A stretch of 64,000 nucleotides of DNA from a virus: positions 308,017-372,016 of IMG/VR virus record IMGVR_UViG_3300042367_000228. One strand, given 5' to 3'. The notes below the pieces were generated by a model. That model ran no database searches, had not been told where the DNA came from, and worked only from the letters and a program-made list of their open reading frames with translations. Each line of letters starts with the position of its first letter. The first letter of the stretch is position 1. Below, piece by piece: positions 1 through 64,000 of the stretch. The translations under genes were made by a program, and so were the position numbers.

Positions 1-47
1 TGTTTTGCTTCTTTGGTTGATAACCATGCGATTCCGTTAGCTGACAT
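1..47 (-). CDS. Partial hypothetical phage protein (N-terminus)
   Basis: Only the first 15 codons are inside the window (MSANGIAWLSTKEAK). The ATG overlaps the TAA of the upstream minus-strand gene by one base, so the two are probably translationally coupled. Function unknown. Confidence 0.55.
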   Translation of the reverse strand, partial: MSANGIAWLSTKEAK

Positions 48-421
48 TATTGCCCCCTCATTGCTTTAATCATTACAATATGTTCAGGATGATCGTCTGT
101 TGGTTCAAATTCTGTATCAATTAAATGCGGATACGCACTTGGATCTTTAACTCTTATATCAGCAGGATGTTTTGGACCATTCATTCCGCCACCTGCATGT
201 ATTGTAACTGAATCTACACCTGCATACGCCGGATTAGGTTCATTAATAAATCTGTGTCGTTCTGGACTATCTGCCAAATCAACAATTTGCCTAAATCTGT
301 TAATGTCATCACCTGCTGTTACTTTGTGATCAGGTTTAAGTATAAACTCTGGCTCAATAGGTTGTTGTTCTCCCCCGTCTAAAACGTTTAATATGTTTCT
401 AATAATATCTTGAACTCTCAT
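47..421 (-). CDS. Hypothetical protein, possible capsid-targeted
   Basis: 124 residues. Minus-strand ATG preceded by AGAGGA. The N-terminus MRVQDIIRNILNVLD is amphipathic and loosely like the capsid-targeting leaders of other genes here (MRAREFIVEA). The rest is hydrophilic with a Gly/Pro/His-rich centre (GGGMNGPKHP). I do not recognise a domain. Co-directional and one-base-overlapping with the gene at the window edge. Confidence 0.7.
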   Translation of the reverse strand: MRVQDIIRNILNVLDGGEQQPIEPEFILKPDHKVTAGDDINRFRQIVDLADSPERHRFINEPNPAYAGVDSVTIHAGGGMNGPKHPADIRVKDPSAYPHLIDTEFEPTDDHPEHIVMIKAMRGQ

Positions 422-474
422 TTTTGTGTCCTCTTAGTATATTTAGCGTAAGAATAAACAATACAGAATGAATT

Positions 475-482
475 TATAAATA
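475..482 (+). promoter_or_regulatory. T4-late-type box TATAAATA
   Basis: Exact TATAAATA, the T4 late -10 element, in the intergenic space before the rightward genes at 651 and 804. A hairpin at 578-606 lies between, so its target is uncertain. Confidence 0.45.
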
Positions 483-577
483 TCATGTCGCAGTAAAGTC
501 TACGATTTAGGATGATAAGATATTACATGGATGGTAGACATAGTCAATGCCAATGTAGGTAGGTGTAATGAGACAAT

Positions 578-606
578 AATAGGAGCTTACGCTCCTATTT
601 TATTTT
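578..606 (+). terminator. Hairpin terminator
   Basis: AATAGGAGC-TTAC-GCTCCTATT followed by a T-rich run; a nine-pair stem with a four-base loop in the region between divergent genes. Confidence 0.75.
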
Positions 607-650
607 AAGTCAATTTTTAATTAAATACATATAAAACTAAGGAGCATAAT

Positions 651-794
651 ATGGACTTAATTAAAAGTATTATCCACAATGTATTAGTACACCCTATTCT
701 ACCATTCTTACCACGCAGATTAGCAAGAACAATACATGAAAAGAATGCGCTATGGGCGTATGGAAAAGATGGCCCGTTTAACGGCTTAGACTAG
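651..794 (+). CDS. Small phage protein, 'HN..VHP' family
   Basis: 47 residues, RBS AAGGAG nine bases before ATG. Contains HNVLVHPILPFLPRR and later HEKNALWAYG. A 52-residue paralog at 41904-42062 shares HN-x-x-VHP, F-x-P and H-x-x-NA-x-W. Function unknown; lies directly before the lipase gene. Confidence 0.7.
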   Translation: MDLIKSIIHNVLVHPILPFLPRRLARTIHEKNALWAYGKDGPFNGLD

Positions 795-803
795 GAGAGT
801 ATT

Positions 804-1541
804 ATGATATCAGATTTGACGTTTGAGCAAAAATCATTAACAATGGCAACATTAAGCAGTCTTGCATATAATGACGATCAAGAATTTAAAGAATTAGGAT
901 ATGACAGTAAATTTATAAGCCATGGTGGGTCAGACTTGTATGTATTATGGGACAACGATGATTTAATAGTAGTGTGTCGTGGAACACAACCAACTCACTT
1001 TAATGATGTTGCACATGACATAGAATTTGCACTAGTACCAAGTAGATCAGGATACGGGTTAGTGCATCATGGATTTAGAACAAGTGTAGATCTTATTTGG
1101 GTTGACTTATTAAAGATGTTACAAAAATACGGTGCTAATCGTAAAGTATGGTGTACAGGTCATAGTTTAGGTGCAGCAATGGCAACCCTTATAACTGCAA
1201 GATGTGCGCGTACAGAAAAATTAACTACGCCGTTTTTATATACATACGGTAGTCCGCGTGTTGGTGATATGACATTTATTAAACACATGAATAGCTTAAA
1301 CATTGAACATCATAGATGGGTAAACAATGCAGATGCAGTTACACGGAATCCAATATTTCCATATAAGCATCATGGTCAGCTACACTACTTTGATCATCAT
1401 GGTAATGTAAGAGTTTTTACAAGATGGCAGACAATCAAAGATAGAGTAAAAGGTTTTTATATTGGACTTAAAAAAGGTAAGATTAATTTCTTTGTTAATC
1501 ACGATATTGGAAATTACATTAAAAATTTAGGAAGGTTATAA
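804..1541 (+). CDS. Lipase (class 3) family alpha/beta hydrolase
   Basis: 245 residues. Shows the class-3 lipase signature: VCRGTQ near residue 57 (oxyanion strand), nucleophile elbow GHSLG at 119-123 (Ser121), YTYGSPRVGD at about 147-155, then candidate acid Asp177 (NNADAV) and His189/190. No signal peptide. Predicted to hydrolyse acyl esters such as lipids; a role in envelope attack or lysis is inference. RBS AGGAGAG. Converges with the nuclease gene, with a six-base 3' overlap. Confidence 0.88.
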   Translation: MISDLTFEQKSLTMATLSSLAYNDDQEFKELGYDSKFISHGGSDLYVLWDNDDLIVVCRGTQPTHFNDVAHDIEFALVPSRSGYGLVHHGFRTSVDLIWVDLLKMLQKYGANRKVWCTGHSLGAAMATLITARCARTEKLTTPFLYTYGSPRVGDMTFIKHMNSLNIEHHRWVNNADAVTRNPIFPYKHHGQLHYFDHHGNVRVFTRWQTIKDRVKGFYIGLKKGKINFFVNHDIGNYIKNLGRL

Positions 1542-2291
1542 ACCTTTCCATAAGTTACGATTAATAGTTTGTTCAATTGGACTAGTCCCAAGTGCCGGAA
1601 AGAAGTTAATGTTTACTACGTTTTGTAACTGCTCAACAGTTAAAATAAACTTAGGTAACTCTCTAGCAGAAATTCCGTCATTTGGTATTAAGAATGCAAT
1701 TGTTTGATTATTAGTTGCATCATAAATTGCCTTCCATAAGTAATCAGGAATAGCTACACCTTTACCAATTGTTTTAATTTGTTTACTAGGTTGATAATAA
1801 GTTCCAGAAGTTACATAAATGTCACGCCCTTCCCCTGCCCAGTTACGAACAGTTGATTCTAACTTATTCCAAATACCTCTGTTGTTGGCAGGTACTTGTG
1901 GAACCATATTAGTAAGTGCAAAACTTTCACTCATAATTTCTTTAGTTTGAGTACTGTCACCTGCAGGAACTAGGTGTCCTCTGTCATATGGATGACCTGC
2001 ATAGTCGTGTAGTGTTGCTCTAAATTGTTCCGGTACATCTAAGTCTGGATGAAAGTCGTCTTGACGATGAACTACTCCACTCATATCTTCAGGTGATACA
2101 TGTTCAACTACATACTCTGCAGTTTTAGTATCGTAACGATAATGAATAGCATAATTTTGTTTACACAAGTATTGTGAAGCAGTAAGTTGCGACACTGGAG
2201 CACCGTGTATAGAAAACTGTGGACATTTGTCATCAATGGGATTTGCTGCTACCGTTAAAGGTAACAGGAGTAATAATAAAAGTTTTTTCAT
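1536..2291 (-). CDS. Secreted DNA/RNA non-specific endonuclease (NUC1 type)
   Basis: 251 residues with a clear signal peptide (MKKLLLLLLLPLTVAANP), so exported. Carries the family signature DRGH at 103-106 (His106 is the expected general base), followed by NMVPQ and NNRGIWNKLE, where Asn binds the catalytic metal. Same family as Serratia nuclease and EndoG. Possibly degrades extracellular or periplasmic DNA to block competing phage or recycle nucleotides (inference). Overlaps the DUF454 gene by four bases. Confidence 0.9.
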   Translation of the reverse strand: MKKLLLLLLLPLTVAANPIDDKCPQFSIHGAPVSQLTASQYLCKQNYAIHYRYDTKTAEYVVEHVSPEDMSGVVHRQDDFHPDLDVPEQFRATLHDYAGHPYDRGHLVPAGDSTQTKEIMSESFALTNMVPQVPANNRGIWNKLESTVRNWAGEGRDIYVTSGTYYQPSKQIKTIGKGVAIPDYLWKAIYDATNNQTIAFLIPNDGISARELPKFILTVEQLQNVVNINFFPALGTSPIEQTINRNLWKGL

Positions 2292-2704
2292 TTAAACCAG
2301 CCTATTCGTTTGTTGTTAGTAATACGGAAGTTGTAGTCTTCTACACTTCCGGGGAATCTCCATGCCCATATTGCAACTAGTATCATAAATCCACCAGAAC
2401 CAATTATAGCATGTAAATTATGTGTTGTGAACCAAATTATAAGTAATGAACTAGACATTACAAGTAACATCATGTATTTCATTTTAGTTGGAAAAACTTG
2501 TTTGTTTACCCAATTAGTTAAAAATGGTCCAAAATGTTTGTGATCATAAATCCATTTATGCATAGTAGGACTGCCTTTGCTAAATGCATAAGCAGCTCCT
2601 ACTAAGAACGGACTAAAAGGAATACCTGGAGTAACAACTCCAATGTATGCTAGTCCTAATAATATAAAACCTAGTATTTTCCAAAGGCCTGCTTTTAATT
2701 TCAT
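2288..2704 (-). CDS. DUF454 (YbaN-type) inner-membrane protein
   Basis: 138 residues. Hydrophobic segments at about 9-29, 76-94 and 99-115. Family features visible: LGLAYIGVVTPGIPFSPFL, then the HKHFGPFLTNW segment typical of DUF454 (W-x-x-H-P-x-F-G-P). Inner membrane; molecular function unknown. Sits between AlgH-like and nuclease genes with ATGA overlaps on both sides. Confidence 0.85.
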   Translation of the reverse strand: MKLKAGLWKILGFILLGLAYIGVVTPGIPFSPFLVGAAYAFSKGSPTMHKWIYDHKHFGPFLTNWVNKQVFPTKMKYMMLLVMSSSLLIIWFTTHNLHAIIGSGGFMILVAIWAWRFPGSVEDYNFRITNNKRIGWFK

Positions 2705-3252
2705 AGCATAAAGTTTTGTGCAAATTCTAAACTACATCTTTCTAATGCAATATCCCAGGTGTCGTCGAGATCAGCATCGAAAATTAGTTCAGGGTCGCAC
2801 GTAGATGTACACCAGTTGATATAACTATTACCAGTAATGTCACCAGTTATTTGTTTTGTAAGTTTTTCAACAGGCCAAACACACATGCCTAAAAACATTC
2901 TCCATTGATTCGGTTCGTCACCTTCTTGGAATCTTTTAAGTACATCGTCATTTGACGTAATAGAAAAGTGTTTTGATATTCTATATGTATTTTTACACTT
3001 CCATTCTGGCGAATGTAAAATTGTAAAACTTGTCTGTCTTTCAGGTCCACCGATGTGTAACATTCCTGAAACATGATCTAAGTCATAACCAAGTCTATCA
3101 CCGAACTCAGAAAGTGACATTCGACTAATTTTATTTGTAATTAGTCCTATTGCGTTGTCCCCTTCGATATCTGTAATTAATATGGTCGAACTACCCCATA
3201 AATTATGTTGTACTGACGGTGGAGCTATTAATAATGTTCCTTGTTTTATCAT
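2701..3252 (-). CDS. YqgE/AlgH family protein (UPF0301)
   Basis: 183 residues. Starts with the family pattern GTLLIAPPSV, then AIGLITNK, LHIGGPE and MFLGMCVWPVEKL, which match YqgE/AlgH throughout. Bacterial homologues are linked to alginate and envelope regulation, but biochemical activity is unclear. First gene of a three-gene overlapping minus-strand set with DUF454 and the nuclease. Confidence 0.88.
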   Translation of the reverse strand: MIKQGTLLIAPPSVQHNLWGSSTILITDIEGDNAIGLITNKISRMSLSEFGDRLGYDLDHVSGMLHIGGPERQTSFTILHSPEWKCKNTYRISKHFSITSNDDVLKRFQEGDEPNQWRMFLGMCVWPVEKLTKQITGDITGNSYINWCTSTCDPELIFDADLDDTWDIALERCSLEFAQNFML

Positions 3253-3333
3253 TGTTTATTATGTGTTATAATGTTTAAAATAATTGATTACATCACCGTT
3301 AGTGTAATAATCTTGTCATTTGTACCGATTAAG

Positions 3334-4185
3334 TTAGACCGTAGTTACTGTTCCAACTTTAAAACCTTCCAACTTAGCTTGTTTCTTAAGCATGTTCTTT
3401 AATTGCTCATCAGACAAGTCAGATACTTTAGTGTGTATCGAAGCGCCAGCGGCATTGGCCATGTCAATAGTATACTGACTAGTTCCTGTCTTTTTACCCA
3501 CTCCAGTTGCCCACGTTCTACACGCTTGGTTGATAGTTAAATTGTTGTATTTAGGTCGTCTCCACTGCACCATTTGCAATTTCAATCCGTCCTCTAATGT
3601 AGGCATGATAGCAACCGGTTCACCATCAGCTGCACGAATATAACCTAATGCGCCATAACTTTTAGCAATACCGCTGTACGCAATATTACCTGGATTGTTT
3701 GTTCTCCAAGAGATAGACCCGCCGGTGCGTCTTTCGTTGCCAATAATAACTTCTCTGCCTTTTGCAGATGCGGTCGTTGGTGCAGGTCCTGATCTCGACG
3801 GTTCAAGTTCTGCTCCTACATCTACAGACGCTTTAGATTTTACTTCAGGTTTCGATGGAGCTGGCTCGCTCTTAACTATACTTAATGAACTCGGTAATGC
3901 ACCTTTACTCATGTAATCTGACATGCCTGGTACTTGTTTAATCGCACCATTCATTGCGTCAATTGTAGTAGCATCCGGTTTGCCTGTAACAGGCAAACCC
4001 ATTTCTTGTTGGGCTTTTGAAATAGCAGCAGTTGTGAGATCGTCCATTTCACCAGTTGTATTAACATTATAATTAAATGCCGCTAATGCCTTTTGCAAGT
4101 TTGCAATTTCGGATCCACTAGGACTAGCAGGTACTTTTAGTAAAGAGCTAGCTTCTTGTAATGTTTTAAATTCTGAAAATCTCAT
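3334..4185 (-). CDS. Virion-associated peptidoglycan-binding / lysozyme-like protein
   Basis: 283 residues in three parts. Residues 1-12 (MRFSEFKTLQEA) resemble the T4 capsid-targeting leader with cleavage after EA. Residues about 20-85 form a peptidoglycan-binding type 1 domain (IANLQKALAAFNY, LPVTGKPDATT). A Pro/Ser linker follows. The C-terminus has the WRTNNPGNI and NLTINQACRTWATG motifs seen in phage muralytic proteins. Likely packaged and used at entry (inference). Next to the basic capsid-targeted protein. Confidence 0.78.
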   Translation of the reverse strand: MRFSEFKTLQEASSLLKVPASPSGSEIANLQKALAAFNYNVNTTGEMDDLTTAAISKAQQEMGLPVTGKPDATTIDAMNGAIKQVPGMSDYMSKGALPSSLSIVKSEPAPSKPEVKSKASVDVGAELEPSRSGPAPTTASAKGREVIIGNERRTGGSISWRTNNPGNIAYSGIAKSYGALGYIRAADGEPVAIMPTLEDGLKLQMVQWRRPKYNNLTINQACRTWATGVGKKTGTSQYTIDMANAAGASIHTKVSDLSDEQLKNMLKKQAKLEGFKVGTVTTV

Positions 4186-4196
4186 GTGTTGTCCTA

Positions 4197-4529
4197 TTAT
4201 GAATAGTCAGGTAACGGACCGCCGTATTTAGAACTTTTAATTGATTTACCGTCTAGTTTAACACGTTTTTTACCAATCTTTTGTGTTTTGCCAGTTTTAC
4301 GAGCCATAAATCCTTGTGCTTTACAACTCGATTCGTCACTTGCACCTTTTTTCTTATTACTTAAACATAATTCTTTACTAGCTTTGCCACGTTCGTCTAA
4401 TTGTGCGTCTGCTTTGACTTTGTATCTCGATTCAGTTGCATGCCCGCGTGCAGGACGATCGCTTGTGCGCCCTGGGCGTTTTGAACTAACACCCAATTTT
4501 TCTTCTTTAATAAACTCTTGAGCTCTCAT
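4197..4529 (-). CDS. Basic capsid-targeted internal protein
   Basis: 110 residues, strongly basic (KKKG, KTGKTQKIGKKRVK). The first ten residues, MRAQEFIKEE, closely match the T4 internal-protein leader pattern x-EFI-x-E. Two cysteines (LCLSNKKKG, SSCKAQGF) flank a conserved-looking core. A DNA-binding internal head protein is plausible; no domain recognised. Confidence 0.75.
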   Translation of the reverse strand: MRAQEFIKEEKLGVSSKRPGRTSDRPARGHATESRYKVKADAQLDERGKASKELCLSNKKKGASDESSCKAQGFMARKTGKTQKIGKKRVKLDGKSIKSSKYGGPLPDYS

Positions 4530-4540
4530 GTTATTTCCTA

Positions 4541-5350
4541 TTATCTGTTAATGTATTCAAATACATTAAGCCATTGACGTTTGCCAATTGTAGATTTTAA
4601 CAATGTTAAATCAGCGCACGTCTTGTAGCGCACATCAATTCCATTTGATTCTACTACTGTTATCACTGCATCTTCTTGATCTGCAACAGCCTCTGCTATA
4701 TCTAAATAGCTGTGTGCTAGACCTGAACCTGCATTCCAAATACCCGAACCATGTATGTTTTTAATAAAATCAATGTGTAATTTACACACATCACCTACCC
4801 ATACCCAATCACGTTTAACTTGATCTGCATTGTTCCAAACTGATATACATCCTGTTTTACGAGCTTCTTCTTGCCACTTGTATATTATGTTAGCTTGATT
4901 ACCTCGCAAGTGCATGTACTTGCCGTAAACATTAAAGTATCTAAATCCTTGTACAGATGCTTTGTGAGCAGGTTGTCTAAATACCCAACGATCAAACAAA
5001 TATTTGCTTATTGCATATGGTGTTAATGGTGTACAATCGGCGGTTTCGCTAAAGTCTTTTCCATCACCATATACAGAACTTGTACTAGCATACTGTAAGT
5101 GTACTTCATTTATTTGGCATTCATTAAACAACCATTGACTAAATTCATAATTTTGAATCATAAACTTGTCAATGTTAGTTTCTGATTTATCAGTTAAAGC
5201 ACCTAAATGTATTACCCATTGATATTTTTTAATATCGGGTAAGTTATTAGGATCATAGTCCCATCCTTCTACATGCCATCCTTCAGCAGATAACCATTCA
5301 ACCATATTACGGCCGATAAAGCCGTTATGGCCAGTTACTAATATATTCAT
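4541..5350 (-). CDS. NAD-dependent sugar epimerase, HldD-like
   Basis: 269 residues. Extended SDR fold: Rossmann loop GHNGFIG at 7-13, catalytic Y-x-x-x-K as YAISK at about 132-136, Ser/Thr in STSSVYG. The segment RYFNVYGKYMHLRGNQANI strongly resembles ADP-L-glycero-D-manno-heptose 6-epimerase. Probably alters LPS-core heptose supply or decorates phage products. Lies 11 bases from the basic head protein gene. Confidence 0.85.
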   Translation of the reverse strand: MNILVTGHNGFIGRNMVEWLSAEGWHVEGWDYDPNNLPDIKKYQWVIHLGALTDKSETNIDKFMIQNYEFSQWLFNECQINEVHLQYASTSSVYGDGKDFSETADCTPLTPYAISKYLFDRWVFRQPAHKASVQGFRYFNVYGKYMHLRGNQANIIYKWQEEARKTGCISVWNNADQVKRDWVWVGDVCKLHIDFIKNIHGSGIWNAGSGLAHSYLDIAEAVADQEDAVITVVESNGIDVRYKTCADLTLLKSTIGKRQWLNVFEYINR

Positions 5351-5358
5351 AGTATTTA

Positions 5359-5559
5359 TTAGTCTTCTTCGTGTATAACTAAAGAATATTCAACACTAGG
5401 GAATGGATAGAGAATGTACTCTTCGGCATCTTCTCTATTCTCAAAAGTTTCCATTTCGCATCGAGTGTCGGTATATTTAAAGACATGGATCAATCCGTCG
5501 TCATCTTGGTTAACCGAAACTGCATGTGTATTAAAAGTTATTGTACAAATTTTAATCAT
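5359..5559 (-). CDS. Hypothetical protein
   Basis: 66 acidic residues, RBS GGGAG. No recognised domain; contains a YTDTRCEMETF segment. Between the epimerase and nucleotidase genes. Confidence 0.6.
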   Translation of the reverse strand: MIKICTITFNTHAVSVNQDDDGLIHVFKYTDTRCEMETFENREDAEEYILYPFPSVEYSLVIHEED

Positions 5560-5596
5560 CGAAACACTCCCTTATTGTAATATTTATGTATTACAT

Positions 5597-6091
5597 CTAA
5601 GAGCGCGGTAAAAGGACAGACTCAAGCCATACTTTACAATCTTCCCATGTCTTATACTGGTAACCGACTCCGCCTGCTTCATTCCATTCGGTAATATTGC
5701 TTAATCGATCGTCGATTAATATATCTCCAAAGTTACATCTCTTTACTTTTTCATGGCTGCGAGGACCAATAAACACAGGTATACCCGGAAAGTACTTTTG
5801 ACACCATTCAACTTTATCCATTATTGCATATGGAATATCATTGTTTCTTGGAATAGCTGTTAAAAAGAATAAACCAACATTATGTTTTGCGCAATATACT
5901 CGTAACCAATTGATAAGTTCGTAACTACCATCTCTCACTTTAAGATCGCGATATAATCGTTCGCAACTAGCTAATCGCGTCCACTCTTCAGGAGGTAACC
6001 TTTCTCTATTATCTAAATTTCTTTGAAAGAATTCCTCAGCAAATCCTTTAAAGTCAGCAACGACTTCGTCCATATCTACGTATATATTCAT
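5597..6091 (-). CDS. HAD-like 5'(3')-deoxyribonucleotidase (NT5C type)
   Basis: 164 residues. HAD motif I DMDEVVADF at 6-14 (nucleophile Asp6, acid Asp8), motif II Thr in FFLTAIP, a Lys in SHEKVKRC, and the acidic motif DILIDDRLSNI. This pattern fits small cytosolic 5'-nucleotidases acting on dNMPs, which would tune nucleotide pools in infection. Overlaps the next upstream gene by four bases. Confidence 0.85.
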   Translation of the reverse strand: MNIYVDMDEVVADFKGFAEEFFQRNLDNRERLPPEEWTRLASCERLYRDLKVRDGSYELINWLRVYCAKHNVGLFFLTAIPRNNDIPYAIMDKVEWCQKYFPGIPVFIGPRSHEKVKRCNFGDILIDDRLSNITEWNEAGGVGYQYKTWEDCKVWLESVLLPRS

Positions 6092-6435
6092 ACAGCTTCC
6101 TTTACTTGTTGTACTACTACTTCTTTATTTGGAAAACGAGCTTTAACTGCTTCGACTGCTTCGTCTAAACTTTTGCCTTGTCCTGCAAACATTTTAGTTG
6201 ATACATCATACAAAAACCATTGTGTATTAACTTTCTCAAATGATACAATTATAGAATTTGGATCATCGATATCTTCGTCGTCATCTAAATCATCCTGATG
6301 TGCTGCGTGAAATTCTCTAATACCTTCAATTAATTCATTCGGGGAATGTTTCATTGCTTGTCTATACATTGTTATGTTTAACCATAATCCTGCTAAAACA
6401 CCAGTTAAAAATGCTCCAATAATAACACCGATCAT
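6088..6435 (-). CDS. Membrane-anchored acidic protein
   Basis: 115 residues. One N-terminal membrane segment (IGVIIGAFLTGVLAGLWLNI), an acidic stretch DDLDDDEDIDD, then a compact C-terminal domain. Function unknown. Confidence 0.65.
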   Translation of the reverse strand: MIGVIIGAFLTGVLAGLWLNITMYRQAMKHSPNELIEGIREFHAAHQDDLDDDEDIDDPNSIIVSFEKVNTQWFLYDVSTKMFAGQGKSLDEAVEAVKARFPNKEVVVQQVKEAV

Positions 6436-6447
6436 ATATTTCTCCTA

Positions 6448-6789
6448 TTAAACTAAAATTGATTCATCGATATAGATGAACATGTTTGCATACGACTTAT
6501 CTTCTGCTAGCTTAACTATGCAGTAGTGTCCGTCTTTAATTAATCTTTCTTCAATAAACAACAGTGTTTCTTGAAATTCTCCTATCTTCTCATGTCCTAT
6601 TAGTGCAATAGGTGCAGAGTACTGTGAATCAGGTATTACTACTCCAGTATCAGATATTATTAAAATACAGTGTTCGTTTTGACATCGGCGGCTGTCTATT
6701 TCAGCTAATACCTGTTGTAATATCTGCTCTCTCAATGATACAGTAGGTTTACGAAACAGATGTGTTATATGTTTCAAGAATCCAGTCAT
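6448..6789 (-). CDS. Hypothetical protein
   Basis: 113 residues, soluble, no domain recognised. Member of the leftward operon 7072 to 4541. RBS AGGAG-like before ATG. Confidence 0.6.
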   Translation of the reverse strand: MTGFLKHITHLFRKPTVSLREQILQQVLAEIDSRRCQNEHCILIISDTGVVIPDSQYSAPIALIGHEKIGEFQETLLFIEERLIKDGHYCIVKLAEDKSYANMFIYIDESILV

Positions 6790-6790
6790 G

Positions 6791-7072
6791 TTACTCCTTT
6801 AAGTTATCAAGATGTTGTATGTATTTAAACGTATCTTTCTTATTTCTAGGCTGCCATAGTAACGCTTTTGGACCACATACCGATCTATCAAGGCGTGCTG
6901 TGCTGCATGCTCCTATATAACTCGGCGTAGTTTTACCTAATACAGGATCATATACTTCTTCTATAGTATATTTTGTACATTCGTATCCGTATTTGTTCTT
7001 AGTTAGTTTTGAAAACCAACTGGCTTTTGCATGTATACAATCGCAGCATTTTAGTTTTGATTGTTCTATCAT
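6791..7072 (-). CDS. Cys-rich small protein, possible zinc site
   Basis: 93 residues with CCDC at 9-12 and further Cys in YECTKY, IGACS and SVCGP, so a metal-binding fold is likely. First gene after the minus-strand promoter at 7104-7132. Confidence 0.65.
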   Translation of the reverse strand: MIEQSKLKCCDCIHAKASWFSKLTKNKYGYECTKYTIEEVYDPVLGKTTPSYIGACSTARLDRSVCGPKALLWQPRNKKDTFKYIQHLDNLKE

Positions 7073-7103
7073 AAGTTATCTCATTACGTTAAAGTATGTG
7101 TAT

Positions 7104-7132
7104 ATTATACATGTATTGTATTTAAATGTCAA
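7104..7132 (-). promoter_or_regulatory. Sigma70-type promoter, leftward
   Basis: Minus strand: TTGACA, 17-base spacer, TATAAT. Perfect consensus; drives the leftward operon starting at 7072. Confidence 0.85.
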
Positions 7133-7147
7133 ACTGTGTTTTATCAA

Positions 7148-7155
7148 TATAAATA
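7148..7155 (+). promoter_or_regulatory. T4-late-type promoter box TATAAATA
   Basis: Exact TATAAATA 33 bases before the ATG at 7189, as expected for a late promoter. Confidence 0.75.
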
Positions 7156-7188
7156 TAGCATATACTCTGTAAAGAGAAAGGAATACTA

Positions 7189-8508
7189 ATGTTATTAAGA
7201 GAATTGTTTTTATTAAATGAAGGGTACAAAGAAGCCCAATCAGAGTTTTCAAAATATGGAAATCCAGAACGTATAAAAGATATAATTAGCAAGTTTAGAC
7301 AGCTTGTTGATCGCAATCAAGTACAAGGTGAACAACGTAATATTGATGCATGGCGTAAAAAAGGCTGGTTTGAATTTCAAAGATTTGTATTTGATAAATC
7401 ACAAGAACAAAGTAAAACACAGAAAAAGAAATTAGTAAAAAAAGAACAAGATTCAGTAACTGTGTATGATCATAATAACATTACTGGAGTTATGCCATTA
7501 AACAAAAATGCTAGCGTTAACATTGGTAGACATAGTGATTGGTGTACTACTAAAGCAGAACAGCAGCATTGGGAAGAATACACCGGAAAAGGTGTAGTTC
7601 TAATTTATTGTTTCCTTAATTATCAAGGCGACGGTGACGGTGATGATAGGTGGGCAATTGCATTTTACAGAAATCAACCAAATAGTTTTGAATTGTTTAC
7701 TGGCGCTGATGATAAAATGTCCAACGAGCAGTTTTTAGAAGAAACTGGAGTAGCAGCAACTGATATCATTCGTGCTGCGCTTGCTAATCCTAATATTGAT
7801 AATGTTGAATCAGAACCGCCTAAAGAACAAAAACCAACAACATATCTTGATACAATTGCTGATATGTTGACAATTAATCAACATGACTATCGTGGTAAAC
7901 GTAATCCAGAAATTGAATATGCGTTGCTTAATTTCTTTGATAGAAATCATAATGCATATTCTATAAATGATGAATATTCAGGAAGAAGTTTTAAGAGATT
8001 ACTTAGAACGTATACTGCAGATATTAAACCAGCAGATATGAAAGAGATGGATATTCTATTTCAAACAGATTACTTGCAAGTGCATCCTGATTTTATAAAG
8101 CATATTAGTAATCCAACAGATCAACAGATCAAGGCTGCAGTTAGAGGTAACCCAAGACTTATTAAAAAAATACCAAATCCATCGAGAGAGCAAATTGAAA
8201 TGGCAATATGGACATATCCTAAAATATTTTATGATATTAGTGAAAATCCTATTGCACAAGATGTTTATGCTGATATGGTAATATCATCAAAAAATGGAGT
8301 ACAAACTTTATTTAACGCATTAAATCCCCAAACACTTGATCCGAGTGTTGAGATGAAACTTGCAAAAGCATTCCCGTATAACATGCATATGCTAGGGTAC
8401 CTTAGACCAGAAACAATTGAATATATAAAAGCAACTAATCCTAGAGATTTACAATTTGTTAAAGGTCAAAACATAAATGGTGTCTTGCAACCATTTACCC
8501 AAACTTAA
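7189..8508 (+). CDS. Large phage protein with DUF4116-like repeats
   Basis: 439 residues. The N-terminus MLLRELFLLNEG may be a capsid-targeting leader. The central segment has the conserved pattern GRHSDWCTTKAEQQHWEEY and GKGVVLIYCFLN seen in large-phage proteins of unknown role. The C-terminus has repeated 'NPT-x-x-Q-I-x-x-A-V-x-x-NP-x-L-I-x-x-I' helices (about residues 305-410), similar to DUF4116. Behind a late-type promoter; probably virion-associated. Confidence 0.72.
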   Translation: MLLRELFLLNEGYKEAQSEFSKYGNPERIKDIISKFRQLVDRNQVQGEQRNIDAWRKKGWFEFQRFVFDKSQEQSKTQKKKLVKKEQDSVTVYDHNNITGVMPLNKNASVNIGRHSDWCTTKAEQQHWEEYTGKGVVLIYCFLNYQGDGDGDDRWAIAFYRNQPNSFELFTGADDKMSNEQFLEETGVAATDIIRAALANPNIDNVESEPPKEQKPTTYLDTIADMLTINQHDYRGKRNPEIEYALLNFFDRNHNAYSINDEYSGRSFKRLLRTYTADIKPADMKEMDILFQTDYLQVHPDFIKHISNPTDQQIKAAVRGNPRLIKKIPNPSREQIEMAIWTYPKIFYDISENPIAQDVYADMVISSKNGVQTLFNALNPQTLDPSVEMKLAKAFPYNMHMLGYLRPETIEYIKATNPRDLQFVKGQNINGVLQPFTQT

Positions 8509-8719
8509 GAATTACATACGTAGTCCACTTCCCTTCTTTAAATGAAAATCTAATATAGTCAGTTAGCGGAACATTGAACTCGTCATATTCCGCTACTGCT
8601 ACTAAATCAAAATCAAAATCTACACCAACTTGTAAATTTTTAGATCGCAAATCATCTATAATATCTATAAAGCTAGATAACGGAATTTCTAGATTAGCAA
8701 TGTGTTCAAAATGATTCAT
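8495..8719 (-). CDS. Hypothetical protein
   Basis: 74 residues, acidic. Overlaps the 3' end of the 439-residue gene (convergent, 14 bases) and the thioesterase start by 14 bases. No domain recognised. Confidence 0.5.
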   Translation of the reverse strand: MNHFEHIANLEIPLSSFIDIIDDLRSKNLQVGVDFDFDLVAVAEYDEFNVPLTDYIRFSFKEGKWTTYVILKFG

Positions 8720-9065
8720 TTAACTCGCGTTTATTACCGTTCTTATCAATACTAACAAATGTAATGTTAGTACTGAATGCATGTTCTCTTGGATTTGATC
8801 TGTCATCGCAATAAACATCAATTTTAAATGTAACTGATGATTTACCTTTGTGTGTAAGTACTGCATCGAATTCTAAAATAGAACCAGCTGGTACACGTTT
8901 AGTAAACGATACACTGTCTAATCCGCGTGTAACAAACTCGTGTCCCGGAAAGGCATAGTTAGCAGATACATAGCCAACAGAGTCAATCCAATGGAGCATG
9001 GTTCCTCCGAATAAAAATCCGTAATGATTAAGATGACTTGTTAAAACTAATTTGTGATGTTTCAT
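8706..9065 (-). CDS. Hotdog-fold acyl-CoA thioesterase-like protein
   Basis: 119 residues. N-terminal H-x-N-x-x-G-x-L-x-GG pattern (HLNHYGFLFGGTMLHWID) is the YciA/BFIT thioesterase active-site helix; SVSFTKRVPAGSILEF is the second conserved strand. Predicted to hydrolyse acyl-CoA. With the lipase this suggests lipid metabolism rerouting (inference). Confidence 0.83.
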   Translation of the reverse strand: MKHHKLVLTSHLNHYGFLFGGTMLHWIDSVGYVSANYAFPGHEFVTRGLDSVSFTKRVPAGSILEFDAVLTHKGKSSVTFKIDVYCDDRSNPREHAFSTNITFVSIDKNGNKRELNESF

Positions 9066-9072
9066 AAATTCC

Positions 9073-9080
9073 TATAAATA
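9073..9080 (+). promoter_or_regulatory. T4-late-type promoter box TATAAATA
   Basis: Exact TATAAATA 19 bases before the ATG at 9099. Confidence 0.72.
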
Positions 9081-9098
9081 TATTAAATTGGATACAAC

Positions 9099-9821
9099 AT
9101 GAAGATTGAAGAACTATTAAGTGAAATAAAATTTAAACCACGTATAACAAATAAATCTACTAGTGGTGTAATACAGTCACCTAAACTTAAATATATAGCA
9201 AACGGCTGCCAGGCAATCGCTTACTATCATAAAACACATCCTAATACAGTAGTTAAAGTAGCTGCAGTATCAGGTGAAACTGATCCACTATGGCAATTTT
9301 TAAGGATTTGCATTAATCATCCTAACAATCCTTATTTCCCAAAAGTATTTAATCATAAAATCTTTAATTTAAAAACAATTACTCCTGAAGAGGAAGAGTA
9401 TTTAGAAACACTTCCAGAATTTGAATATTTGCCTATATACGATAATATGAAAATGCAAATAGTAATGGTAACTGAACACCTTAAAGAAATCACTCCAGCT
9501 GAGTTTGATTCAGCATTGCATAATATCGGACTAACTCCGTTATTAAATTCAGCTAAAAAAGTGTTACAACCTAAAAGTAGATTTCCGTTATCACCTGAAC
9601 TACTTTGGGGTAAGCTAATGGATAACGAAAACGGTCGTAAGTACCTACGAAAACATTCAAAAGATAAACATTTTAGTGACGCAATACGACTATTAAGTCC
9701 GTTGCTTGCAACAGGTAAAATGTATGCTGATGTCCACTTAGGTAATATAATGTTACGCAATGATGGACATCTAGTGTTTAACGATCCGTTAGCAGTTATA
9801 TCTACTGGTCATAATTCTTAA
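9099..9821 (+). CDS. Protein-kinase-like, probably packaged
   Basis: 240 residues. The N-terminus MKIEELLSEIKF resembles capsid-targeting leaders. Kinase-like features: NTVVKVAA with candidate ATP-binding Lys53, catalytic-loop-like DVHLGNIMLR (Asp211, His213, Asn216) and metal-binding-like NDP (Asp229). The HRD is replaced by ADVH, and the C-lobe ends right after the DP motif, so it is a minimal or divergent kinase. Behind a late promoter; injection to modify host proteins is inference. Confidence 0.68.
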   Translation: MKIEELLSEIKFKPRITNKSTSGVIQSPKLKYIANGCQAIAYYHKTHPNTVVKVAAVSGETDPLWQFLRICINHPNNPYFPKVFNHKIFNLKTITPEEEEYLETLPEFEYLPIYDNMKMQIVMVTEHLKEITPAEFDSALHNIGLTPLLNSAKKVLQPKSRFPLSPELLWGKLMDNENGRKYLRKHSKDKHFSDAIRLLSPLLATGKMYADVHLGNIMLRNDGHLVFNDPLAVISTGHNS

Positions 9822-10057
9822 GGTACTAGGTAAGTCGAACCGTCTGATGTTTCTTTAGGTAAGCTATCACTCCAGCGTAAGATAAACCAGTCACGTTTCT
9901 TTTCGCTTTTAAAGCTCCAAAGTGTTTCAGTCATGCGTGTTCCACACTTGTTTTCTTTACACCATTCTTCCATTTCGTTACCAAGTTCTTCGCTAACTTG
10001 ATTTTTATCAAAAGTAAGTCCTGGTAATTTGAACATACCTACTTGACAGTGTTTCAT
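9818..10057 (-). CDS. Hypothetical protein
   Basis: 79 residues, RBS AGGAG. Trp-rich C-terminus (FILRWSDSLPKE). Convergent with the kinase-like gene, four-base overlap. Function unknown. Confidence 0.6.
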   Translation of the reverse strand: MKHCQVGMFKLPGLTFDKNQVSEELGNEMEEWCKENKCGTRMTETLWSFKSEKKRDWFILRWSDSLPKETSDGSTYLVP

Positions 10058-10066
10058 TATATTCTC

Positions 10067-10330
10067 CTAGTTTGAGTTTGCTAAAATATATGCAGTTACA
10101 TGTGATCCTTCTATAATAACTACATCATCTGGTGGACGTTGATATGCAGTTTGCTTAAACCATCTGTTTGGATCATGTGCAGTAATACGATTTATCTTAA
10201 CACGTCTTGGTGTTAACTTAGTTATCTTACCAACATACTGCGATCCGCTTTCTGCAAACGCAACAATGTCACCTACTGCTATTTTTTTATTAAGTAAGTC
10301 TCTATGTTCTATTGGCTCTTTCTTACTCAT
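10067..10330 (-). CDS. Hypothetical small beta protein
   Basis: 87 residues. The segment KKIAVGDIVAFAESGSQYVGKITKLTPRRV looks like a KOW/SH3-type barrel, in separate short strands. Overlaps the upstream gene by eight bases. Confidence 0.6.
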   Translation of the reverse strand: MSKKEPIEHRDLLNKKIAVGDIVAFAESGSQYVGKITKLTPRRVKINRITAHDPNRWFKQTAYQRPPDDVVIIEGSHVTAYILANSN

Positions 10331-10613
10331 AATCGTATTCAGTCCATGTGTTATTTTTGTAACTCCAATGTCTACTATCGTACATGTTTATGTTTAATTC
10401 AAAACATAATAATCCAATGCGTAAACATGGACCTGCGTGATCAGAACCCCATAAGTGTGTGCCTAGTTCAAACCCTGCTATAATATCTTTATTAAATATA
10501 CCTTCTATTTCCCAGTGTTTGTGTTTAGTAAACGATCCATGCAAGTTAAACAGATCACGAAATCCATTGTGTGTTACAAATGGATTAGTTACTCCTATAC
10601 TTATTTCAAGCAT
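10323..10613 (-). CDS. Hypothetical protein
   Basis: 96 residues from the ATG with RBS AGGAGC; the frame stays open upstream but lacks an RBS there. Paired with the next gene behind the minus promoter at 10644-10672. No domain recognised. Confidence 0.62.
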   Translation of the reverse strand: MLEISIGVTNPFVTHNGFRDLFNLHGSFTKHKHWEIEGIFNKDIIAGFELGTHLWGSDHAGPCLRIGLLCFELNINMYDSRHWSYKNNTWTEYDYE

Positions 10614-10643
10614 TGTTGCTCCTGTAGTTAAAAATGTTTGCAT

Positions 10644-10672
10644 ATTATAAACTATTATATACAGTGTGTCAA
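10644..10672 (-). promoter_or_regulatory. Sigma70-type promoter, leftward
   Basis: Minus strand TTGACA-17-TATAAT, perfect consensus, for the genes from 10613 leftward. Confidence 0.85.
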
Positions 10673-10709
10673 GCAAATAAATACAGTTGCTATACCACTA
10701 CGAGGACCT

Positions 10710-10874
10710 ATGAAACCAAAACTATATAAAAAACAAAACACCTGGTACTGCAAACTAGGCCAAACTACCGGGCACGGCCCATCTCCTAAACGCGCTTACA
10801 CAAACTTTTATACACTATATAATAAGTGTAAAGTTGTTATTTCAGACGATTTAATACATCATTATAAACAATGA
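10710..10874 (+). CDS. Hypothetical small basic protein
   Basis: 54 residues from ATG with GAGGA upstream. Starts MKPKLYKKQNTWYCK. Looks like a small double-stranded-RNA-binding-sized or ribosome-like basic protein, but no assignment is possible. Confidence 0.5.
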   Translation: MKPKLYKKQNTWYCKLGQTTGHGPSPKRAYTNFYTLYNKCKVVISDDLIHHYKQ

Positions 10875-10943
10875 TTACGATATTGTAATAGTGTTAGCTT
10901 GATTGTTTACTAAATGTAGATAGTTATTTTACTGTTTAGCCAC

Positions 10944-10972
10944 TTGTTTTTCGTGTTAAAATAGCATAAAAT
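10944..10972 (+). promoter_or_regulatory. Sigma70-type promoter
   Basis: TTGTTT-17-TAAAAT upstream of the 51-residue membrane gene. Confidence 0.55.
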
Positions 10973-11002
10973 ACTATGTAGACATTAACAAAGGAGGCTA
11001 CA

Positions 11003-11158
11003 ATGATTAACACTATTACTGATTACACTTCTTCACGAAGTACAAACGACATCTTAATTGATGTATTGCATGTTGCAAGCGTAGTATGCTTTGCAACACT
11101 AGTATGGGTAATGTTCTGCGGATACATTATAACACCCCCAGTTTGGTGGCATGCGTAA
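11003..11158 (+). CDS. Small single-pass membrane protein
   Basis: 51 residues, RBS AAGGAGG. Hydrophobic segment about 21-43 (VLHVASVVCFATLVWVMF). Own promoter and a following hairpin: a monocistronic unit. Function unknown. Confidence 0.6.
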   Translation: MINTITDYTSSRSTNDILIDVLHVASVVCFATLVWVMFCGYIITPPVWWHA

Positions 11159-11170
11159 TCCAATCCAGTA

Positions 11171-11200
11171 GCCTGCGCATACTACAATACTTGCGCAGGC
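11171..11200 (+). terminator. Hairpin, probable terminator
   Basis: GCCTGCGCA ... TGCGCAGGC, nine pairs, followed by a short pyrimidine run. Confidence 0.55.
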
Positions 11201-11216
11201 ACTTCTTTCGAGTCAT

Positions 11217-11245
11217 TTGACTTGTCCTACACAACTTGTTATACT
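11217..11245 (+). promoter_or_regulatory. Sigma70-type promoter
   Basis: TTGACT-17-TATACT before the first three-gene block of the W-R-L-P-T family. Confidence 0.8.
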
Positions 11246-11274
11246 TTATTAAACTACTTTAATACAGGTGTAAT

Positions 11275-11532
11275 ATGAAATTTGAAACAGCTCCAATCCA
11301 AAATCAAATTCAATGCAGATCCTATGATGAAGCCAAAATGTATCTAATGTTCTTAGAAATAGACGGCAAACGAGGATGGCGCATGCCTACGCGATACGAA
11401 CGCACTAAATATTTTAGAGTAGGTCAACATGTTAATGAACCTGTATGGGATCTTCTAGATGAAGACACAGTTTTATTAAATAATAAAACACGACGATTAA
11501 TACCAGTAAGAGACAGAAACGATGACAATTGA
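11275..11532 (+). CDS. W-R-L-P-T mini-protein (DUF1566-derived), copy 1
   Basis: 85 residues. First of 49 paralogs in the window. Shared plan: short N-terminus often M-[IL]-E-[LI]-A-P; core [YI]-DEA-x-x-Y-C about 15 residues in; W-R-[LMF]-P-T about 15 further; a variable middle; and C-terminal PVRD. The same landmarks frame DUF1566 (Lcl C-terminal, C-type-lectin-like) domains. Here: YDEAKMYLMF, GWRMPT, PVRDRNDDN. Overlaps the next copy by 11 bases. Function unknown. Confidence 0.75.
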   Translation: MKFETAPIQNQIQCRSYDEAKMYLMFLEIDGKRGWRMPTRYERTKYFRVGQHVNEPVWDLLDEDTVLLNNKTRRLIPVRDRNDDN

Positions 11533-11755
11533 GATATCACCAAAGGAATACTGGAAAGAAATGTGCCGAGACGAAGCACAGCTGTATTGTTTGTTCTTAG
11601 ATATAGACGGTAAAAGAGGGTGGCGATTTCCTAAGTCTGATGAATTAAGTCACCATATCATGTGGTATAAAGAAGATTTAAACAATCCTGATTTAGGTGA
11701 TCCTGACGATTTGTACCCCATAGTACCAGTACGAGATAGAAAAGATGACGATTGA
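11522..11755 (+). CDS. W-R-L-P-T mini-protein, copy 2
   Basis: 77 residues. RDEAQLYCLF, GWRFPK (T replaced by K), PVRDRKDDD. Overlaps both neighbours by 11 bases, with near-identical junction sequence GATGACAATTGA / GATGACGATTGA. Confidence 0.72.
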   Translation: MTIEISPKEYWKEMCRDEAQLYCLFLDIDGKRGWRFPKSDELSHHIMWYKEDLNNPDLGDPDDLYPIVPVRDRKDDD

Positions 11756-11999
11756 AATATCACCAATAGGTACCTGGAAGAAACCACTTCCTAAAGATCA
11801 AGCACAGCTTTATTGTATGTTCTTTGAACATGACGGCAGAGGATGGAGATTCCCAACTGAAGAAGAATGCTTAACCGATATGCGCGGAATCCCAACAATT
11901 ATAGGATGGTGTTGGAACGCAGAACGTATAGAAAGTGCCGACTATGATACTGCAAAATGCGATGTAATTTTAGTTCGCGATGTAAAAAATGATAAATAA
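11745..11999 (+). CDS. W-R-L-P-T mini-protein, copy 3
   Basis: 84 residues. KDQAQLYCMF, GWRFPT, LVRDVKNDK. Last of the first block; followed by a capsid-targeted protein gene. Confidence 0.72.
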   Translation: MTIEISPIGTWKKPLPKDQAQLYCMFFEHDGRGWRFPTEEECLTDMRGIPTIIGWCWNAERIESADYDTAKCDVILVRDVKNDK

Positions 12000-12004
12000 T
12001 TTAT

Positions 12005-12274
12005 ATGACAATAGACGAACTTTTAACTGAATTAACCTTTCACGGTTCACAATGTACTAAAGACTGTAGTGGACATCGCGCAGGCTGGAAATGGGGTAAA
12101 GCCCATCCGAATGTTGCAACAACAAACAGTGCTTCTCATCCAAGTTTTAATAACGGTGTGCGCATTGCTAACGCTAATTCTAAAGTAGTAATGATGCCAG
12201 GTGTGCGTGGTGCAGGTGGTCGTTTTGTTAAGTTTACTCCAGAACCTAAACCATCTAAACGCAATAAACCTTAA
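12005..12274 (+). CDS. Conserved phage protein with 'CTKDCSGH-AGW' motif
   Basis: 89 residues. Leader-like N-terminus MTIDELLTELTF, then QCTKDCSGHRAGWKWGK and SHPSFNNGVRIA, a pattern I associate with marine T4-like phages, of unknown function. Possibly metal-binding (two Cys, several His). A TAAATAATT box just upstream may be a late-type promoter. Followed three bases later by a GGCCCCGCTGTA element. Confidence 0.7.
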   Translation: MTIDELLTELTFHGSQCTKDCSGHRAGWKWGKAHPNVATTNSASHPSFNNGVRIANANSKVVMMPGVRGAGGRFVKFTPEPKPSKRNKP

Positions 12275-12276
12275 TA

Positions 12277-12288
12277 GGCCCCGCTGTA
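12277..12288 (+). repeat. GGCCCCGCTGTA element, copy 1
   Basis: Between the TAA at 12272-12274 and the ATG at 12294; occupies the place where a Shine-Dalgarno would be expected. Confidence 0.85.
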
Positions 12289-12293
12289 CATAT

Positions 12294-13181
12294 ATGAGAG
12301 CATACGAATTTATATTAAAAGAGCTATTAGAACCAAAGAAACCTGGATCAGCTGTTAAAAGTTCAACTGTATCCGTGTCTGGAGCACAAGGGAGTATTTC
12401 TAAAATCTCCCAACAAAAATTTACCACATCTAAAGGAAATGTAGTTAAGGTTTGGTTTAAGCCAACTCAAGCTGATGACGGTAATCCATCAGTTGAAATT
12501 ACGTTTTATGTTAACGACACTGTTTACGATAATTCATCAAGTGAAGGTAAGGATATTGCAAACGATTTTGAAATTTTATCAGGAGTTGGATATCTAGTTA
12601 ATAACACGCTTGACAGAAAGAAGCTTAATCATTGTACATTTTTAGCATACTCGAGCAACCGAGATACTCGAACTAAATTTAATATTCCACTTGAAAAATA
12701 CCTAGTTAAATTAAATCACTCGTTAACAACGTTTTATGATCAAATTGCAAATTTTAATCCTACTCCTGAACAACTATCTGCAGAGTTAGAAAGAAGGAAT
12801 GCATTACTAGCAAGACTTAAAAGACCTTTAGAAACGTCTGTTAATATGGTAGACCCTAACCTAACAAACGCATTATCTCAAATGCATGCGTTTATTAATC
12901 AACCATTTGACGAAACATCTTTAGAACGCTATTCTAAGTTACTTACTGCAATTGAACATTCTTCATCTCACTACGTATATAATAACACCGGTTTTCCTAA
13001 ATTAATTAACGATCTGCATGAATTTAAATTGATAGTAAGAAGTTATTCGAAAGACGGAGCTGAAATTACATCTAATCGTAGAGCGTCAGTATATTCAAAA
13101 TTAATACAAAAGTTCTTTTCAGATAAATGGGATATCAAAACACAAGGTGCTCACTTTACCTTAACCCGCAAACTATCTTAA
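12294..13181 (+). CDS. Capsid-targeted hypothetical protein
   Basis: 295 residues from the ATG at 12294. Leader MRAYEFILKELLE matches the EFI leader type. The rest is a Ser/Thr/Asn-rich soluble protein with no domain I recognise; a helical stretch with PEQLSAELERRNALLARL lies mid-protein. No Shine-Dalgarno is visible because a GGCCCCGCTGTA element fills that position. Likely an internal head protein. Confidence 0.7.
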   Translation: MRAYEFILKELLEPKKPGSAVKSSTVSVSGAQGSISKISQQKFTTSKGNVVKVWFKPTQADDGNPSVEITFYVNDTVYDNSSSEGKDIANDFEILSGVGYLVNNTLDRKKLNHCTFLAYSSNRDTRTKFNIPLEKYLVKLNHSLTTFYDQIANFNPTPEQLSAELERRNALLARLKRPLETSVNMVDPNLTNALSQMHAFINQPFDETSLERYSKLLTAIEHSSSHYVYNNTGFPKLINDLHEFKLIVRSYSKDGAEITSNRRASVYSKLIQKFFSDKWDIKTQGAHFTLTRKLS

Positions 13182-13183
13182 TA

Positions 13184-13195
13184 GGCCCCGCTGTA
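13184..13195 (+). repeat. GGCCCCGCTGTA element, copy 2
   Basis: Starts three bases after the stop of the 295-residue gene; a partial second copy (TGCTGTACACATAT) follows at 13201. Confidence 0.85.
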
Positions 13196-13209
13196 CACTC
13201 TGCTGTACA

Positions 13210-13260
13210 CATATATTCGCACGAATATACTCACGCATTATATAATATACATATAATGCG
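13210..13260 (+). repeat. Two AT-rich hairpins
   Basis: ATATTCG-CA-CGAATAT at about 13213-13228, then GCATTATA ... TATAATGC at about 13236-13260, in the leader space before the promoter at 13271. Confidence 0.5.
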
Positions 13261-13270
13261 CTCATATACA

Positions 13271-13299
13271 TTGACAACACACACTTACACATATATACT
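13271..13299 (+). promoter_or_regulatory. Sigma70-type promoter
   Basis: TTGACA-17-TATACT; for the gene at 13376. Confidence 0.75.
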
Positions 13300-13325
13300 A
13301 TAAGCATAACACGTTGTATGCAATA

Positions 13326-13337
13326 GGCCCCGCTGTA
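13326..13337 (+). repeat. GGCCCCGCTGTA element, copy 3
   Basis: In the 5' leader between the promoter at 13271 and the ATG at 13376. Confidence 0.85.
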
Positions 13338-13375
13338 CACATACACTAAATAATATTATCAATTAAGGAGTAACC

Positions 13376-13582
13376 ATGGAAACGATTTATACTGATAGAA
13401 GAATAGTAGAAACTGGATGTATGTTGTATATGAGAATAATTTCAATTGGTACTAGCATTACTGTCTATGCTTTTAAACATGACGAGTTCCGTTGTGATAT
13501 GGAAATCTTCACCGGCGACAACTACACAGGTAACTTAGAAGAATGGTTGTTACTTCCTGTTAGTACTGCTGCATCTTACTAA
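13376..13582 (+). CDS. Hypothetical protein
   Basis: 68 residues, RBS AAGGAG. Beta-rich, acidic; no domain recognised. A TAAATAATATT box at 13347 may act as a late-type promoter. Confidence 0.6.
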   Translation: METIYTDRRIVETGCMLYMRIISIGTSITVYAFKHDEFRCDMEIFTGDNYTGNLEEWLLLPVSTAASY

Positions 13583-13583
13583 A

Positions 13584-13595
13584 GGCCCCGCTGTA
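13584..13595 (+). repeat. GGCCCCGCTGTA element, copy 4
   Basis: Begins one base after the TAA of the 68-residue gene. Confidence 0.85.
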
Positions 13596-13633
13596 GCATA
13601 TACACGAATAAATAATACTTGTGGAGATATACA

Positions 13634-14524
13634 ATGAGAGCAAGAGAATTTATTGTTGAAGCGGTTAAGCTATCTATTAAAAGTATAGTACCGCCAACAG
13701 ACATTAGTCAAGAAGACAAACAACAGGCATTTGCTAACCTTAGTCAAACTGAAATTGATCAATTAGATCAGCCTAGATACATTTCAAAAGAAATGTGGCC
13801 TCAGTTCCGCAAATGGCTGGTGCAACGCAGTTTAGCAAGTAACCCTACACTTGATCCAGTTCTTACTGCATATACCCCGGGTGAAACTCTTGCTCTCTTT
13901 AAACATCCTGAGATTGCTAAATGGCATCAAGAGATTGTTCATTACAAAGTTCCTCCTGAATACAAAATGGTAGCATTTGTTCCTTGTGGCAAAACTAAAC
14001 CCTGGGCCAATGCAGCACGCGGCATTTACAAAAGCTACAATCAAATCATAAAAGACAAAAGATATCCGGTATACTTTGTAACGGTATCTGAACCACTAGG
14101 AATTGTTCCAAGTAGTCTTTGGAGTGATTTCCCTCAATACGATAATCCGGGTTTATTTAAAGATGATACTCAGCAATCCGGAGGATTGTTTACAGCTGAT
14201 TGGAAACAGTACTATGGTACAGGTAAACAGAAAATGCCATTTGATCCGGCAGCCTATTCTCAGTGTATCCAATTTTTAGGTAATATCATTAATCAGTTTA
14301 TTGAAAACAATCCGCAAGTTCAATATGTTAGTTTTGTTGAAGATAAGATGTTTAAGGCTAGTTCTAACAATGTTGGAACACATAGTGCAATGCTCTCCCA
14401 TACCAATAAAATAGATCCTGCGCATCGTTACCTGAAACGAGCCGCACCACGTGAAGAACCATATAACTATGTGGATCAATCTCTTTCAACTCATTTCGAT
14501 AAACCGGAATCCGATCAACCATAA
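13634..14524 (+). CDS. Capsid-targeted protein with DUF5591/TGT-like domain
   Basis: 296 residues from ATG with RBS GGAG. Leader MRAREFIVEA is the best match here to the T4 capsid-targeting sequence. Residues about 120-230 carry VPCGKTKPW, YFVTVSEPLGIVPSSLW and FPQYDNPG, which resemble the archaeosine-synthase-related DUF5591 fold (CSATKPY ... SPLGVVP ... YD). A role in deazaguanine chemistry is speculative. Packaged protein likely. Confidence 0.68.
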   Translation: MRAREFIVEAVKLSIKSIVPPTDISQEDKQQAFANLSQTEIDQLDQPRYISKEMWPQFRKWLVQRSLASNPTLDPVLTAYTPGETLALFKHPEIAKWHQEIVHYKVPPEYKMVAFVPCGKTKPWANAARGIYKSYNQIIKDKRYPVYFVTVSEPLGIVPSSLWSDFPQYDNPGLFKDDTQQSGGLFTADWKQYYGTGKQKMPFDPAAYSQCIQFLGNIINQFIENNPQVQYVSFVEDKMFKASSNNVGTHSAMLSHTNKIDPAHRYLKRAAPREEPYNYVDQSLSTHFDKPESDQP

Positions 14525-14540
14525 TTGGTAAAAATACCAC

Positions 14541-14569
14541 TTGACATTCTGCTGTAAACATTGTATAGT
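14541..14569 (+). promoter_or_regulatory. Sigma70-type promoter
   Basis: TTGACA-17-TATAGT with no gene for almost 500 bases downstream. Confidence 0.8.
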
Positions 14570-14734
14570 GTACGCATAACTACAGCAGGTGTCGCGCAAA
14601 CTGTATTATCTATGCGCCCTATAACTGGACAGATGTATCACAGTGATGGAATTGTTGAACTGTAGCAACGACATAACCACCTACCCATTTGGATGAACAT
14701 GAGATGTACCTTTACAAAACTCATTACAGGTTAT

Positions 14735-14746
14735 GGCCCCGCTGTA
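14735..14746 (+). repeat. GGCCCCGCTGTA element, copy 5
   Basis: In the gene-free interval 14525-15065, just before a run of hairpins. Confidence 0.85.
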
Positions 14747-14980
14747 CACGTAAGGTTAAAAGAAGGAGTAGCACTCCTACGACTGATTATATGGTTAGCA
14801 TTGTATAATCAGTCCGCCGTCATATATCACCAGGACGGAGCTCGAGGTACCGGATGACCGCCTCTGTAATGCTCTAATGCTAAGACAAAAAACGAACTCG
14901 ACAAATGTCTTTTTTGCCACATGGCCTAGTTGGGCCATTGTGACTATTTGAATCTGACAAAATGAAATAAAAGAAAAATA

Positions 14981-15046
14981 AAATTATAATAATTGATATG
15001 AGTGCCAACGAATATAAAATTATTATAATTTAGGACTATAGTCCTT
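14981..15046 (+). repeat. Inverted repeat plus palindrome before an RBS
   Basis: AAATTATAATAATT (14981-14994) with its complement (15018-15031), then palindrome AGGACTATAGTCCT (15033-15046) directly upstream of ATAGGAG and ATG 15066. Could terminate transcription or gate translation. Confidence 0.55.
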
Positions 15047-15065
15047 TATACCTATAGGAGAAATT

Positions 15066-15284
15066 ATGATTGAACTAGCACCACTATCTGATTATAAGAT
15101 GTCATACGACAAAGCCTGGTTGTATTGTGCTACCTTGACCTATAAGAACAAATACGATTGGCGTATTCCGACTGATGCCGAGTTTACATATAACGAAGAA
15201 ATTGATGAAGAATCTTTTGATCAATCAGACGAACCACATCATAGCCATTGGCGTGTTCAACCAGTGAGGACTAAAGATGCTTGA
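15066..15284 (+). CDS. W-R-L-P-T mini-protein, copy 4
   Basis: 72 residues, RBS AGGAG. Starts MIELAP; YDKAWLYCAT, YDWRIPT, QPVRTKDA. Overlaps the next by eight bases. Confidence 0.75.
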   Translation: MIELAPLSDYKMSYDKAWLYCATLTYKNKYDWRIPTDAEFTYNEEIDEESFDQSDEPHHSHWRVQPVRTKDA

Positions 15285-15501
15285 GTTTGCCCCAATGCCG
15301 GCCGGCCGGTTCTCATTTGATGATGCCTGGTTATATTGTGCTACACTAACATATAATAACAATTATGACTGGCGCATACCAACTGAAGATGAATTTTGCA
15401 ACTACGAAGAAATTGATTGCGATGCGTTTGATCAGAATGATGAAGGTCTTAAGATAGCTAAAGTAACACATAAAATCTGTCCAGTGCGCACTGCTGATTA
15501 A
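15277..15501 (+). CDS. W-R-L-P-T mini-protein, copy 5
   Basis: 74 residues. MLEFAPMP, FDDAWLYCAT, YDWRIPT, CPVRTAD. Very similar to copy 4 (shared EEID-x-x-x-FDQ), a recent tandem duplication. Confidence 0.75.
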   Translation: MLEFAPMPAGRFSFDDAWLYCATLTYNNNYDWRIPTEDEFCNYEEIDCDAFDQNDEGLKIAKVTHKICPVRTAD

Positions 15502-15509
15502 AATACCAT

Positions 15510-15538
15510 TTGTAAAGTCCTAAGTTTTGCGCTATAAT
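15510..15538 (+). promoter_or_regulatory. Early promoter
   Basis: TTGTAA-17-TATAAT, preceded by the cassette lead AAATACCAT; RBS AAGGAG follows. For 15561. Confidence 0.85.
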
Positions 15539-15560
15539 AATGTTTTATGTAAGGAGCCAT

Positions 15561-15851
15561 ATGCTAGTAGCCACTTGTCAATCAAAATTTATAACGTATG
15601 CCGAAGCTGTTATGTATTGTTTGTTTTTAGATCACCAAGGAAAGAAAGGCTGGCGGTTGCCAACTTTACTTGAATGGGCAGATACTGCAGATGGCAGACT
15701 TACAACTAATACATGGTATCGAGAGAGTACGAATGAAGAACGAGCATTGCTTGCAAAACAATACAAACATACCCAGCAAGCTATAGAAGCTATGATTGAA
15801 CCATATGAAAATCGTAAAACAGGTATAGCAGTTGCAGTGAGGGATGAATGA
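15561..15851 (+). CDS. W-R-L-P-T mini-protein, copy 6
   Basis: 96 residues from ATG after AAGGAG. YAEAVMYCLF, GWRLPT, AVAVRDE. The variable middle is about 20 residues longer than usual and helical. Confidence 0.72.
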   Translation: MLVATCQSKFITYAEAVMYCLFLDHQGKKGWRLPTLLEWADTADGRLTTNTWYRESTNEERALLAKQYKHTQQAIEAMIEPYENRKTGIAVAVRDE

Positions 15852-16075
15852 TAGAAATATTAGCTAACCCACCTGGGATCAGTCGGAAGTTATATAATCG
15901 CGATGCAGCCTTTTTGTATATAATTACTCTAGTCCATAATGGACATGCAGACTGGCGATTTCCTACTCCAGACGAATGGGTTAACAGTCCTTTAGCGTAT
16001 ATGGCATGGCATCAAGGAAGAATTGATGACGATAGATTTTTCAGCTATCACATATACCCAGTGAGAGATATATGA
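15848..16075 (+). CDS. W-R-L-P-T mini-protein, copy 7
   Basis: 75 residues. RDAAFLYIIT, DWRFPT, YPVRDI. ATGA overlap with copy 6 and with copy 8. Confidence 0.72.
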   Translation: MIEILANPPGISRKLYNRDAAFLYIITLVHNGHADWRFPTPDEWVNSPLAYMAWHQGRIDDDRFFSYHIYPVRDI

Positions 16076-16266
16076 TTAGATTTGCTAAACCATCCGGATG
16101 GTTAAACAACACAACTCCGGAAGCTGCTGACATGCACGTATTGTTTTATGAAGAAGACGGTTTAAAATACTGGAGGAGAGCAACTAACGAAGATTTTATT
16201 GACTTTGCAATACACGTTCCTGAATCATTGTTATCTAATACATGTATTCCGGTAAAGGATTTATGA
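16072..16266 (+). CDS. W-R-L-P-T mini-protein, copy 8 (divergent)
   Basis: 64 residues. Core decayed: ADMHVLFYEEDG, WRRAT in place of WRLPT, IPVKDL. Still in frame with ATGA overlaps, so probably expressed. Confidence 0.62.
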   Translation: MIRFAKPSGWLNNTTPEAADMHVLFYEEDGLKYWRRATNEDFIDFAIHVPESLLSNTCIPVKDL

Positions 16267-16484
16267 GTATGCTTGAATTAGCCCCGCCATCAGAAAAAAT
16301 GACATATGACGAAGCAATTATGTATTGCTTTTGGTTAGAACACGATGGAAAGAAAGGCTGGAGAATGCCAACACATGAAGAATGGGCAAAGACTAAAGGC
16401 ATCATGGTGTACACTTGGAGACAGAATGATCACCGTACGATGATGGATACGATGCCTGTAGTACCGGTAAGAGGACAATTATGA
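16263..16484 (+). CDS. W-R-L-P-T mini-protein, copy 9
   Basis: 73 residues (ATG in the ATGA overlap; a second ATG at 16269 is possible). YDEAIMYCFW, GWRMPT, VPVRGQL. Confidence 0.72.
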   Translation: MSMLELAPPSEKMTYDEAIMYCFWLEHDGKKGWRMPTHEEWAKTKGIMVYTWRQNDHRTMMDTMPVVPVRGQL

Positions 16485-16894
16485 AATGGTTTAACCGAAT
16501 ATTCAATCGCAATGTATATTTAAAATTTGACGTACCTACAAACCCTCCAGACAACAACAGAGTGCGTTATGTTGTAGGAGTCCCGGTTAATCACTATGAG
16601 AAAAAAATCATTGAAATCGTTTATACTGGAATACTATGTTCCAGTGATGATGAAGCAACGATGCATTTGTTTATGATGAGTAAGCATGATGGAAAGAGAG
16701 GATGGCGACTACCTACAATACACGAAGCTATATACTGTTCAGAGCTATCAGTAGTTAAGCATTTCTCTGATTGGAATTCACTTAGAGTTCCATTAGAATT
16801 AGTTTTAGTAAGAGATGTTACAGAAGATGAGTATAACTATTACAATGGACCTATAACACGTTTCTTTAAGCAGTTTGCGCAGTGGACTTATTGA
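16481..16894 (+). CDS. W-R-L-P-T family fusion, copy 10
   Basis: 137 residues. About 50 extra N-terminal residues (MKWFNRIFNRNVYLKF ...) precede the family core (DDEATMHLFMMS, GWRLPT, LVRDVTEDE), and a 20-residue aromatic tail follows. An unusual fused member. Confidence 0.65.
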   Translation: MKWFNRIFNRNVYLKFDVPTNPPDNNRVRYVVGVPVNHYEKKIIEIVYTGILCSSDDEATMHLFMMSKHDGKRGWRLPTIHEAIYCSELSVVKHFSDWNSLRVPLELVLVRDVTEDEYNYYNGPITRFFKQFAQWTY

Positions 16895-16925
16895 TAGCTA
16901 AATAGCAGACAATAAGGAGAGTGTT

Positions 16926-17909
16926 ATGTCAAAAGAAGAAGTAGGTACAGGTGTAAGCCAAGAAGAGTCAGTTACGCTTAATGGCGTAACAGTAACAGAA
17001 GAATCACATGCTGATGTATATGCTGAAGCACACGCAGGTGCAAGTGCAGAAGTAACTGATACAAGTGTATCGGCAGAAGCACACGCAGGTGCAAGTGTTG
17101 GTGCAGAAGCCGGTGCAAGTGTTACTTTAGGTGATGTTACATTAGAAGCTGAAGCACACGCTACTGCTGAAGTTGAAGCCACTGCTAACGCAAATGCAGG
17201 ATGGACAGGTACAGATGTAGTAGCTGAAGCAAGCGCAGGTGTTGAAGCGCGTGCAGAAATTGGTGCAAGTGCATCAGTTGGTAATGAAGATGTTGGCACA
17301 GTTAGTGTTTCGAGTGGTGCATACGCAGAAGCTAATGCAGGTGTTGAAGTAAGTGGTTCAGTTGGATTACACGGCGCACAAGGATATGCCGGAGCATCAG
17401 TTGGTGCAAGTGTTGGTGTAGAAGCTAATGCAGTAGCAGAAAGCCATGGTGTGTCTGCTGAAGCAGGTGCAGGTGTTAGCATTGGATTACAAGCAGGTGC
17501 AGAAGTTGGCGGTAAAGCTGAAGTACATGGCAACACTATTAGCATCGGTGTAGAAGGTGAACTAGAGTTATTAGCAGGTGTAGAACTTAATGCTGAATTA
17601 TCAGTTGATACTACTCCAGTTGTAGAATTAGCAGAACAAGTAGCCGATGACACTGCAAAGCTAGCAGAGCAAGCAGCGTTAGAAGCAGCCCGCATTGCTC
17701 AAGCAAAAGCAGAATACGCTGCTCGCGTTGCCCAAGAAGAAGCAGAACACGCAGCTAGAGAAGCACGAGAAGCATCAGAAAGAGCAGCTAGAGAAACACA
17801 AGCCGCAGCTGAAAGTGCAGCTAGAGAAGCAGATCGTTTAGCTAGAGAAGCAGCCAATCGTGCAGCAAATGAGATGAATAAAGCATTTAAAAAAGTAAAG
17901 TTCTGGTAA
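16926..17909 (+). CDS. Ala/Gly/Glu-rich repeat and coiled-coil protein
   Basis: 327 residues, RBS AAGGAG. Residues 1-225 are low-complexity repeats of A-E-A-x-A-G-A-S type, possibly a beta-solenoid. Residues 230-315 are a long Ala-rich coiled coil (AAREAREASERAARE). A fibre, scaffold or DNA-condensing role is possible; not recognised. Codon use is very regular (GCA, GAA, GTT), typical of repeat expansion. Confidence 0.72.
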   Translation: MSKEEVGTGVSQEESVTLNGVTVTEESHADVYAEAHAGASAEVTDTSVSAEAHAGASVGAEAGASVTLGDVTLEAEAHATAEVEATANANAGWTGTDVVAEASAGVEARAEIGASASVGNEDVGTVSVSSGAYAEANAGVEVSGSVGLHGAQGYAGASVGASVGVEANAVAESHGVSAEAGAGVSIGLQAGAEVGGKAEVHGNTISIGVEGELELLAGVELNAELSVDTTPVVELAEQVADDTAKLAEQAALEAARIAQAKAEYAARVAQEEAEHAAREAREASERAARETQAAAESAAREADRLAREAANRAANEMNKAFKKVKFW

Positions 17910-17911
17910 AA

Positions 17912-17923
17912 GGCCCCGCTGTA
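17912..17923 (+). repeat. GGCCCCGCTGTA element, copy 6
   Basis: Two bases after the TAA of the coiled-coil gene. Confidence 0.85.
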
Positions 17924-17933
17924 ACATGTATAG

Positions 17934-17968
17934 AGTAAACTTTCAGTTGACAAATTGTAAAGTTTACT
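17934..17968 (+). promoter_or_regulatory. Candidate operator (inverted repeat) over a promoter
   Basis: AGTAAACTTT (17934-17943) and AAAGTTTACT (17959-17968) flank the -35 box; a dimeric regulator could block the promoter at 17947-17975. Confidence 0.5.
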
Positions 17969-17975
17969 TTATACT
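17947..17975 (+). promoter_or_regulatory. Sigma70-type promoter
   Basis: TTGACA-17-TATACT; for 18017. Confidence 0.85.
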
Positions 17976-18016
17976 TTAATTTGTTTTAAGCAATCACACA
18001 GTAAAAAGGAGAAGTT

Positions 18017-18277
18017 ATGCACAAAATTATCTTATCCGCACTCAAATCTGGTGCAAAAACTCCGATAGAGCTTTATGATCTGTGTAGATGTGATCCATAT
18101 GATTTCGCAAGGATGCTAACTGATTTAGCTGATGCTGAAAAGATCGAACGACGCATTATTATTCCTAATCACGATCAAGTATATCGTTCACTAACACTAA
18201 TCCCTAACAACGTAATTGATGGATTGCCATGGGAAGTTATTCGGATAGAATACCGCTTGACAAACAAAACACACTAA
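18017..18277 (+). CDS. Small winged-helix-like protein
   Basis: 86 residues, RBS AAGGAG. The pattern ILSALKSGAKTPIELYDLCRCDPYDFARML resembles a winged helix-turn-helix. With a palindrome over its own promoter it could be an autoregulator (inference). Confidence 0.58.
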   Translation: MHKIILSALKSGAKTPIELYDLCRCDPYDFARMLTDLADAEKIERRIIIPNHDQVYRSLTLIPNNVIDGLPWEVIRIEYRLTNKTH

Positions 18278-18285
18278 TTTATAAT
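18257..18285 (+). promoter_or_regulatory. Sigma70-type promoter
   Basis: TTGACA-17-TATAAT, the -35 inside the end of the preceding gene; for 18314. Confidence 0.85.
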
Positions 18286-18313
18286 AAACACTTAACAACC
18301 GCAGGAGCTATAA

Positions 18314-18535
18314 TTGAAAATGCTAGAAGGAACAAATCAACAAGGCGATTTCGTAGTTATGTATGACGAAGAAACTTTATTAAATCAAAACTATTGGGAT
18401 TGTGATTGTTCGCATGAGTATATAAGACCCGTAACTGAACATCATTGCCAAGAATGCGGAGCTGATCGTGACGATAGTGAAATATCACACGAAGTCGAAG
18501 TTCAGCAACTTGTTTATAAAATAATTATTCACTAA
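18314..18535 (+). CDS. Zinc-ribbon-like protein
   Basis: 73 residues from a TTG seven bases after AGGAG; an ATG at 18320 is the alternative. Cys pairs in NYWDCDCSHEY and HHCQECGADRDD suggest a zinc ribbon. The protein at 33169 is a paralog (YWECSC ... CPRC). Confidence 0.62.
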   Translation: MKMLEGTNQQGDFVVMYDEETLLNQNYWDCDCSHEYIRPVTEHHCQECGADRDDSEISHEVEVQQLVYKIIIH

Positions 18536-18549
18536 CAATGGAGGTAACT

Positions 18550-19620
18550 ATGCCGAATACACTTGAAACCACTGCTATTGCTATTTTAGAAGGAGAAGTA
18601 ACTACCACTACTATTTCCGATTCTGATTCACTCGAATTAATTGAACATCTGCAGGCATGGTTACCAAACTATCCTAAAGGCTCAAACAAATTTATTTCTT
18701 TCTTGCAACACAATGTATCGCCATTGTATGCAATATACGGTGTTTACTCTGCAGTTGATAATGGCAGCTTAGAGTTAACTTCACGTAACTTTCAATCTAT
18801 GATGCTATTTGAATCGGAGTTTAAAGACTTAATTAAGCATTTTGAGAATCCAGATAAGAAGACTAACTTCTTTGAATCGATGCGTAATGGTACTGAGATA
18901 TCAAGAGTGGAATTAGAATTAACCAGTCCATTCTGTATCCAACCTGAAGATGAGATCGGTACCGGTACATGGGAATACGTTGAACCCGAGTTACCTGAGA
19001 TTGATGATGACGATACAACAAATCCAGCTACTACGACAACCGCAAGTGCTCCTGGTACTATTCAAATTCCGTTAAAAGATATTCTTGATACTGCTGCTAA
19101 GAAGGTATTTGGTGTAGGAGTTAAAAAGACAGTTGCTGAAAAAGATCAAGAACAAGATGATCATGATGCATACTATGTATATACACAGTATTTGTATCAG
19201 TTCACTAGTGCATGGTTCCCTAACGACGCTCCTACTATCAATGTAGTATCGCAAAAGTTTTGGGATGAACATGAATGTATTGATGATCAACACATTTCAG
19301 AGTACTTAGAATCGATTATTCCAGATTGGTCTAATAACTGGTGTGAAACTACGGACAGTGTATTTGAATACACTGGCGGTTCAACTAAAGCAGAAGCTAT
19401 TGCTTATTTAAAAGCAACAGGGTTCTTTAAAGAAGAAGAACTATTTGATGTTGATGATGAAGAATCTGATAAAACAGATATCTTACTAAGTTATCTTGAA
19501 GGTCAACCTGAAGAAGTAATTTCTAAGTTTCTCAAAGAGGCACTTACACATCTTGATGATAGCCAAATTCAAGACTTAATTCAAAAGTATGAAGACGTTT
19601 GGCACGAAGAGGATGAATAA
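18550..19620 (+). CDS. Acidic hypothetical protein
   Basis: 356 residues from ATG after GGAGG. Strongly acidic with an Asp/Thr-rich linker (IDDDDTTNPATTTTASAP) between two halves. No domain recognised. Rarely this long in the early region. Confidence 0.68.
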   Translation: MPNTLETTAIAILEGEVTTTTISDSDSLELIEHLQAWLPNYPKGSNKFISFLQHNVSPLYAIYGVYSAVDNGSLELTSRNFQSMMLFESEFKDLIKHFENPDKKTNFFESMRNGTEISRVELELTSPFCIQPEDEIGTGTWEYVEPELPEIDDDDTTNPATTTTASAPGTIQIPLKDILDTAAKKVFGVGVKKTVAEKDQEQDDHDAYYVYTQYLYQFTSAWFPNDAPTINVVSQKFWDEHECIDDQHISEYLESIIPDWSNNWCETTDSVFEYTGGSTKAEAIAYLKATGFFKEEELFDVDDEESDKTDILLSYLEGQPEEVISKFLKEALTHLDDSQIQDLIQKYEDVWHEEDE

Positions 19621-19628
19621 ATAACTGC

Positions 19629-19657
19629 TTGCACATCCGCGTGTAGTTTGTTATAAT
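19629..19657 (+). promoter_or_regulatory. Early promoter with distal dyad
   Basis: TTGCAC-17-TATAAT. CCGCGTGT in the spacer is complemented by ACACGCGG just before the RBS. Confidence 0.85.
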
Positions 19658-19689
19658 ATGTTTTTACTTACTAACACGCGGAGCTTACA

Positions 19690-20394
19690 GTGTTTCTTTT
19701 ACTATCAACTAGCAACATCAAAACACAAAAAGGTGTTAAATTAGGATATGCTACTTATGTCTTACACTTATCACCATCTGATCTCAGTGGTGTTATCAAC
19801 ACTTGCCCAAAAGCAACACTAGGTTGCAAAATAGGTTGCCTAAACACTTCAGGTCACGGCGGCATGTACACTGACATTGAAGACAGTGTAGTTCAACAAG
19901 CTCGCATACGCAAAACAAAATGGTTTGCTACAGGACGCGACAGTTTCTTAGAAGCTCTAGTAGTTGACATCAAACGCGCAATTAAACAAGCTACAAAGAA
20001 AGGTCTTATTCCTGTATTTCGCCTCAATGGCACAAGTGATCTCTCATGGGAGAAATACAAAATTAACGGTATGAATATCTTTGAACTATTTCCAACTGTT
20101 CAATTCTACGACTACACTAAGGTGTTGCATCGTAAAGTTGGACACATCCATAACTATCATTTAACATTCTCTAGAGGCGAGTCTAATCAAGCAGAAGTTG
20201 ATTATGCTATTGCTAACGGTATGAATGTTGCTTATGTATTTGATAAAACTCCAGCGACATACGATGGTATGACTGTATTTGATGGCGACGACACTGACTT
20301 ACGATTCCTTGATCCGACAGGTGTAATTGTAGGTCTTAAGGCAAAAGGTCGCGCACGTAAAGACACTAGTGGATTTGTAATTAGAACAAAATAG
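19690..20394 (+). CDS. GP88-family phage protein
   Basis: 234 residues from GTG, RBS GGAGC. Contains NTCPKATLGCKIGCLNTSGHGG, the Cys-rich signature of the phage Gp88 family (split as NTCPKATLGC and KIGCLNTSGHGG), and later FRLNGTSDLSWEKY. Family role unknown; Cys pattern suggests a metal or Fe-S site. Confidence 0.72.
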   Translation: MFLLLSTSNIKTQKGVKLGYATYVLHLSPSDLSGVINTCPKATLGCKIGCLNTSGHGGMYTDIEDSVVQQARIRKTKWFATGRDSFLEALVVDIKRAIKQATKKGLIPVFRLNGTSDLSWEKYKINGMNIFELFPTVQFYDYTKVLHRKVGHIHNYHLTFSRGESNQAEVDYAIANGMNVAYVFDKTPATYDGMTVFDGDDTDLRFLDPTGVIVGLKAKGRARKDTSGFVIRTK

Positions 20395-20401
20395 GATTAT
20401 T

Positions 20402-20614
20402 ATGATTGAATCAGGAATGTGTTCTAGTAATTTTCTAACATACGATGAAGCCTGGCTCTTCTGTATCACTTGCACACACTTCAAGAAATATGACTGGCGA
20501 ATGATGACACGACGTGAATTTATAGAGTATAAACCAAGAGAAAAATGGTTCGAAGTCACCGGCGTGTCACATTTAATAGCCCAGGTACTACCTGTGAGAG
20601 ATGTAAATGATTAG
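20402..20614 (+). CDS. W-R-L-P-T mini-protein, copy 11
   Basis: 70 residues. YDEAWLFCIT, DWRMMT, LPVRDVND. Overlaps copy 12 by eight bases. Confidence 0.72.
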   Translation: MIESGMCSSNFLTYDEAWLFCITCTHFKKYDWRMMTRREFIEYKPREKWFEVTGVSHLIAQVLPVRDVND

Positions 20615-20858
20615 AAGAGATTTAGCTTACAATACACACTTAGAATACTTAGATTATTCTAACTATAAAATGGATTGGGACAGCGCATGGTTATACTGTG
20701 CTACCTGTACATATAAAGACATGTATGATTGGCGAATGCTTACTCCATATGAATTTCGTAATGATCTATACATACACAGCTGGCATGCCGCTTCACGAAA
20801 GGACAACTTTCCAGCATTTGTATTACCAGTTCGAGATAGAGGCCCCGCTGTAACATGA
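20607..20858 (+). CDS. W-R-L-P-T mini-protein, copy 12, tail from GGCCCC element
   Basis: 83 residues. WDSAWLYCAT, DWRMLT, LPVRDR, then GPAVT and the stop, all encoded by a GGCCCCGCTGTAAC element at the 3' end. The element therefore changed the C-terminus. Confidence 0.72.
   Translation: MIRRDLAYNTHLEYLDYSNYKMDWDSAWLYCATCTYKDMYDWRMLTPYEFRNDLYIHSWHAASRKDNFPAFVLPVRDRGPAVT
20841..20852 (+). repeat. GGCCCCGCTGTA element, copy 7 (in-frame)
   Basis: Translated as G-P-A-V at the end of copy 12, and two bases before the ATG of copy 13. Confidence 0.9.
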
Positions 20859-21073
20859 GCATAGAAATATTACCAACAATTGATAAACAATTTACATACG
20901 ATGAAGCAATGATGTACTGCTTTTTTCTTATTATAGACGGCAAAAAAGGATGGAGACTACCTACAAGAGAAGAATATAATTCTTCTGTTAAAATATGGGG
21001 TTGGCATCAAGATGATGGTAGAGCATCAACATCTGATCTTTTCAAAGTAACCCCAGTGCGGGACTCTGACTAA
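20855..21073 (+). CDS. W-R-L-P-T mini-protein, copy 13
   Basis: 72 residues. YDEAMMYCFF, GWRLPT, TPVRDSD. Its start lies two bases after a GGCCCC element; the only purine-rich tract is GATAGAGG before it. Confidence 0.7.
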   Translation: MSIEILPTIDKQFTYDEAMMYCFFLIIDGKKGWRLPTREEYNSSVKIWGWHQDDGRASTSDLFKVTPVRDSD

Positions 21074-21081
21074 ATTACCAT

Positions 21082-21110
21082 TTGCTTACTAATAAATATT
21101 TTGCTATAAT
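21082..21110 (+). promoter_or_regulatory. Early promoter
   Basis: TTGCTT-17-TATAAT; for 21145. Confidence 0.85.
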
Positions 21111-21144
21111 ATGTTTTTATTTACAAACCTTACGGAGTACGTTT

Positions 21145-21441
21145 ATGTCTACAGAACTTATTGAAAAATTAGCACACGCACCAGGTCCGCATTCAGCTTA
21201 CATTGAGGATTCTGAATTACGTGATATGGCAATTGTATGGGCAGTTGCAATTCGTAATGAAAATCGAGTATCGGGTACTGAATCAGAGTATTTAAAACTA
21301 ATGCGTGACATGATGGAAAATGAGCCATTTTTGTATAGACGATTTGCTGACTATCTAATCAATACTGTTGATGAAGGCACATATAAAGAAGCGTGGAGTC
21401 AAACAGCAGATAGAATTCGTAAAACATTACTACCTAAGTGA
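21145..21441 (+). CDS. Hypothetical protein
   Basis: 98 residues, RBS CGGAG. Helical, soluble; no domain recognised. Leads a run of six family genes. Confidence 0.62.
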   Translation: MSTELIEKLAHAPGPHSAYIEDSELRDMAIVWAVAIRNENRVSGTESEYLKLMRDMMENEPFLYRRFADYLINTVDEGTYKEAWSQTADRIRKTLLPK

Positions 21442-21448
21442 GGTAAGC

Positions 21449-21655
21449 ATGACACACGTAGAACATGGACCGAGATCCGAAAACAAAATGACTTATGATG
21501 AAGCAATAATGTATTGCTTCTGGTTTACTTACAATGGTAAGAAAGGATGGCGACTTCCGACCTTTCATGAATTTGTAGATGGGAACTCTTGGTATAAAGA
21601 TGCTGAGATTACTAAACGCAAGTGGTATGTAAAACCTGTGAGGGACATAAAATGA
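21449..21655 (+). CDS. W-R-L-P-T mini-protein, copy 14
   Basis: 68 residues. YDEAIMYCFW, GWRLPT, KPVRDIK; RBS GAGGTAAG. Confidence 0.72.
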   Translation: MTHVEHGPRSENKMTYDEAIMYCFWFTYNGKKGWRLPTFHEFVDGNSWYKDAEITKRKWYVKPVRDIK

Positions 21656-21969
21656 ACTTTGAAATAGCACCACGCGACAAATGGTTAGCAGAAACTCCTT
21701 ACGACCAAGGAGCGATGTATTGCCTATTCCTTGAAATTGATGGAAAGAAAGGATGGCGATTGCCAACTAATGAAGAAGCTGACATGTTAGTAAACACAGT
21801 AGATCCGGGTAATGATTTTGAGAATCCCGAAGTCCTTCCAGAGTTAGAGGAGTTTAATTCCTATTGGTTTGATCCTGATCATTGGGGGTTTTGGACACAC
21901 GAAGATACAGTTGACGACTTTGATCTTGACGAACTGTTTACTGCGATTCCAGTAAGGGACATAACATGA
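21652..21969 (+). CDS. W-R-L-P-T mini-protein, copy 15
   Basis: 105 residues. YDQGAMYCLF, GWRLPT, IPVRDIT. The middle is expanded and acidic (PELEEFNSYWFDPDHWGFW). Confidence 0.72.
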   Translation: MNFEIAPRDKWLAETPYDQGAMYCLFLEIDGKKGWRLPTNEEADMLVNTVDPGNDFENPEVLPELEEFNSYWFDPDHWGFWTHEDTVDDFDLDELFTAIPVRDIT

Positions 21970-22259
21970 ATATTGAAATAGCACCAAAAACAACGGAGAT
22001 ACAAGCCACGTGGGATGAAGCAGTTATGTATTGTTTTTTTCTTGAAATAGATGGAAAGAAAGGATGGAGACTGCCTACTAAAGAGGAATTAGATTATATC
22101 TACCATTCAAAAAATGATTTCATTGATGCCTACTACTGGTCCTCTACTGAGTACAATGGCAGCAGCGCCTGGGGTCAGGTTTTCACCAGTGGCACCCAGT
22201 TCAGCTCCAGTAAGAACGGCGGCAGCTACTACGTTAGAGCAATAAGGGACATAATATGA
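21966..22259 (+). CDS. Full-length DUF1566 (Lcl_C-like) domain protein, copy 16
   Basis: 97 residues. Beyond the shared core (WDEAVMYCFF, GWRLPTKEEL) it keeps the DUF1566 C-half: AYYWSSTEY, AWGQVFTSGTQ and YYVRAIRD. This member links the mini-proteins to the C-type-lectin-like DUF1566 domain. The C-half is locally GC-richer (AGCGCCTGGGGTCAGG), hinting at recent acquisition. Confidence 0.85.
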   Translation: MNIEIAPKTTEIQATWDEAVMYCFFLEIDGKKGWRLPTKEELDYIYHSKNDFIDAYYWSSTEYNGSSAWGQVFTSGTQFSSSKNGGSYYVRAIRDII

Positions 22260-22333
22260 ACTTTGAAGTCGCACCTAACGGTGCTCGAACTGATAATTGC
22301 CATATGCAAAACTTAACTGGAGAACTACGATGA
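22256..22333 (+). pseudogene. Truncated W-R-L-P-T family remnant
   Basis: 25-residue frame starting MNFEVAPNGAR, like the N-terminus of copy 15 (MNFEIAPRDKW), then no core. Coupled by ATGA overlaps on both sides. Confidence 0.5.
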
Positions 22334-22806
22334 GAAAATCCCTATCACATAAAGAAATCCTAATACTAAAACTCAATAATCTTTTAGCTACTTCTGAATC
22401 ACTCGAAGACAAACTCGTAACCGAGAATAATCAATGGCAATGCCGTGCAACAGTCCTACGCAGCGATATTCAAAATTTGATTGACTATGTAGGCTGGTCG
22501 GTAGAAGAGAATAATATGAATATTGAAATAGCACCAAAATCTGCCGAGGAGTCATGTAGTTGGGATACTGCACGAACATATTGTTTATTTCTTAACTTTG
22601 ATGGAAAAACTGATTGGCGACTTCCAACAAAAGAAGAACTAAATCAAATCTATGAATCAGATAATGATTTTCGTAGTGGTCGATACTGGGCTTCTAATGA
22701 ACAAAGTGTAGATACTGCTTGGAGTCAAAGTTTTGAAAATGGTAGCAGATACCCTAACTTTAAGTTCCACGGTGGCCTATACGTTAGACCAGTAAGGGAC
22801 TTATGA
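22330..22806 (+). CDS. DUF1566 protein with fused N-terminal helix, copy 17
   Basis: 158 residues, RBS TGGAG. Residues 1-61 are an extra helical region; an internal ATG at 22515 begins the usual MNIEIAPKS. Core WDTARTYCLF, DWRLPTKEEL, then DUF1566 C-half YWASNE, AWSQSFENG, YVRPVRDL. The join has no stop, so it is a gene fusion or dual-start gene. Confidence 0.75.
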   Translation: MRKSLSHKEILILKLNNLLATSESLEDKLVTENNQWQCRATVLRSDIQNLIDYVGWSVEENNMNIEIAPKSAEESCSWDTARTYCLFLNFDGKTDWRLPTKEELNQIYESDNDFRSGRYWASNEQSVDTAWSQSFENGSRYPNFKFHGGLYVRPVRDL

Positions 22807-23069
22807 TTATTGATTATAAGATTGATCGTGCTCCGTCACGTATAGTAAACAACTATGAAGAGGCTTGGCTGTATTGCCTTACCTGTAATCATGATGGACA
22901 TAATGATTGGAGGTTACCTACTGTAGACGAATGGCAATATTCGTCTACAAACACAATGCCTTTAGAAGCTTATTATGAAAACAATTATTTCTTTAAAGTT
23001 GAACCGGCTATGCAGAATAAGGCAGTTCCAGTACGTGAAGTAAAATATTCTTTACAAATCAACAAATAA
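22803..23069 (+). CDS. W-R-L-P-T mini-protein, copy 18
   Basis: 88 residues. YEEAWLYCLT, DWRLPT, VPVREVK plus an eight-residue tail that overlaps the next promoter's -35 box. Confidence 0.72.
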   Translation: MIIDYKIDRAPSRIVNNYEEAWLYCLTCNHDGHNDWRLPTVDEWQYSSTNTMPLEAYYENNYFFKVEPAMQNKAVPVREVKYSLQINK

Positions 23070-23079
23070 TTGTTATACT
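23051..23079 (+). promoter_or_regulatory. Early promoter
   Basis: TTTACA-17-TATACT; -35 inside copy 18; for 23136. Confidence 0.82.
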
Positions 23080-23107
23080 ATATTTTTTTAAACACTACAG
23101 CAAGCAA

Positions 23108-23119
23108 GGCCCCGCTGTA
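23108..23119 (+). repeat. GGCCCCGCTGTA element, copy 8
   Basis: In the 5' leader, 16 bases before the ATG at 23136 and just before the RBS AGGAG. Confidence 0.85.
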
Positions 23120-23135
23120 CAAACAGGAGCATAAC

Positions 23136-23723
23136 ATGGCAACACGTAGCGCAATTGGTTATATGAGAAACGATGGTACTGTTCGAGCAGTGTACGTGCA
23201 TTGGGACGGATACTTATCACATGTTGGTAAAACACTTATTGAGAACTATGACTTAATTGGTGTAGGCGATTTATGTGATTTAGGTGACATAAGCTCATTA
23301 GGCGAAACAATTGAAGATACTGAGTTTTACGGACGCGATCGCAACGAAGATGATATTGAAGCACATGAGTTTGCATCTGAACATGAGTTTGTAGATTGGT
23401 ATAATGATTCTGAGTTTTTCTATTTAATAAAAGATGACACATGGTATGTGTCAGAACATTGCGCAGAGTTCTTGTTACTTGCAGATCGGTTAAAAGCTAC
23501 AAAAGTTGAGTATACCGATTATATTCGCCCAGATGAAACAACAACATCCTACAGTGCAAGAGATGCAGTAGTAGCAATGGTAGCTGATGGTGCAGTTGAA
23601 CCAGTGTACATGATTAAGCTGTTACTTGATCGTATTGATCATGAAACATTAGAAGAGTTGTTGAAAGATGAATTCCATATTGACGATATCAATTCAGAAT
23701 GCTATTTTAAGGAGAACGAATAA
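23136..23723 (+). CDS. Conserved 'MATRSAIGY' phage/bacterial protein
   Basis: 195 residues, RBS AGGAG. Begins MATRSAIGYMRNDGTVRAVY, then VHWDGYLSHVG and LGDISSLGE, a recognisable family of phages and mobile elements with unknown function. Confidence 0.72.
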   Translation: MATRSAIGYMRNDGTVRAVYVHWDGYLSHVGKTLIENYDLIGVGDLCDLGDISSLGETIEDTEFYGRDRNEDDIEAHEFASEHEFVDWYNDSEFFYLIKDDTWYVSEHCAEFLLLADRLKATKVEYTDYIRPDETTTSYSARDAVVAMVADGAVEPVYMIKLLLDRIDHETLEELLKDEFHIDDINSECYFKENE

Positions 23724-23983
23724 TGACTAACCAAAAAGTTAAAAAGCCAGTTGTAAAGAAACGCATTATACAAGTTGGAACACATAAGTTTCGTATTGCT
23801 GAAACTGATCTACCTCATAACGGAAGAGTTACACTAAGTGATCCTCATATACAAGAACGTGGGCCTGTACAGGAACTCGTAGTATATGCAACAGCAAGTT
23901 CTGATACATACGAACCAGGTCGCAAGTATGCGTGTTTTTACAATCTTCGTAGCAAGCTCGAAGGCTACTTTACGGTTAATTAG
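23723..23983 (+). CDS. Hypothetical basic protein
   Basis: 86 residues; start overlaps the previous stop (TAATG). Lys-rich N-terminus (KKPVVKKR). No domain recognised. Confidence 0.6.
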   Translation: MTNQKVKKPVVKKRIIQVGTHKFRIAETDLPHNGRVTLSDPHIQERGPVQELVVYATASSDTYEPGRKYACFYNLRSKLEGYFTVN

Positions 23984-23991
23984 GAGGTACC

Positions 23992-24153
23992 GTGCTTAAC
24001 CGTGATGTATTTGAAAACAATGTAATCAAGGCACTTGAAGATTACATAAATTACAACAATCAGATAACTCCTCTTAGTGAGGATTTCTTTCATAGAATCG
24101 AAGCACTGAAACAAAAGGCACAGGAGTTACAATCTAAACAGGATAAATCATGA
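23992..24153 (+). CDS. Hypothetical small helical protein
   Basis: 53 residues from GTG after AGGAGG. Helical (IEALKQKAQELQSKQ). ATGA overlap with the next gene. Confidence 0.55.
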   Translation: MLNRDVFENNVIKALEDYINYNNQITPLSEDFFHRIEALKQKAQELQSKQDKS

Positions 24154-24539
24154 ACATTACATTTGCAGGATTAAAGACAACTGGTAAAGTAGAAACCGTT
24201 TGGGCTGTAATTGATTTAGAGAGAATAACTTCACCTAACCGTTGGACTCACTATACTGATTACATTGTAGTATGGGGTAGACGAGGAGGCAAGTTAAGAA
24301 CTATACGGATCAATCAAGATTATCAAATAACCTTAAACGATAAAATATTTATTGACGACTATGAGCCATGGGCCGCTACTTTAATATTAGATCGCGGCTA
24401 TGTAGGCGATGCTGCTAATCGAATATATACAAAGTTTAAAAAAGGTTACAAACCAGTTAAGGCTGAGAATTTAGCAGATGTATATCCAACCTTTGAAAAA
24501 GATTTAGATAAGATCAACTTTTGGGAGCAACTGAAATGA
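24150..24539 (+). CDS. Paralog pair A, first copy (WGR-like segment)
   Basis: 129 residues. Starts MNITFAGLKTTGKVETVW, shared with the next gene; contains VVWGRRGGKL, reminiscent of a WGR domain. Function unknown. Confidence 0.65.
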   Translation: MNITFAGLKTTGKVETVWAVIDLERITSPNRWTHYTDYIVVWGRRGGKLRTIRINQDYQITLNDKIFIDDYEPWAATLILDRGYVGDAANRIYTKFKKGYKPVKAENLADVYPTFEKDLDKINFWEQLK

Positions 24540-24880
24540 AAATTACATTTGCAGGTTTGAAGACAACTGGTAAAGTAGAAACCGTTTGGGTTGTACTCGA
24601 GTTAGGTAAACATCAGCCGCAAGACTGGAATTATGATTATGTAATTGCTTGGGGCAGACGAGGCGGAAAGTTGCAATCTATGACTCGATTAGGATGTTGT
24701 CGACCAAACTTGGAATATAACTCTGCTCTTTTCCACAGGTATAGTACCATTGGCAAACTAATCAATAAGAAGATTAACAAAGAGTATGAAAGTATTGATG
24801 AAGCTCGGTTAGATGAAGTATATCCAGAGTTCGAAAAAGATTTAGATAAACTTGCATTTTGGGAAACATTGAAACTATGA
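24536..24880 (+). CDS. Paralog pair A, second copy
   Basis: 114 residues. MKITFAGLKTTGKVETVW, IAWGRRGGKLQ; the C-terminus also matches the first copy (VYP-x-FEKDLDK ... FWE). A tandem duplication. Confidence 0.65.
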   Translation: MKITFAGLKTTGKVETVWVVLELGKHQPQDWNYDYVIAWGRRGGKLQSMTRLGCCRPNLEYNSALFHRYSTIGKLINKKINKEYESIDEARLDEVYPEFEKDLDKLAFWETLKL

Positions 24881-25134
24881 AAATACCAACAACTGACGAG
24901 ATGTTTAATGATGCAATTCGCACTGCCTACAAAGATGCATTTTGTGGTACATATTATGAACGCCATCGTTACTTTCAATACAGTGCAATAGAGCTCGTTA
25001 CTGATTGGGCTAAACAACATGGCATCCGCCCTTATGCTAAATCAAGAGGACGATATGTACAGCTTAGAAAAAGAGACTGGTATATTACCGACCAAAAGAA
25101 GTATATGTGGTTTATTTTGCGATATGGACAGTAA
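24877..25134 (+). CDS. Hypothetical protein
   Basis: 85 residues; ATGA overlap with the preceding gene. Aromatic and basic C-terminus (RKRDWYITDQKKYMWF). Confidence 0.6.
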   Translation: MKIPTTDEMFNDAIRTAYKDAFCGTYYERHRYFQYSAIELVTDWAKQHGIRPYAKSRGRYVQLRKRDWYITDQKKYMWFILRYGQ

Positions 25135-25143
25135 AAATACCAT

Positions 25144-25172
25144 TTGCACACTAGTAAGTAATTTGCTATAAT
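25144..25172 (+). promoter_or_regulatory. Early promoter
   Basis: TTGCAC-17-TATAAT; for 25205. Confidence 0.85.
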
Positions 25173-25204
25173 ATGTTTTTAGTTAAACAACTGCGGAGCA
25201 CATT

Positions 25205-25378
25205 ATGGACCAAATACAACAATTTGAAGTAGACCAAATCACAGCAAGTCTTGCAGCTCAAGGCGTTACTAATTTCACAATGAAACGTGGTAACAACTGT
25301 GTTTGGGTCTCGTACAACTCAATCGATTGTTATTATATTTTCAAAGATGAAAAACTTGTTAACATACAAGTAGATTAA
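25205..25378 (+). CDS. Hypothetical small protein
   Basis: 57 residues, RBS GGAGC. Overlaps the 3' end of the endonuclease gene by four bases, so that cassette inserted directly behind it. Confidence 0.6.
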   Translation: MDQIQQFEVDQITASLAAQGVTNFTMKRGNNCVWVSYNSIDCYYIFKDEKLVNIQVD

Positions 25379-26160
25379 ATATGTTTGCAGTTATCAAAAT
25401 GATATCGTTTCATATTTGTAGATCCTTCTTTTCCGCAATGAGGACATATTATTTTTGGTTTATGTTGTTTAGCATAACTCATTTTTGCTTTTGTGTCAGC
25501 CGACATGTTTTGTTTAGAAAGGCGCATTTTTTCTATAGAAGATGCTGAATGAGTTTTGCCTTTGTGTGCGGCACTAATTTTAGCCTTGTGATCGTCTGAT
25601 TTAGGTCTTCCTTTTCCTGCTATACTTAGTTTAGCTTTAGTTTCAGCTGAAAGAGGTTTACCTTTATTAGGTGACGTCCTGCCTTTAGAAGCGACGCTTA
25701 GTTTAGCTTTAGTTTCATCTGAGACAGGTTTACGCGGTTTAGTTGAAACTCTGCCTTTTCCTGCTATACTTAGTTTAGCTTTGGTTTCAGCTGAAAGAGG
25801 AATACCTTTTTTGCGTGACGGCCGGCCTTTACTAGCCTGACTTATCTTTTTTCGGGTTTCAGCTGATGGAGATCGTTCTCTCATTGCAGCTGCATGATTT
25901 CGTTTAAGCCAACTATATAACTTATTATTACGATATTTTCCAGATGACATTCGATGGGCTGCAAATAGCAATTTATGATTATCTGGATAGATTTTTACAA
26001 GCAGTTGATGTGCTACATAATGAGCTTCAGGAGTTAGACGTACTAAGTTACTTGGTTCATTAGAACCGCCCATACATCGCGGAATAATGTGATGCTTTTC
26101 TGTGTAATCTGCAATCATATCTTTTGCAGTGAGTTGTTCGTATATTTTTTGGTAATTCAT
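25375..26160 (-). CDS. HNH homing endonuclease with NUMOD3 repeats (1)
   Basis: 261 residues. HNH core at 22-55: EKHHIIPRCMGGS (His23/His24), Asn38, TPEAHYVAHQ. Then NUMOD3-type DNA-binding repeats (ETRKKISQASKGR, AETKAKLSIAGKGR, DETKAKLSVASKGR, DHKAKISAAHKGK). The C-terminus has CPHCG and H-x-x-x-C like a zinc finger. Free-standing homing enzyme on the opposite strand to its neighbours; nearly identical cassette at 37956-38675. Confidence 0.92.
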   Translation of the reverse strand: MNYQKIYEQLTAKDMIADYTEKHHIIPRCMGGSNEPSNLVRLTPEAHYVAHQLLVKIYPDNHKLLFAAHRMSSGKYRNNKLYSWLKRNHAAAMRERSPSAETRKKISQASKGRPSRKKGIPLSAETKAKLSIAGKGRVSTKPRKPVSDETKAKLSVASKGRTSPNKGKPLSAETKAKLSIAGKGRPKSDDHKAKISAAHKGKTHSASSIEKMRLSKQNMSADTKAKMSYAKQHKPKIICPHCGKEGSTNMKRYHFDNCKHI

Positions 26161-26236
26161 TGTACTCCCCCAGATAAAAGAGAAGATTTGAATGTGTTAA
26201 ATAAATACATGGCTGGTACTCCTATATAGTATTAGA

Positions 26237-26275
26237 GCCGTTAGATCTGCCAGGATCGTGAACGGCATTTTTATT
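26237..26275 (+). terminator. Terminator flanking endonuclease cassette 1
   Basis: GCCGTT ... AACGGC followed by ATTTTTATTT. The same hairpin flanks cassette 2 at 38752; it is part of the mobile unit. Confidence 0.7.
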
Positions 26276-26308
26276 TATCAAAATTCCACTATGTGATTTA
26301 ATTACCAT

Positions 26309-26337
26309 TTGCAATCCAGCTTACACTTTGTTATAAT
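26309..26337 (+). promoter_or_regulatory. Early promoter
   Basis: TTGCAA-17-TATAAT; for 26372. Confidence 0.87.
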
Positions 26338-26371
26338 ATATTTTTACTTACACAACAACGGAGTAGCAAAA

Positions 26372-26794
26372 ATGGCTTATGTATCAAAAGAAGATAAAGA
26401 CTCAAAAGCACCACGCTTAAGAGCATTAGCTAAACAGTATGGTTTGACTGCTACAGTAGCAGTTCGCCATCACAGCACCTTGCAGTTGAATGTATCAAAA
26501 GGCAAGATTGATTTTATCTCTAATCATGCAGATCGTGTAGCAGAACTTAATCATTGGTCAGCTGACAAAGAAAAAGACTATAATCAAAATAAAGATCGCA
26601 AGTATATGCAAGTGTCGCATCACTGGACTGATCACTTTGATGGCAACGCTAAAGAGTTTTTAGATAAAGCATTTGAGATCATGTTGGAAGGCTACTATAA
26701 TAACAGCGACGCAATGATTGATTATTTTGATACTGCGTTCTATGTTGACATCAATATTGGCAAATGGGATAAACCTTACACCGTTACAGCTTAA
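26372..26794 (+). CDS. Conserved phage protein
   Basis: 140 residues, RBS GGAG. MAYVSKEDKDSKAPRLRAL, then VRHHSTLQLNVSKGKIDFI, a pattern repeated in phage genomes without known function. Confidence 0.65.
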   Translation: MAYVSKEDKDSKAPRLRALAKQYGLTATVAVRHHSTLQLNVSKGKIDFISNHADRVAELNHWSADKEKDYNQNKDRKYMQVSHHWTDHFDGNAKEFLDKAFEIMLEGYYNNSDAMIDYFDTAFYVDINIGKWDKPYTVTA

Positions 26795-26808
26795 GAGGAG
26801 ATTAGACA

Positions 26809-27048
26809 ATGGCAATTACAGTAACAACAAATCAAACAGAGTCCATTGAAAAAATTAAGTATCCAATACTCGGAATTTTTCCAAATGGTACTATTGTTTT
26901 GTTTTCTTCTGAAACGTCTAGCACTATCTTGAAAGGAGAATCAAAAGACTATATAGGTCTTGATTGGAATCTCCAAAAAAACCGTTATATGCCCAATACC
27001 TGGGTGCCTTACCAAGGCACTGTAACATTATCTAATGAGACCTTATGA
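26809..27048 (+). CDS. Hypothetical protein
   Basis: 79 residues, RBS GAGGAG. Beta-rich; no domain recognised. Confidence 0.6.
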   Translation: MAITVTTNQTESIEKIKYPILGIFPNGTIVLFSSETSSTILKGESKDYIGLDWNLQKNRYMPNTWVPYQGTVTLSNETL

Positions 27049-27260
27049 ACGATTTTAATTTTGATTTAGACAAGATGAAAGCGGCTGTTGAGTCCGGACG
27101 CGCTTCAATTCCTAAAGAAGCCTTAGAGAGTTTTGAGGCATTTGATAAATGGTTAAATGAGGACAACGAACATGTTGTAAAAAAAGTTTGCGATCAAAAA
27201 GTAAATGGCGTTTGTCCATTACATAATCTATTTTGTCAATATCCTGAATGCGAGAACTAA
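27045..27260 (+). CDS. Hypothetical protein with C-terminal Cys
   Basis: 71 residues, ATGA overlap. C-terminus has CDQK, CPLHNLFCQYPEC: four Cys and His, a possible zinc site. Confidence 0.6.
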   Translation: MNDFNFDLDKMKAAVESGRASIPKEALESFEAFDKWLNEDNEHVVKKVCDQKVNGVCPLHNLFCQYPECEN

Positions 27261-27264
27261 CACG

Positions 27265-27480
27265 ATGTTAGAATTTAAATTAATCGGCTCTGTTCTTACT
27301 GTCATTGAACGACTTCATTCTTTTACCGAAACTCGTACTAGCTTTTGGTACTATAATATTGATACATGGTGTAAAAATCGTAACGGTAAAGAAAACGAAC
27401 CAATGGATTTTCAATGCGACCAAGGCACTATTGACTGGGTGAGAAAATACTACTTCCCAAAAGTTGGATTAACAAGTTAA
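27265..27480 (+). CDS. Hypothetical protein
   Basis: 71 residues from ATG four bases after the preceding stop; weak RBS. No domain recognised. Confidence 0.5.
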   Translation: MLEFKLIGSVLTVIERLHSFTETRTSFWYYNIDTWCKNRNGKENEPMDFQCDQGTIDWVRKYYFPKVGLTS

Positions 27481-27495
27481 CCTGAGGACCAAATA

Positions 27496-27720
27496 ATGAA
27501 CAAACAAATTAGAGATTTTGCAGAGCAAGCTGGTTACATGCCAAATGAACCAACTGCAGAGGCGTTTAACGAATTTAGCATTGAGAAATTCGCTAACTTG
27601 ATTATTAGTGAAGCATTGCGTATTTGCGATGAAGTATCAGAACCAGTTGATGAAGACGACCCTATGGTAAAAGGCGCGATTGTTTGTGCCGAAATGATTA
27701 GAGAAAACTTTGGTATATGA
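27496..27720 (+). CDS. Hypothetical helical protein
   Basis: 74 residues, RBS TGAGGA. Acidic and helical; fits the common phage 'FAEQAGYMPNEP' type of unknown role. Confidence 0.62.
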   Translation: MNKQIRDFAEQAGYMPNEPTAEAFNEFSIEKFANLIISEALRICDEVSEPVDEDDPMVKGAIVCAEMIRENFGI

Positions 27721-28094
27721 ACATCTCACGATTTAGCAAACAACGATTAAAAACATTATTTAAGACTGAGCATGTATCGGAAGAGTACTCGCTTCCATTG
27801 TTTAACTATCTGGTACATGGATTTAAACCTGGCAGTTTTTGGGAAAGTGTGTTAGCTAATGATTTTTTAGGCGCAATGATGTCTAGCCATCCAAGTAATC
27901 AAATTGTACATCTCAAGTATGCATCTATTTGGATATCTCATCGTATGCCACCTATAGCAGTTGGTAGTTACGAGAAAGTAGACAATTGGTTAAAGCTATC
28001 GGAAGATGAGCGCAGAACTATTTTAGAAGAGTGTGAGTTAATCTATACATCAAAAGAAGACACTTGGTTAGCACTTACTGAAGTTGAGCAATAA
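27717..28094 (+). CDS. Hypothetical protein
   Basis: 125 residues, ATGA overlap with previous gene. No domain recognised. Confidence 0.62.
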   Translation: MNISRFSKQRLKTLFKTEHVSEEYSLPLFNYLVHGFKPGSFWESVLANDFLGAMMSSHPSNQIVHLKYASIWISHRMPPIAVGSYEKVDNWLKLSEDERRTILEECELIYTSKEDTWLALTEVEQ

Positions 28095-28099
28095 ATATC

Positions 28100-28128
28100 G
28101 TTACAATCCACTAGCAATTTGCTATAAT
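28100..28128 (+). promoter_or_regulatory. Early promoter
   Basis: GTTACA-17-TATAAT; for 28161. Confidence 0.8.
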
Positions 28129-28160
28129 ATGTTTTTAGTTAAACAACTGCGGAGCACATT

Positions 28161-28349
28161 ATGTTATCAAAAGTTATTAGTAAAACTAACTGGGAATTGT
28201 TACGCAACCAAAAAGAATGGTTGTGGAATCAGGAATCCGACGAAGCAATAGGACTTGTTCATTTCTTAGATGCTATCCAAGACGCGGCAGTTGAAGATGG
28301 TATTGCTACTGAGTTAGAAGTGTTTGGAGAGTTAACAGATGATGATTGA
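28161..28349 (+). CDS. Hypothetical acidic protein
   Basis: 62 residues, RBS GGAGC. Helical, Trp-rich N-half. Confidence 0.6.
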   Translation: MLSKVISKTNWELLRNQKEWLWNQESDEAIGLVHFLDAIQDAAVEDGIATELEVFGELTDDD

Positions 28350-28464
28350 AATTGGCCCACAACTTTTTCAAATAATGCACGAACTGATTATATCAGTATC
28401 GGCATTACTAATTTTGTATGGTTTGTATCGCCTAACTGACAAAGTGTTAGAGCGAATAATGTGA
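28339..28464 (+). CDS. Small membrane protein
   Basis: 41 residues, overlapping the previous gene by 11 bases like the W-R-L-P-T copies. MIEIGPQ start then one membrane helix (LIISVSALLILYGLY). Confidence 0.5.
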   Translation: MMIEIGPQLFQIMHELIISVSALLILYGLYRLTDKVLERIM

Positions 28465-28604
28465 GAGCAGATCGCTATTTAATGTATCGCCAAACAAGCA
28501 TTAAGTTCACTAATGCAGAAAAAGCACGATTGGCGCAACTTAAAAATAAAGATCGTAAGAATAATGGAATGTGGTATGCACCAGCTGGTACACGACGTAA
28601 TTAG
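28461..28604 (+). CDS. Small basic protein
   Basis: 47 residues from GTG in an ATGTGA overlap. Basic (AQLKNKDRKNNG). Too short for assignment. Confidence 0.42.
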   Translation: MRADRYLMYRQTSIKFTNAEKARLAQLKNKDRKNNGMWYAPAGTRRN

Positions 28605-28607
28605 TTC

Positions 28608-28636
28608 TTTACAAATCAACAGCATTTTGCTATAAT
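28608..28636 (+). promoter_or_regulatory. Early promoter
   Basis: TTTACA-17-TATAAT; for 28669. Confidence 0.87.
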
Positions 28637-28668
28637 ATGTTTTTACTTACACAACAAAGGAGCACACA

Positions 28669-29067
28669 ATGTCTAAACAAGCACAACTTTCTGATCAACT
28701 TAAAGAGTTACAAGCAAGCGCCTGTAGTCTGTTTGAAGGTGTTGAACTTGCAAAAGGTAAGTTACCATTTGAAATTGCTCCTGAATGTACACAAAATTAT
28801 GGCTCTTGGTATAGTGCAAATGAACTTGCTAAGTTTGTAGGGAACGGTTGGAGATTACCAACCCGTAAAGAAGTACCACTAATAGGTGACTTTTTTGAGT
28901 TTGGAGTAAGATTTAATGAACCAATTTGGACATCGGAAACAATTGATGAAGATATATGGGACGACTTTGACATTTGGTCTGTTGATATTAAGACAGGTAA
29001 AGAAGAACAAAGTTTCATGTTTTCAGATTTTGGAATTGTGTTAGTTCGCGATCGATCAAACGACTAA
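28669..29067 (+). CDS. W-R-L-P-T family, long divergent member, copy 19
   Basis: 132 residues, RBS AGGAG. Extra 35-residue helical N-terminus, then FEIAPECTQNYG, GNGWRLPTRKE, PIWTSE and VLVRDRSND. The YC half of the core is lost. Confidence 0.66.
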   Translation: MSKQAQLSDQLKELQASACSLFEGVELAKGKLPFEIAPECTQNYGSWYSANELAKFVGNGWRLPTRKEVPLIGDFFEFGVRFNEPIWTSETIDEDIWDDFDIWSVDIKTGKEEQSFMFSDFGIVLVRDRSND

Positions 29068-29090
29068 TTAGAAGTTGATATACAAACTAC

Positions 29091-29119
29091 TTGCAAACCA
29101 GCAAGTAGTTTGCTATAAT
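29091..29119 (+). promoter_or_regulatory. Early promoter with upstream hairpin
   Basis: TTGCAA-17-TATAAT; CTACTTGC and GCAAGTAG around the -35 form an inverted repeat. For 29152. Confidence 0.87.
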
Positions 29120-29151
29120 ATATTTTTACTTAAACAACAAAGGAGTACACA

Positions 29152-29370
29152 ATGTCTACTGTCACTGTTACTAATGAAAAGTTAATTGAAATGTTCAGCG
29201 AAGCTAAAATCCTAGTACAAGGTGATGATTCCTATGTAATTGATTTTGCAGATGCTGAAGAGATCCATGTACACCACGAAGACACTGGCGAGGAGTTTGT
29301 ATTGTCATATGACGACATTGACCTTGAACATGATCTTGTATATGGTTTGGTACTCCTAAATAAGAACTAA
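29152..29370 (+). CDS. Hypothetical acidic protein
   Basis: 72 residues, RBS AGGAG. Very acidic, beta-rich; no domain recognised. Confidence 0.6.
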   Translation: MSTVTVTNEKLIEMFSEAKILVQGDDSYVIDFADAEEIHVHHEDTGEEFVLSYDDIDLEHDLVYGLVLLNKN

Positions 29371-29371
29371 A

Positions 29372-29632
29372 ATGATTAAGTACGCTAACAACTTGTCTGA
29401 AGATAGGTTTCAATCAGGTCCATTTAAACCTAAACACAAAATGTCAATTGATGAAGCAGTGATGTTTGTTACGTTTTATGAGGAAGACGGCATTAAAGGA
29501 TGGCGTTTTCCAACAGAACAAGAATCCATTGATAACCTAGAACTTACAGGTTGTTGGTATCAAGAAGATTTAAACACTAGCTGGCCACCTGATGAGTGTT
29601 ATTTTGTACGTCCAGTTAAGGACATTGATTAA
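29372..29632 (+). CDS. W-R-L-P-T mini-protein, copy 20
   Basis: 86 residues. IDEAVMFVTF, GWRFPT, RPVKDID; the Cys of YC is replaced by Val. Confidence 0.7.
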   Translation: MIKYANNLSEDRFQSGPFKPKHKMSIDEAVMFVTFYEEDGIKGWRFPTEQESIDNLELTGCWYQEDLNTSWPPDECYFVRPVKDID

Positions 29633-29640
29633 CACAATTC

Positions 29641-29669
29641 TTTACAATTCACTAGCAGTTTGCTATAAT
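29641..29669 (+). promoter_or_regulatory. Early promoter
   Basis: TTTACA-17-TATAAT; for 29705. Confidence 0.87.
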
Positions 29670-29704
29670 ATGTTTTTACTTACACAACAAATGGAGAGTA
29701 TAAT

Positions 29705-30208
29705 ATGAGCAACAACACTTACTGGAACAGCAATGGAAAACATCAAGCTGCCTATCAAGAACTATCTAAACTAGTTCCGTCAAGTGGTCCTGCAGGTACA
29801 GTTGAAGGCGAGATGTTAAGAGCTGCAACACGATTATATTATGACTATTACAATAACGGATTCTGTAACAACACCTCGGGTGCTGTGAACTATCTTACAC
29901 GTTGCGATGAACTATTTAACTTAGATATTGCTGAAGAGTTAGAGATTGTTGAACCTGAATGCAACACACCATACTACACTAATTTGCCGTTAGCAGGCCC
30001 ATTAGAAACGATTGCTGACGTAGTAATTGAGTATGTGATTAGCAAAGACGGCTTGTACACTGAAAGTGGTGACAACTTGTTTGACTATGCTGATCCAGAT
30101 GCAACTGATGACGATGATACATACGATTTTGACGACGATGACTACTCATGGGAAACAGATGACGTGCTTGCTGATCTTGAGTATGACGAATTAAAATTTG
30201 AAGATTAA
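29705..30208 (+). CDS. Conserved 'NSNGKHQ' acidic protein
   Basis: 167 residues, RBS GGAG. WNSNGKHQAAYQELSKLVP and RLYYDYYNNGFCNN define a family widespread in phages and plasmids, function unknown; long acidic C-terminus (DDDDTYDFDDDDYS). Confidence 0.68.
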   Translation: MSNNTYWNSNGKHQAAYQELSKLVPSSGPAGTVEGEMLRAATRLYYDYYNNGFCNNTSGAVNYLTRCDELFNLDIAEELEIVEPECNTPYYTNLPLAGPLETIADVVIEYVISKDGLYTESGDNLFDYADPDATDDDDTYDFDDDDYSWETDDVLADLEYDELKFED

Positions 30209-30219
30209 TACACTCAACA

Positions 30220-30248
30220 GCGCGTAGCAATACGCGCTTTCTCTTTTT
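30220..30248 (+). terminator. Hairpin terminator
   Basis: GCGCGTA-GCAA-TACGCGC followed by a T-rich run. Confidence 0.8.
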
Positions 30249-30259
30249 AGGAGTATCGC

Positions 30260-30478
30260 ATGAAATTAGATAGAATCGCAGTAATTGAAAACCATATTGC
30301 AACCTTAGACAACTTAGCAAGGAACGCTTCTGTAAAATTCAATAATGAAGAAAATTGGGCATTCATATATGGGTACACACAGTCTGACATTCGTCATATG
30401 CTTGAGTCACTTTCACTTACACAAAAACAATTAAAAACCCTTAACACACGATTAGAAGGATACGAAAAATATGTCTAA
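30260..30478 (+). CDS. Hypothetical helical protein
   Basis: 72 residues, RBS AGGAG. Coiled-coil-like; overlaps the next by eight bases. Confidence 0.6.
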   Translation: MKLDRIAVIENHIATLDNLARNASVKFNNEENWAFIYGYTQSDIRHMLESLSLTQKQLKTLNTRLEGYEKYV

Positions 30479-30677
30479 CATCACACACGAACGAGCTATC
30501 GCTAAACACGCCGGCGTACTACCATCACAACTTCGTAAGCTATCAACAGGCAAGTATTTCGTTGATATAAATGTTCCACTTGAACCATTGTGCGATGCAC
30601 GTTATGATTTCACAGTTGAGTTTTCGCAAATACTAATTGGAACTATTGCTGATGTAGGCCCCGCTGTTAATGCGTAG
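30471..30677 (+). CDS. Hypothetical protein ending in a GGCCCC element
   Basis: 68 residues. The last residues (VGPAVNA) are encoded by GGCCCCGCTGTT and flanking bases, so the element was captured in frame. Confidence 0.6.
   Translation: MSNITHERAIAKHAGVLPSQLRKLSTGKYFVDINVPLEPLCDARYDFTVEFSQILIGTIADVGPAVNA
30657..30668 (+). repeat. GGCCCCGCTGTT element, copy 9 (in-frame)
   Basis: Lies within the coding end of 30471-30677, translated G-P-A-V; ends GTT rather than GTA. Confidence 0.85.
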
Positions 30678-30750
30678 CATTGCAAGCAATGTTAAAAAGT
30701 TTAAGTTGAAATCCACTTAAAACTTGCGGACTATAGCGCGTTAAATGTTT

Positions 30751-30765
30751 TTTAATGCTACACTA
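30751..30765 (+). promoter_or_regulatory. Possible second promoter class TTTAATGCTACACTA
   Basis: Same 15-mer at 38903-38917, both with a GCG-rich lead but no -35. Resembles an extended -10 (TGC-TACACT). For 30812. Confidence 0.4.
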
Positions 30766-30811
30766 AGCAAAAACAAAAACGCGCTATTTTAATAATATTT
30801 GGGAGGTTATT

Positions 30812-31207
30812 TTGGGATTAGATATGCATGTATTCGCTGTTTCATCAAATCAAGTACGCGAAGAAGATAAAGATAAAGAAGTAGATTTTGAACCATATTA
30901 CGAGGAAGGCCATACTGAAATTTGGTATTGGAGAAAACACCCAAATTTACACGGTTATTTTGAAAACATGTATCAACGTAAAGGTGGGACCGAGGAGTTT
31001 AATGGTGTTCCAGTAAAGCTCACTGAACGCGATCTAATGCGACTGGAAAAGGAGATTAAGGAACGTACACTTCCAAATACCTCTGGGTTCTTCTTTGGAG
31101 AAAGTAGCGACGATGATGATGCAGTAGAACAGGATTTACGATTTGTTGCTGAAGCAAGAATGCAACTATCACTTGGCAATATGGTATACTACAACTCATC
31201 GTGGTAA
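30812..31207 (+). CDS. Conserved 'MGLDMHV' phage protein
   Basis: 131 residues from TTG after GGGAGG. MGLDMHVF, YWRKHPNLHGYFENMY, LPNTSGFFFGES and a C-terminal AR-x-Q-LSLGN-x-VYY mark a family common in large phages; real function unknown. Confidence 0.7.
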   Translation: MGLDMHVFAVSSNQVREEDKDKEVDFEPYYEEGHTEIWYWRKHPNLHGYFENMYQRKGGTEEFNGVPVKLTERDLMRLEKEIKERTLPNTSGFFFGESSDDDDAVEQDLRFVAEARMQLSLGNMVYYNSSW

Positions 31208-31216
31208 TAAAACCAT

Positions 31217-31245
31217 TTGCAATCCAATTAGCAACTTGCTATAAT
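31217..31245 (+). promoter_or_regulatory. Early promoter
   Basis: TTGCAA-17-TATAAT; for 31281. Confidence 0.87.
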
Positions 31246-31280
31246 ATGTTTTTACTTACAACAACTGCGGAGCAACAACA

Positions 31281-31616
31281 ATGGCAAACTATCTTTTAGT
31301 AGAAGTAGACACTAACGACGGCGACTATGTAACTGCATTTAATCCAATCAGTGACACCGCGTTAGAGAACGTTAAGTTACTAATTGAAAAGATTAAAGAA
31401 AATCCTAATCGTCATAACTTCCCATACGAGCATGATGATACTCAGGTTTACGATTTGTATGCAGATCTAAACGAATATGGATCAGTAGTTGATCAAGATA
31501 TTGCGATTGACACATTTATTGATTATGTACCATCTACTGAATATGGGTTTCATAAAGTAACACGAGTTGAACTGTATGATGTAGGACATGTTGACGGATT
31601 GTTATACAAGAAATGA
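31281..31616 (+). CDS. Hypothetical protein
   Basis: 111 residues, RBS GGAGC. Acidic, soluble; ATGA overlap with copy 21 of the mini-protein family. Confidence 0.62.
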   Translation: MANYLLVEVDTNDGDYVTAFNPISDTALENVKLLIEKIKENPNRHNFPYEHDDTQVYDLYADLNEYGSVVDQDIAIDTFIDYVPSTEYGFHKVTRVELYDVGHVDGLLYKK

Positions 31617-31840
31617 TTGAACTTGGCTATGAATCCAACAGAATGATGTCATATGATGAAGCAGTCATGTACTGCTTCTTCTATTCTCAAGATGGCAAGA
31701 AGGGATGGCGTATGCCAACAGGGGATGAGTACGATGAATATTATGAACTTACCAGCAGCTGGTATCAAGATGACACCTTAAAAGACGATCCTGATGAAAC
31801 ATGGCTAGTAATCCCAGTGAGAGATATAAATGACAATTGA
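31613..31840 (+). CDS. W-R-L-P-T mini-protein, copy 21
   Basis: 75 residues. YDEAVMYCFF, GWRMPT, IPVRDINDN; overlaps copy 22 by 11 bases. Confidence 0.73.
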   Translation: MIELGYESNRMMSYDEAVMYCFFYSQDGKKGWRMPTGDEYDEYYELTSSWYQDDTLKDDPDETWLVIPVRDINDN

Positions 31841-32051
31841 AATCGGACCTCGTGTATCTACTCCTATCCATTATGATGAAGCACTGCTTTATTGTATGAC
31901 TTTATCTTACAACGGATACTACGATTGGCGTTTGCCAGTTGCCAGCGAAGCAATTTTTGAATTTGCAATATGGGTTGATGAGAATGGTATATTATTTGCA
32001 AAATCGCATCCATATGCAAAGTATCCTGCTATTCCGGTACGAGATATATAA
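31830..32051 (+). CDS. W-R-L-P-T mini-protein, copy 22
   Basis: 73 residues. YDEALLYCMT, YDWRLPV, IPVRDI. Confidence 0.73.
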   Translation: MTIEIGPRVSTPIHYDEALLYCMTLSYNGYYDWRLPVASEAIFEFAIWVDENGILFAKSHPYAKYPAIPVRDI

Positions 32052-32056
32052 ACTTC

Positions 32057-32085
32057 TTTACAACCCAACGACACTTTGCTATAAT
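32057..32085 (+). promoter_or_regulatory. Early promoter
   Basis: TTTACA-17-TATAAT; for 32118. Confidence 0.87.
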
Positions 32086-32117
32086 ATGTTTTTACTTAAA
32101 CACACGCGGAGCGCACT

Positions 32118-32555
32118 ATGCCAAACTATGTAAGCAACAGAGCTATTATTAGACACTCTGATCCAGCTAAACTTGCACTACTTGACACTGCATATCAAGA
32201 ACGCAACTTGTTCAATACTATCCTACCATGTCCTGAAGGATTACTTAACACACCATCCGGTCGTTATGCTGATCCAGTAAAGCAAGCTGATATGGAAAAA
32301 CGCCAAGATGAAAATTATAAGCAATTTGGTTACAGCACAGATTATCAATGGCGTGTAGAAAATTGGGGTACAAAATGGGAAGCTATTACACATGAACAAG
32401 GTCCATTGTACAAAGACAGTGACGGCGAGATTGTATTAGAGTTTGAAACTGCATGGGCTCCACCTACTGGCATTTACAAAGCATTACGCGAACAAGGATA
32501 CACAGTAGATTACGATTGGAGTGAGGAATGGGAAACGTTAATTGATGAGGACTAA
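32118..32555 (+). CDS. Api92-like / DUF1281 ferredoxin-fold protein
   Basis: 145 residues, RBS GGAGC. MPNYVSNRAII, FNTILPCPEGL, NWGTKWEA and ETAWAPPTGIYKAL match the DUF1281 (YubB/Api92-like) family of phages and plasmids. No iron-sulfur role is shown; function unknown. Confidence 0.78.
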   Translation: MPNYVSNRAIIRHSDPAKLALLDTAYQERNLFNTILPCPEGLLNTPSGRYADPVKQADMEKRQDENYKQFGYSTDYQWRVENWGTKWEAITHEQGPLYKDSDGEIVLEFETAWAPPTGIYKALREQGYTVDYDWSEEWETLIDED

Positions 32556-32556
32556 T

Positions 32557-32613
32557 ATGAAACATTTAGTATTTGTAATGATCAGTTTACTACAATCCCT
32601 GTGAGATCTATTA
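32557..32613 (+). pseudogene. Remnant of a W-R-L-P-T C-terminus
   Basis: A 15-residue frame MKHLVFVMISLLQSL overlaps a second frame reading T-I-P-V-R-S-I-N, the family's C-terminal IPVRDIN motif, just before copy 23. Probably a decayed member. Confidence 0.4.
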
Positions 32614-32826
32614 ATGGCAATTGAGATTGGTAAACAATTTCCAAATCTAGTAACGATTGATGAAGCCGTTATGATTGCCTTTATGACCCCAGGATGGCGG
32701 CTTCCTACAGAACAAGAGTACATTGACCATTACGAGAGCTTAAAGTTTTGTTGGGATCAATCAGATGTAGAACAGTCAAATCCAAACATAAGAAACGGCT
32801 ATCTTAAATTAGTGAGAGATTGCTAA
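32614..32826 (+). CDS. W-R-L-P-T mini-protein, copy 23
   Basis: 70 residues. IDEAVMIAFM, GWRLPT, KLVRDC; shortened core. Confidence 0.7.
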   Translation: MAIEIGKQFPNLVTIDEAVMIAFMTPGWRLPTEQEYIDHYESLKFCWDQSDVEQSNPNIRNGYLKLVRDC

Positions 32827-32838
32827 GGCCCCGCTGTA
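32827..32838 (+). repeat. GGCCCCGCTGTA element, copy 10
   Basis: Directly abuts the TAA of copy 23; followed by TAGGAGG for copy 24. Confidence 0.85.
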
Positions 32839-32853
32839 CGCGTAGGAGGAATT

Positions 32854-33102
32854 ATGATCGAAGTTAATGCGCCATGTACTATTCAACTTGGTATTCCGAG
32901 TGAAAACCCAATGACATATGACGAAGCCGTTTTGTACTGTTTCTTTTATAATCAAGAGGGAAGTACAGGATGGCGAATGCCGACAGATATTGAGTGGCAA
33001 CGCTATGCTCCAGATATTAGTCCGTGGGCGTTAGGTGATAACGACGACTATTTACATATGATAGATACCTTTTATGTTGCACTTCCAGTACGTGATATAT
33101 AA
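32854..33102 (+). CDS. W-R-L-P-T mini-protein, copy 24
   Basis: 82 residues, RBS AGGAGG. YDEAVLYCFF, GWRMPT, LPVRDI. Confidence 0.73.
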   Translation: MIEVNAPCTIQLGIPSENPMTYDEAVLYCFFYNQEGSTGWRMPTDIEWQRYAPDISPWALGDNDDYLHMIDTFYVALPVRDI

Positions 33103-33107
33103 ACTTC

Positions 33108-33136
33108 TTTACACACCCCGCTGTAAATGCTATAAT
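33108..33136 (+). promoter_or_regulatory. Early promoter containing CCCCGCTGTA in its spacer
   Basis: TTTACA-17-TATAAT; the 17-base spacer carries CCCCGCTGTA at 33116-33125 and spacing is preserved. For 33169. Confidence 0.85.
33116..33125 (+). repeat. CCCCGCTGTA element, copy 11 (promoter spacer)
   Basis: Core of the repeat embedded between the -35 and -10 boxes. Confidence 0.75.
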
Positions 33137-33168
33137 ATGTTTTTACTTAATAAAGTTTGGAGCGCACA

Positions 33169-33393
33169 ATGTCTTTAACTTACAGTTTCAATAACCGTGG
33201 CGAAGTATTAGAACATTTCAGTGACGGTATAACACTAAATTTTAGCTACTGGGAATGTAGTTGCCCTGGCGAATTAACTAACTGGATACATCACGTTGCT
33301 ATACAAGAATGTCCAAGATGTAACGAGTTGAAAGAAGAGCGTCCAAATGCTTACGCAGAAGAAGTTGAGATGATGTTAGAGGAGATAGCATGA
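33169..33393 (+). CDS. Zinc-ribbon-like protein (paralog of 18314)
   Basis: 74 residues, RBS GGAGC. YWECSCPGEL and QECPRCNEL give four Cys for a zinc site. Confidence 0.62.
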   Translation: MSLTYSFNNRGEVLEHFSDGITLNFSYWECSCPGELTNWIHHVAIQECPRCNELKEERPNAYAEEVEMMLEEIA

Positions 33394-33593
33394 AAGTTTT
33401 TCCAGTTTACTACAATGATGGTTCCGGCGAAGGTGATCGTAGCTGTGGAATATTTGATTCATCTGAAGCTGCTAAGTTGTTTATCAAACAGCAACAATAC
33501 AGTTGGATGTATGATTGGTATTCAGAGGGTGTGCTAACATTAGCTGACTTACCTCCAGATGAAGATGAAGACGACAACGAAGAGGACGAATAG
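33390..33593 (+). CDS. Hypothetical acidic protein
   Basis: 67 residues, ATGA overlap; acidic tail DEDEDDNEEDE. Confidence 0.6.
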   Translation: MKVFPVYYNDGSGEGDRSCGIFDSSEAAKLFIKQQQYSWMYDWYSEGVLTLADLPPDEDEDDNEEDE

Positions 33594-33594
33594 T

Positions 33595-33828
33595 ATGCCG
33601 CTTAATATTCACAAAGAACACTTTCAAGGCTTGGTTAACAAGAATAAAGAACTTAGACAACTATTGCAAGCCGCAGCCAAAGCTAAGATAAATGGTGATT
33701 GGTGTATTATTGAAGCAGTACCACTTGATGAAGAAATGGTCTATTGCTTCAATGAAGAAACCTATGCTCAGTACACAATTCCATTTAGAGATATTGACTT
33801 TGATAATCTCAAAACAATTTTGAAATAA
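33595..33828 (+). CDS. Hypothetical protein
   Basis: 77 residues from ATG just after the previous stop. Ends with IPFRDIDFDNLKT; vague likeness to the PVRD ending but no W-R-L-P-T core. Confidence 0.55.
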   Translation: MPLNIHKEHFQGLVNKNKELRQLLQAAAKAKINGDWCIIEAVPLDEEMVYCFNEETYAQYTIPFRDIDFDNLKTILK

Positions 33829-33842
33829 GATTTAAAAATCAC

Positions 33843-33871
33843 TTGCAATCCAGCAAGCACTTTACTATAAT
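33843..33871 (+). promoter_or_regulatory. Early promoter
   Basis: TTGCAA-17-TATAAT; for 33904. Confidence 0.87.
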
Positions 33872-33903
33872 ATGTTTTTAGTTACTACAACGCGGAGCGC
33901 ACT

Positions 33904-34059
33904 ATGCCAAAACTATACAAAGTTTCATTCTTAATTCAAACTGATGAGGATCCTGTAAACTGGATTTGTGAAGCAATTGATGATCAACTTGAAGATGGTG
34001 AAAAACTATTAAAGTACATGAGTTTTGAAACTACACTTGACGAAGAAATTGAGCCATAG
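33904..34059 (+). CDS. Hypothetical acidic protein
   Basis: 51 residues, RBS GGAGC. No domain recognised. Confidence 0.58.
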   Translation: MPKLYKVSFLIQTDEDPVNWICEAIDDQLEDGEKLLKYMSFETTLDEEIEP

Positions 34060-34068
34060 GAGACTGCT

Positions 34069-34263
34069 ATGAACAGATTTAAAAGATACCATCGTTATTT
34101 TTGTAGAGCTATTGTGGCAGTGGTATTTTTGTTTCTTATGGCATTTGTTATATGGGGAATTTTTGAATATCAGGATGTGCGTTTAGCGTTTGGTCTGATA
34201 ACAGGTTTACTTGTGACTATAGTAATTGTTTGCCATATATGGATAACCGCTTTTATGGAATAG
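34069..34263 (+). CDS. Two-pass membrane protein
   Basis: 64 residues, RBS AGGAG. Hydrophobic segments about 13-31 and 38-58, basic N-terminus inside. Function unknown. Confidence 0.65.
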   Translation: MNRFKRYHRYFCRAIVAVVFLFLMAFVIWGIFEYQDVRLAFGLITGLLVTIVIVCHIWITAFME

Positions 34264-34271
34264 GAGATAAC

Positions 34272-34451
34272 ATGAAACTTCAAAATGTAATTGGTTTGTT
34301 AGATAACACAATCACCGGAAAGGAACACTTGCAGGAGATGTTAGAAAATTCCGATGACCCGGGGCATCAGTTTGCAAGAGAATTCCTTAAAATCAACCTT
34401 ACAGAGTTGAATAACATTAAGGACCACTTGCTACAGGTTACAGAGATTTAA
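34272..34451 (+). CDS. Hypothetical helical protein
   Basis: 59 residues, RBS AGGAG. No domain recognised. Confidence 0.6.
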   Translation: MKLQNVIGLLDNTITGKEHLQEMLENSDDPGHQFAREFLKINLTELNNIKDHLLQVTEI

Positions 34452-34458
34452 ATACCAC

Positions 34459-34487
34459 TTGCATACCAGCGCATAGTTTGTTATACT
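34459..34487 (+). promoter_or_regulatory. Early promoter with -10 palindrome
   Basis: TTGCAT-17-TATACT. Dyad AGCGCATAGT / ACTATGCGCT (34468-34494) centred on the -10. For 34521. Confidence 0.88.
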
Positions 34488-34520
34488 ATGCGCTTACTAA
34501 CAAGCAATGCGGAGCGCACT

Positions 34521-34862
34521 ATGCCATATAATACTGTTACTAATCATTTACTTCGTTTAGCTGACTACGTTGAAGCTAAGTTAGTTACTGAATATGAAAG
34601 ACCCAACGGCACAACTACTTACTTCCCAGCTACTGGTTTTGTAATGATAGTTAAAACAGGCAATTACTATGGAATGGATATAGGACGTGTACAAAGCGTT
34701 GACATAGACGTAGACGGTACTGCATCTTGTATCACTATTGATGGCTACTTTCGTAGCTTAGAGGACGATCCGGTTGATGAAGACACATGGGGACTTCATA
34801 TTAAAATGATCACAGCTTCTGAATGGCACAAGGAAGAACGTAGAGAGTTAGTACACGGTTAA
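34521..34862 (+). CDS. Hypothetical protein
   Basis: 113 residues, RBS GGAGC. Beta-rich; no domain recognised. Confidence 0.62.
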   Translation: MPYNTVTNHLLRLADYVEAKLVTEYERPNGTTTYFPATGFVMIVKTGNYYGMDIGRVQSVDIDVDGTASCITIDGYFRSLEDDPVDEDTWGLHIKMITASEWHKEERRELVHG

Positions 34863-34870
34863 CAAACCAT

Positions 34871-34899
34871 TTGCATACCAGCGCATAGTTTGTTATACT
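34871..34899 (+). promoter_or_regulatory. Early promoter with -10 palindrome
   Basis: TTGCAT-17-TATACT with dyad 34880-34906; near-identical copy of the one at 34459 through to the start codon. For 34933. Confidence 0.88.
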
Positions 34900-34932
34900 A
34901 TGCGCTTACTAACAAGCAATGCGGAGCGCACT

Positions 34933-35223
34933 ATGCCAAAGTCAAGAAAAACAGTAAACGTAGAGGAATTAAGACTCTATGCAAATGAAATGCTCAAAGC
35001 AGATCATGGCAACGCACCATGGCGCAATGGCATCATTTTAATGATTGAACGTGTATTACATGACTCAGGTAATTACAGAGGATTCAATTACTTGTTTAGT
35101 GTTGATTGCCCAGACGGTGTACGTCCAGGAATACGCAATATACCAGGCACAACGCATGGTGTTCCGGATGATTACGAAGAACGTTTTAAAGATACAGATT
35201 GCACGAGACGGTTCTATTACTAA
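34933..35223 (+). CDS. Hypothetical protein
   Basis: 96 residues, RBS GGAGC. Basic N-terminus (MPKSRKTVNVEEL). No domain recognised. Confidence 0.62.
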   Translation: MPKSRKTVNVEELRLYANEMLKADHGNAPWRNGIILMIERVLHDSGNYRGFNYLFSVDCPDGVRPGIRNIPGTTHGVPDDYEERFKDTDCTRRFYY

Positions 35224-35234
35224 TTAAAAACCAT

Positions 35235-35263
35235 TTGCAATTCCAAACTTAGTTTGCTATAAT
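35235..35263 (+). promoter_or_regulatory. Early promoter
   Basis: TTGCAA-17-TATAAT; for 35297. Confidence 0.87.
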
Positions 35264-35296
35264 ATGTTTTTACTTACACAACACGCGGAGCGCACA

Positions 35297-35650
35297 ATGT
35301 CTACTACTTATAACTTCCCTGAATTTGATCTTAGCGATGGCGATTACTTTGATCCAGAGGATCGTGCAGTCTGGGATGAAATCAACAAGTCAATTGTATA
35401 TGACTTTGAAACTGTTGAAGAAGACATGGCAGTTTACGGCTATGAAGACGTAACAGAAGAAGAGATAGACGCCTTTACAGCCGGTGCAGAGTATGCTTTT
35501 AGCAAGATGAATGAAGCATTAAAAATTGCAGGTATCAACGCTCAAGTATGTTATCTAGACTTAGTTGATGGTACTGGTTACATCTTAACCCGAGTAGACG
35601 AAAGTCCAGAAGACTTTGTGAACAGAGTACTTGGAAACGTTACGGTTTAA
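35297..35650 (+). CDS. Hypothetical acidic protein
   Basis: 117 residues, RBS GGAGC. Strongly acidic, DNA-mimic-like charge, but no evidence for such a role. Confidence 0.62.
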   Translation: MSTTYNFPEFDLSDGDYFDPEDRAVWDEINKSIVYDFETVEEDMAVYGYEDVTEEEIDAFTAGAEYAFSKMNEALKIAGINAQVCYLDLVDGTGYILTRVDESPEDFVNRVLGNVTV

Positions 35651-35657
35651 ATATCAT

Positions 35658-35686
35658 TTGCATACCAGCGCATAGTTTGTTATACT
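35658..35686 (+). promoter_or_regulatory. Early promoter with -10 palindrome
   Basis: TTGCAT-17-TATACT with AGCGCATAGT / ACTATGCGCT; for 35720. Confidence 0.88.
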
Positions 35687-35719
35687 ATGCGCTTACTAAC
35701 AAGCAATGCGGAGCACAAA

Positions 35720-36019
35720 ATGTCAAAAGTTATTATTAAACTTGCCCCAACTAAACTACTCGCAGAACTCTACTTTGCGGAAAATAAAGTTAAGTATGCC
35801 AAAGCCTGGTTGCCATTATACACTCAACACTACCCAATCACATTGACTGAAGCTGGCATTGAAGCAGCTGAAGAGGCGTTTGACTTAACTAACAATCCAA
35901 GTCGCGAAGAAGATCGTAATAGATTTTATGGAAGACATCGTTCAGTGTCAGTGGGCGATGTAGTAGAAGTTGATGGTACTGATTACTTATGTGACTCATT
36001 TGGTTGGGTTGCGATGTAA
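35720..36019 (+). CDS. Hypothetical protein
   Basis: 99 residues, RBS GGAGC. C-terminus SVSVGDVVEVDGTDYLCDSFGW resembles a small beta-barrel motif. Confidence 0.62.
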   Translation: MSKVIIKLAPTKLLAELYFAENKVKYAKAWLPLYTQHYPITLTEAGIEAAEEAFDLTNNPSREEDRNRFYGRHRSVSVGDVVEVDGTDYLCDSFGWVAM

Positions 36020-36026
36020 TTACTAC

Positions 36027-36055
36027 TTGCAACACCAAAATAAGTTTGCTATAAT
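36027..36055 (+). promoter_or_regulatory. Early promoter
   Basis: TTGCAA-17-TATAAT; for 36089. Confidence 0.87.
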
Positions 36056-36088
36056 ATGTTTTTACTTACACAAACTGCGGAGCACGTT

Positions 36089-36427
36089 ATGATAAATGAA
36101 CTTACAGCAAGAGTAGCAGTACAACTTGGACTCGAAGCTCAAGACAGACTTACAAAGACTCTTACAGAGTCTGTAATCAATCAAATCGACACTATAATTA
36201 GAGCCACAGCTGAAACGGGCGACACATATGGTCAGGTTGATGTTGTTCACAACATTGGCAAATGGAATCGCTCTAGAAGTAAGGATGCAGTTTATATAGA
36301 CGCACCAAGTATGTGTGTATTAGATAATGTTGTAGAAAATATCAATCGTCATTATGACGAACTTGAGTTTCAAACAGAATTTGAATTGGTTAACGACCAC
36401 CCAGTAACATCTATCTGTTGGGAATAG
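36089..36427 (+). CDS. Paralog pair B, first copy
   Basis: 112 residues, RBS GGAGC. Shares with the next gene NELTA, KLTESVI-like helix, VDVVHN-x-G-x-W and a C-terminal CWE/CWG. Function unknown. Confidence 0.65.
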   Translation: MINELTARVAVQLGLEAQDRLTKTLTESVINQIDTIIRATAETGDTYGQVDVVHNIGKWNRSRSKDAVYIDAPSMCVLDNVVENINRHYDELEFQTEFELVNDHPVTSICWE

Positions 36428-36448
36428 TTATGTTGGTTTAAACAGTTC

Positions 36449-36477
36449 TTTACAAGTCAGTTTTAATTTGCTATAAT
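36449..36477 (+). promoter_or_regulatory. Early promoter
   Basis: TTTACA-17-TATAAT; nearly identical to the one at 36866. For 36511. Confidence 0.87.
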
Positions 36478-36510
36478 ATGTTTTTACTTACACAAACTGT
36501 GGAGCGTAAT

Positions 36511-36849
36511 ATGTTAAATGAACTTACTGCAATACAAGCAATTGAACTCGGCCGCGAGGTTCAAGCTATTATGATAGAGAAACTAACAGAGTCTGTGATT
36601 GCTCGTATAAACGGAGTAATTAAACTAAAAGCTGAAAACGGTCACACATCCGGTGAAGTTGATGTTGTTCACCATGTTGGTGTATGGCGGCACACTAAAG
36701 GTAAAGACACAGTGTACTGCGAAGCACAGACACAAGAAATATTAGACTATGTTATAGAAAACATCGATCGTCATTATGAAGAACTTGGGTTTGACACAGA
36801 GTTTGAATTTGTTAGCGATGACCCTGTAACAACTATTTGTTGGGGGTAG
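36511..36849 (+). CDS. Paralog pair B, second copy
   Basis: 112 residues. Same length and plan as 36089-36427 and same promoter type: the whole promoter-gene unit was duplicated. Confidence 0.65.
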   Translation: MLNELTAIQAIELGREVQAIMIEKLTESVIARINGVIKLKAENGHTSGEVDVVHHVGVWRHTKGKDTVYCEAQTQEILDYVIENIDRHYEELGFDTEFEFVSDDPVTTICWG

Positions 36850-36865
36850 CTGATGTAAATAGTTC

Positions 36866-36894
36866 TTTACAAGTCAGTTTTAATTTGTTATAAT
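36866..36894 (+). promoter_or_regulatory. Early promoter
   Basis: TTTACA-17-TATAAT; for 36946. Confidence 0.87.
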
Positions 36895-36945
36895 ATGTTT
36901 TTTTAAATTGCTTTACTTTTTTAATTTTATTTAGGAGTGTACAAA

Positions 36946-37455
36946 ATGACTACAACTATTGAATCTACAGTTCCTGCTACTACAACTGCGGAAAAAACAT
37001 TTACTGTCGCAGGGGTATCTTGCTTAAAAGGTGAGTACAAAGTTAGACACGCTAACAATTTAGATCGTGTGAAAGTGCTACAAGCAAACGAACACACTGA
37101 CATACGTTTAATTGAGTTGCCTAACGCAATGACTAAAATGGAAGCAGTACAATACTTAATTAGCTTACCAACTAATGATGAAATTGAAGACGAATCATTA
37201 AAAACCTTCTTTGAGGACATTGATGCACAACGAGCGTTTGATGACTTCTTATCAGCTAAAGCTCCTAAGCCACCAAAACCAGCTAAAGCTCCTAAAGAGC
37301 CCAAAGTTAAAAAAGCAGTAGCTGAGGTAGTTGAGGATCTTGTAGAGACTCCAGTTGACTTAACTGACTTGTATGAGTCAGTAGGGCTTGTTCCTCCGAC
37401 TGTATATGAAGATGCAGTTGCTGAAGAATTTGATACAGAAGATCAACCTTTCTAA
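36946..37455 (+). CDS. Paralog pair C, long copy
   Basis: 169 residues, RBS AGGAG. N-terminal domain shares TAEKTFTVAGVS, KVLQAN-x-HTDIRLIELP and NAMTK-x-EA with 56352. A Pro/Lys-rich linker (APKPPKPAKAPKEPKVKK) leads to an acidic tail. Function unknown. Confidence 0.65.
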   Translation: MTTTIESTVPATTTAEKTFTVAGVSCLKGEYKVRHANNLDRVKVLQANEHTDIRLIELPNAMTKMEAVQYLISLPTNDEIEDESLKTFFEDIDAQRAFDDFLSAKAPKPPKPAKAPKEPKVKKAVAEVVEDLVETPVDLTDLYESVGLVPPTVYEDAVAEEFDTEDQPF

Positions 37456-37466
37456 AAAGTAGTACA

Positions 37467-37549
37467 AATGCCGTAAGGGTGCAGTGCAGGTGATACCTGA
37501 TTGAATTGAACTGCATCTTTTAAACTACTCTAATCAAGTAGGCGGCATT
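37467..37549 (+). ncRNA. Candidate structured RNA ahead of the tRNA cluster
   Basis: AATGCCG (37467) pairs with CGGCATT (37543), closing a fold with inner arms TGCAGT ... ACTGCA, CAGGT-GAT-ACCTG and CTACT-CTAATCA-AGTAG. tRNA-sized (83 bases) but no normal anticodon or T-loop. Directly upstream of three tRNA loci. Confidence 0.45.
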
Positions 37550-37595
37550 AGTTTTAAAACTAAATAGATTACAAGATTGTAACAGAATATTTAAT

Positions 37596-37667
37596 CCGTT
37601 CTTAGCATAAAGGTAATGCCAGGTCCTCATAAGACCCACTATCTCAGTTCGACCCTGAGGGAACGGA
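37596..37667 (+). tRNA. tRNA-Met (or Ile2), anticodon CAU
   Basis: 72 bases fold as a full cloverleaf: acceptor CCGTTCT/GGAACGG, D-arm GCAT/ATGC, anticodon loop CTCATAA, T-arm CTCAG-TTCGACC-CTGAG. CCA is not encoded. CAU could read AUG, or AUA if lysidinylated. Confidence 0.85.
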
Positions 37668-37707
37668 TTAAATGTTTTGTAATAATACAGTTAACAACCA
37701 TTTTTAT

Positions 37708-37857
37708 ACTTGAGTAACTCAGTTGGCCAGAGTTGGGGCTATTTGCATGCCCCCAGTAACAGTTGTGCCGTTAACACTATAATCGCGATATAGTTAGGAA
37801 CAATCAAACTGCCCTGCATGCCCGGGGAGACGCGCGGTTCGAATCCCGCCTCAAGTA
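37708..37857 (+). tRNA. tRNA-like gene interrupted by about 70 bases
   Basis: Acceptor ACTTGAG (37708) pairs with CTCAAGT (37850-37856); D-arm ACTC-AGTTGGCCA-GAGT is normal and a T-loop TTCGAAT is present. The span is 150 bases: TGCATGCCC occurs at 37744-37752 and again at 37815-37823, and removing one copy plus the insert leaves 79 bases. Anticodon region unclear (TTTGCAT would give UGC). Interrupted, intron-bearing or broken. Confidence 0.5.
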
Positions 37858-37867
37858 CCTTCTTTAT

Positions 37868-37942
37868 GGAACTATAGTATAACAGTAGTATGCAGGTCTG
37901 CAAAACCTTGCGGTGCCGATGCAAATTTGGCTAGTTCCTCCA
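37868..37942 (+). tRNA. tRNA-Cys (GCA)
   Basis: Acceptor GGAACTA/TAGTTCC, anticodon loop CTGCAAA (GCA), T-arm GCCGA-TGCAAAT-TTGGC, CCA encoded. Immediately followed by endonuclease cassette 2. Confidence 0.87.
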
Positions 37943-37955
37943 AAATTTAAGCATA

Positions 37956-38675
37956 TTAGGGTTTGCGTTTACAGTTATCAAAATGGTATCGTTTCATATT
38001 TCCACCTCTTCCTATTTTATTACAGTAAGGGCAGGTTAATTCAATTTTTTGTTTTCCCTTCATTGCGGCACTTATGTTAGCTTTATGATTAGCTGATTTA
38101 AGTATACCAGTTTTAGCAGAACTTATGTTAGATTTATGATTATCTGAAAGTTGTTTACCATTATGCGCAGACCGCATCTTAGATTTAGTTTCCTCTGAAT
38201 GTCTTTTTCCTGTATTAGTAACACTTAATTTAGCTCGTGTTTTGGATGAAACAACTCTTCCTGTATTTGTAGAACTTAGCTTAGTCCGCATACTATCTGG
38301 CATACTTTTACCTTTGTTAGGCGACGGCCTTCCTGTAAGAGATGCACTTATTTTAGCCTTATGTTCATCTGATATAGTTTTTCCTTTATTAGCAATACTG
38401 GCTGCTATAGAAAACTTTCGTCTAAGCCATCCATACAATTTATTTGTAATTCTACAATTACCCATCATATTAGCCGCATACACTAATTTATGATTATGTG
38501 GGTAGATTTTTACAAGTAGCTGATGTGCTACATAATGAGCCTCGGGAGTTAATAATACTAAGTTACTTGGATTGTTAGAACCGCCCATACAACGAGGAAT
38601 TATGTGATGCTTTTCTGTATAGTCTGCAATCATATCTTTTGCAGTTAATTGTTCATATATCTTTTGATAGTTCAT
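37956..38675 (-). CDS. HNH homing endonuclease with NUMOD3 repeats (2)
   Basis: 239 residues; N-terminal 50 residues almost identical to the protein at 25375-26160 (EKHHIIPRCMGGSN, TPEAHYVAHQLL). Then NUMOD3-type repeats (DEHKAKISASLTGR, KTRAKLSVTNTGK, DNHKSNISSAKTG) and C-terminal CPYCN zinc-finger-like end. Inserted next to tRNA-Cys, opposite to all neighbours. Confidence 0.92.
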   Translation of the reverse strand: MNYQKIYEQLTAKDMIADYTEKHHIIPRCMGGSNNPSNLVLLTPEAHYVAHQLLVKIYPHNHKLVYAANMMGNCRITNKLYGWLRRKFSIAASIANKGKTISDEHKAKISASLTGRPSPNKGKSMPDSMRTKLSSTNTGRVVSSKTRAKLSVTNTGKRHSEETKSKMRSAHNGKQLSDNHKSNISSAKTGILKSANHKANISAAMKGKQKIELTCPYCNKIGRGGNMKRYHFDNCKRKP

Positions 38676-38751
38676 TGTACTTCTCCATTTATAAAAGAAG
38701 AGGTGAAAGTGTTGAATAAATACATTGCTGGTACTCCTATATAGTATTAGA

Positions 38752-38790
38752 GCCGTTAGATATTCCAGTATCGTGAACGGCTTTTTTATT
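38752..38790 (+). terminator. Terminator flanking endonuclease cassette 2
   Basis: GCCGTT ... AACGGC then seven T; same flank as cassette 1. Confidence 0.75.
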
Positions 38791-38870
38791 TATCAAAAAT
38801 CAAATCAGGTTCCAACAACTGTTGCTAAATTACGCAACAAACAACAAAAAAACTCCAAAAAAAAGCATAG

Positions 38871-38899
38871 GATACCTGCGTTTTAACGCGGGTATTTTT
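38871..38899 (+). terminator. Hairpin terminator
   Basis: GATACCTGCGTT / AACGCGGGTAT followed by TTTTTG. Confidence 0.75.
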
Positions 38900-38902
38900 G
38901 TG

Positions 38903-38917
38903 TTTAATGCTACACTA
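38903..38917 (+). promoter_or_regulatory. Possible second promoter class TTTAATGCTACACTA
   Basis: Repeat of the 15-mer at 30751; no -35 box. Confidence 0.4.
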
Positions 38918-38967
38918 TACACAACACAACACGCGCTAAATACGCAACGAAAAGAGCGTATTAACTC

Positions 38968-38996
38968 TTTACAATCCAACACAACTTTGTTATAAT
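38968..38996 (+). promoter_or_regulatory. Early promoter
   Basis: TTTACA-17-TATAAT; for 39029. Confidence 0.87.
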
Positions 38997-39028
38997 ATAT
39001 TTTTACTTACAACACAGGAGCAAGTAGC

Positions 39029-39244
39029 ATGGCCTTAAAAGAAACTAACAAAAACAAAACAAAACCTGCAGAGCCGGTATGTTGCGGACAAGGGTGTAAC
39101 AATCATGAGAACATGAAGCCTGGCATTAAACCAGTGTCAGTAGATAAAACGTGTAAACTAGATAACCAAATTGTATTTGGATTTATCTTAATTGTAGGCG
39201 GTGTATTCTTACTGCTCAACGCGTTTATATTCCCATTACTATAA
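39029..39244 (+). CDS. Cys-rich tail-anchored membrane protein
   Basis: 71 residues, RBS AGGAGC. VCCGQGCNNHENM near residue 18, then one C-terminal membrane helix (FILIVGGVFLLLNAFIF). Confidence 0.65.
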   Translation: MALKETNKNKTKPAEPVCCGQGCNNHENMKPGIKPVSVDKTCKLDNQIVFGFILIVGGVFLLLNAFIFPLL

Positions 39245-39254
39245 CGGAGACACT

Positions 39255-39839
39255 ATGAAACAAACTACATTGGCATTAGCTATTATAACAGCGTTGGCAT
39301 TAACGGCTTGTGGCGAGAGTGCTGAAGAAAAGCAAGCCAGGCTGATGAAAGAGCAACAAGCACAGATCCAACAGCTCCAGGCCCAACAAGTACAACAGGC
39401 CCAGATCCAACAGCAACAACAATTCCAACAACCCCAACAGTATGCACCGCAGCCTCAAGTTATTCAACAGCCTGCAGCTCCTGTTGTAGTACAAGCCCCA
39501 CATCAAGATAACACCTTAACTAACTTGGCTACAGGTGCGTTGATTGGGCACGCATTGTCAGGTGGGTTTAATGGCGGCAGTAATAGCGCACCGGCTGAAC
39601 GTATTGTAGAGCATAAGACAGTTATTGTAAATAACCATCCAGCCCCTGCAGCACCTACTACATCGTTTGCCCCACCCCCTTCTCCAGTAGTACAAGCTCC
39701 GGCTCCTGCGGCGCCAAGAGCAAGTGGAATGGATATGAACAAGCTATCGCAGTCCTCTAGTTATGCACCACGTCCAAGTACCCCTGCTCCTAGAACATCT
39801 AGCAGTATGAATATGAGTCGTTTATCAAGTAAACGATAA
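39255..39839 (+). CDS. Gln/Pro-rich lipoprotein
   Basis: 194 residues, RBS CGGAG. Signal peptide with lipobox LTAC (ALALTACGES), so lipid-anchored. Mature part: long Gln-rich coiled coil, Pro-rich linker, a Gly-rich ATGALIGHALSGG stretch that may insert in membrane, Ser/Arg tail. Possibly superinfection or outer-membrane modification (inference). Confidence 0.8.
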   Translation: MKQTTLALAIITALALTACGESAEEKQARLMKEQQAQIQQLQAQQVQQAQIQQQQQFQQPQQYAPQPQVIQQPAAPVVVQAPHQDNTLTNLATGALIGHALSGGFNGGSNSAPAERIVEHKTVIVNNHPAPAAPTTSFAPPPSPVVQAPAPAAPRASGMDMNKLSQSSSYAPRPSTPAPRTSSSMNMSRLSSKR

Positions 39840-39916
39840 CTGCCTATAGCTCAAATGGACAGAGCGTTCCCCTCCTAAGGGAAAGGCTATGGGTTCAAGT
39901 CCCGTTAGGCAGGCCA
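39840..39916 (+). tRNA. tRNA-Arg (CCU)
   Basis: 77 bases with CCA. Acceptor CTGCCTA/TAGGCAG, D-arm GCTC/GAGC, anticodon loop CTCCTAA (CCU), T-arm ATGGG-TTCAAGT-CCCGT. Begins on the base after the lipoprotein stop codon. Confidence 0.93.
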
Positions 39917-39935
39917 ACTTTGATATAAAAACTAC

Positions 39936-39964
39936 TTGTATACCAGTGCATAGTTTGTTATACT
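39936..39964 (+). promoter_or_regulatory. Early promoter with variant -10 palindrome
   Basis: TTGTAT-17-TATACT with AGTGCATAGT / ACTATGCACT (39945-39971): both arms changed together. For 39998. Confidence 0.88.
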
Positions 39965-39997
39965 ATGCACTTACTAACACACAACTAGGAGTACACA

Positions 39998-40441
39998 ATG
40001 GGATATCGTTCAGACGTTGCAATTAAGATCTATGGTAACAAAGAAAAAGTACAAAAGGTAAAAGACTTTGCTGATGCTGAGTTGATTAAGTTAGACGATG
40101 AGCAACAAGGCTTCATTAAAGATTTAATAAACCAGTCCGAAGAGTATTTAGATCGTAGCCTTTGGGAAGATGACGAAGATGAAGATGAAGCATCGTTTTT
40201 CTTCTTTGCACAATGGGTTAAATGGTACGAAGGGTATCCGGATGTAGACTACTTTGACGCTATCTTTAAGAAAGCTAAAGAGATTGGTAAAAAAGAGGAT
40301 ACTGAAACTACAGACGATGACGATTCTATACTGTATGGCGAGTATGTTAGAATAGGTGAAGACATGGATGACAACGAAGAAGACCGCTTCAATACTGGCA
40401 TGGACGATCAAGTAACCATTAGACGTTCAATTGAGTATTGA
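39998..40441 (+). CDS. Conserved 'MGYRSDVAI' phage protein
   Basis: 147 residues, RBS AGGAG. MGYRSDVAIKIYG opens a family common in phages; contains FFFFAQWVKWYEGYPDVDYF; strongly acidic. Function unknown. Confidence 0.7.
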   Translation: MGYRSDVAIKIYGNKEKVQKVKDFADAELIKLDDEQQGFIKDLINQSEEYLDRSLWEDDEDEDEASFFFFAQWVKWYEGYPDVDYFDAIFKKAKEIGKKEDTETTDDDDSILYGEYVRIGEDMDDNEEDRFNTGMDDQVTIRRSIEY

Positions 40442-40453
40442 TTTAAATACCAT

Positions 40454-40482
40454 TTGCAAACCAACAAACAATTTGCTATAAT
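40454..40482 (+). promoter_or_regulatory. Early promoter
   Basis: TTGCAA-17-TATAAT; for 40515. Confidence 0.87.
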
Positions 40483-40514
40483 ATGTTTTTACTTAAACAC
40501 CTGTGGAGCTTACT

Positions 40515-40862
40515 ATGCCATCAATACAAGAAAAAATCACTACTGACATCCACAACACATTTGCGAAGTATGGGTTTGAACCAGTAACTGTTAAATCAGT
40601 TAGCAACATGGGTTATTGGAGCATTCAACGTCCAGATGACTTAACAGAGTACGGACGTGTAGGATTTAACTTCCAAGGTAGCTACAACATCTTTAGCATT
40701 AAGATTGGTGATCGTAAAATTGAAAGCCAACCCGGCCGTGCAGATTACTTTGACTTTCACATTAACACAAGTGAAAATGACAAGTATCAAAACTTTAAGG
40801 AAGTTTTAGCTAAAGAGTTGTTTGAATTGAACTACGAATTAGATAGTGAGGTTGCAGCATGA
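40515..40862 (+). CDS. Hypothetical protein
   Basis: 115 residues, RBS GGAGC. Mixed alpha/beta; no domain recognised. Confidence 0.62.
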   Translation: MPSIQEKITTDIHNTFAKYGFEPVTVKSVSNMGYWSIQRPDDLTEYGRVGFNFQGSYNIFSIKIGDRKIESQPGRADYFDFHINTSENDKYQNFKEVLAKELFELNYELDSEVAA

Positions 40863-41047
40863 TTCCAGTAGACGCAGAAGTTATTAGACACTCAACATCT
40901 GGGTACACAGTTAAACTGTATGTACCTGTGCCCAACCAAGTTAGTATGGATAAGTTCTACTTTACAGGTGATTCTAAGACCCAAGCTATATCTAAAGCCA
41001 GGGCTAAAGCAAGAGCATGTGGTTACAAATTAAATATGGTGATGTAA
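40859..41047 (+). CDS. Hypothetical protein
   Basis: 62 residues, ATGA overlap. Basic C-terminus (KAISKARAKARACGYK). Confidence 0.6.
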   Translation: MIPVDAEVIRHSTSGYTVKLYVPVPNQVSMDKFYFTGDSKTQAISKARAKARACGYKLNMVM

Positions 41048-41160
41048 TGAAAGCATTAACGGTTCTCGTGTATATCGCATGGCTTGGTGTATTAGCTATG
41101 TTAGTATGGAGAGTAATTGATTTAAATACTACTTGCGTTATCAATAGCAGTTTGCTATAA
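41047..41160 (+). CDS. Small membrane protein whose end overlaps a promoter
   Basis: 37 residues, TAATG overlap. Hydrophobic 3-21 (LTVLVYIAWLGVLAMLV). Its last codons run through the -35 and its stop TAA sits in the -10 TATAAT of the next promoter. Confidence 0.45.
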   Translation: MKALTVLVYIAWLGVLAMLVWRVIDLNTTCVINSSLL

Positions 41161-41161
41161 T
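41133..41161 (+). promoter_or_regulatory. Early promoter
   Basis: TTGCGT-17-TATAAT; for 41195. Confidence 0.85.
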
Positions 41162-41194
41162 ATGTTTTTACTTACACAATAACTGGAGCACACT

Positions 41195-41473
41195 ATGTCA
41201 AAATTTAGTAACACACTTGATCAGTACATTGAACAAGAAGACATTTGGCACTTTGAAGGCGAAACAGGTGTTCGCAACTTGAAGGAAATTATTTCAACAA
41301 TTGGGTATAGCGGCTACGGTGGCGTATTAGAAAACTTCCTAGCTGACAACAGTGGTTGCATTGAAGCAATGATTGAATGGATCAAAGCTAATGACTACTC
41401 AGGTGATTGGGATATGTTAGTATCAGCAGAGCTTGCTCCAGTTAAAGAAGACGAAGAAGAGGATGCAGAATGA
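41195..41473 (+). CDS. Hypothetical acidic protein
   Basis: 92 residues, RBS GGAGC; contains a Gly-rich IGYSGYGGVLENFL segment. No assignment. Confidence 0.62.
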   Translation: MSKFSNTLDQYIEQEDIWHFEGETGVRNLKEIISTIGYSGYGGVLENFLADNSGCIEAMIEWIKANDYSGDWDMLVSAELAPVKEDEEEDAE

Positions 41474-41610
41474 ATCAAGAACTAGTTGATAAAGTGTTAG
41501 CACAGATTGTAAGTGATGTTAGGTTCCAAGACTACACAGCTATTGAAGAACTGTTAACAGCTATTCCTGAACACCTATTAGTAGGGTTCCTTGTAGAAGG
41601 TGATGTGTAA
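41470..41610 (+). CDS. Hypothetical small acidic protein
   Basis: 46 residues, ATGA overlap upstream and TAATG overlap downstream; helical. Resembles short DUF-like 'AIEELL' phage proteins. Confidence 0.58.
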   Translation: MNQELVDKVLAQIVSDVRFQDYTAIEELLTAIPEHLLVGFLVEGDV

Positions 41611-41891
41611 TGGCTAATAAGTTTGTAAACGATTTGCGTAAAGGTGATGCAGTTATTGTTGAAACTGGAGTCCTGCAAGTAATTAGAGAGCTTCATCCAG
41701 CCGGCGGCAAGAATGTAGCCATTGAGTTTAACAATGGCAAAACAATGATTGTGGGCCTAACTACATTAGTACCAGTGGTATCAAGTAAAGTTGACACTAG
41801 CCTGTCAGTTGAAGAAGTGTATAACATGGTGTTAGATGATAATATGTCGCTAACTGAATTTACTGTATGGGTTGCGGCCCGTGGCAAATAA
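41610..41891 (+). CDS. Hypothetical protein
   Basis: 93 residues. N-half looks like a small beta-barrel (RKGDAVIVETG, NVAIEFNNGKTMIV). Confidence 0.6.
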   Translation: MANKFVNDLRKGDAVIVETGVLQVIRELHPAGGKNVAIEFNNGKTMIVGLTTLVPVVSSKVDTSLSVEEVYNMVLDDNMSLTEFTVWVAARGK

Positions 41892-41903
41892 GAGGACTAC
41901 AAT

Positions 41904-42062
41904 ATGAAACAATGGTTTAAAGAATTTGTTCACAATGCTATCGTTCACCCATTAATGATGTTCATGCCTGCAAAGTATGCTAACTGGTTACATGATCGTA
42001 ATGCTACATGGACATTTAACTTAGGACGTTACGACGAGCTACAGCTCGAAGGTAAGGAGTAG
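41904..42062 (+). CDS. Small phage protein, 'HN..VHP' family
   Basis: 52 residues, RBS AGAGGA. HNAIVHPLMMFMP and HDRNATWTF match the protein at 651-794. Confidence 0.65.
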   Translation: MKQWFKEFVHNAIVHPLMMFMPAKYANWLHDRNATWTFNLGRYDELQLEGKE

Positions 42063-42064
42063 GT

Positions 42065-42358
42065 ATGTATTTGATTCCAATAGCAAAGCAGTATCCAAAA
42101 AATGTATTGCCATTGCAGTTTAAGTTACGGTTGTTTCACAAATTGCCTCAACGTACTATGCGCACCTCGAGTGGCAGAACAATGCCAGCACCACGTACAA
42201 ACGGTCCTGTGACATATTTGCAAGTAGCATGGGTAGAGGACCAACGAGTTAAGAAGACTATTCGTATGACGCGAATAATGTTCCGCATGGGAATGAGAGA
42301 ATGGAGTGCATCTATTAAGCCTAACATTCACCCTGAGCACGTTATAGCAGACAACTGA
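42065..42358 (+). CDS. Hypothetical basic protein
   Basis: 97 residues, RBS AAGGAG. Arg/Met-rich (IRMTRIMFRMGMREW). No domain recognised. Confidence 0.58.
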   Translation: MYLIPIAKQYPKNVLPLQFKLRLFHKLPQRTMRTSSGRTMPAPRTNGPVTYLQVAWVEDQRVKKTIRMTRIMFRMGMREWSASIKPNIHPEHVIADN

Positions 42359-42370
42359 TGTAAAAACCAT

Positions 42371-42399
42371 TTGCAAACCAGCGCATAGTTTGTTATACT
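42371..42399 (+). promoter_or_regulatory. Early promoter with -10 palindrome
   Basis: TTGCAA-17-TATACT with AGCGCATAGT / ACTATGCGCT (42380-42406); for 42433. Confidence 0.88.
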
Positions 42400-42432
42400 A
42401 TGCGCTTACTAACAAACAATTAGGAGCACAAT

Positions 42433-42540
42433 ATGCAATCGTTACGCAACAAGTTATTTCCATCAGGCGACTACACATTAGGGTTTGCTATTGTGGATGC
42501 AATTTTAGTAGTATTAGTAATCACTTTAATAGTAATTTAG
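42433..42540 (+). CDS. Small membrane protein
   Basis: 35 residues, RBS AGGAGC. C-terminal hydrophobic helix (FAIVDAILVVLVITLIVI). Confidence 0.55.
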   Translation: MQSLRNKLFPSGDYTLGFAIVDAILVVLVITLIVI

Positions 42541-42549
42541 GAGCGCGTT

Positions 42550-42879
42550 ATGTTACATGAAACAAGACTTGGCAAAACTATGCACGGCGTGTGGAAAGCA
42601 GAATCAAATGTAATGCTTGATGACACATTATGCTTCACTTTAACAACAATGAAACGCGCATCAGGTTCAGTAGTTACTTCAGCATCCGTTGCTAAACGTG
42701 AAGGTAACTTCTATACACACAGAATGTATGAAGACTATAGCCGTCAACTTGAGAGTCACAAGTATTCAAGGGTCACTGCTAAAGTAATTGAAACTCAGCA
42801 CATTGGCGTGTTAAGTGGTATCGATGAATACATTAACGAAGCCCGTGCAAAATACGGCATTGAACTAATTTACGCTTAG
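42550..42879 (+). CDS. Hypothetical protein
   Basis: 109 residues, RBS GGAGC. No domain recognised. Confidence 0.62.
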   Translation: MLHETRLGKTMHGVWKAESNVMLDDTLCFTLTTMKRASGSVVTSASVAKREGNFYTHRMYEDYSRQLESHKYSRVTAKVIETQHIGVLSGIDEYINEARAKYGIELIYA

Positions 42880-42888
42880 GAGATTACT

Positions 42889-43299
42889 ATGGGTTACTGT
42901 GTAACGATTAAACATTCAACTGCAACTATTCCAAATAAGAATCGTGACGAGGTATTACAGATCTGGAAAGATCTTAACAAGCCTGAAAATGATCATCTCA
43001 AACGCGGCGGTGCATATCGCGATGGCGAAAAGCATACTGCGTGGTATTCATGGATGCCTGCAAACTATCACGAGACTGTTGAATCAGTAGAGGACGTACT
43101 CACTGAGTTAGGGTTCGAGACTGAGCTTGGACCATTTGGCGAAGTGCTAATTTGCAATTACGATAGTAAACGAGGCCAAGAGGAGTTATTCTTTAAACGG
43201 GTAGCTCACTTAATGACAGGGCAGATCCAATGGGAAGGTGAAGACGGCGGTACATGGGTCTGGGACTTAGGTAACAAAGATACGGTAACACTTGAGTAA
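42889..43299 (+). CDS. Hypothetical protein
   Basis: 136 residues, RBS AGGAG. MGYCVTIKHSTATIP; later GPFGEVLICNYDSKRGQ. Probably a conserved phage family, not assigned. Confidence 0.65.
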   Translation: MGYCVTIKHSTATIPNKNRDEVLQIWKDLNKPENDHLKRGGAYRDGEKHTAWYSWMPANYHETVESVEDVLTELGFETELGPFGEVLICNYDSKRGQEELFFKRVAHLMTGQIQWEGEDGGTWVWDLGNKDTVTLE

Positions 43300-43307
43300 T
43301 AAACCAT

Positions 43308-43336
43308 TTGCAATCCAGCGCATAGTTTGTTATACT
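43308..43336 (+). promoter_or_regulatory. Early promoter with -10 palindrome
   Basis: TTGCAA-17-TATACT with dyad 43317-43343; for 43368. Confidence 0.88.
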
Positions 43337-43367
43337 ATGCGCTTACTTACTTAGTTTAGGAGCAGTT

Positions 43368-43571
43368 ATGCACTATCATTACAACCAATTCAAAAACAAA
43401 CTAGCCGCTATGAGTTGGGAACAACTTGAAGCCATGTTTGAGCAGTACAGTGAAATGCAATCAAGATCAGTTGGCGATGAACTTAAACTGGAAATGATTG
43501 CAATTGAACTTGACACACGCGAAGCTGATGATGACTTTGAGAGAGTGAGATATGATGTCTACGAATACTAG
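43368..43571 (+). CDS. Hypothetical protein
   Basis: 67 residues, RBS AGGAGC. Helical, acidic; overlaps the next gene by 20 bases. Confidence 0.6.
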   Translation: MHYHYNQFKNKLAAMSWEQLEAMFEQYSEMQSRSVGDELKLEMIAIELDTREADDDFERVRYDVYEY

Positions 43572-43887
43572 TCCTATGAGCAATGACGACATTGCAAGCA
43601 AACTACACGATGTATTAGAGATACTTGACACTGTATATGATACACTAGTTAGTGGCACTAATGACGAGCTTATTACTTCAATTGATGAAGCAACTGAGTC
43701 TGTAGCAAGCGCGTTATGGTTAATACACAAAGAAGTCCAATCGCGTGTAATACGCGAGTCGTATGAAGGCAGTGTATGTCCAGATTGCGGAGAAGAGATT
43801 CCAACTGATGTAGTAAACGGAAAAGCGTGTGAGAATTGCGGACACGTATTTGTTGATCCTAGACTTAATGACGATATAGGTGCATAA
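43552..43887 (+). CDS. Zinc-ribbon protein
   Basis: 111 residues (double ATG start). N-half helical; C-half VCPDCGEEIPTD and ACENCGHVFVDP form a classic CxxC...CxxC zinc ribbon. Possibly nucleic-acid or RNA-polymerase binding (inference). Confidence 0.7.
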   Translation: MMSTNTSPMSNDDIASKLHDVLEILDTVYDTLVSGTNDELITSIDEATESVASALWLIHKEVQSRVIRESYEGSVCPDCGEEIPTDVVNGKACENCGHVFVDPRLNDDIGA

Positions 43888-44180
43888 TGATAAACACTGC
43901 AATGACTGTGAAAAAAGACGAGTACAATGTATTCACTTCTAAGTTAGCCGATAAGTGTAGAGAACAAGGTAGTGTATTAGTTCAGTTACGTAACAACACC
44001 ATTGTAAGTGTTAAGCTGTACGAAGACCTTGAAGACGATACTGAAACAGTACACTTTACATCAGTTGATCATGACTATACGTGGCACTTAGATGGCTCTA
44101 GTTTTAAGAGCTTTAACTATGATATTATGATGATGGGCAGTAACAACTTGTTATCCAATCGTTGGGGAGATTATTTATAA
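43887..44180 (+). CDS. Hypothetical protein
   Basis: 97 residues, TAATG overlaps at both ends. No domain recognised. Confidence 0.6.
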   Translation: MINTAMTVKKDEYNVFTSKLADKCREQGSVLVQLRNNTIVSVKLYEDLEDDTETVHFTSVDHDYTWHLDGSSFKSFNYDIMMMGSNNLLSNRWGDYL

Positions 44181-44455
44181 TGGCTAGAGCAAAAAAAATG
44201 TTTAGAGTAGTATCAACTCGTCACCGTAGCGGCACTACGTCTGCGATAACAGCAGAATTAGATGTGCTAATCCACGCACACGCTTACACATTGGAATGCG
44301 GCGCAAGCTGGCAACATGAAAAGGGTAACAAAAAGATCAATCAAAAACCTAAGAGCATCGCGTCTCTTATCACTAACTTAAACAATGCTGTAAACAACAC
44401 TGCGGCTAATGGCTATGCAAGTATAAGTTATCATTGGGAAGAGGCAGAAGCTTAA
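44180..44455 (+). CDS. Hypothetical basic protein
   Basis: 91 residues. Basic N-terminus (MARAKKMFRVVSTRHRS). No domain recognised. Confidence 0.6.
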   Translation: MARAKKMFRVVSTRHRSGTTSAITAELDVLIHAHAYTLECGASWQHEKGNKKINQKPKSIASLITNLNNAVNNTAANGYASISYHWEEAEA

Positions 44456-44727
44456 TGGCTACAATGGTTACACAAAAGTGCCAACGATGTAAGAATCCGT
44501 TTGAAGCAAGGCTTGCAGATGTAAAGCGAGGGTGGGGTAAGTTTTGTTCTAAATCCTGCAAAGCTATTAAGCAAGAAGCTCGCACTGGCCAGTACAAAAA
44601 GATCCTTAAGGATCGTCACTATCATACCGAGTACGGTGGTATACCATCTTATGATAAGAACGGCGAGTATGAAGGGTTTACTGCAATATGGACTGATGAA
44701 GATTTTGATAGTCCAACTTTTAGGTAA
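44455..44727 (+). CDS. Small zinc-finger-like protein
   Basis: 90 residues, TAATG overlap. CQRCKNPFEARLADVKRGWG and FCSKSCKAI give a four-Cys site like those of HNH-associated or ribosomal zinc ribbons. Confidence 0.66.
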   Translation: MATMVTQKCQRCKNPFEARLADVKRGWGKFCSKSCKAIKQEARTGQYKKILKDRHYHTEYGGIPSYDKNGEYEGFTAIWTDEDFDSPTFR

Positions 44728-44735
44728 TTACGGAT

Positions 44736-44876
44736 ATGCCAAGTAAAAGAACAATAATTGAAATACTTTTTTTGGTAGCGTGGTTTCTCTACGCTACCAT
44801 TTCTTATGAGTATGAACTCATACCTGCTCCGGGTGTAGTGGATATGGGCAACGGCGTTTATCTTTACACCATTTAA
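44736..44876 (+). CDS. Small membrane protein
   Basis: 46 residues. One hydrophobic helix (IIEILFLVAWFLYATISY). Its coding region contains an inverted repeat GGTAGCGT ... ACGCTACC. Confidence 0.48.
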   Translation: MPSKRTIIEILFLVAWFLYATISYEYELIPAPGVVDMGNGVYLYTI

Positions 44877-44885
44877 CTGCGTTAA

Positions 44886-44918
44886 TTTTGCTGTAAAGTT
44901 TAATATTTTACAGCAAAA
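44886..44918. repeat. Inverted repeat / hairpin
   Basis: TTTTGCTGTAAA ... TTTACAGCAAAA, 12-base arms with a nine-base loop, between transcription units. Confidence 0.6.
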
Positions 44919-45008
44919 AATCATGTGTTAAAGCTGGTATCCAGCGCGTAAATTATAAAGTAATACAATGTATTAGCAAAAACAAAACAAAACAAAAAAG
45001 GAGATTAT

Positions 45009-45272
45009 ATGTTAAACTCAATATCAAGCGTATCAGCAATACTATCAGATGCCAAATATGTTATGGAAGTATTCGCTAAACAAAAAGAAGCTCAACAACC
45101 TATTGTTACTCCAGAGAAAGCATTGCATTCTACACAAGTGATGAACAAGGTGCATAACGATCAATTAGCAAAAGATCCAACGTGGATTAATGGAGTTCAC
45201 TGCCATGGCTCACTTAGCCGACATAACTACACATACTCTTATACGGGTCAAACACCAGTTGCAATCCAGTAA
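45009..45272 (+). CDS. Hypothetical protein
   Basis: 87 residues, RBS AAAAGGAG. Its end overlaps the next promoter's -35 box. No domain recognised. Confidence 0.6.
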   Translation: MLNSISSVSAILSDAKYVMEVFAKQKEAQQPIVTPEKALHSTQVMNKVHNDQLAKDPTWINGVHCHGSLSRHNYTYSYTGQTPVAIQ

Positions 45273-45287
45273 GTAATTTGCTATAAT
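45259..45287 (+). promoter_or_regulatory. Early promoter
   Basis: TTGCAA-17-TATAAT; for 45318. Confidence 0.87.
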
Positions 45288-45317
45288 ATATTTTTAGTTA
45301 AACAACAAAGGAGCATT

Positions 45318-45746
45318 ATGTCAAAGGCACACACTAAAGAAATTAGTATCTATTTAGAAGATGTCCAATGGATCGATCTACGTTATTTTAGATCGTGGTT
45401 AGAGAAACATGATGCATCTGAAGCAGCAACAATGCATCAAATCGTTGATAAGTTATGGCATGGAGATACTGACATCAATTGGAGATCCATGCCTGCAATC
45501 AAACAATGGCTTATGACTATTGAACATGATGTTGCAACAAAATTGTATGATTTAATTGAACACTTGCAAGATAGGGTGTTAGATACAGATGTACTAACAC
45601 CTAAAGAAATCTATGGTTGGGAAATTAATGATACAGCTATAGAACACACCCCTAAACACCTTAAGTTGGTTGTTAGCAATTACTTTAGGCCTCTCGAAAG
45701 AATTGATCAGCCTGCAAAGCCTGACCCAGTATTAACTTTGGTATAA
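45318..45746 (+). CDS. Hypothetical protein
   Basis: 142 residues, RBS AGGAGC. Helical and Trp-rich; no domain recognised. Confidence 0.62.
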   Translation: MSKAHTKEISIYLEDVQWIDLRYFRSWLEKHDASEAATMHQIVDKLWHGDTDINWRSMPAIKQWLMTIEHDVATKLYDLIEHLQDRVLDTDVLTPKEIYGWEINDTAIEHTPKHLKLVVSNYFRPLERIDQPAKPDPVLTLV

Positions 45747-45753
45747 TTACCAC

Positions 45754-45782
45754 TTGCTTACCAGTGCATAGTATGTTATACT
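45754..45782 (+). promoter_or_regulatory. Early promoter with variant -10 palindrome
   Basis: TTGCTT-17-TATACT with AGTGCATAGT / ACTATGCACT (45763-45789); for 45816. Confidence 0.88.
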
Positions 45783-45815
45783 ATGCACTTACTAACAACA
45801 ACTGCGGAGCGCACT

Positions 45816-45974
45816 ATGCAATACACACGTGAATATCTAATTAGATTAATCGATCGTAGCTACTCTTTGATTCAAGAGCCTGGGTTGTATTCAGATGCTG
45901 AACAAATAGAATTGCTTGATGATTTGCAAGATGCAATTGATGCCGAAGTTGAAATTGCAGATACCTGGGAGTAA
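45816..45974 (+). CDS. Hypothetical acidic helical protein
   Basis: 52 residues, RBS GGAGC. No domain recognised. Confidence 0.58.
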   Translation: MQYTREYLIRLIDRSYSLIQEPGLYSDAEQIELLDDLQDAIDAEVEIADTWE

Positions 45975-45976
45975 TC

Positions 45977-46252
45977 ATGAAACGAGTATTGTTAGCATTA
46001 GCTTTATCATCTAATGTAATGGCTGAGCCATTAGTTACTATTCCAGCATACAAAGACCCTACTGGGTTTTATGCACACGTTCGCTGTTCAGGCCAGAACC
46101 TATACGAAGTATGCCCGACTAAACTTGAAGTGAACTGTTGTGTAGAGGCACAAGCCCCCAAACAGATTCACTTGCCGCGCACAGATACACGAGCGCAACT
46201 GCGTAAGATTGACCCAACCGCGGACTACCGCTATAACTATCGAATTCAATAA
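45977..46252 (+). CDS. Secreted Cys-containing protein
   Basis: 91 residues. Signal peptide MKRVLLALALSSNVMAEP; mature part has Cys in RCSGQ, EVCPT and NCCVE, so periplasmic disulfides are likely. Function unknown. Confidence 0.68.
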   Translation: MKRVLLALALSSNVMAEPLVTIPAYKDPTGFYAHVRCSGQNLYEVCPTKLEVNCCVEAQAPKQIHLPRTDTRAQLRKIDPTADYRYNYRIQ

Positions 46253-46265
46253 CTAAAAGGAACAC

Positions 46266-46511
46266 ATGAAACAACACGTAATTACCGCTATCAACATCTT
46301 CTGTTACTTTACTACGGCTGCCATATTATCAGCGTTTATATGGGTGTTTACAGGCCCGGCTGATACTAGCCCAGAGGGTGAACAATTTCATCAATGTATG
46401 GACACAGCTAAGACATTAGCACCAGACGCTGATACTAAGCTAATGATCCAACGTGGATGCTTTGGTAACTACTTAATTGGTGTAGGCCAACAGATTGGCA
46501 AATCCGAATAG
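46266..46511 (+). CDS. Membrane-anchored periplasmic protein
   Basis: 81 residues, RBS AAGGAA. N-terminal signal anchor (AINIFCYFTTAAILSAFIWVF), then a helical domain with two Cys (FHQCMDTAK, QRGCFGN). Confidence 0.65.
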   Translation: MKQHVITAINIFCYFTTAAILSAFIWVFTGPADTSPEGEQFHQCMDTAKTLAPDADTKLMIQRGCFGNYLIGVGQQIGKSE

Positions 46512-46520
46512 CAAATATAC

Positions 46521-46546
46521 GGCGTAGTAGTGATTTCTACTACGCC
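46521..46546 (+). terminator. Hairpin, probable terminator
   Basis: GGCGTAGTAG-TGATTT-CTACTACGCC, ten perfect pairs, followed by a pyrimidine-rich run. Confidence 0.65.
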
Positions 46547-46567
46547 ATCCCTCTTTAAGGAACTATC

Positions 46568-46765
46568 ATGCACTTTATAACATTAAAAAGAGTAGTCAAT
46601 AAATCAACAGTACAAGTAGACACATTTGAAATAGACATTAGAGTAAAAGACATTGTAGCATTTCATGATGGCCTGATTGTAGTAGGCGCCCATCAGTTCC
46701 ATGTAATTGAATCAAGAAGAGACATCCACGATAAAATTCGTAAAGCAGATACAACATGGGAATAA
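46568..46765 (+). CDS. Hypothetical protein
   Basis: 65 residues, RBS AAGGAA. Beta-rich; opens the operon that contains the 25-gene array, although no promoter is obvious. Confidence 0.58.
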   Translation: MHFITLKRVVNKSTVQVDTFEIDIRVKDIVAFHDGLIVVGAHQFHVIESRRDIHDKIRKADTTWE

Positions 46766-47145
46766 TTCCGACTAACCCGCCACCGAGCATGCCACTGCAG
46801 ACATTGCAAAGTTCATATTTTTCAAGTCCTGTGATTAGCAACAGCCATATGCAAGAGTTAAGGACAGGACTTAGCGAACAAATTATTAAGCCAGTACTTA
46901 AATGGGCAGGTAGAACGATGTTAAACTTAGACCTAGCTCCTAGGTCACAAAACAAAATGTCATTTGACGAAGCTCAAATGTATATTCTCTTTTGTAAACA
47001 CAATGGATACAAGAACTGGAGACTTCCAACGCGTGAAGAATGGGAAACTATTAACGGTTGGGAGACACCTGTATGGTTAGTTGAAAAGGACAACGTAGTA
47101 ACGGATAAAGACTGGTATGCACAACCAGTACGGGACAAGAAATGA
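46756..47145 (+). CDS. W-R-L-P-T family with N-terminal extension, copy 25
   Basis: 129 residues. Residues 1-54 resemble a phage virion or Mu-type tail segment rich in Pro/Ser; an internal ATG at 46918 begins the usual MLNLDLAPRS. Core FDEAQMYILF, NWRLPT, QPVRDKK. Heads the array to 52554. Confidence 0.66.
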   Translation: MGIIPTNPPPSMPLQTLQSSYFSSPVISNSHMQELRTGLSEQIIKPVLKWAGRTMLNLDLAPRSQNKMSFDEAQMYILFCKHNGYKNWRLPTREEWETINGWETPVWLVEKDNVVTDKDWYAQPVRDKK

Positions 47146-47384
47146 TAGAGCTAGCGCCACATGAGCTATGGAAGTATGACGTAAACAAACATGAAGCTAG
47201 GCTGTACATATTCATGCTTAAAGGCTATAGAATGGGTACATTAGGAGAGATGCAATCATTAATCGACGCTATACGAGAAGTTGATCATGAAATGTGGGAC
47301 GCATGGACACTAGATGCAATAGATAGCGACGCTATACCAGACGACGAAACCGGAACAGCTATACCACTGAGAGATATAACATGA
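47142..47384 (+). CDS. W-R-L-P-T mini-protein, copy 26 (divergent)
   Basis: 80 residues. NKHEARLYIFM, GYRMGT replaces WRLPT, IPLRDIT. MIELAP start. Confidence 0.66.
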   Translation: MIELAPHELWKYDVNKHEARLYIFMLKGYRMGTLGEMQSLIDAIREVDHEMWDAWTLDAIDSDAIPDDETGTAIPLRDIT

Positions 47385-47623
47385 TAGAATATGGAAAGAA
47401 ATCAGAAAACGATTTAAACTACGATGCGGCATTTATGTATTGCTTTTGGCATGAGCCAGTGGGCACTTGGAGGCTTCCGACTGAGCAGGAATACTTCCAA
47501 AAGATGCGACTAAAACACCCAAGTAGTATAATTCCCACTTGGTATGAAGATAGAGATCAGCTTGCAGAGAAAGTACATCAACAACCTGCTAAAATGCGAG
47601 TAGTGCCTGTACGATCGCTATGA
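47381..47623 (+). CDS. W-R-L-P-T mini-protein, copy 27
   Basis: 80 residues. YDAAFMYCFW, TWRLPT with a shortened loop before it, VPVRSL. Confidence 0.72.
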   Translation: MIEYGKKSENDLNYDAAFMYCFWHEPVGTWRLPTEQEYFQKMRLKHPSSIIPTWYEDRDQLAEKVHQQPAKMRVVPVRSL

Positions 47624-47877
47624 CCCAGGTTAGTTACTATGCTAATAATATAAGGTTTCACCATTTGATTGAAGTAGCTCCAACGTCTAATGAAATGATG
47701 ACGTACGACCATGCTAAGATGTATATCATGTTCTATGAACACAATGGACATAGAGATTGGAGGTTGCCTACGTTACAAGAATGGCTAAGCCATAATCCGC
47801 CATTGATAGGGTGGGATGATCACGGAGAACATATTAGTGATATAGTTCGTTATGTAACCCCAGTAAGAGACCTATGA
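47620..47877 (+). CDS. W-R-L-P-T mini-protein, copy 28
   Basis: 85 residues. Ten-residue extension before LIEVAPTS; YDHAKMYIMF, DWRLPT, TPVRDL. Confidence 0.72.
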   Translation: MTQVSYYANNIRFHHLIEVAPTSNEMMTYDHAKMYIMFYEHNGHRDWRLPTLQEWLSHNPPLIGWDDHGEHISDIVRYVTPVRDL

Positions 47878-48101
47878 AACTTGAACTAGCTCCTCCATCT
47901 ATTCAACTACACAGAGATGAAGCATTCCTATATGTTTGGACGTGTACACACAACAACAAGTATGACTGGCGTCTGCCTACCCTACATGAATCAAGCAAAA
48001 ATAGTCTTACTGGCTGGAATGAATATGACTTATATGTATTTGCACATGAGATATCATACGACCCAATCTATTGGACAATTACCCCAGTGAGAGACTTATG
48101 A
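47874..48101 (+). CDS. W-R-L-P-T mini-protein, copy 29
   Basis: 75 residues. MKLELAPPS, RDEAFLYVWT, YDWRLPT, TPVRDL. Confidence 0.74.
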   Translation: MKLELAPPSIQLHRDEAFLYVWTCTHNNKYDWRLPTLHESSKNSLTGWNEYDLYVFAHEISYDPIYWTITPVRDL

Positions 48102-48313
48102 TTGAATTAGCTCCAGTATCTACAGAAAGGATGACCTATGACAATGCTAAATTGTACATCCTGTTCTATGAATATAATGGCTATAGAGATTGGCGTCTGC
48201 CTACATTCACTGAATGGATCACCCGCGACGATGTATATGGGTGGGATGATACAGAACCATCAATTGATTATGGTCCAAAACTTCGTGTTGTAACCCCAGT
48301 GAGAGACTTATGA
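48098..48313 (+). CDS. W-R-L-P-T mini-protein, copy 30
   Basis: 71 residues. MIELAPVS, YDNAKLYILF, DWRLPT, TPVRDL; close to copy 28 in the middle (GWDD). Confidence 0.74.
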   Translation: MIELAPVSTERMTYDNAKLYILFYEYNGYRDWRLPTFTEWITRDDVYGWDDTEPSIDYGPKLRVVTPVRDL

Positions 48314-48591
48314 TTGAAATAGCCCCAAGATTCGCACAACGTATGACATACGACGAAGCCATATTAAACTTATTCATGTTTGTACATAATGGAAAGAAAG
48401 ACTGGCGCATGCCTACCGAATACGAATACTACTACGGTACCGCCCGAGCTATAGAGAAGTCGTGGCATCGCGAAAAAGTAGATGAGTTTACTAACTGGTA
48501 CTTAACCCCTGTGAGAGATGTCAAATTTGTTTACATACCCAGCATAACGTGTTATAATAAAGACATACTGTTTAATAAGAGATACAGATGA
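48310..48591 (+). CDS. W-R-L-P-T mini-protein, copy 31, extended through a promoter
   Basis: 93 residues. YDEAILNLFM, DWRMPT, TPVRDVK, then a 22-residue tail translated from an early-promoter sequence (48530-48558). Confidence 0.7.
   Translation: MIEIAPRFAQRMTYDEAILNLFMFVHNGKKDWRMPTEYEYYYGTARAIEKSWHREKVDEFTNWYLTPVRDVKFVYIPSITCYNKDILFNKRYR
48530..48558 (+). promoter_or_regulatory. Early promoter inside the array
   Basis: TTTACA-17-TATAAT within the end of copy 31; gives the downstream 18 copies their own transcript. Confidence 0.82.
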
Positions 48592-48848
48592 TAGAACTAG
48601 CACCTAAAGAACTATGGCTTGAACAATCTACACAAAACGAAGCATTGATGCACATATTCTTCCAAAAGGGTTATCGCTTGCCTACATTTGAAGAACTACC
48701 TCAAATGAGACAAATACTAAACCGAGAAGTAATATTAGTGTGGACTGAAAACACAGTACGTGACCCATTGTTTGAAATGTTTGATCTAGATAACAGGTCA
48801 TTGCTTCCGTTTAAAGCTAAAGTTATTCCAGTGAGGGATGTATGTTAG
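48588..48848 (+). CDS. W-R-L-P-T mini-protein, copy 32
   Basis: 86 residues. QNEALMHIFF, GYRLPT, IPVRDVC. Similar to copy 26 in lacking the tryptophan. Confidence 0.68.
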   Translation: MIELAPKELWLEQSTQNEALMHIFFQKGYRLPTFEELPQMRQILNREVILVWTENTVRDPLFEMFDLDNRSLLPFKAKVIPVRDVC

Positions 48849-49087
48849 AGTTTGGACCGAGATTAGAAAGAGGTATCAACTCGTATGAGTTAATATCTCA
48901 AGGCATTAACTCATATGATGATGCGTTTTTGGCCTGTTTAACATGTGACCATAGGGGATATTATGATTGGCGTTTACCAACCAGAAAAGAGTATTTTGAC
49001 GAGGATTTAATGTCTGGAGCGTGGTATGAAAGCAAGCCATCATGGCGCAGAGCATGGTATGTAGTACCAGTGAGGGATAAATGTTAG
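48842..49087 (+). CDS. W-R-L-P-T mini-protein, copy 33
   Basis: 81 residues. Internal duplication GINSYELISQGINSYDD; FLACLT, YDWRLPT, VPVRDKC. Confidence 0.72.
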   Translation: MLEFGPRLERGINSYELISQGINSYDDAFLACLTCDHRGYYDWRLPTRKEYFDEDLMSGAWYESKPSWRRAWYVVPVRDKC

Positions 49088-49299
49088 AAATAGGCCCATG
49101 CTCATCTCACACACTAATATTAGATGAAGCCTGGCTATACTGTATTACACTAGAACATAACGGACATAGAGATTGGAGATTGCCTACTTGGCAGGAAATG
49201 AATAGCCATCAAATGCGAAACTGTAGAGGCTGGACGAACCCGTACTATCTTAGTTCTAGTCTTAGCCAAATGCTTGTTTACCCAGTGAGAGATTTATGA
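49081..49299 (+). CDS. W-R-L-P-T mini-protein, copy 34
   Basis: 72 residues. LDEAWLYCIT, DWRLPT, YPVRDL. Confidence 0.75.
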   Translation: MLEIGPCSSHTLILDEAWLYCITLEHNGHRDWRLPTWQEMNSHQMRNCRGWTNPYYLSSSLSQMLVYPVRDL

Positions 49300-49514
49300 T
49301 TGAAACAGGATACCAATCAGCACAACAATTAGAGTATGACGAAGCACTGCTGTATTGTTATACCTGTACCGATAGACAAAAATATGACTGGCGTATGCCT
49401 ACATCAAAAGAACACAACCACTTCCCAGCTACTACTTGGCATATTGATAGAATACCCGATATGGTCCTATGGATGGAACTTTATGTAATTCCAGTGAGAG
49501 ATAAAGATGTTTGA
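49296..49514 (+). CDS. W-R-L-P-T mini-protein, copy 35
   Basis: 72 residues. YDEALLYCYT, YDWRMPT, IPVRDKDV. Confidence 0.75.
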   Translation: MIETGYQSAQQLEYDEALLYCYTCTDRQKYDWRMPTSKEHNHFPATTWHIDRIPDMVLWMELYVIPVRDKDV

Positions 49515-49734
49515 ACAAGCACCTATGATCAAGTATGTTACTATAGACGAAGCTGAACTGTACACGATGACGCTAACCTATAACAATCACTACGATTGGA
49601 GGCTCCCTACTATAATAGAACTACGTCACGCTACGCCTGATATATCCAAACGCCCAGTATGTTGGCATCAGCATGATCTTATGGGTCAGTTGGATGATAT
49701 GAAATGCGCATTGATCCCAGTGAGAACTATATGA
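49507..49734 (+). CDS. W-R-L-P-T mini-protein, copy 36
   Basis: 75 residues. IDEAELYTMT, YDWRLPT, IPVRTI. Confidence 0.74.
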   Translation: MFEQAPMIKYVTIDEAELYTMTLTYNNHYDWRLPTIIELRHATPDISKRPVCWHQHDLMGQLDDMKCALIPVRTI

Positions 49735-49967
49735 TTGAATTAGGACCACATGACGACTGCTTTGTAACGATAGACGAAGCAATGTTATACATCTATACCC
49801 TAACCCACAACAACAAATATGACTGGCGTTTTCCGACAGCAGCAGAATATGATGACACTGATGAGATGCCTCCTATGACCTGGCATAGCACCTGGTATGA
49901 CTATACCGTACATTACGCTAATGATTCAGAACGAGCAGTTTACCCAGTGAGAGATATAGATGATTGA
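49731..49967 (+). CDS. W-R-L-P-T mini-protein, copy 37
   Basis: 78 residues. MIELGPHD, IDEAMLYIYT, YDWRFPT, YPVRDIDD. Confidence 0.74.
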   Translation: MIELGPHDDCFVTIDEAMLYIYTLTHNNKYDWRFPTAAEYDDTDEMPPMTWHSTWYDYTVHYANDSERAVYPVRDIDD

Positions 49968-50184
49968 CATACACACAAACAGTAAACTGGTCTCATACAC
50001 AGAAGCCGAACTATATGCTTGGACTTGTACCAATCAAGGCTATTATGATTGGCGATTACCTAACTTTGATGACCCTATACCATTCTTTATGCAAACCGAA
50101 TGCTGGATTTCCTATACGTTGCCATATACTGATTACTTCGCAGAAGGCAGAACAATAGTAGTAGTGAGAGATAAAGATGATTGA
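49960..50184 (+). CDS. W-R-L-P-T mini-protein, copy 38
   Basis: 74 residues. YTEAELYAWT, YDWRLPN, VVVRDKDD. Confidence 0.72.
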   Translation: MIDIHTNSKLVSYTEAELYAWTCTNQGYYDWRLPNFDDPIPFFMQTECWISYTLPYTDYFAEGRTIVVVRDKDD

Positions 50185-50401
50185 AGCTAAACTTGTATCA
50201 CACTCAAAATCGTGTGAAGAAGCTGAACTTTACATTTGGACACTAACACACGAAAACAAGTACGATTGGCGTTTTCCAACACGCGATGAATGCGTAAAAC
50301 TTACAGGTGGTCCAATATGGTGTGATTCACTAATCAAAAGTCCATATATAGAGCCACTCGACCGCTTTTATTTAATAGCAGTGAGAGATACAGATGCTTG
50401 A
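50177..50401 (+). CDS. W-R-L-P-T mini-protein, copy 39
   Basis: 74 residues. CEEAELYIWT, YDWRFPT, IAVRDTDA. Confidence 0.73.
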   Translation: MIEAKLVSHSKSCEEAELYIWTLTHENKYDWRFPTRDECVKLTGGPIWCDSLIKSPYIEPLDRFYLIAVRDTDA

Positions 50402-50597
50402 GTTTGCTAGTCAATCCCATTTACTCCCTTATTACGAAGCTTGGCTTTACTGCGTTACTTGTACTCACAACAACAAGTATGACTGGCGATATCCTACTAT
50501 TGGAGATGTATGGGAGCATCCGCAGATTCTCAAGAATAATTTTACACCACCATACGACTTGTTCTACATAACCCCAGTGAGAACTCAAGATGATTGA
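50394..50597 (+). CDS. W-R-L-P-T mini-protein, copy 40
   Basis: 67 residues. YYEAWLYCVT, YDWRYPT, TPVRTQDD. Confidence 0.74.
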   Translation: MLEFASQSHLLPYYEAWLYCVTCTHNNKYDWRYPTIGDVWEHPQILKNNFTPPYDLFYITPVRTQDD

Positions 50598-50811
50598 ACA
50601 AGCTACTACTAAACGGCGTGACTTCTCATATGACGAAGCTTGGCTATACGTAGCCACTTGCACCCATAAAAAGAAATACGATTGGCGCATGCCTACTATG
50701 CTAGAACACTTTGGAAGAAAGTATCGACCTCTGATACTTGGACAATGGTATGAGCGAGACTATTTTGAACACCGAACATACGTAACCCCTGTGAGAACAA
50801 ACGATGATTGA
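50590..50811 (+). CDS. W-R-L-P-T mini-protein, copy 41
   Basis: 73 residues. YDEAWLYVAT, YDWRMPT, TPVRTNDD. Confidence 0.75.
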   Translation: MIEQATTKRRDFSYDEAWLYVATCTHKKKYDWRMPTMLEHFGRKYRPLILGQWYERDYFEHRTYVTPVRTNDD

Positions 50812-51001
50812 AGCAGCCCCTATGTCACATTTAATGCCATACAACGATGCATTCTTATATGCGATAACTTGCACCCATAACGACAAGTATGACTGGCGAA
50901 TGCCAACTGCTGGCGACTTCTCCAATAATGTTAAACTAAGAACAACTGATCAACGCCGCAACATACAATTTTGTCCTATCAGAGGATCAAGAGATGATTG
51001 A
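50804..51001 (+). CDS. W-R-L-P-T mini-protein, copy 42
   Basis: 65 residues, the shortest in the array. YNDAFLYAIT, YDWRMPT, CPIRGSRDD. Confidence 0.73.
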   Translation: MIEAAPMSHLMPYNDAFLYAITCTHNDKYDWRMPTAGDFSNNVKLRTTDQRRNIQFCPIRGSRDD

Positions 51002-51209
51002 ACTAGCCCCACGAACACCGGAACTTATGGACTATGACCTAGCTTGGCTATACTGTATTACACTTGGCCACAATGACTGTTATGACTGGCGTATACCAAC
51101 AGCCGACGAATATAAGAGTTCTCGGTGTAGTTTGTCTTGGCATGAAACTAGATATATGTTCCTAGATCCATTATATCATGTAACCCCAGTGAGAACTAAC
51201 AATGATTGA
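50994..51209 (+). CDS. W-R-L-P-T mini-protein, copy 43
   Basis: 71 residues. MIELAPRT, YDLAWLYCIT, YDWRIPT, TPVRTNND. Confidence 0.75.
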   Translation: MIELAPRTPELMDYDLAWLYCITLGHNDCYDWRIPTADEYKSSRCSLSWHETRYMFLDPLYHVTPVRTNND

Positions 51210-51426
51210 ACAAGCCCCTAAGACTACTGACAAATTTGATGCCTATAGTGCCGAAATTTACATATACACTTGCACACACGACAACAAGTATGACTGGCGA
51301 ATGCCTACTATAAGAGAATGTGCAGACTTGATTATAACCGGTAGTTGGAATGCTAGTGATTTTAACCATATGACAATGTCCCCACATAGGTGGAAGGTAA
51401 CCCCTGTGAGAACTAACAATGATTGA
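51202..51426 (+). CDS. W-R-L-P-T mini-protein, copy 44
   Basis: 74 residues. MIEQAPKT, YSAEIYIYT, YDWRMPT, TPVRTNND. Confidence 0.74.
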   Translation: MIEQAPKTTDKFDAYSAEIYIYTCTHDNKYDWRMPTIRECADLIITGSWNASDFNHMTMSPHRWKVTPVRTNND

Positions 51427-51652
51427 ATATGGCCTTAAATTAGAAAAAGTCGTAGCCTATGACACAGCTTGGTTATACTGCGCTACACTAACACACGACA
51501 ACAAGTACGACTGGAGATTACCAACCAACACAGAATGGCATAAGTTCTTTAGACAAGACCCAGTTGCACCAAACTATTCACGGGTTTGGTATAAAGATAG
51601 ACTCACACCATATCAGTGGTATTGCTTACCGGTGAGAACTAACAATGATTGA
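51419..51652 (+). CDS. W-R-L-P-T mini-protein, copy 45
   Basis: 77 residues. YDTAWLYCAT, YDWRLPT, LPVRTNND. Confidence 0.75.
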   Translation: MIEYGLKLEKVVAYDTAWLYCATLTHDNKYDWRLPTNTEWHKFFRQDPVAPNYSRVWYKDRLTPYQWYCLPVRTNND

Positions 51653-51857
51653 ACTTGCTATACGACCTCAAGAAGAAATGGATTACGATACTGCATGGCT
51701 GTATTGTCTAACACTTGACTATAACGGACATAAAGATTGGCGATTGCCTACAGGAACTGAATATACTACTACGGATGCGCTATCATTTAGTTGGTTTGAA
51801 GAAAGAAAAACCGGCGAAAGATGGGTATGCCAACCAGTAAGGACTATAAATGATTGA
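51645..51857 (+). CDS. W-R-L-P-T mini-protein, copy 46
   Basis: 70 residues. YDTAWLYCLT, DWRLPT, QPVRTIND. Confidence 0.75.
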   Translation: MIELAIRPQEEMDYDTAWLYCLTLDYNGHKDWRLPTGTEYTTTDALSFSWFEERKTGERWVCQPVRTIND

Positions 51858-52077
51858 ACTAGCCCCAGAAGCAAAAGAATATATGAACTATGACACCGCC
51901 TGGCTATACTGCGCTACGCTAACCCGCAACAACAAGTATAACTGGCGATTACCGACTCATAGAGAATACAACAGATCCCTACTTATAATGAATTGGTTTG
52001 AAGATAGATATCGTATCTTGGGATTGGGCGATGCGCGTGACCTTCATGTAACCCCAGTAAGGACTATAAATGATTGA
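51850..52077 (+). CDS. W-R-L-P-T mini-protein, copy 47
   Basis: 75 residues. MIELAPEA, YDTAWLYCAT, YNWRLPT, TPVRTIND. Confidence 0.75.
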   Translation: MIELAPEAKEYMNYDTAWLYCATLTRNNKYNWRLPTHREYNRSLLIMNWFEDRYRILGLGDARDLHVTPVRTIND

Positions 52078-52285
52078 ACTAGCACTACAAACACAACAAG
52101 AAATAACTTATGATCTAGCTTGGCTATACTGTATTACACTTGACTACAATGGCCATAAGGACTGGCGACTACCAACAGCTAACGAATATAAAAGTTTTCA
52201 GTTTACATCAGCTTGGCATGAAGGTAGATTTCAAGTTCTACAAGAATATTATGTACTCTATGTAATCCCAGTGAGAACCTTATGA
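52070..52285 (+). CDS. W-R-L-P-T mini-protein, copy 48
   Basis: 71 residues. YDLAWLYCIT, DWRLPT, IPVRTL; similar to copy 43 (ANEYKS, WHEGRF). Confidence 0.75.
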   Translation: MIELALQTQQEITYDLAWLYCITLDYNGHKDWRLPTANEYKSFQFTSAWHEGRFQVLQEYYVLYVIPVRTL

Positions 52286-52554
52286 TCGAACTTGCTCCCT
52301 ACTTATACCAAACGAAACAAGACGATGCGTTCTTATTCATTATTACTTGCACACACAAAGACAAATACGACTGGCGTTTCCCTACTATGTTTGAAATCTT
52401 ATATAGTGGTATGTTTGAGAATTTAGATCCATGGAGATCTGATAATGTATATCCTAAACTTATTCACTTGATTGACTTGACATACACAGCTGTTCCGGTA
52501 AGAGATTATCCTTTTCCAACTAGACCTCCCGGACTTTATGTACAAAAGCAATGA
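52282..52554 (+). CDS. W-R-L-P-T mini-protein, copy 49 (array end)
   Basis: 90 residues. QDDAFLFIIT, YDWRFPT, VPVRDYP, then a Pro-rich tail PFPTRPPGLYVQKQ. Closes the array. Confidence 0.74.
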   Translation: MIELAPYLYQTKQDDAFLFIITCTHKDKYDWRFPTMFEILYSGMFENLDPWRSDNVYPKLIHLIDLTYTAVPVRDYPFPTRPPGLYVQKQ

Positions 52555-52617
52555 ATAAGTAGCTTATCCATAAAAAAGCAACATAATTGTAGCAAAACAA
52601 AAAGAAAACAACTTATC

Positions 52618-52642
52618 CATTGCTTACTTATAGTAAGCAATG
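52618..52642. repeat. Perfect inverted repeat
   Basis: CATTGCTTAC-TTATA-GTAAGCAATG. Confidence 0.75.
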
Positions 52643-52664
52643 ACTATAGTGATAATATAAACTC

Positions 52665-52694
52665 TTTACACACCATAACACACTATAGTATAAT
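52665..52694 (+). promoter_or_regulatory. Promoter-like sequence
   Basis: TTTACA-18-TATAAT overlapping an ACTATAGT palindrome; no clear gene follows for 200 bases. Confidence 0.5.
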
Positions 52695-52831
52695 AACAAA
52701 CAGTAACAACAGTCCAAACTATAGTAGCAATACACGCTATACTATAGACTATAGTGATAAACGCTATAGTAAGAGTACAAGAGATCTCTCGTATAGCGTG
52801 ACTATAGTGAACTATAGTAATAAGACAAATA

Positions 52832-52843
52832 GGCCCCGCTGTA
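52832..52843 (+). repeat. GGCCCCGCTGTA element, copy 12
   Basis: In the ACTATAGT-rich interval; a partial GCTGTACG follows 18 bases later. Confidence 0.85.
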
Positions 52844-52907
52844 CATATATAGAGATTGATGCTGTACGATGAGAGGCTTTGAATTTTCTTTTGAGATTTG
52901 GTAAACA

Positions 52908-53045
52908 ATGAGAAGATTGATGGGAGGCCTATGGGATTTGTGGGGACAAATGGTAAACAATGTGAAAAATACGGTTTTGAGTGGGGTATTCATTGTAGCT
53001 ACCCCTGCCTCCACCCAGCCAATCAAAACTTCATTAAGTATATAG
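52908..53045 (+). CDS. Possible small protein
   Basis: 45 residues, MRRLMGGLWDLWGQM then a hydrophobic stretch LSGVFIVATPAS. Weak RBS; low confidence. Confidence 0.3.
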   Translation: MRRLMGGLWDLWGQMVNNVKNTVLSGVFIVATPASTQPIKTSLSI

Positions 53046-53074
53046 ACAATGGTAAAATAGTGCCAAAATAGTGC

Positions 53075-53103
53075 TTTACTTTGCCAAAACAGTGTGTTAT
53101 ACT
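53075..53103 (+). promoter_or_regulatory. Early promoter
   Basis: TTTACT-17-TATACT; for 53137. Confidence 0.82.
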
Positions 53104-53136
53104 GTGCGCATACTTTAATTTAATAGGAGCGCAACA

Positions 53137-53325
53137 ATGTTCATGTTCATATTCTCCACCGCTGTTACTATAGTAGTAATTGGTATAGTAGTTTGGCTCG
53201 GTTGGTTAGTACTCAGTGTGGGATTAATCTGCGGAGGAATATTTGCCTGGGAAGACACGCAGAATATAGCGTGGTTAGGACTATCGGCATTAGGATTGTG
53301 CTTTGCAAGCGCGGGATTGCGGTAA
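53137..53325 (+). CDS. Small multi-pass membrane protein
   Basis: 62 residues, RBS AGGAGC. Hydrophobic nearly throughout with two or three spans. Function unknown. Confidence 0.65.
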   Translation: MFMFIFSTAVTIVVIGIVVWLGWLVLSVGLICGGIFAWEDTQNIAWLGLSALGLCFASAGLR

Positions 53326-53334
53326 ACAAACCAT

Positions 53335-53363
53335 TTGACAGTCATACTATACTATAGTATAAT
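53335..53363 (+). promoter_or_regulatory. Early promoter with ACTATAGT in the spacer
   Basis: TTGACA-17-TATAAT; for the ATPase at 53394. Confidence 0.85.
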
Positions 53364-53393
53364 ATGCACTTACTATAAAACAACGGAGCAACT

Positions 53394-53396
53394 ATG
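53394..53396 (+). other. ATPase start codon choice
   Basis: ATG six bases after CGGAGC fixes the start of the next gene. Confidence 0.7.
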
Positions 53397-54266
53397 TCTA
53401 CAGCAACACTACAACCGCGTATTATATCAACAGACATGCCGCGTGCTACTATAGCGCAAAGAGCAGTAGAACCTGCAGTACACGAAACAGATGACCAGAT
53501 CGTAGATAGGTTACGCACTCGCTTTACTATACTAGAAGACATGACCAAAGCAGTAAAGAAAGGTGATGTACGAGCAATGATAGTAAGTGGACCACCTGGA
53601 GTTGGTAAGTCATTTGGTGTAGAAGCAGTGTTATCAAAGAACGACATGTTCGCTGCTATAGCGCAAGATCCGAGTCTAAAGAAGTATGAAATCGCAAAAG
53701 GCAATATATCAGCATTAGGACTATATCAATTACTATGGCAATACCGCGATAAGAAGTCTATAGTAGTGTTCGATGACTGTGATAGTGTACTGTTCGACGA
53801 TATCGCGTTAAACCTGTTAAAGGCTGCGTTAGATAGCGGTCGAAACAGATGGATCAGTTGGCACACAGAATCGCGAATACTGAAAGAAGCAGGTATTCCA
53901 AACACATTCAACTTTGAGGGCGGATGTATATTCATTACTAATGTTAAGTTCGATCATGTTCGTAGTAAGAAGTTAAAGGACCATTTGGAAGCTCTTGAGT
54001 CACGTTGCCACTACTTGGATCTTACTATAGACACAGATAGGGAAAAGATGTTGCGCATCAAGCAAATCATAAGCGACGGTATGCTTGACAAGTATGAGTT
54101 CGAGAACAACGAGCAGCAAGAGATCTTAGACTATATAGACACACATAAGCACAAGATGCGCGAACTAAGTTTGCGTATGGTACTCAAAGTCGCAGATTTG
54201 CGTAAGAGTATGCCAAACACATGGGAGTCAGTAGCTTCCGTGACGTGTATGCGACCAAAACGATAA
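53394..54266 (+). CDS. AAA+ family ATPase
   Basis: 290 residues. Walker A GPPGVGKS at 66-73, Walker B IVVFDDCD at about 123-130, sensor-1-like CIFITN near 181 and an arginine-rich end. Single AAA domain with a helical C-terminal lid. Similar proteins are common in T4-like marine phages; partner unknown. Several Ile codons are ATA within ACTATAG contexts. Confidence 0.85.
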   Translation: MSTATLQPRIISTDMPRATIAQRAVEPAVHETDDQIVDRLRTRFTILEDMTKAVKKGDVRAMIVSGPPGVGKSFGVEAVLSKNDMFAAIAQDPSLKKYEIAKGNISALGLYQLLWQYRDKKSIVVFDDCDSVLFDDIALNLLKAALDSGRNRWISWHTESRILKEAGIPNTFNFEGGCIFITNVKFDHVRSKKLKDHLEALESRCHYLDLTIDTDREKMLRIKQIISDGMLDKYEFENNEQQEILDYIDTHKHKMRELSLRMVLKVADLRKSMPNTWESVASVTCMRPKR

Positions 54267-54363
54267 TTATCAGTTGCATACTATAGTATAGTATGATTCG
54301 CTCCCATACTATACTAACCTCTTACTATAGTGTAAACTCGCTCCTTATACTATAGTTACTTCA

Positions 54364-54405
54364 AAGACTCAAAATGAATTCGCTCCTCGTTTTGGGTCTT
54401 TTTCT
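54364..54405 (+). terminator. Hairpin terminator
   Basis: AAGACTCAAAA ... TTTTGGGTCTT followed by TTTC. Confidence 0.75.
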
Positions 54406-54550
54406 TTATATTAAAAACCGGACCCTGTACTCTGGTACTAGGTCGGTCTATAAATGCAAAAAACGGCAAAAACATGGGGCTACAGACCGCTAACGACGCG
54501 GGCCAAAAACCAAAGATGAGTCTTAATTATAGGTGCCTGGATACTAAAAA

Positions 54551-54562
54551 GGCCCCGCTGTA
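54551..54562 (+). repeat. GGCCCCGCTGTA element, copy 13
   Basis: Intergenic, preceded by AAAAA, followed by CATAT as in copy 1. Confidence 0.85.
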
Positions 54563-54637
54563 CATATCGGACTATGCGCATTATATATGAATATAGTATA
54601 ACACATATACGCGTGGAAGTAAAGAGTTAATTAGTTC

Positions 54638-54666
54638 TTTACAAACCATTACTATAGTGTTATACT
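54638..54666 (+). promoter_or_regulatory. Early promoter
   Basis: TTTACA-17-TATACT; for 54700. Confidence 0.85.
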
Positions 54667-54699
54667 ATACACATATTAACAACTAACGGGGTAAGCAGT

Positions 54700-54996
54700 A
54701 TGAAGCTATGTAATGTACCGCAGGACTTATTAGCAAAGCAAGTTATAATAGACACCATTCCAGACATTGCCTCTATAGTAGTAATATCTGGAGTATTAGT
54801 TGGATCGTATTATCTGTTTAGGTTATTAAAAGATGAGTTCAATGGATCGGATGTGTTTACCTATGTATGTGTAATGATTGTAGCATGGTTAGGTGGGATT
54901 GCGATGATCTCTCACTTGCTCACACATATAGTAACAGCATTCGCCAATCCAGAGTATGCCGCAATGGTTAAGTTTGCCGCAGAGTGCGCCAAATGA
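54700..54996 (+). CDS. Two-pass membrane protein, holin-sized
   Basis: 98 residues. Membrane segments about 23-42 and 56-79. Overlaps the lytic transglycosylase start by four bases, so a holin or export partner role is possible but unproven. Confidence 0.65.
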   Translation: MKLCNVPQDLLAKQVIIDTIPDIASIVVISGVLVGSYYLFRLLKDEFNGSDVFTYVCVMIVAWLGGIAMISHLLTHIVTAFANPEYAAMVKFAAECAK

Positions 54997-55568
54997 TCCG
55001 CGCTGCCATTCTCGCTACTATAGTAGTAATGCCGGTGAATGCGGATGTATATAGATATACCGGACCGGATGGACGAGTTTGGTTAACTGATCATCCTCCG
55101 GTAGTTGTTAAACCAGAAGTCCAAACAGCTGCCAAACCAGTTCGCCAAGACCCTGCTACTATAGTAAAGACTGTGACTAAACCATTAACTCGATGGGAAG
55201 TCAATCATTATGTCCATAAAGCCGCAGTTAAGTATGGAGTAGATGAGAAGTTAGTACATGCAGTGATAAAGACTGAGAGTACATATAGGAAAGCGGCAGT
55301 GAGTAAGAAGGGCGCAGTTGGATTGATGCAGTTGATGCCAGCTACTGCTAGTAGGTTTGGAGTAAGTGATCGATTAGATGAAAAGCAGAATATAGATGGA
55401 GGGGTTAAGTTCCTTAAGTTCTTATTAGATACATTCAAAGACCCAAAGTTAGCGGTTGCGGGTTACAATGCGGGCGAGCATGCAGTGATGCGACATAAGA
55501 ATAAGATACCTCCATATCCCGAGACAGTGAATTATGTGGGATTGGTGATGGCGGCATACAACGAATAA
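54993..55568 (+). CDS. Exported lytic transglycosylase (SLT) with DUF4124 segment
   Basis: 191 residues. Signal peptide MIRAAILATIVVMPVNADVY; DUF4124-like YRYTGPDGRVWLTDHPP; SLT domain from about 68: catalytic Glu95 in VIKTESTY, GAVGLMQLMPATA, VAGYNAGEHAV. Cleaves peptidoglycan in the periplasm; paired with the preceding membrane protein in a likely lysis or wall-remodelling unit. Confidence 0.88.
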   Translation: MIRAAILATIVVMPVNADVYRYTGPDGRVWLTDHPPVVVKPEVQTAAKPVRQDPATIVKTVTKPLTRWEVNHYVHKAAVKYGVDEKLVHAVIKTESTYRKAAVSKKGAVGLMQLMPATASRFGVSDRLDEKQNIDGGVKFLKFLLDTFKDPKLAVAGYNAGEHAVMRHKNKIPPYPETVNYVGLVMAAYNE

Positions 55569-55575
55569 AAAGTTC

Positions 55576-55604
55576 TTTACAAACCATATAGCATTTGCTA
55601 TACT
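55576..55604 (+). promoter_or_regulatory. Early promoter
   Basis: TTTACA-17-TATACT with TATAGC ... GCTATA dyad; for 55638. Confidence 0.87.
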
Positions 55605-55637
55605 ATATACACTTTAATATATACGGAGTTACACAAA

Positions 55638-55727
55638 ATGTCGTTTTTATATAGTTTCACAGTGTTTACTACTATAGTATTGTTAAGCGCAATCGCATTG
55701 TTGAACTGGTATGAGATTGTGATATAA
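55638..55727 (+). CDS. Small membrane protein
   Basis: 29 residues after CGGAG. Hydrophobic (FTTIVLLSAIALL), ends WYEIVI. Confidence 0.5.
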   Translation: MSFLYSFTVFTTIVLLSAIALLNWYEIVI

Positions 55728-55734
55728 TTAGTTC

Positions 55735-55763
55735 TTTACAAACCAAAACTAGTTTGCTATACT
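55735..55763 (+). promoter_or_regulatory. Early promoter
   Basis: TTTACA-17-TATACT; for 55797. Confidence 0.87.
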
Positions 55764-55796
55764 ATATACAAGTTAAACAACAATGCGGAGCGTGTT

Positions 55797-55955
55797 ATGC
55801 AAGCTAAGATAAAACAATTAGTTGAAAAAGCAAACAAGTATGCCATTTGGGAAAACGTGGAAACGGCGTACTATGCTAGTCCGGAGATAGTTGGCTACAA
55901 TGCAAAGGGCAAACGGGTTCTGAGAAGAGTTGAAAGATTATTGAAAGCGGTTTAA
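55797..55955 (+). CDS. Small basic protein
   Basis: 52 residues, RBS GGAGC. Helical, basic C-terminus (KRVLRRVERLLK). Confidence 0.58.
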   Translation: MQAKIKQLVEKANKYAIWENVETAYYASPEIVGYNAKGKRVLRRVERLLKAV

Positions 55956-55962
55956 AAACTTC

Positions 55963-55991
55963 TTTACAAACCAAAATTGTTTTGCTATACT
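55963..55991 (+). promoter_or_regulatory. Early promoter
   Basis: TTTACA-17-TATACT; for 56026. Confidence 0.87.
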
Positions 55992-56025
55992 ATATGCAAG
56001 TTAAACAACAATGCGGAGCGTAAAA

Positions 56026-56241
56026 ATGTACAAGTTACAAATTACTACCACTAGCAACAACATCGTTACTATCTACTTTAACACTAACATCACAGTGTCG
56101 GAGTATAAAAATAGAAACACAGGAATTATGGAAACTTCAGTACAAGATGGACGTCACAACAACGGCGGCTGGACAACACTTGAGAGCGCAGAGAGCATTG
56201 TGGCGCGTATTGATGCGTTGATTGCTGAAGGCAAGCGGTAA
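56026..56241 (+). CDS. Hypothetical protein
   Basis: 71 residues, RBS GGAGC. Beta-rich; no domain recognised. Confidence 0.6.
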   Translation: MYKLQITTTSNNIVTIYFNTNITVSEYKNRNTGIMETSVQDGRHNNGGWTTLESAESIVARIDALIAEGKR

Positions 56242-56250
56242 ACAAAGTGC

Positions 56251-56278
56251 TTGCTAATTTGTTTTGTTGCTGTATAAT
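56251..56278 (+). promoter_or_regulatory. Early promoter inside nested inverted repeats
   Basis: TTGCTA-16-TATAAT. GCTTGCTAA (56249) pairs with TTAGCAAGC (56289) and TTGTTGC (56264) with GCAACAA (56281). For 56352. Confidence 0.8.
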
Positions 56279-56351
56279 ATGCAACAAGTTAGCAAGCAAG
56301 CTAATTTAACTAAGCAGTACAATTTAACTTTACTATTTCGGAGCGTACAAC

Positions 56352-56759
56352 ATGGCTAAAATTATTACTAACACTATCGCAGAAAAAACATTCACAGTTG
56401 CCGGCGTAAGCAACTTAAAAGGTGTGTACAAATTGCGTGTAGCGAACAGCACGGGGCGCGGCAAAGTGTTACAAGCAAACGGGCACACAGACATTAGATT
56501 AATTGAGTTGCCAAACGCAATGACAAAATTGGAAGCTGCGGATTACTTGTACAGCTTGGAGTTTGATACAAAGTTAATTGAGGACAACGATCCATTGGCA
56601 ATATACTTTACGGATATTGATGCGCAACAGGCGTTTGCGGACTTTTACGCTAAAGCTAAAGTGGTAGCACCAACTGTTGCTACAGTAACAGAGGCAGCTG
56701 AGGATGTAGACTTTGCTGAAGCAGCTGAGTTACTGGAAGCTGACTTAGCAGTAGCATAA
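56352..56759 (+). CDS. Paralog pair C, short copy
   Basis: 135 residues, RBS GGAGC. Same N-terminal domain as 36946-37455 (AEKTFTVAGVS, HTDIRLIELPNAMTK) but no Lys/Pro linker; Ala/Glu-rich tail. Function unknown. Confidence 0.66.
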   Translation: MAKIITNTIAEKTFTVAGVSNLKGVYKLRVANSTGRGKVLQANGHTDIRLIELPNAMTKLEAADYLYSLEFDTKLIEDNDPLAIYFTDIDAQQAFADFYAKAKVVAPTVATVTEAAEDVDFAEAAELLEADLAVA

Positions 56760-56766
56760 GGCAAAA

Positions 56767-56778
56767 GGCCCCGCTGTA
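56767..56778 (+). repeat. GGCCCCGCTGTA element, copy 14 (forms a hairpin)
   Basis: Seven bases after the TAA of 56352. GCCCCGC here is complemented by GCGGGGC at 56791, so this copy can fold. Confidence 0.85.
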
Positions 56779-56826
56779 CTATATGTGTATGGCGGGGCGG
56801 TTACTTACTTTATTAGGAGCAATAAG

Positions 56827-56985
56827 ATGAGAGACTTCAAAGATCCATTTGACACTGATGACTTGTTGGAAGACAACAAGGTAAAGCTAACTGATCTGCC
56901 TGTATTGGAATCAGAAGACTGGGATGCCGATGTAGATGACTTCCTAGGTGAGATTGACGATCACAATTGGGACGATTGGGACTAG
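56827..56985 (+). CDS. Small very acidic protein
   Basis: 52 residues, RBS AGGAGC. About 20 acidic residues; Trp-Asp-rich end (HNWDDWD). DNA-mimic-like charge. Confidence 0.58.
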   Translation: MRDFKDPFDTDDLLEDNKVKLTDLPVLESEDWDADVDDFLGEIDDHNWDDWD

Positions 56986-57023
56986 ACACTCCAAAAAAGT
57001 ATGGCAAACGGTAAACAAAGTTC

Positions 57024-57052
57024 TTTACAAGCCGTTTGCTATACTATATAAT
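57024..57052 (+). promoter_or_regulatory. Early promoter
   Basis: TTTACA-17-TATAAT; for 57088. Confidence 0.85.
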
Positions 57053-57087
57053 ATACACTTACTTAACAACAACAAGCGTGTACTACT

Positions 57088-57360
57088 ATGCCAAAAACTA
57101 TTAATCCTGTTGTAATCGCTACCCTCAAACAATGTGTTACTAACTTTAATGCCCAAGCAAAAGAGTATGCTGAAGCAGATGAATGGGACTTTATGGACTT
57201 AGCAATTGAAGATGGCAAGTACAACCAAAAGTGTTTACTTAGTTATATGAAGAGTGGCGACTACGATCAGTTAATCAACTCGCTGGTATATCAAGATACG
57301 CTACCAAGAGAACGAGTTATATATGCAATGATGGAAGCTGGCTGCTATCCAGAGGGGTGA
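57088..57360 (+). CDS. Hypothetical protein
   Basis: 90 residues. No Shine-Dalgarno; leader AAGCGTGTACTACT before ATG, the first of several such starts. Helical; no domain recognised. Confidence 0.6.
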   Translation: MPKTINPVVIATLKQCVTNFNAQAKEYAEADEWDFMDLAIEDGKYNQKCLLSYMKSGDYDQLINSLVYQDTLPRERVIYAMMEAGCYPEG

Positions 57361-57379
57361 TAAACGAGTAACAAAGTTC

Positions 57380-57408
57380 TTTACAACCAGCGCATACTAT
57401 AGTATAAT
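57380..57408 (+). promoter_or_regulatory. Early promoter with ACTATAGT and dyad
   Basis: TTTACA-17-TATAAT; AGCGCATA ... TATGCGCT flank the -10. For 57444. Confidence 0.86.
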
Positions 57409-57443
57409 ATGCGCTTACTTAACTTAATAGCGTGTATAAAACT

Positions 57444-57722
57444 ATGTCAAATTCTCGTATAGCAACATTAAACTCATTCGTAGCAGCCACTAAAGCAACT
57501 GCTATTACCGTCCCATACACTATGTCAACATTCTATCGTCCATGTCCGGGATATGAACTAATCCTAACTGATGGATGGTATAGCTACTTTGCAGACGATA
57601 TTGAAGTAACGAGTGCAGGTGTTATATTTTACCACGACCTCGAAGGCAACTTACACGAAGCAGAGTGGGGCGATGGCGAGGAGTATAGCATACACTGTGA
57701 ACTTGAAGTAGCAACCGCATAA
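57444..57722 (+). CDS. Hypothetical protein
   Basis: 92 residues from ATG; leader AGCGTGTATAAAACT without Shine-Dalgarno (a GTG at 57432 is the alternative). No domain recognised. Confidence 0.6.
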   Translation: MSNSRIATLNSFVAATKATAITVPYTMSTFYRPCPGYELILTDGWYSYFADDIEVTSAGVIFYHDLEGNLHEAEWGDGEEYSIHCELEVATA

Positions 57723-57734
57723 CTCATAACACGG

Positions 57735-57760
57735 CGAGCACCTAGCGTGCTCGTTTTTTT
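57735..57760 (+). terminator. Strong hairpin terminator
   Basis: CGAGCAC ... GTGCTCG followed by seven T. Confidence 0.88.
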
Positions 57761-57761
57761 G

Positions 57762-57870
57762 GTCGTCCCTGAACCGGAATGCCGGTCCTATGAGCTACCA
57801 CCATTTTGGTTTTATTTATCATCGATATATCGGTCCTAGGATATAATCGGCATTCCGGTTCAGGGACGAC
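57762..57870. repeat. 23-base inverted repeat with CCGGAATGCCGG motif
   Basis: 57762-57784 is the exact reverse complement of 57848-57870. Each arm holds ACCGGAATGCCG / CGGCATTCCGGT, and the 63-base interior has TCGATATATCGGTCC (57822-57836). Confidence 0.85.
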
Positions 57871-57901
57871 ACGGGGCGCGGAACTGCGATAAAATTACCA
57901 C

Positions 57902-57930
57902 TTTACAACCAATACGCAGTTTGCTATAAT
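57902..57930 (+). promoter_or_regulatory. Early promoter
   Basis: TTTACA-17-TATAAT; for 57979. Confidence 0.87.
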
Positions 57931-57937
57931 ATGTGCA

Positions 57938-57959
57938 AGTTAGCAATAGTGCTAACTTA
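57938..57959 (+). promoter_or_regulatory. 5'-UTR stem-loop
   Basis: AAGTTAGC-AATAGT-GCTAACTT just before the Shine-Dalgarno-less leader of 57979. Confidence 0.65.
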
Positions 57960-57978
57960 TAACTATAGCGTGTATATT

Positions 57979-58173
57979 ATGCAAAAACAACTATATATCC
58001 CAAGTGCCGCACGTATTGCTTACATTAACACGCTTACACGCCGTTTGCGTACACAAGCCAAAAACTCTAAATCGTTTCTCGAAACAAACAATGCAATCAA
58101 CAAGTTCTATGTAGAGGAACTTGAAGCTGCGGACGCAGTAGCGCGTGGCGAATATGTAGAACACGCAGGATAA
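57979..58173 (+). CDS. Hypothetical basic helical protein
   Basis: 64 residues; leader TAGCGTGTATATT then ATG, no Shine-Dalgarno. Basic helix (LTRRLRTQAKNSK). Confidence 0.58.
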   Translation: MQKQLYIPSAARIAYINTLTRRLRTQAKNSKSFLETNNAINKFYVEELEAADAVARGEYVEHAG

Positions 58174-58180
58174 AAACTGC

Positions 58181-58209
58181 TTGCTAACTTGTACATAGTT
58201 TGCTATAAT
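58181..58209 (+). promoter_or_regulatory. Early promoter inside a long dyad
   Basis: TTGCTA-17-TATAAT. TTGCTAACTTG (58181) is complemented by CAAGTTAGCAA (58215), plus ACATA/TATGT inside. For 58273. Confidence 0.88.
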
Positions 58210-58272
58210 ATGTGCAAGTTAGCAATGTTGCTAACTGTTACAAAACTTTATATAACTTTCGGAGCGTATCGT

Positions 58273-58677
58273 ATGTCAAAATTACTAAAAAACACTGTTA
58301 ACGCAATTAACGCAATAGTAAACAGCAAAACCGAGGAGTTCAAGCTTCCAGCTTATGTGGTGCTTGCTGATGTTAAACGACGCAACGCGGAAAACGAATG
58401 CTTGTACAACGAACAGCAGTTACTTGCTGGGGAAGCGTTGTTAGCAGGTATTGAGGATGTGTACTTATGCAGTAGAGTTTTTTTGAACTACAGACAACGC
58501 TTTATTGCAGTTAAAGTCAACGCACCGAGCTTTAAGGACAAAGTAAGTTTACGCGCTGCGAAACTAGATGCGTGGTGCGATGCAAACGGCATTGTTAAGG
58601 AGTATACGAGACACGGACACATTGTATACAGAGCTAACACGGACGCACTGGATAACATAAGCACAGTGGCTGCATAG
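58273..58677 (+). CDS. Hypothetical protein
   Basis: 134 residues, RBS CGGAGC. Mixed alpha/beta, basic; stop TAG merges into a GGCCCC element. No domain recognised. Confidence 0.62.
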   Translation: MSKLLKNTVNAINAIVNSKTEEFKLPAYVVLADVKRRNAENECLYNEQQLLAGEALLAGIEDVYLCSRVFLNYRQRFIAVKVNAPSFKDKVSLRAAKLDAWCDANGIVKEYTRHGHIVYRANTDALDNISTVAA

Positions 58678-58688
58678 GCCCCGCTGTA
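58677..58688 (+). repeat. GGCCCCGCTGTA element, copy 15
   Basis: Its first G is the G of the TAG stop of 58273-58677. Confidence 0.88.
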
Positions 58689-58726
58689 CATATACACACG
58701 CGCAGGCTACACGGTAAACAAAGTGC

Positions 58727-58755
58727 TTGCAATGCGCGTGTGTATAGCGTATAAT
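58727..58755 (+). promoter_or_regulatory. Early promoter
   Basis: TTGCAA-17-TATAAT; for 58788. Confidence 0.86.
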
Positions 58756-58787
58756 ATGTTTTTACATTAAAGCAAAACGGAGCGCAA

Positions 58788-58943
58788 ATGCAATACAATA
58801 ACACTTACCCACAACGCCCATATTGCACTACGTGCGGGGACTTAGAGGTACTATACAACATGGAAACAGATGAGCTTGAACCATGTTGGGATTGTGAGCA
58901 AACTGAATCAAATGACTTTAACGATAAAGCGGAGCGTGTATAA
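58788..58943 (+). CDS. Small zinc-ribbon-like protein
   Basis: 51 residues, RBS GGAGC. YCTTCGDLE and PCWDCEQ give four Cys. TAATG overlap with the next gene. Confidence 0.62.
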   Translation: MQYNNTYPQRPYCTTCGDLEVLYNMETDELEPCWDCEQTESNDFNDKAERV

Positions 58944-59209
58944 TGGCAACAGGTATCATGAACAACGAAGTTAAACAAAAACAAGCAGCCGAACTAGCTC
59001 AACGCGTAGCAATGTTCTTAGCAACCGGCGGCGCAATTAAAACGACTAAAACGGGACGCAGAGGACGCACAACTGTTTCACAAGTCCACACTCCCCGAGT
59101 TGTGGTAGTAGAGAAACAACGATACACATGGGACGAGGCTACACAGGATTTGGCATCAATGGGCTTGTTGGACAAACAGGTAAAAGCTGCTATCAAAGCA
59201 CGCCGATAG
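58943..59209 (+). CDS. Hypothetical basic protein
   Basis: 88 residues; its RBS GGAGC lies in the preceding gene. Basic centre (KTTKTGRRGRTT). No domain recognised. Confidence 0.6.
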   Translation: MATGIMNNEVKQKQAAELAQRVAMFLATGGAIKTTKTGRRGRTTVSQVHTPRVVVVEKQRYTWDEATQDLASMGLLDKQVKAAIKARR

Positions 59210-59218
59210 GAGAGCAAC

Positions 59219-59584
59219 ATGACTATACAGACGCAGTTGAGAAACCATATTAAGTTTCTAAGTACCTTAAATGAGAACTTAGATGCAATCCACAACTCCA
59301 TACAAGAGAACAATGAAGTGTTCCGGTTAGTATCGAGTGGCTTCCAAAGACTCCCTGCTAAGGATCGCAAGACAGCTTCGAAAGTAATGTTAGATCAAAT
59401 ATCAATACACACTAACTGCCAGCAAATGGATGTAGTCACAATAGTCGAGCAACTCCATTATACAAGTTTAATCGGTACAGTGAGTACAACGGAAAGTGAT
59501 GTGTATGACTTAGTGTACTGCATTGATATTCCAACAATGATCAATCGTATGAAACATCAACACGCCAGTTTAATGACAATGTAG
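59219..59584 (+). CDS. Hypothetical protein
   Basis: 121 residues, RBS AGGAGAG. Helical; no domain recognised. Confidence 0.6.
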   Translation: MTIQTQLRNHIKFLSTLNENLDAIHNSIQENNEVFRLVSSGFQRLPAKDRKTASKVMLDQISIHTNCQQMDVVTIVEQLHYTSLIGTVSTTESDVYDLVYCIDIPTMINRMKHQHASLMTM

Positions 59585-59596
59585 AAACTCCGTTGA

Positions 59597-59624
59597 ACGG
59601 GCGCAGTGATGCGCTCGTTTTTTT
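59597..59624 (+). terminator. Strong hairpin terminator
   Basis: ACGGGCGCA-GTGA-TGCGCTCGT followed by six T. Confidence 0.87.
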
Positions 59625-59638
59625 GAACAGTATTATAA

Positions 59639-59650
59639 CCGGCATTCCGG
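59639..59650. repeat. CCGGCATTCCGG site
   Basis: Palindrome-like 12-mer of the right-end family, next to copy 16 of the GGCCCC element. Confidence 0.75.
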
Positions 59651-59654
59651 ATAG

Positions 59655-59665
59655 ACCCCGCTGTA
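59655..59665 (+). repeat. ACCCCGCTGTA element, copy 16
   Basis: Truncated copy between two CGGCATTCCGG sites. Confidence 0.75.
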
Positions 59666-59676
59666 TATGTGTGTAC

Positions 59677-59754
59677 CGGCATTCCGGTCCGTGGTTGAAT
59701 CAGTTAATCGGCATTCCGGTCCGTGGTTGAATCAGTTAATCGGCATTCCGGTCC
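59677..59754 (+). repeat. 32-base tandem repeat carrying CGGCATTCCGGTCC
   Basis: Two perfect 32-base units (59677-59708, 59709-59740) and a partial third; each begins CGGCATTCCGGTCC. Confidence 0.88.
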
Positions 59755-59802
59755 AGGGACAATTCCATATGCATCACCGGCATATCGCATACGTGATCAC
59801 AC

Positions 59803-59832
59803 GGATATAAACTTGTAAAATAAATTTGCATT
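59803..59832 (+). repeat. 30-base direct repeat upstream of promoter (copy a)
   Basis: Same sequence at 60860-60889, ending in the TTTGCAT -35 region of each promoter; includes TATAAACTTG and AAAATAAATTTGCA. Confidence 0.8.
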
Positions 59833-59853
59833 GTTTGTTGTTTACTGTATAAT
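59826..59853 (+). promoter_or_regulatory. Early promoter
   Basis: TTGCAT-16-TATAAT (17 if TTTGCA); GTAGCAATATTGCTAC stem-loop follows. For 59898. Confidence 0.78.
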
Positions 59854-59897
59854 AAGCATTGTAGCAATATTGCTACGTTAACTTAAAAGTGTATATT

Positions 59898-60248
59898 ATG
59901 CAAACATTAAACACAGCAACAAAAAACGCAATTAACACAACAACAGCTAACACAAGCAAAGTGCCCGGAATGTATCCGAGCAACACGAGTATACTGGCAC
60001 TATTGGCGGACGCTGGGTTTGCCGAAGAGTGGAGCACAACGACACATCCGACGCACGTGGTATTAAAGATAGCAGCGATATACAACGAGCATAAGGCAGC
60101 AGTTGAGGACATTTGGAATAACGATGCTGCAATGGATGCGTGTATAGCGGAAGTTGAGGAGCATGCGGACTTAGTGGACTACATAAACTACACGGCACTG
60201 CAGGACGCAGTGTTTGTGTACGATTGCTTATGCTGCAGCGGACTATAG
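59898..60248 (+). CDS. Hypothetical acidic protein
   Basis: 116 residues from ATG after GTGTATATT, no Shine-Dalgarno. Thr/Asn-rich start, Cys at the end (VYDCLCCSGL). Confidence 0.58.
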   Translation: MQTLNTATKNAINTTTANTSKVPGMYPSNTSILALLADAGFAEEWSTTTHPTHVVLKIAAIYNEHKAAVEDIWNNDAAMDACIAEVEEHADLVDYINYTALQDAVFVYDCLCCSGL

Positions 60249-60309
60249 AGTAACACGAAGCACACGGACGTGCAAACAAACTAACTTAATGATAATTTGG
60301 AGCGTAAAG

Positions 60310-60483
60310 ATGAAAACGGTACAAGAATATACAGCAGTATTGAGCGCAAGACTAATTGATACACGAAGCCGTAGACAAGCCGAACGCACACGGGATGCCA
60401 TACTACGCGAACGCCGCGAGAATAAAGAAACAATGAAGTATGCGGACTTTGTGGCGCTTAGAGCTAGCGCGTTAGTAGACTAA
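60310..60483 (+). CDS. Hypothetical basic helical protein
   Basis: 57 residues, RBS TGGAGC. Arg-rich (RSRRQAERTRDAILRERRE). Confidence 0.6.
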   Translation: MKTVQEYTAVLSARLIDTRSRRQAERTRDAILRERRENKETMKYADFVALRASALVD

Positions 60484-60497
60484 TTGGAGAGCGAACA

Positions 60498-60704
60498 ATG
60501 ACTACGCTATTTGTTTTGAAAGTTATGATGTTTATTGGCGCACAGGAAATTGAGAACACATTCATATATCCAACTGAAGCGGAGTGCCAACAACACCGGG
60601 CGATGGAAGTACAGCTACTAGACAGACTGAACGAAACGGTACTAACAGGGTACGCGACACGATGCGATGTGGCAAAGGACAGTGATATGGTTAACACGAA
60701 GTAG
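60498..60704 (+). CDS. Hypothetical protein with N-terminal hydrophobic segment
   Basis: 68 residues, RBS TGGAG. MTTLFVLKVMMFIGAQE could be a signal or strand; two Cys (EAECQQH, ATRCDV). Resembles small phage proteins with 'Y-x-T-x-x-x-C' of unknown role. Confidence 0.58.
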   Translation: MTTLFVLKVMMFIGAQEIENTFIYPTEAECQQHRAMEVQLLDRLNETVLTGYATRCDVAKDSDMVNTK

Positions 60705-60718
60705 TGATTTGTGAACTA

Positions 60719-60743
60719 ACGGGCACTTCGGTGCTCGTTTTTT
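60719..60743 (+). terminator. Terminator with TTCG loop
   Basis: ACGGGCAC-TTCG-GTGCTCGT plus six T. Confidence 0.9.
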
Positions 60744-60760
60744 ATGGCATGTCATTATTC

Positions 60761-60839
60761 GACATATCGGTCTCGGGACACAATCGATATATCGGTACAG
60801 ACATAGCATCGGCATTCCGGTTTCTCGATATATCGGTCC
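60761..60839 (+). repeat. Cluster of four CG-x-AT-x-CGGT sites
   Basis: GACATATCGGTC (60761), TCGATATATCGGTA (60784), TCGGCATTCCGGTT (60809), TCGATATATCGGTCC (60825): two versions of one semi-palindromic site. Confidence 0.8.
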
Positions 60840-60859
60840 TTCGGCGGCTGCGGATCCAT

Positions 60860-60889
60860 GGATATAAACTTGTAAAATAAATTTGCATT
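60860..60889 (+). repeat. 30-base direct repeat upstream of promoter (copy b)
   Basis: Identical to 59803-59832. Confidence 0.8.
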
Positions 60890-60910
60890 TTGTTTTTACT
60901 ATGCTATACT
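60883..60910 (+). promoter_or_regulatory. Early promoter
   Basis: TTGCAT-16-TATACT; GTTAGC-AATAAC-GCTAAC stem-loop follows at about 60919. For 60963. Confidence 0.78.
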
Positions 60911-60962
60911 ATGTGCAAGTTAGCAATAACGCTAACTGTTAACTTAACTATAGTACACTACA

Positions 60963-61148
60963 ATGCAAAATACTAAACAACAACAAGTTACACGTTTTTT
61001 AAACAAACAAGCGCAAGCACACAAACAACAATACAGCACTGCGGCACAAACGGGCTTTATGGATCACGTAGTAACAGCTTTGGAGTTTATGATTGTTGCG
61101 GTTCCGTTTGCTATTGCAATAGTTGGATTTTGCGGTGCATTTAATTAA
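60963..61148 (+). CDS. Tail-anchored membrane protein
   Basis: 61 residues, Gln-rich N-half, C-terminal membrane helix (FMIVAVPFAIAIVGFCGAF). No Shine-Dalgarno (leader CTATAGTACACTACA). Confidence 0.6.
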   Translation: MQNTKQQQVTRFLNKQAQAHKQQYSTAAQTGFMDHVVTALEFMIVAVPFAIAIVGFCGAFN

Positions 61149-61158
61149 TAAAAAACGC

Positions 61159-61186
61159 TTGCAATTTAAAATAACAAGCGTATAAT
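61159..61186 (+). promoter_or_regulatory. Early promoter
   Basis: TTGCAA-16-TATAAT; CGCTTG ... CAAGCG dyad around the spacer and GCGTGTTAA ... TTTAACACGC stem-loop in the leader. For 61253. Confidence 0.76.
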
Positions 61187-61252
61187 ATAAAGCGTGTTAA
61201 GCAATAACGTTTAACACGCGCTTTTTAACAATTTAACTATAGTGTGTATATT

Positions 61253-61612
61253 ATGCAAACAATAACAGCTACGTGCAAACAAGCACAAAAAAACAGTAAT
61301 AACGCAATGCAACAAGCAATGCTGCAAGTGCTTAATGCTTATGTTGCAACAAACAAAGTAACAGCAACAAAGCAAAAACACGCTAAAAAAGTAACTTACA
61401 CAGCAAATAAAAACTATGTTTTATGCTATGTAACACGCGCTTTTGTTGCAAATATTTGTTTTGCAAGTGCTAACAGTGTAAGTTATACGCTAACACTTGC
61501 GCAAAATGCTAACTTAACGCAAGCAAATATTAACAATGCTTACATTAAGTGTGTAACTAAAAAAACGTTTAACAAGTATGTTAACAAAGTTAAAAACACT
61601 GTAATTAACTAA
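61253..61612 (+). CDS. Asn/Lys-rich basic protein
   Basis: 119 residues from ATG after GTGTGTATATT, no Shine-Dalgarno. Biased to Asn, Lys, Ala, Thr with GCAAAC/AACAAA codons; a very skewed composition against its neighbours. Confidence 0.6.
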   Translation: MQTITATCKQAQKNSNNAMQQAMLQVLNAYVATNKVTATKQKHAKKVTYTANKNYVLCYVTRAFVANICFASANSVSYTLTLAQNANLTQANINNAYIKCVTKKTFNKYVNKVKNTVIN

Positions 61613-61621
61613 GCAATAAAT

Positions 61622-61655
61622 AATGCAAGCACTTTTTACAGTGCTTGCATTTTAA
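61622..61655 (+). terminator. Hairpin terminator
   Basis: AATGCAAGCACT ... AGTGCTTGCATTTT. Confidence 0.85.
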
Positions 61656-61678
61656 CACTACAAATAGGAGTAACGACA

Positions 61679-61756
61679 ATGGCAAGACGATCAGACCGAG
61701 CAACTACAGCAAACAAAAAAGCAGTTCGTCGAGTACTAAGACGTAACAAGAAGTAG
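61679..61756 (+). CDS. Very small basic peptide
   Basis: 25 residues, RBS AGGAG. MARRSDRATTANKKAVRRVL, nearly half Arg/Lys. A short nucleic-acid-binding peptide is possible. Confidence 0.5.
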   Translation: MARRSDRATTANKKAVRRVLRRNKK

Positions 61757-61762
61757 TAAATA

Positions 61763-61774
61763 GGCCCCGCTGTA
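61763..61774 (+). repeat. GGCCCCGCTGTA element, copy 17
   Basis: Six bases after the stop of the 25-residue gene; followed by GCAT as in copy 4. Confidence 0.85.
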
Positions 61775-61810
61775 GCATTACATGATATTGAAACGTATGG
61801 CACACATTGA

Positions 61811-61820
61811 CCCCGCTGTA
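61811..61820 (+). repeat. CCCCGCTGTA element, copy 18
   Basis: Preceded by TTGA rather than AGG. Confidence 0.75.
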
Positions 61821-61935
61821 CGGATACCTTAACTAACATTTCTATCTACCATACCTAATACACACGCTCCACTTAACCCTGTATGTGCCGCATAACACAT
61901 ATGGGGTTTCCTTTTGATCGATCCATCAAACATAA

Positions 61936-61948
61936 CGGCATTCCGGTC
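61936..61948 (+). repeat. CGGCATTCCGGTC site
   Basis: Single copy of the right-end motif. Confidence 0.75.
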
Positions 61949-61992
61949 ATTGGAGACTCTTGGAGGTTTGGTATTCGATAAACTAACTATAC

Positions 61993-62022
61993 TTGACTAT
62001 TCGAAATGCCATATGCTATAAT
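61993..62022 (+). promoter_or_regulatory. Promoter followed at once by an element
   Basis: TTGACT-18-TATAAT; the element CCCCGCTGTA begins two bases after the -10, at the expected transcription start. Confidence 0.6.
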
Positions 62023-62023
62023 A

Positions 62024-62033
62024 CCCCGCTGTA
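62024..62033 (+). repeat. CCCCGCTGTA element, copy 19
   Basis: Directly downstream of a TATAAT box. Confidence 0.75.
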
Positions 62034-62248
62034 ACATAGCACGTTTTAGTATATGCGTGTAACACTTACACAATATTAAAACAATATATGTAAAATTTAC
62101 GTTTTAACGCATGTACACAGCACGTTTATACACTAAGCAATACAGCTATAGCACTATACACAATAAAACAGCTTACACGCAAATTTTGCGCTAGTTAGTA
62201 TGGATTGTATGATATTCCATATAGAGGAATCACCATGCTATATCAATA

Positions 62249-62258
62249 CCCCGCTGTA
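62249..62258 (+). repeat. CCCCGCTGTA element, copy 20
   Basis: Preceded by ATA as in copy 19. Confidence 0.75.
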
Positions 62259-62281
62259 AGGTTACACGGTTAAACACATAC

Positions 62282-62310
62282 TTGCATTTTATACGTTTAC
62301 TTGCTATAAT
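62282..62310 (+). promoter_or_regulatory. Early promoter
   Basis: TTGCAT-17-TATAAT; for 62342. Confidence 0.84.
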
Positions 62311-62341
62311 ATATTTTTTTAACTTACTTACTATAACAACA

Positions 62342-62476
62342 ATGCTAACACAAAAATTATATATGTATAACATGTCCAGCGCAACCAAATTGCGTGTAAT
62401 GATGACACACGGTGATGCAGCCGCTAGACTAATCACAAAGGTTAAACGAGTTAAAGGATATCAGGCCCCGCTGTAG
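62342..62476 (+). CDS. Small basic protein ending in a GGCCCC element
   Basis: 44 residues, no clear Shine-Dalgarno. The last four residues Q-A-P-L and stop TAG come from CAGGCCCCGCTGTAG. Confidence 0.52.
   Translation: MLTQKLYMYNMSSATKLRVMMTHGDAAARLITKVKRVKGYQAPL
62464..62475 (+). repeat. GGCCCCGCTGTA element, copy 21 (in-frame, gives stop)
   Basis: Read in the third frame relative to copies 7 and 9; its TA plus the next G forms the stop of 62342-62476. Confidence 0.88.
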
Positions 62477-62751
62477 GATCGTGTGGGCAGGCTAGGATTG
62501 AACAGGCATCTGGTTAGGTGCCTGATACACACAAACTATGCAACCGGAATGCCGATAGCTTTTATTATATCTAAACCGATATGTCGATGAAGGTACAGTG
62601 GAACGGATTGGTAGGTGCATGGATGGTATTAGAATGGAACGATTTGACATCGAATGGTTGACATCGGTACCGGCCGTTATGGTGTATACGATTACGGTAC
62701 GAATTAAGTGTGTGTTTTATTATGCACTGTTTTGGTGCTATAAAACAAAAT
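62477..62751. other. Gene-free interval between convergent regions
   Basis: Holds ACCGGAATGCCGA (62543) and ACCGATATGTCGA (62575), inverted copies of the right-end motif, then A/T-rich sequence; no gene seen. Confidence 0.5.
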
Positions 62752-62779
62752 AAAAAAGTGCAACCCTTTCGAGTTGCAC
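62752..62779 (-). terminator. Leftward terminator
   Basis: Minus strand GTGCAAC ... GTTGCAC followed by TTTTTT, after the 61-residue gene. Confidence 0.82.
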
Positions 62780-62789
62780 TCATTTGGTG

Positions 62790-62975
62790 CTATCTGTAAA
62801 TTAAAGGCATTGATAACACGCTAATACGTTCGCCATTACGCATTAAAAGAATGCGCCCACCTGTTTTGTCATTGTCTAACACTCGCACAATATTACGCGC
62901 GTCAATGTCTACAATCTCTTGGCACTCATTTGGTGCAATGGTGTCAAATAACCCGTTATTTAATAATACTTTCAT
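62790..62975 (-). CDS. Hypothetical protein
   Basis: 61 residues, minus strand. Beta-rich (GGRILLMRNGERISVL). Flanked by its own terminators; style differs from the leftward genes at the other end. Confidence 0.6.
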   Translation of the reverse strand: MKVLLNNGLFDTIAPNECQEIVDIDARNIVRVLDNDKTGGRILLMRNGERISVLSMPLIYR

Positions 62976-62997
62976 GTTTTAAATTCCTTAAATGAGT

Positions 62998-63029
62998 TAA
63001 AAAAGTGCATCATCTTATTGATGATGCAC
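62998..63029 (-). terminator. Leftward terminator
   Basis: Minus strand GTGCATCATC ... GATGATGCAC then TTTTT; between the two minus genes. Confidence 0.82.
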
Positions 63030-63041
63030 TATTGTGAAGCG

Positions 63042-63473
63042 TTAGCCGAAAATACCGTCTTTTTCTACAATATCCAAGTCTACCAATTCGCCTTCACTTT
63101 GTGCAATCGCTGATTGACTATGTGAGTTAATGAATGTATTTAGTGCATTCAAGTGATTTTCAGTAAACCCGTTGATTCTTTTTTGTGCATCGCAAATATC
63201 TTTGTATTCGTCATAGTTATTGCGTAAAAATAGTGCCGCTGTCAATTCAGATACAGCACGGTTTAATTGCACCATGAACACTTCAGAATGTGCATGAACA
63301 CCACTTTCTTTCACCTTATTTAAGTGCAACCAACGTGCTTTACAAGTTAAACCGTCGCCCGAAAAACGTGCTTTGTAGCCTAGACGATGATGCAAGCTAA
63401 CACCCACACCTTGCACTACTTTTGCGCCATTGCCGAAAGTGTTTGTTGTTGTTTGTTGTGCAAAATTTGACAT
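63042..63473 (-). CDS. Hypothetical protein
   Basis: 143 residues. N-terminus MSNFAQQTTTNTFGNGAKVV, middle LGYKARFSGDGLTCKARWL, long helical C-half. Not recognised; monocistronic. Confidence 0.62.
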   Translation of the reverse strand: MSNFAQQTTTNTFGNGAKVVQGVGVSLHHRLGYKARFSGDGLTCKARWLHLNKVKESGVHAHSEVFMVQLNRAVSELTAALFLRNNYDEYKDICDAQKRINGFTENHLNALNTFINSHSQSAIAQSEGELVDLDIVEKDGIFG

Positions 63474-63819
63474 AATATCACCTATTTAAAGTATGTTATG
63501 CGCTTTTTTTGTGCATACTTAATGCACAATAAATGCGCGTTAAAAGTAAAGTAAAAATAAATTGTTAAAAAGCTAACTTAAAAATGCGTTTTTTTATGCG
63601 CTTGTTTTTTTAAGTTGTGCATAGTTTACAGCATATAAAAAAAAAGTAAAATTTAATTGCAATTTATTTTTACAATTTAGCACTAAAAATGCGCATTTTT
63701 AAAAAAAGTGTATAAAAAACAATAACTTATAATTTAAAAATAATTTTATTTAATGCGCATTTTTTGCGCATAATGCGCATTTATAGCGTTTTTAATGCGC
63801 ATTTTTAGTGCTATATATT
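63474..63819. other. Very AT-rich region with ATGCGCAT palindromes
   Basis: No gene. Exact ATGCGCAT at 63689, 63753, 63773 and 63795, with partial copies (TGCGCA, ATGCGCG, ATGCGTT) from 63500 on, in A/T-rich surroundings. Confidence 0.65.
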
Positions 63820-64000
63820 GCAAGCGCATAGCAAGCGCATAGCAAGCGCATAGCACAGGCCCCGCTGTTAGCGCATAGCAAGCGCATAGCATAGCAAGCG
63901 CATAGCATAGCAAGCGCATAGCATAGCAAGCGCATAGCATAGCAAGCGCATAGCATAGCAAGCGCATAGCATAGCAAGCGCATAGCATAGCAAGCGCATA
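63820..64000. repeat. Tandem repeat array AGCAAGCGCATAGCAT
   Basis: Three 11-base units AGCAAGCGCAT, then a GGCCCCGCTGTT insert, then about seven 16-base units AGCATAGCAAGCGCAT running off the window. The open minus-strand frames across it are repeat artefacts. Confidence 0.9.
63858..63869 (+). repeat. GGCCCCGCTGTT element, copy 22 (inside tandem repeat)
   Basis: CAGGCCCCGCTGTT (14 bases) interrupts one repeat unit; both sides continue the unit. Confidence 0.88.

Follow-up and report, generated by a model that had tools for sequence, protein, structure and literature searches.

Variable proteins of diversity-generating retroelements (DGRs), such as Mtd, TvpA and TaqVP, adopt a C-type-lectin fold that provides a constant scaffold for variable residues (PMC5006420, PMC6328139), and two further reports describe a role of DGR-varied C-type-lectin-fold proteins in phage tropism (PMC10743442, PMC6199706). 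Lcl of Legionella, which recognises glycosaminoglycans (PMC11162425), is a single extracellular adhesin with a collagen-like region and a C-terminal domain of family PF07603 (PDB 8q4e). Bacillus phage G carries a zinc-ribbon protein in about 35 copies, a lineage-specific expansion in a jumbo phage (PMC7824862), and the copy number of the T4 counter-defence gene tifA is altered by recombination (PMC9391042).

The DNA analysed here is a stretch of 64,000 nucleotides (the window) at the end of a T4-like jumbo myophage record of 372 kb. It encodes 49 homologous small proteins which, as the models and profile matches described below support, appear to be minimal C-type-lectin-like, DUF1566-derived domains. 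The best explanation, to which we attach about an even chance, is that these genes constitute a lineage-specific repertoire of binders or inhibitors acting inside the cell early in infection, encoded in coupled, exchangeable cassettes.

Family census and gene layout

An iterated profile HMM search over the ORFs of the window (E<1e-3) identifies exactly 49 members, and single-linkage BLASTP clustering yields one cluster of exactly the same number. The long members are included, and the weakest match to the family HMM, that of the divergent member 19, has an E-value of 3e-9. Five amino-acid shuffles and the reversed set of the same ORFs gave nothing below E=0.17, so that the 49 related frames of 64-158 residues reported in the initial annotation are confirmed. 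These controls, together with the omega values given below, rule out chance or a frame artefact.

All 49 genes are on the + strand, with the first start at 11275 and the last end at 52554. They do not form a single block, being arranged in nine groups (3+7+3+5+1+1+2+2+25); the family genes cover 12.2 kb in total, the other sequence that separates the groups amounts to about 29 kb, and the rest of the 372-kb record contains only one further copy. A typical member has about 75 aa and mostly consists of a single domain. Group A includes members 1 to 3 (11275..11532, 11522..11755 and 11745..11999). Group B consists of members 4 to 10 (15066..15284, 15277..15501, 15540..15851, 15848..16075, 16072..16266, 16242..16484 and 16481..16894), among which member 8 is the shortest of the family (64 aa) and member 10 has an N-terminal extension. 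Group C contains members 11 to 13 (20402..20614, 20607..20858 and 20855..21073), and group D members 14 to 18 (21371..21655, 21652..21969, 21966..22259, 22330..22806 and 22803..23069), including the near full-length DUF1566 proteins 16 and 17, the latter of 158 aa. Members 19 (28669..29067, with an N-terminal extension) and 20 (29372..29632) are single genes, followed by two pairs, members 21 and 22 (31613..31840 and 31830..32051) and members 23 and 24 (32614..32826 and 32854..33102).

The largest group is a head-to-tail run of 25 genes. It is opened by member 25 (46756..47145), which has an N-terminal extension, and continues with members 26 (47142..47384, divergent, with YRMGT), 27 to 31 (47381..47623, 47620..47877, 47874..48101, 48098..48313 and 48310..48591), 32 (48588..48848, with YRLPT), 33 to 37 (48842..49087, 49081..49299, 49296..49514, 49507..49734 and 49704..49967), 38 to 42 (49960..50184, 50177..50401, 50394..50597, 50590..50811 and 50804..51001) and 43 to 48 (50994..51209, 51202..51426, 51419..51652, 51645..51857, 51850..52077 and 52070..52285). 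Member 49 (52282..52554) closes the array.

Relation to DUF1566 and predicted fold

Profile matches and fold models support the derivation from DUF1566 proposed in the initial annotation. The curated Pfam cut-off of PF07603 (Lcl_C/DUF1566), 34.9 bits, is exceeded by members 16 and 17 and by one further copy in the genome, and 21 of the 49 proteins match this profile at E<0.01, the short members falling below the curated cut-off. Only members 16 and 17 correspond to full-length DUF1566 (about 117 positions).

The WRLPT and PVRD landmarks are present across the family, but the core is looser than had been claimed and the C-terminal landmark reads PVR[D/T], 11 members having T. The third residue of the core can be L, M, F, I or Y; WRRAT, WRMMT, WRMLT, WRFPK, WRLPV and WRLPN occur once each, and two members have YR. 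In the alignment of all 49 proteins, R33 is invariant, and conservation reaches at least 90% at A17, W32, P35, T36, E39, V69 and R70. The description of the family as a stripped-down version stands insofar as the proteins are shortened, but the loss is internal, between WRLPT..W and the last strand: the distance from the T of WRLPT to the V of PVR has a median of 32 residues, compared with 54 in the two full-length copies, so that most copies lack about 22 residues inside the C-terminal half and retain the last strand.

AlphaFold2 models of members 21 and 26 (pLDDT 95 and 96, respectively) are consistent with the expected C-type-lectin-like fold, including that of member 26, which lacks WRLPT. 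The latter model superposes on the Legionella Lcl domain 8q4e with a TM score of 0.64. The PDB matches listed for the two models are C-type-lectin-like or Link modules in 13 of 14 and in nearly all of 50 cases, with TM scores up to 0.70, yet every PDB E-value is above 0.3. Foldseek assigns weak E-values (0.098 at best in the viral library and 0.38 in PDB), which is common for domains of this size; it is the consistency of the matches that supports the fold. Sequence similarity of the family to TvpA and the FGE-sulfatase superfamily is also seen, but it is remote and below threshold.

Genomic region and predicted timing of expression

The region contains, besides the family, more than 60 other small ORFs, and the window includes a nucleotide-sugar epimerase gene. 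The strong-promoter motif TGCTATA(A/C)TAT(G/A) occurs 23 times in the window, always on the + strand, compared with two occurrences in bases 1-300000. Promoter-like sites on the + strand include an extended -10 site upstream of group A (11217..11245, by consensus) and another (48530..48558, by consensus) that lies within the 3' end of the member 31 gene and closely precedes member 32. Two more belong to repeat families: TGCTATAATATG at 28608..28636, upstream of member 19, and TGCTATAATAT(G/A) at 45259..45287, about 1.5 kb ahead of the array of 25 genes. The family region shows the early-type combination of small genes and strong host-type promoters. Judging from the promoter consensus and the character of the region, the family is probably expressed early in infection, and its products, predicted to be cytoplasmic, would be made inside the host cell.

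In phages, C-type-lectin folds usually serve as virion or tail adhesins, and the family might accordingly be a repertoire of receptor-binding tips on the virion or tail. This possibility, which would be in line with the role of DGR-varied proteins in tropism and with the presence, in Shewanella phage QDWS, of a DUF1566-like ORF about 0.7 kb from a retron-type reverse transcriptase gene, appears improbable given that the genes reside in a small-gene region with sigma70-like promoters whereas the tail sheath and long structural-type genes are located elsewhere in the record. Moreover, most of the proteins comprise one domain of about 75 aa and lack a fibre or attachment domain, and the genome lacks a reverse transcriptase: RVT_1 was not found in the 372-kb record, whereas three of the control genomes did match. 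The same result rules out a DGR origin of the family.

Cassette junctions and turnover

The family genes overlap in a fixed orientation, in an operon-like manner. The junction AGTGAGAGATATAGATGATTGA (49944..49968, + strand), which combines the end of one gene (..VRDIDD) with the start of the next, recurs as an imperfect direct repeat near 50163-50185. Member 38, the cassette that lies between the two, is precisely absent from the related phage G005, where a hybrid junction is found, and this single-cassette indel maps exactly to the junction repeat AGTGAGAGATA(T/A)AGATGATTGA. The Arg codon of PVR is AGA or AGG in 31 of 35 coupled genes compared with 5 of 12 uncoupled ones (p=0.003), and at the Arg of WR, these codons are used in 13 of 47 cases (p=3e-8 against PVR of the coupled genes); the contrast between PVR and WR recurs in G005, G002 and G004. 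The PVR codons therefore seem to be biased as if they served as the ribosome-binding site of the next gene. The genes may be viewed as translationally coupled cassettes in which the end of each gene would provide this site to its successor, and recombination at short junction repeats could lose, gain or reorder cassettes with expression intact, because the site would be supplied by whichever gene precedes.

Searches for relatives, in which two sub-alignments of the divergent family were used as patterns, reveal five further phage records with family sets of 2-49. The number and composition of these sets vary between close relatives, and cassettes are gained, lost and reordered among related phages. 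In G005, members 8, 9, 43 and 45 to 48 lack orthologues, and members 41 and 44 occupy other positions in the array order. Other members are shared: member 3 with G005 (83%), members 20 and 46 with G002 (80% and 83%), member 14 with G002 and G006 (69%), member 25 with G005, G002 and G004 (80-91%), and member 24 with the distant phage G002 (97% identity). Clear orthologues persist in phages with a tail sheath only 56-57% identical. The amplification, attributed in the initial annotation to one phage, is indeed phage-borne but common to a phage lineage and not a recent event in a single phage. Unusually fast turnover of the family was not supported, the region as a whole being similar (37 of 49 family genes kept, against 48 of 65 other genes). 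Beyond these records, tblastn with two members against cultured phages detects nothing but remote DUF1566-like proteins, no family member was found by profile in Atu_ph07, Phosso, PA5oct and Hallingskeid, and cellular genomes yield only three weak matches. The protein L052:1402-3168, tried as a possible kinship marker, gave no match.

Selection and variability

Over 37 orthologue pairs, omega is 0.24, compared with 0.22 for 48 neighbouring genes; such purifying selection implies that the genes are real. A selfish or neutral expansion, in which junction repeats promote duplication and the resulting copies build up and drift without much function, would fit the existence of these repeats, the use of one of them by the single-cassette indel and the different copy content among relatives. 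It is nevertheless given a low probability considering that omega matches that of the neighbours, that orthologues persist across the divergence noted above, and that no decayed copies were noticed among the 49.

Paralogue identity is mostly 20-56%, with no near-identical family pair seen within the window; these identities and the orthologues in distant phages rule out recent tandem duplication for dosage. The diversity is concentrated in one part of the protein: mean entropy is 3.32 bits at positions 37-66, compared with 1.69 at positions 13-36 and 1.12 at positions 67-71; the framework is conserved, whereas from WRLPT to PVRD the paralogues are nearly random with respect to one another. Omega is 0.19 for the framework and 0.34 for the variable segment (bootstrap P(var<=frame)=0.001). 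Between close relatives, this segment evolves under weaker purifying, not positive, selection and, accordingly, an arms race is not directly visible.

The conserved framework, together with the negative net charge of 42 of the 49 members and the overlapping genes in a fixed orientation, as in one operon, could also reflect a common role, namely binding of a shared partner or formation of homo- or hetero-oligomers (e.g., a scaffold in the infected cell), with multiplicity providing dosage or assembly diversity rather than a range of recognised targets. This appears rather unlikely: dosage would predict near-identical copies but the paralogues are diverged, with near-random middles and each orthologue under purifying selection, and the size and composition of the set vary between close relatives.

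Predicted function

Under the repertoire hypothesis, the constant framework would comprise the N-terminal strand, the first helix, the WR-P-T..E turn and the last strand PVR, whereas the binding face would probably be formed by a segment of about 30 residues, different in each paralogue. Each member might bind and neutralise or redirect a different intracellular partner; candidates are defence proteins, targets of host takeover and the proteins of a competitor. Purifying selection, early-type promoters, the lack of a reverse transcriptase and variability of one segment are all consistent with a binder role but do not prove it. True lectins, recognising small ligands or glycans inside the cell, such as nucleotide sugars or sugar-modified phage DNA, would be compatible with the lectin-like fold, the epimerase gene in the window and the glycosaminoglycan recognition by Lcl. 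However, the variable segment contains no conserved polar ligand-binding residues, W50 being its sole constant residue, and one ligand class would not require 49 different faces, which makes this alternative very improbable. More tentatively than the intracellular binder repertoire itself, one may envisage an antibody-like, gene-encoded set of mini-binders, built on a reduced C-type-lectin scaffold and carried in self-propagating cassettes, the 3' end of which specifies both the last strand and the ribosome-binding site, so that specificities could be exchanged between phages with expression kept.

Should the targets differ from member to member, a single phage would hold a ready panel of natural mini-binders, probably directed against host or defence proteins. 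Such a panel would provide a map of the otherwise hidden conflict that jumbo phages wage within the cell, and, like anti-CRISPR collections, it could be mined. The design of the cassettes, in which a protein motif doubles as a ribosome site and junction repeats recombine, provides a testable model for growing and trading repertoires.

Comparison with known systems

No report of such mini lectin-fold arrays or of such a repertoire in phages was found in the literature. The phage family and the Lcl C-terminal domain have in common the WR-P-T..E motif and the terminal strand, but the phage proteins are mostly internally shortened, stand-alone and present in about 49 diverged copies. The expansion resembles that in phage G in that a single family is greatly expanded in one jumbo phage, and differs from it in the number of copies (49), the fold and the coupled cassettes. 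The tifA amplification consists of segmental copies that arose within an evolution experiment, whereas the copies described here are old, diverged and individually maintained. Like the DGR variable proteins, the family combines a constant C-type-lectin scaffold with variable residues. In DGRs, however, reverse transcription generates this diversity, for the most part on surface proteins. The phage family instead presents the scaffold in a form reduced to about 75 aa and encoded, in a probable early region, by dozens of stable genes that are under purifying selection and not diversified by mutagenic retrohoming.

Family size and genomic organization

The source record is 372,016 bases long, and the window comprises its bases 308017-372016. 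By sequence comparison, its tail sheath is homologous to those of T4-type jumbo myophages, the best identity being 44-46% (Sinorhizobium phage Phosso, Agrobacterium phage Atu_ph07 and Pseudomonas phage PA5oct), which bears out the term phage used in the initial annotation. A family HMM seeded with ORFs containing WR-x-P-T and iterated to convergence identifies exactly 49 ORFs in the window, all on the plus strand; BLASTP clustering, independent of the HMM, also yields 49, and shuffled and reversed control proteins give zero family matches. The rest of the record contains just one additional copy (251506-251700, minus strand), which on inspection by eye is a full-length DUF1566-type ORF carrying WQLPN.

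The 49 genes form nine plus-strand groups: three genes at 11275-11999, seven at 15066-16894, three at 20402-21073, five at 21371-23069, single genes at 28669-29067 and 29372-29632, two at 31613-32051, two at 32614-33102, and 25 at 46756-52554. Within groups, an overlap of 4 to 11 bases joins most family genes to their neighbours, as would be seen in an operon with translational coupling. The intervals separating the groups hold other small genes, the majority of which match no known family among those scanned. The same region encompasses further small paralogous pairs (36089-36846, 24150-24877, 36946-37452 with 56352-56756, and 18320 with 33169), two related antisense genes that by eye look like HNH homing endonucleases (25378-26160 and 37959-38675, both minus), and tRNA-Met(cat) (37595-37668) and tRNA-Arg(cct) (39840-39916).

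Domain and predicted fold

Of the 49 members, 21 match the Lcl_C (DUF1566) profile at E<0.01, and a pair of these exceed the cut-off. Weak profile matches to FGE-sulfatase and Fib_succ_major, and one below significance to TvpA, point to membership in the same superfamily. Most members are shortened internally: measured against the two full-length copies, they have lost about 22 residues from the stretch that joins the WRLPT helix to the last strand.

The AlphaFold2 model of member 31613-31840, built with the family alignment, has a pLDDT of 95; 13 of its 14 PDB matches are C-type-lectin-like domains, and a viral structure library returns poxvirus OPG161, herpesvirus C-type lectins and a phage DUF1566 protein. 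For the divergent member 47142-47384 (YRMGT; pLDDT 96), nearly all of the matches listed are C-type-lectin-like or Link modules, with a TM score of 0.64 against the Legionella Lcl C-terminal domain (8q4e). Foldseek E-values are weak throughout (best 0.098), as expected at 75-80 residues, so that the fold assignment rests on the consistency of the matches and on sequence homology. The DUF1566 derivation proposed initially would have been contradicted by unrelated folds; for the two modelled members, a common fold is favoured. Binding of small ligands or glycans by such domains is the least probable of the explanations considered.

Selection and sequence variation

A close relative, G005 (IMGVR 3300035190_000444), encodes 45 family members. 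Across 37 orthologue pairs (reciprocal best matches, identity of at least 75%), omega is 0.24, compared with 0.22 for 48 neighbouring genes; the value rises from 0.19 for the framework to 0.34 for the middle segment (bootstrap P=0.001). The family genes are thus real and maintained, and a neutral or selfish expansion is improbable. Among paralogues, positions 13-36 and 67-71 are conserved, and the segment between WRLPT and PVRD, which spans positions 37-66, has a mean entropy of 3.32 bits and is near-random except for W50 and E39. Given this divergence between paralogues and the omega between orthologues, each paralogue possesses a distinct middle segment and retains it, as would be expected of distinct putative binding faces. 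An oligomeric building block, or multiplication for dosage, seems unlikely. The best explanation, in which we place about as much belief as doubt, is that the family supplies a repertoire of small proteins that bind or inhibit targets inside the cell, close to the binding repertoire suggested initially.

Cassette turnover and expression

Between the window and G005, gene cassettes are missing, inserted or reordered, always in constant orientation. Gene 49960-50184 is absent from G005, where the junction is a hybrid of two window junctions that share AGTGAGAGATA(T/A)AGATGATTGA; G005 also carries an extra cassette, which is flanked by the orthologues of 48842 and 49081. The junction encodes the PVRD/T end of one protein and directly precedes the next ATG; a typical one, GTGAGAGA, is purine-rich and Shine-Dalgarno-like. 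The PVR arginine codon is AGA/AGG in 31 of 35 coupled genes; the fraction is 5 of 12 in uncoupled genes (p=0.003), and the WR motif has these codons in 13 of 47 cases (p=3e-8 against the coupled PVR). The PVR-WR contrast recurs in G005 and in two further phage records, G002 and G004, as replicates that are not fully independent because these phages share ancestry with that of the window. Each cassette may therefore carry the ribosome site of its successor, which would permit shuffling without loss of expression.

An extended -10 motif, TGCTATA(A/C)TAT(G/A) (TGCTATAATATGTTTTTACTTA type), occurs 23 times in the window, between positions 21102 and 62302 and on the plus strand only, and twice within the record's first 300 kb. 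Several family groups have a single promoter-like site upstream, although such consensus matches are just moderately more numerous than in shuffled sequence. This suggests early transcription of the region by the host polymerase. That the members are virion adhesins has a small probability.

Other genes of the record include a 682-aa protein with CHASE2 sensor and adenylate/guanylate cyclase domains, unusual for a phage (L064:6390-8435, G000:246390-248435, minus), a ClpA-like AAA+ unfoldase (L060:15005-17284, minus), a protein whose C-terminal part weakly matches PHROG 15752, annotated protein kinase / inhibitor of host transcription (window 9099-9821), and an AlgH/DUF179-like protein (window 2701-3252, minus).

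Distribution and comparison with known systems

Family matches number 49 in G002 (372 kb), 28 in G004 (98 kb), 10 in G006 and two in G007; G001 and G003 were not counted as independent because the former matches the window array at 100% and the latter repeats part of the G002 matches. The tail sheaths of G002 and G004 are 56-57% identical to that of the window's record, which makes these distant phages, and the members they have in common with the window are 58-97% identical; the single 97% identical member suggests exchange between phages. Comparable arrays are absent from the cultured phages searched, and the family, judging by its distribution, is a trait of a phage lineage.

The genome lacks a reverse transcriptase, which excludes a conventional DGR. 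Separately, at L073:1971-3156 of Shewanella phage vB_Sb_QDWS, a DUF1566-like ORF and a retron-type reverse transcriptase gene lie about 0.7 kb apart; the ORF is a possible DGR target. A survey covering 224 jumbo phages reported that none had FGS domains (C-type-lectin fold), and described as unprecedented a zinc-ribbon protein present in about 35 copies in Bacillus phage G (PMC7824862). In the literature searched, which covered a minority of subscription papers and preprints, no phage arrays of DUF1566 proteins were described. The DUF1566 domain itself is already known; what appears to be new is its multiplication into an array of coupled cassettes encoding minimal single-domain proteins.

Follow-up and report, generated by a model that had tools for sequence, protein, structure and literature searches.

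Why should a phage genome carry an uninterrupted chain of short paralogous genes whose ends resemble one another and whose middles do not? The copies may form a pool under active diversification, a relaxed expansion of redundant duplicates, a set of particle components, or a collection of proteins each of which is maintained for itself. The chain lies in a 64-kb stretch of DNA (hereafter the window), which is positions 308017-372016 of an IMG/VR record of 372,016 bases. The terminase frame of this record is closest to those of the PA5oct group of jumbo phages (approximately 55% identity over 278-286 amino acids), and on this predicted protein the source is classed as a T4-superfamily-like jumbo phage. 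No DNA relative of the record was found among isolated phages, and the family described below has no member in any of six isolated jumbo phages (PA5oct, Phosso, Atu_ph07, Vibrio 2.275, GAP32 and XaC1). A literature search turned up no match for paralog arrays of jumbo phages or for phage DUF1566 paralogs. The reading that we favor, to which we would give a probability of roughly 60%, is that the jumbo phage encodes minimal Lcl_C proteins in a tandem array of cassettes, and that these soluble, individually maintained proteins probably act as early binders.

The ORF listing and the junction table place 25 consecutive intact family ORFs on the + strand at 46756-52554. The array, and those of its genes to which the comparisons below refer, are as follows (G007, a close relative; G006, a more distant one; G002, a distant phage).

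46756..52554, + strand: array of 25 short Lcl_C-like genes, starting at 46756, 47142, 47381, 47620, 47874, 48098, 48310, 48588, 48842, 49081, 49296, 49507, 49731, 49960, 50177, 50394, 50590, 50804, 50994, 51202, 51419, 51645, 51850, 52070 and 52282 (ORF listing, junction table, family HMM, Lcl_C matches).
47142..47384, + strand: array gene 2, a divergent member in which YRMGT replaces WRLPT; the protein is identical in G007 (junction table, G007 comparison).
49960..50184, + strand: array gene 14, missing in G007 as exactly one cassette, with the crossover in a shared AGTGAGAGATA (G007 comparison).
50590..50811, + strand: array gene 17, whose body is fused in G007 to the tail and junction that precede gene 25 here, with the crossover in a shared GTGAGAAC (G007 comparison).
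50994..51209, + strand: array gene 19, without a G007 ortholog (G007 comparison).
51645..51857, + strand: array gene 22, 70 amino acids, with an ortholog in G002 (middle 93%, N part 87% identical in nucleotides; relative comparison).
52282..52554, + strand: array gene 25, the final gene, whose position is kept in G007 (G007 comparison).

An earlier, sequence-only reading had described an unbroken 25-gene array with overlaps of 4-8 bases and 49 copies of the family, and both descriptions were confirmed. All 24 junctions overlap, by 4 nt at ten of them (ATGA), by 7 nt at two (ATGTTAG) and by 8 nt at twelve, and the HMM count in the window is 49. Exact ATGATTGA is present at 10 of the 24 junctions, while TATGACTGGCG occurs exactly nine times in the record, against once for the reversed-pattern control. 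When the whole 372-kb record was searched, 51 rows were obtained, all within the window except a full-length copy at C1:251512 on the - strand. Related records contain up to 84 copies each, and the family numbers 49-84 copies in the three largest records. Dispersed copies in the window were located as follows.

11275..11999, + strand: small dispersed cluster of three short copies (HMM search).
15066..16894, + strand: dispersed cluster of short copies at 15066, 15277, 15540, 15848, 16072, 16269 and 16481 (HMM search, G007 comparison).
20402..23069, + strand: dispersed cluster of short and full-length copies (HMM search, relative comparison).
28669..33102, + strand: other dispersed copies at 28669, 29372, 31613, 31830, 32614 and 32854 (HMM search).

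What kind of protein do these genes encode? Lcl_C (PF07603, DUF1566) is the sole Pfam family common to most members, being matched at E<=0.1 by 44 of 51; weak FGE-sulfatase matches were seen in 4 of the 51. The short copies that were examined either scored 12.7-24.7 bits against Lcl_C, which is below the Pfam gathering cut-off of 34.9 bits, or gave no match, and their matches cover the N-terminal half of PF07603. Short-form searches found no match in isolated phages or in cellular genomes; the full-length form gave two weak matches in cellular genomes. Two full-length copies in the window pass the cut-off, with 60 and 48.9 bits (Pfam search):

21966..22259, + strand: full-length stand-alone Lcl_C protein, 97 amino acids, above the gathering score.
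22516..22806, + strand: second full-length stand-alone Lcl_C protein, above the gathering score.

The profiles of the short and the full-length forms were aligned by hhalign over the whole length, with a deletion in the centre (P 99.6, E 1.2e-23, 75 columns), and 21 full-length-like stand-alone copies were found in the related phage record G001. The alignment and the full-length copies in the window and in G001 suggest, most simply, that the short form is a trimmed stand-alone Lcl_C domain. A lectin-like fold might then be expected for the form of about 70 amino acids; 8q4e is a solved structure related to the full-length form. Like Lcl_C itself, the short copies have the N-terminal half (helix and WRLPTxxE), a W in the centre and the VR strand at the end. 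Unlike it, they stand alone at about 70 amino acids, are missing some of the residues that precede the last strand, score below the cut-off and occur in tandem by dozens. Matches to ETV6/TELSAM constructs in the PDB were rejected, having per-domain E values of 0.2-1.5 and being inflated by triple repeats. The family-wide alignment is too divergent for a pattern scan, and subsets were scanned instead.

Mean pairwise amino acid identity among the array paralogs is 0.54 at the MIExAP start, 0.44 in the helix, 0.63 in the WRLPT core and 0.55 at the PVR end, with only 0.12 in the middle. Divergence is thus concentrated in the middle and not uniform along the length, and the conserved ends and variable middle reported earlier are real. 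Such a middle could point to an actively diversified library, in which the conserved blocks act as recombination sites yielding new middles or a retroelement mutates the middle. The full-length paralogs of G001 are in keeping with this idea, their second half being weakly constrained (pN.337, pS.413) and their scaffold strongly so. In ten of the G001 copies the first half is almost invariant and the second half strongly variable. Orthologous middles, however, tell against it. Between this phage and G007, omega (dN/dS) for the array orthologs is 0.47 in the middle (CI 0.28-0.67) and 0.14 in the scaffold (0.09-0.20), and for the middle it is 0.36 and 0.19 when the more distant G002 and G006 are compared. 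Omega is below 1 in every comparison: orthologous middles are under purifying selection, less constrained, with no runaway change, so the term hypervariable used in the earlier reading does not apply to them. Several single middles are 89-97% identical in nucleotides in distant relatives, and some are approximately 90% identical in DNA between phages whose mean scaffold dS is about 0.7-1.1. Since the middles are conserved between orthologs, each copy is evidently kept as itself.

The same comparisons bear on relaxed tandem duplication, by which the copies would be largely redundant, serving gene dosage or being junk, with no role specific to any of them. Repeated junctions make tandem duplication easy and the interior copies of the array do turn over, but 25 of 25 array frames are intact, scaffold and middle have the low ortholog omega values given above, paralog-specific middles survive in distant phages (for example at 93-97% of nucleotides), and relatives retain dozens of copies. 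We therefore consider this explanation unlikely.

If each copy is kept for its protein, is anything conserved in the DNA itself? Both ends and cores had been held to be conserved at the DNA level; this proved correct for the end and incorrect for the core. In the core, synonymous codon identity equals random expectation (R of WRxPT, 0.21 against 0.27 expected; T, 0.28 against 0.28), so that the core is conserved as protein alone. It also follows from this saturation that the likeness of the cores does not come from recent conversion; the absence of recent homogenisation is a further point against a diversified library. Identity clearly above expectation was observed only at the V (p=0.009) and the R (p=0.0005) of the PVR end, together with the GAT that is forced by the overlapping start. 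The V is GTG in 102 of 158 copies that have an overlapping or adjacent ATG ORF next and in 14 of 51 that do not (background 19%; p=4e-6), and the R is AGA or AGG in 134 of 167 copies with, and 30 of 58 without, an overlapping or adjacent ORF next (p=6e-5); the copies being kin, the counts are not independent and these p-values are indicative. Within this record alone, the corresponding figures are 23/36 against 3/10 for GTG (p=0.08, not significant) and 32/37 against 4/10 for AGR (p=0.006), while these genes use AGR for the R of WRxPT in just 6 of 24 cases. Predicted pairing with the anti-SD sequence was stronger in this record than in synonymous recodings (-4.62 versus -3.15, n=33, p=2e-5), although the anti-SD of the host may differ. 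In G001 the effect was weak (-4.53 versus -4.04) and the R codon of PVR is often CGA; the strength of the argument for a ribosome-binding site is thus unequal across records and weaker in G001. With these reservations, the PVR-end motif (GTG AGA) looks like a putative ribosome-binding site of the next gene. The 24 overlaps of 24, the codon bias and the anti-SD pairing all point to stop/start overlaps with a predicted ribosome-binding site inside the upstream gene, from which translational coupling of the array genes may be inferred. The embedded site and the overlapping start codon would explain the DNA conservation of the gene end.

A chain joined in this way could be rearranged, and comparison with relatives indicates that it has been. 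The homologous array contains 25 genes here, 20 in G007 and approximately 28 in G006, and its order is altered; copy number, a check proposed in the sequence-only reading, does vary among relatives. The first four genes come in the same order in both G007 and G006, and the final gene has not moved in G007; change is seen in the interior. Five array genes (50994, 51419, 51645, 51850 and 52070) have no ortholog in G007, where the order 50590-50804-51202 is reversed with all genes still on one strand. The loss of gene 49960 as one exact unit and the joining of the 50590 body to the tail preceding 52282 (see the feature lines above) supply two crossover points, both of which map within the conserved PVR/start block. 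Frequent gain, loss and reordering with crossovers in the end block would also be expected of a diversified library. Of the earlier proposal that a library is kept alive by recombination between conserved blocks, cassette recombination is borne out by these events; active diversification finds no support in the omega values and the saturated core.

Could a retroelement nevertheless supply variation? DUF1566 is the commonest annotated domain among the variable proteins of diversity-generating retroelements (DGRs) in human microbiomes, and in the example analysed the variable region lies at the gene end (PMC4159848). The array genes belong to the Lcl_C family and diverge in their second half, roughly where DUF1566 DGR proteins have their variable region, but the mutagenesis signature of a target of this type is absent. 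No match to a reverse transcriptase (RVT_1, PF00078) was obtained in the 372-kb record or in 14 related records, which may be incomplete. Self-comparison of the window and of 20 kb of G001 revealed no A-specific pattern of mismatches in near-repeats; in the near-repeats of the window the larger-side A fraction of mismatches had a median of 0.36 and a top value of 0.63. A DGR was therefore rejected, there being no reverse transcriptase match in these records and no template repeat with adenine mismatches in the stretches compared. Taken together, these data make active diversification of the copies quite unlikely, and we return to an array of individually maintained proteins.

When and where might such proteins act? 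One strong sigma70-like promoter is repeated in about 25 copies at 19.6-45.3 kb, and three promoter-like sites are situated around or in the array (promoter search):

45259..45287, + strand: promoter-like site TTGCAA-17-TATAAT with extended -10, the last of the approximately 25 members of the repeated early-type family, located before the genes that lead into the array.
48530..48558, + strand: promoter-like site TTTACA-17-TATAAT within the part of gene 48310 that encodes its C-terminal extension; G007 has the identical site.
52665..52694, + strand: promoter-like site TTTACA-18-TATAAT directly after the array; a similar post-array site is present in G007 and G006.

No membrane segment was detected in the family proteins (top 19-residue hydropathy 0.79). 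The array proteins are soluble and, to judge from the promoters, probably made early; the early-type promoters and the absence of membrane segments make early, soluble, distinct binding proteins the best reading. Alternatively, CLec-like domains carried on the particle might bind host surface ligands, as do Mtd or other DGR targets. Receptor-binding proteins are the chief phage DGR targets (PMC10743442), and the C-type lectin fold is the scaffold conserved among DGR variable proteins (PMC6328139). The family proteins, however, are soluble, single-domain proteins of 65-129 amino acids that are not fused to any tail, trimerisation or signal region, and their genes sit among early-type promoters. 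A role as virion or receptor-binding parts thus seems very unlikely.

The favored reading, a cassette array of separately kept binders, may be put as a sequence of steps. The starting point would be an ancestral stand-alone Lcl_C gene from which some of the codons between WRLPTxxE and the last strand were lost; the trimmed gene, now encoding a scaffold of about 70 amino acids, would then have been duplicated many times. The last codons of each gene (PVR-D/T, mostly GTG AGA/AGG) would double as the ribosome-binding site of the next, and with the stop/start overlap this would make each copy a self-contained movable unit. Crossover in the end block could then delete, insert or move single cassettes and leave the chain unbroken. 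Once fixed, a copy would retain its own middle under purifying selection, so that the array would amount to a set of separate specificities instead of a continuously mutating pool. Most likely, its products would be small intracellular binders with the middle as contact surface and with host or competitor proteins as targets, both binding and targets being inferred from the sequences. If early phage gene islands are a guide, host takeover or counter-defence would be their most likely purpose; PADLOC, with its models of defence proteins, gave one weak orphan-methyltransferase match and no other.

Retroelements are known to use the C-type-lectin-like/DUF1566 domain as a scaffold for variation. 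What is new here is the retroelement-free, cassette-encoded expansion; the domain family as a DGR target was known already. Tentatively, and with rather less confidence than for the favored reading, we suggest that a lectin-like binder repertoire is held as a shuffle-tolerant array without a retroelement, in which recombination at the end motif swaps whole specificities, the polycistron remains intact, and dozens of fixed specificities face host or competitor targets. If the copies are binders, they would constitute a second way of keeping a repertoire on this scaffold, and a large set of small, well-defined candidates for screening in host takeover or counter-defence. The dual role of the end motif, as protein end and putative ribosome-binding site, would offer a simple reason why the array can be rearranged freely.

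How does the array compare with known systems? With DGRs that have DUF1566 or C-type-lectin variable proteins it shares the domain family and the variability in the second half of the domain; it differs in that no reverse transcriptase, template repeat or A-specific mismatches were detected, and in consisting of many stable copies with ortholog middles under purifying selection, where a DGR has one mutated target. Phage early anti-defence gene islands likewise combine many small soluble proteins, early-type promoters and high gain and loss, but the array members share a single scaffold as paralogs and have a common cassette junction. In viral gene-accordion and other tandem paralog expansions, recombination between tandem copies alters copy number. 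The array changes its copy number in the same manner; unlike those expansions, its copies are old and individually conserved, and the crossovers that were located lie in a protein-end motif resembling the ribosome-binding site of the next gene.

Stand-alone copies of the Lcl_C family occur consecutively in the related phage G001:

G001:C1:236657-239800 (locus L045), Lcl_C genes in a row, each full-length and stand-alone

In this run the second half varies strongly while the first half is near-invariant, and no match to a reverse transcriptase was found in the G001 record that carries it. In the relative G006, a single 151-aa ORF (locus L023:2283-2738) is an in-frame fusion of two family copies.

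Within the window, a strong sigma70-like promoter, present in about 25 copies between 19643 and 45340, lies upstream of many small genes. Its layout is TTGCAA, 17 nt, TTTGCTATAATATGTTTTTACTTA and then a GGAGC ribosome-binding site. The record end (63748-64000) consists of short tandem repeats, with GCATAGCAAGCGCATA present eight times without mismatch at 63873-64000, and a 32-base unit is repeated exactly 2.4 times at 59677-59754.

Other frames were as follows:

Window 16926-17909, 327-aa ORF, Ala/Glu-rich, low-complexity, with a long antisense ORF opposite (16898-17695)
Window 25375-26160 and 37956-38675 (minus strand), two mutually similar ORFs
L028:1417-2391 (minus strand) and G000:C1:22939-23547, terminase frame

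The terminase frame diverges from its relatives' sequence past '...RREYGCIVHDSVV', a pattern that would fit the start of an intein or insertion at that point. The two similar ORFs both contain internal repeats and, as read from sequence, would be homing-endonuclease-like.
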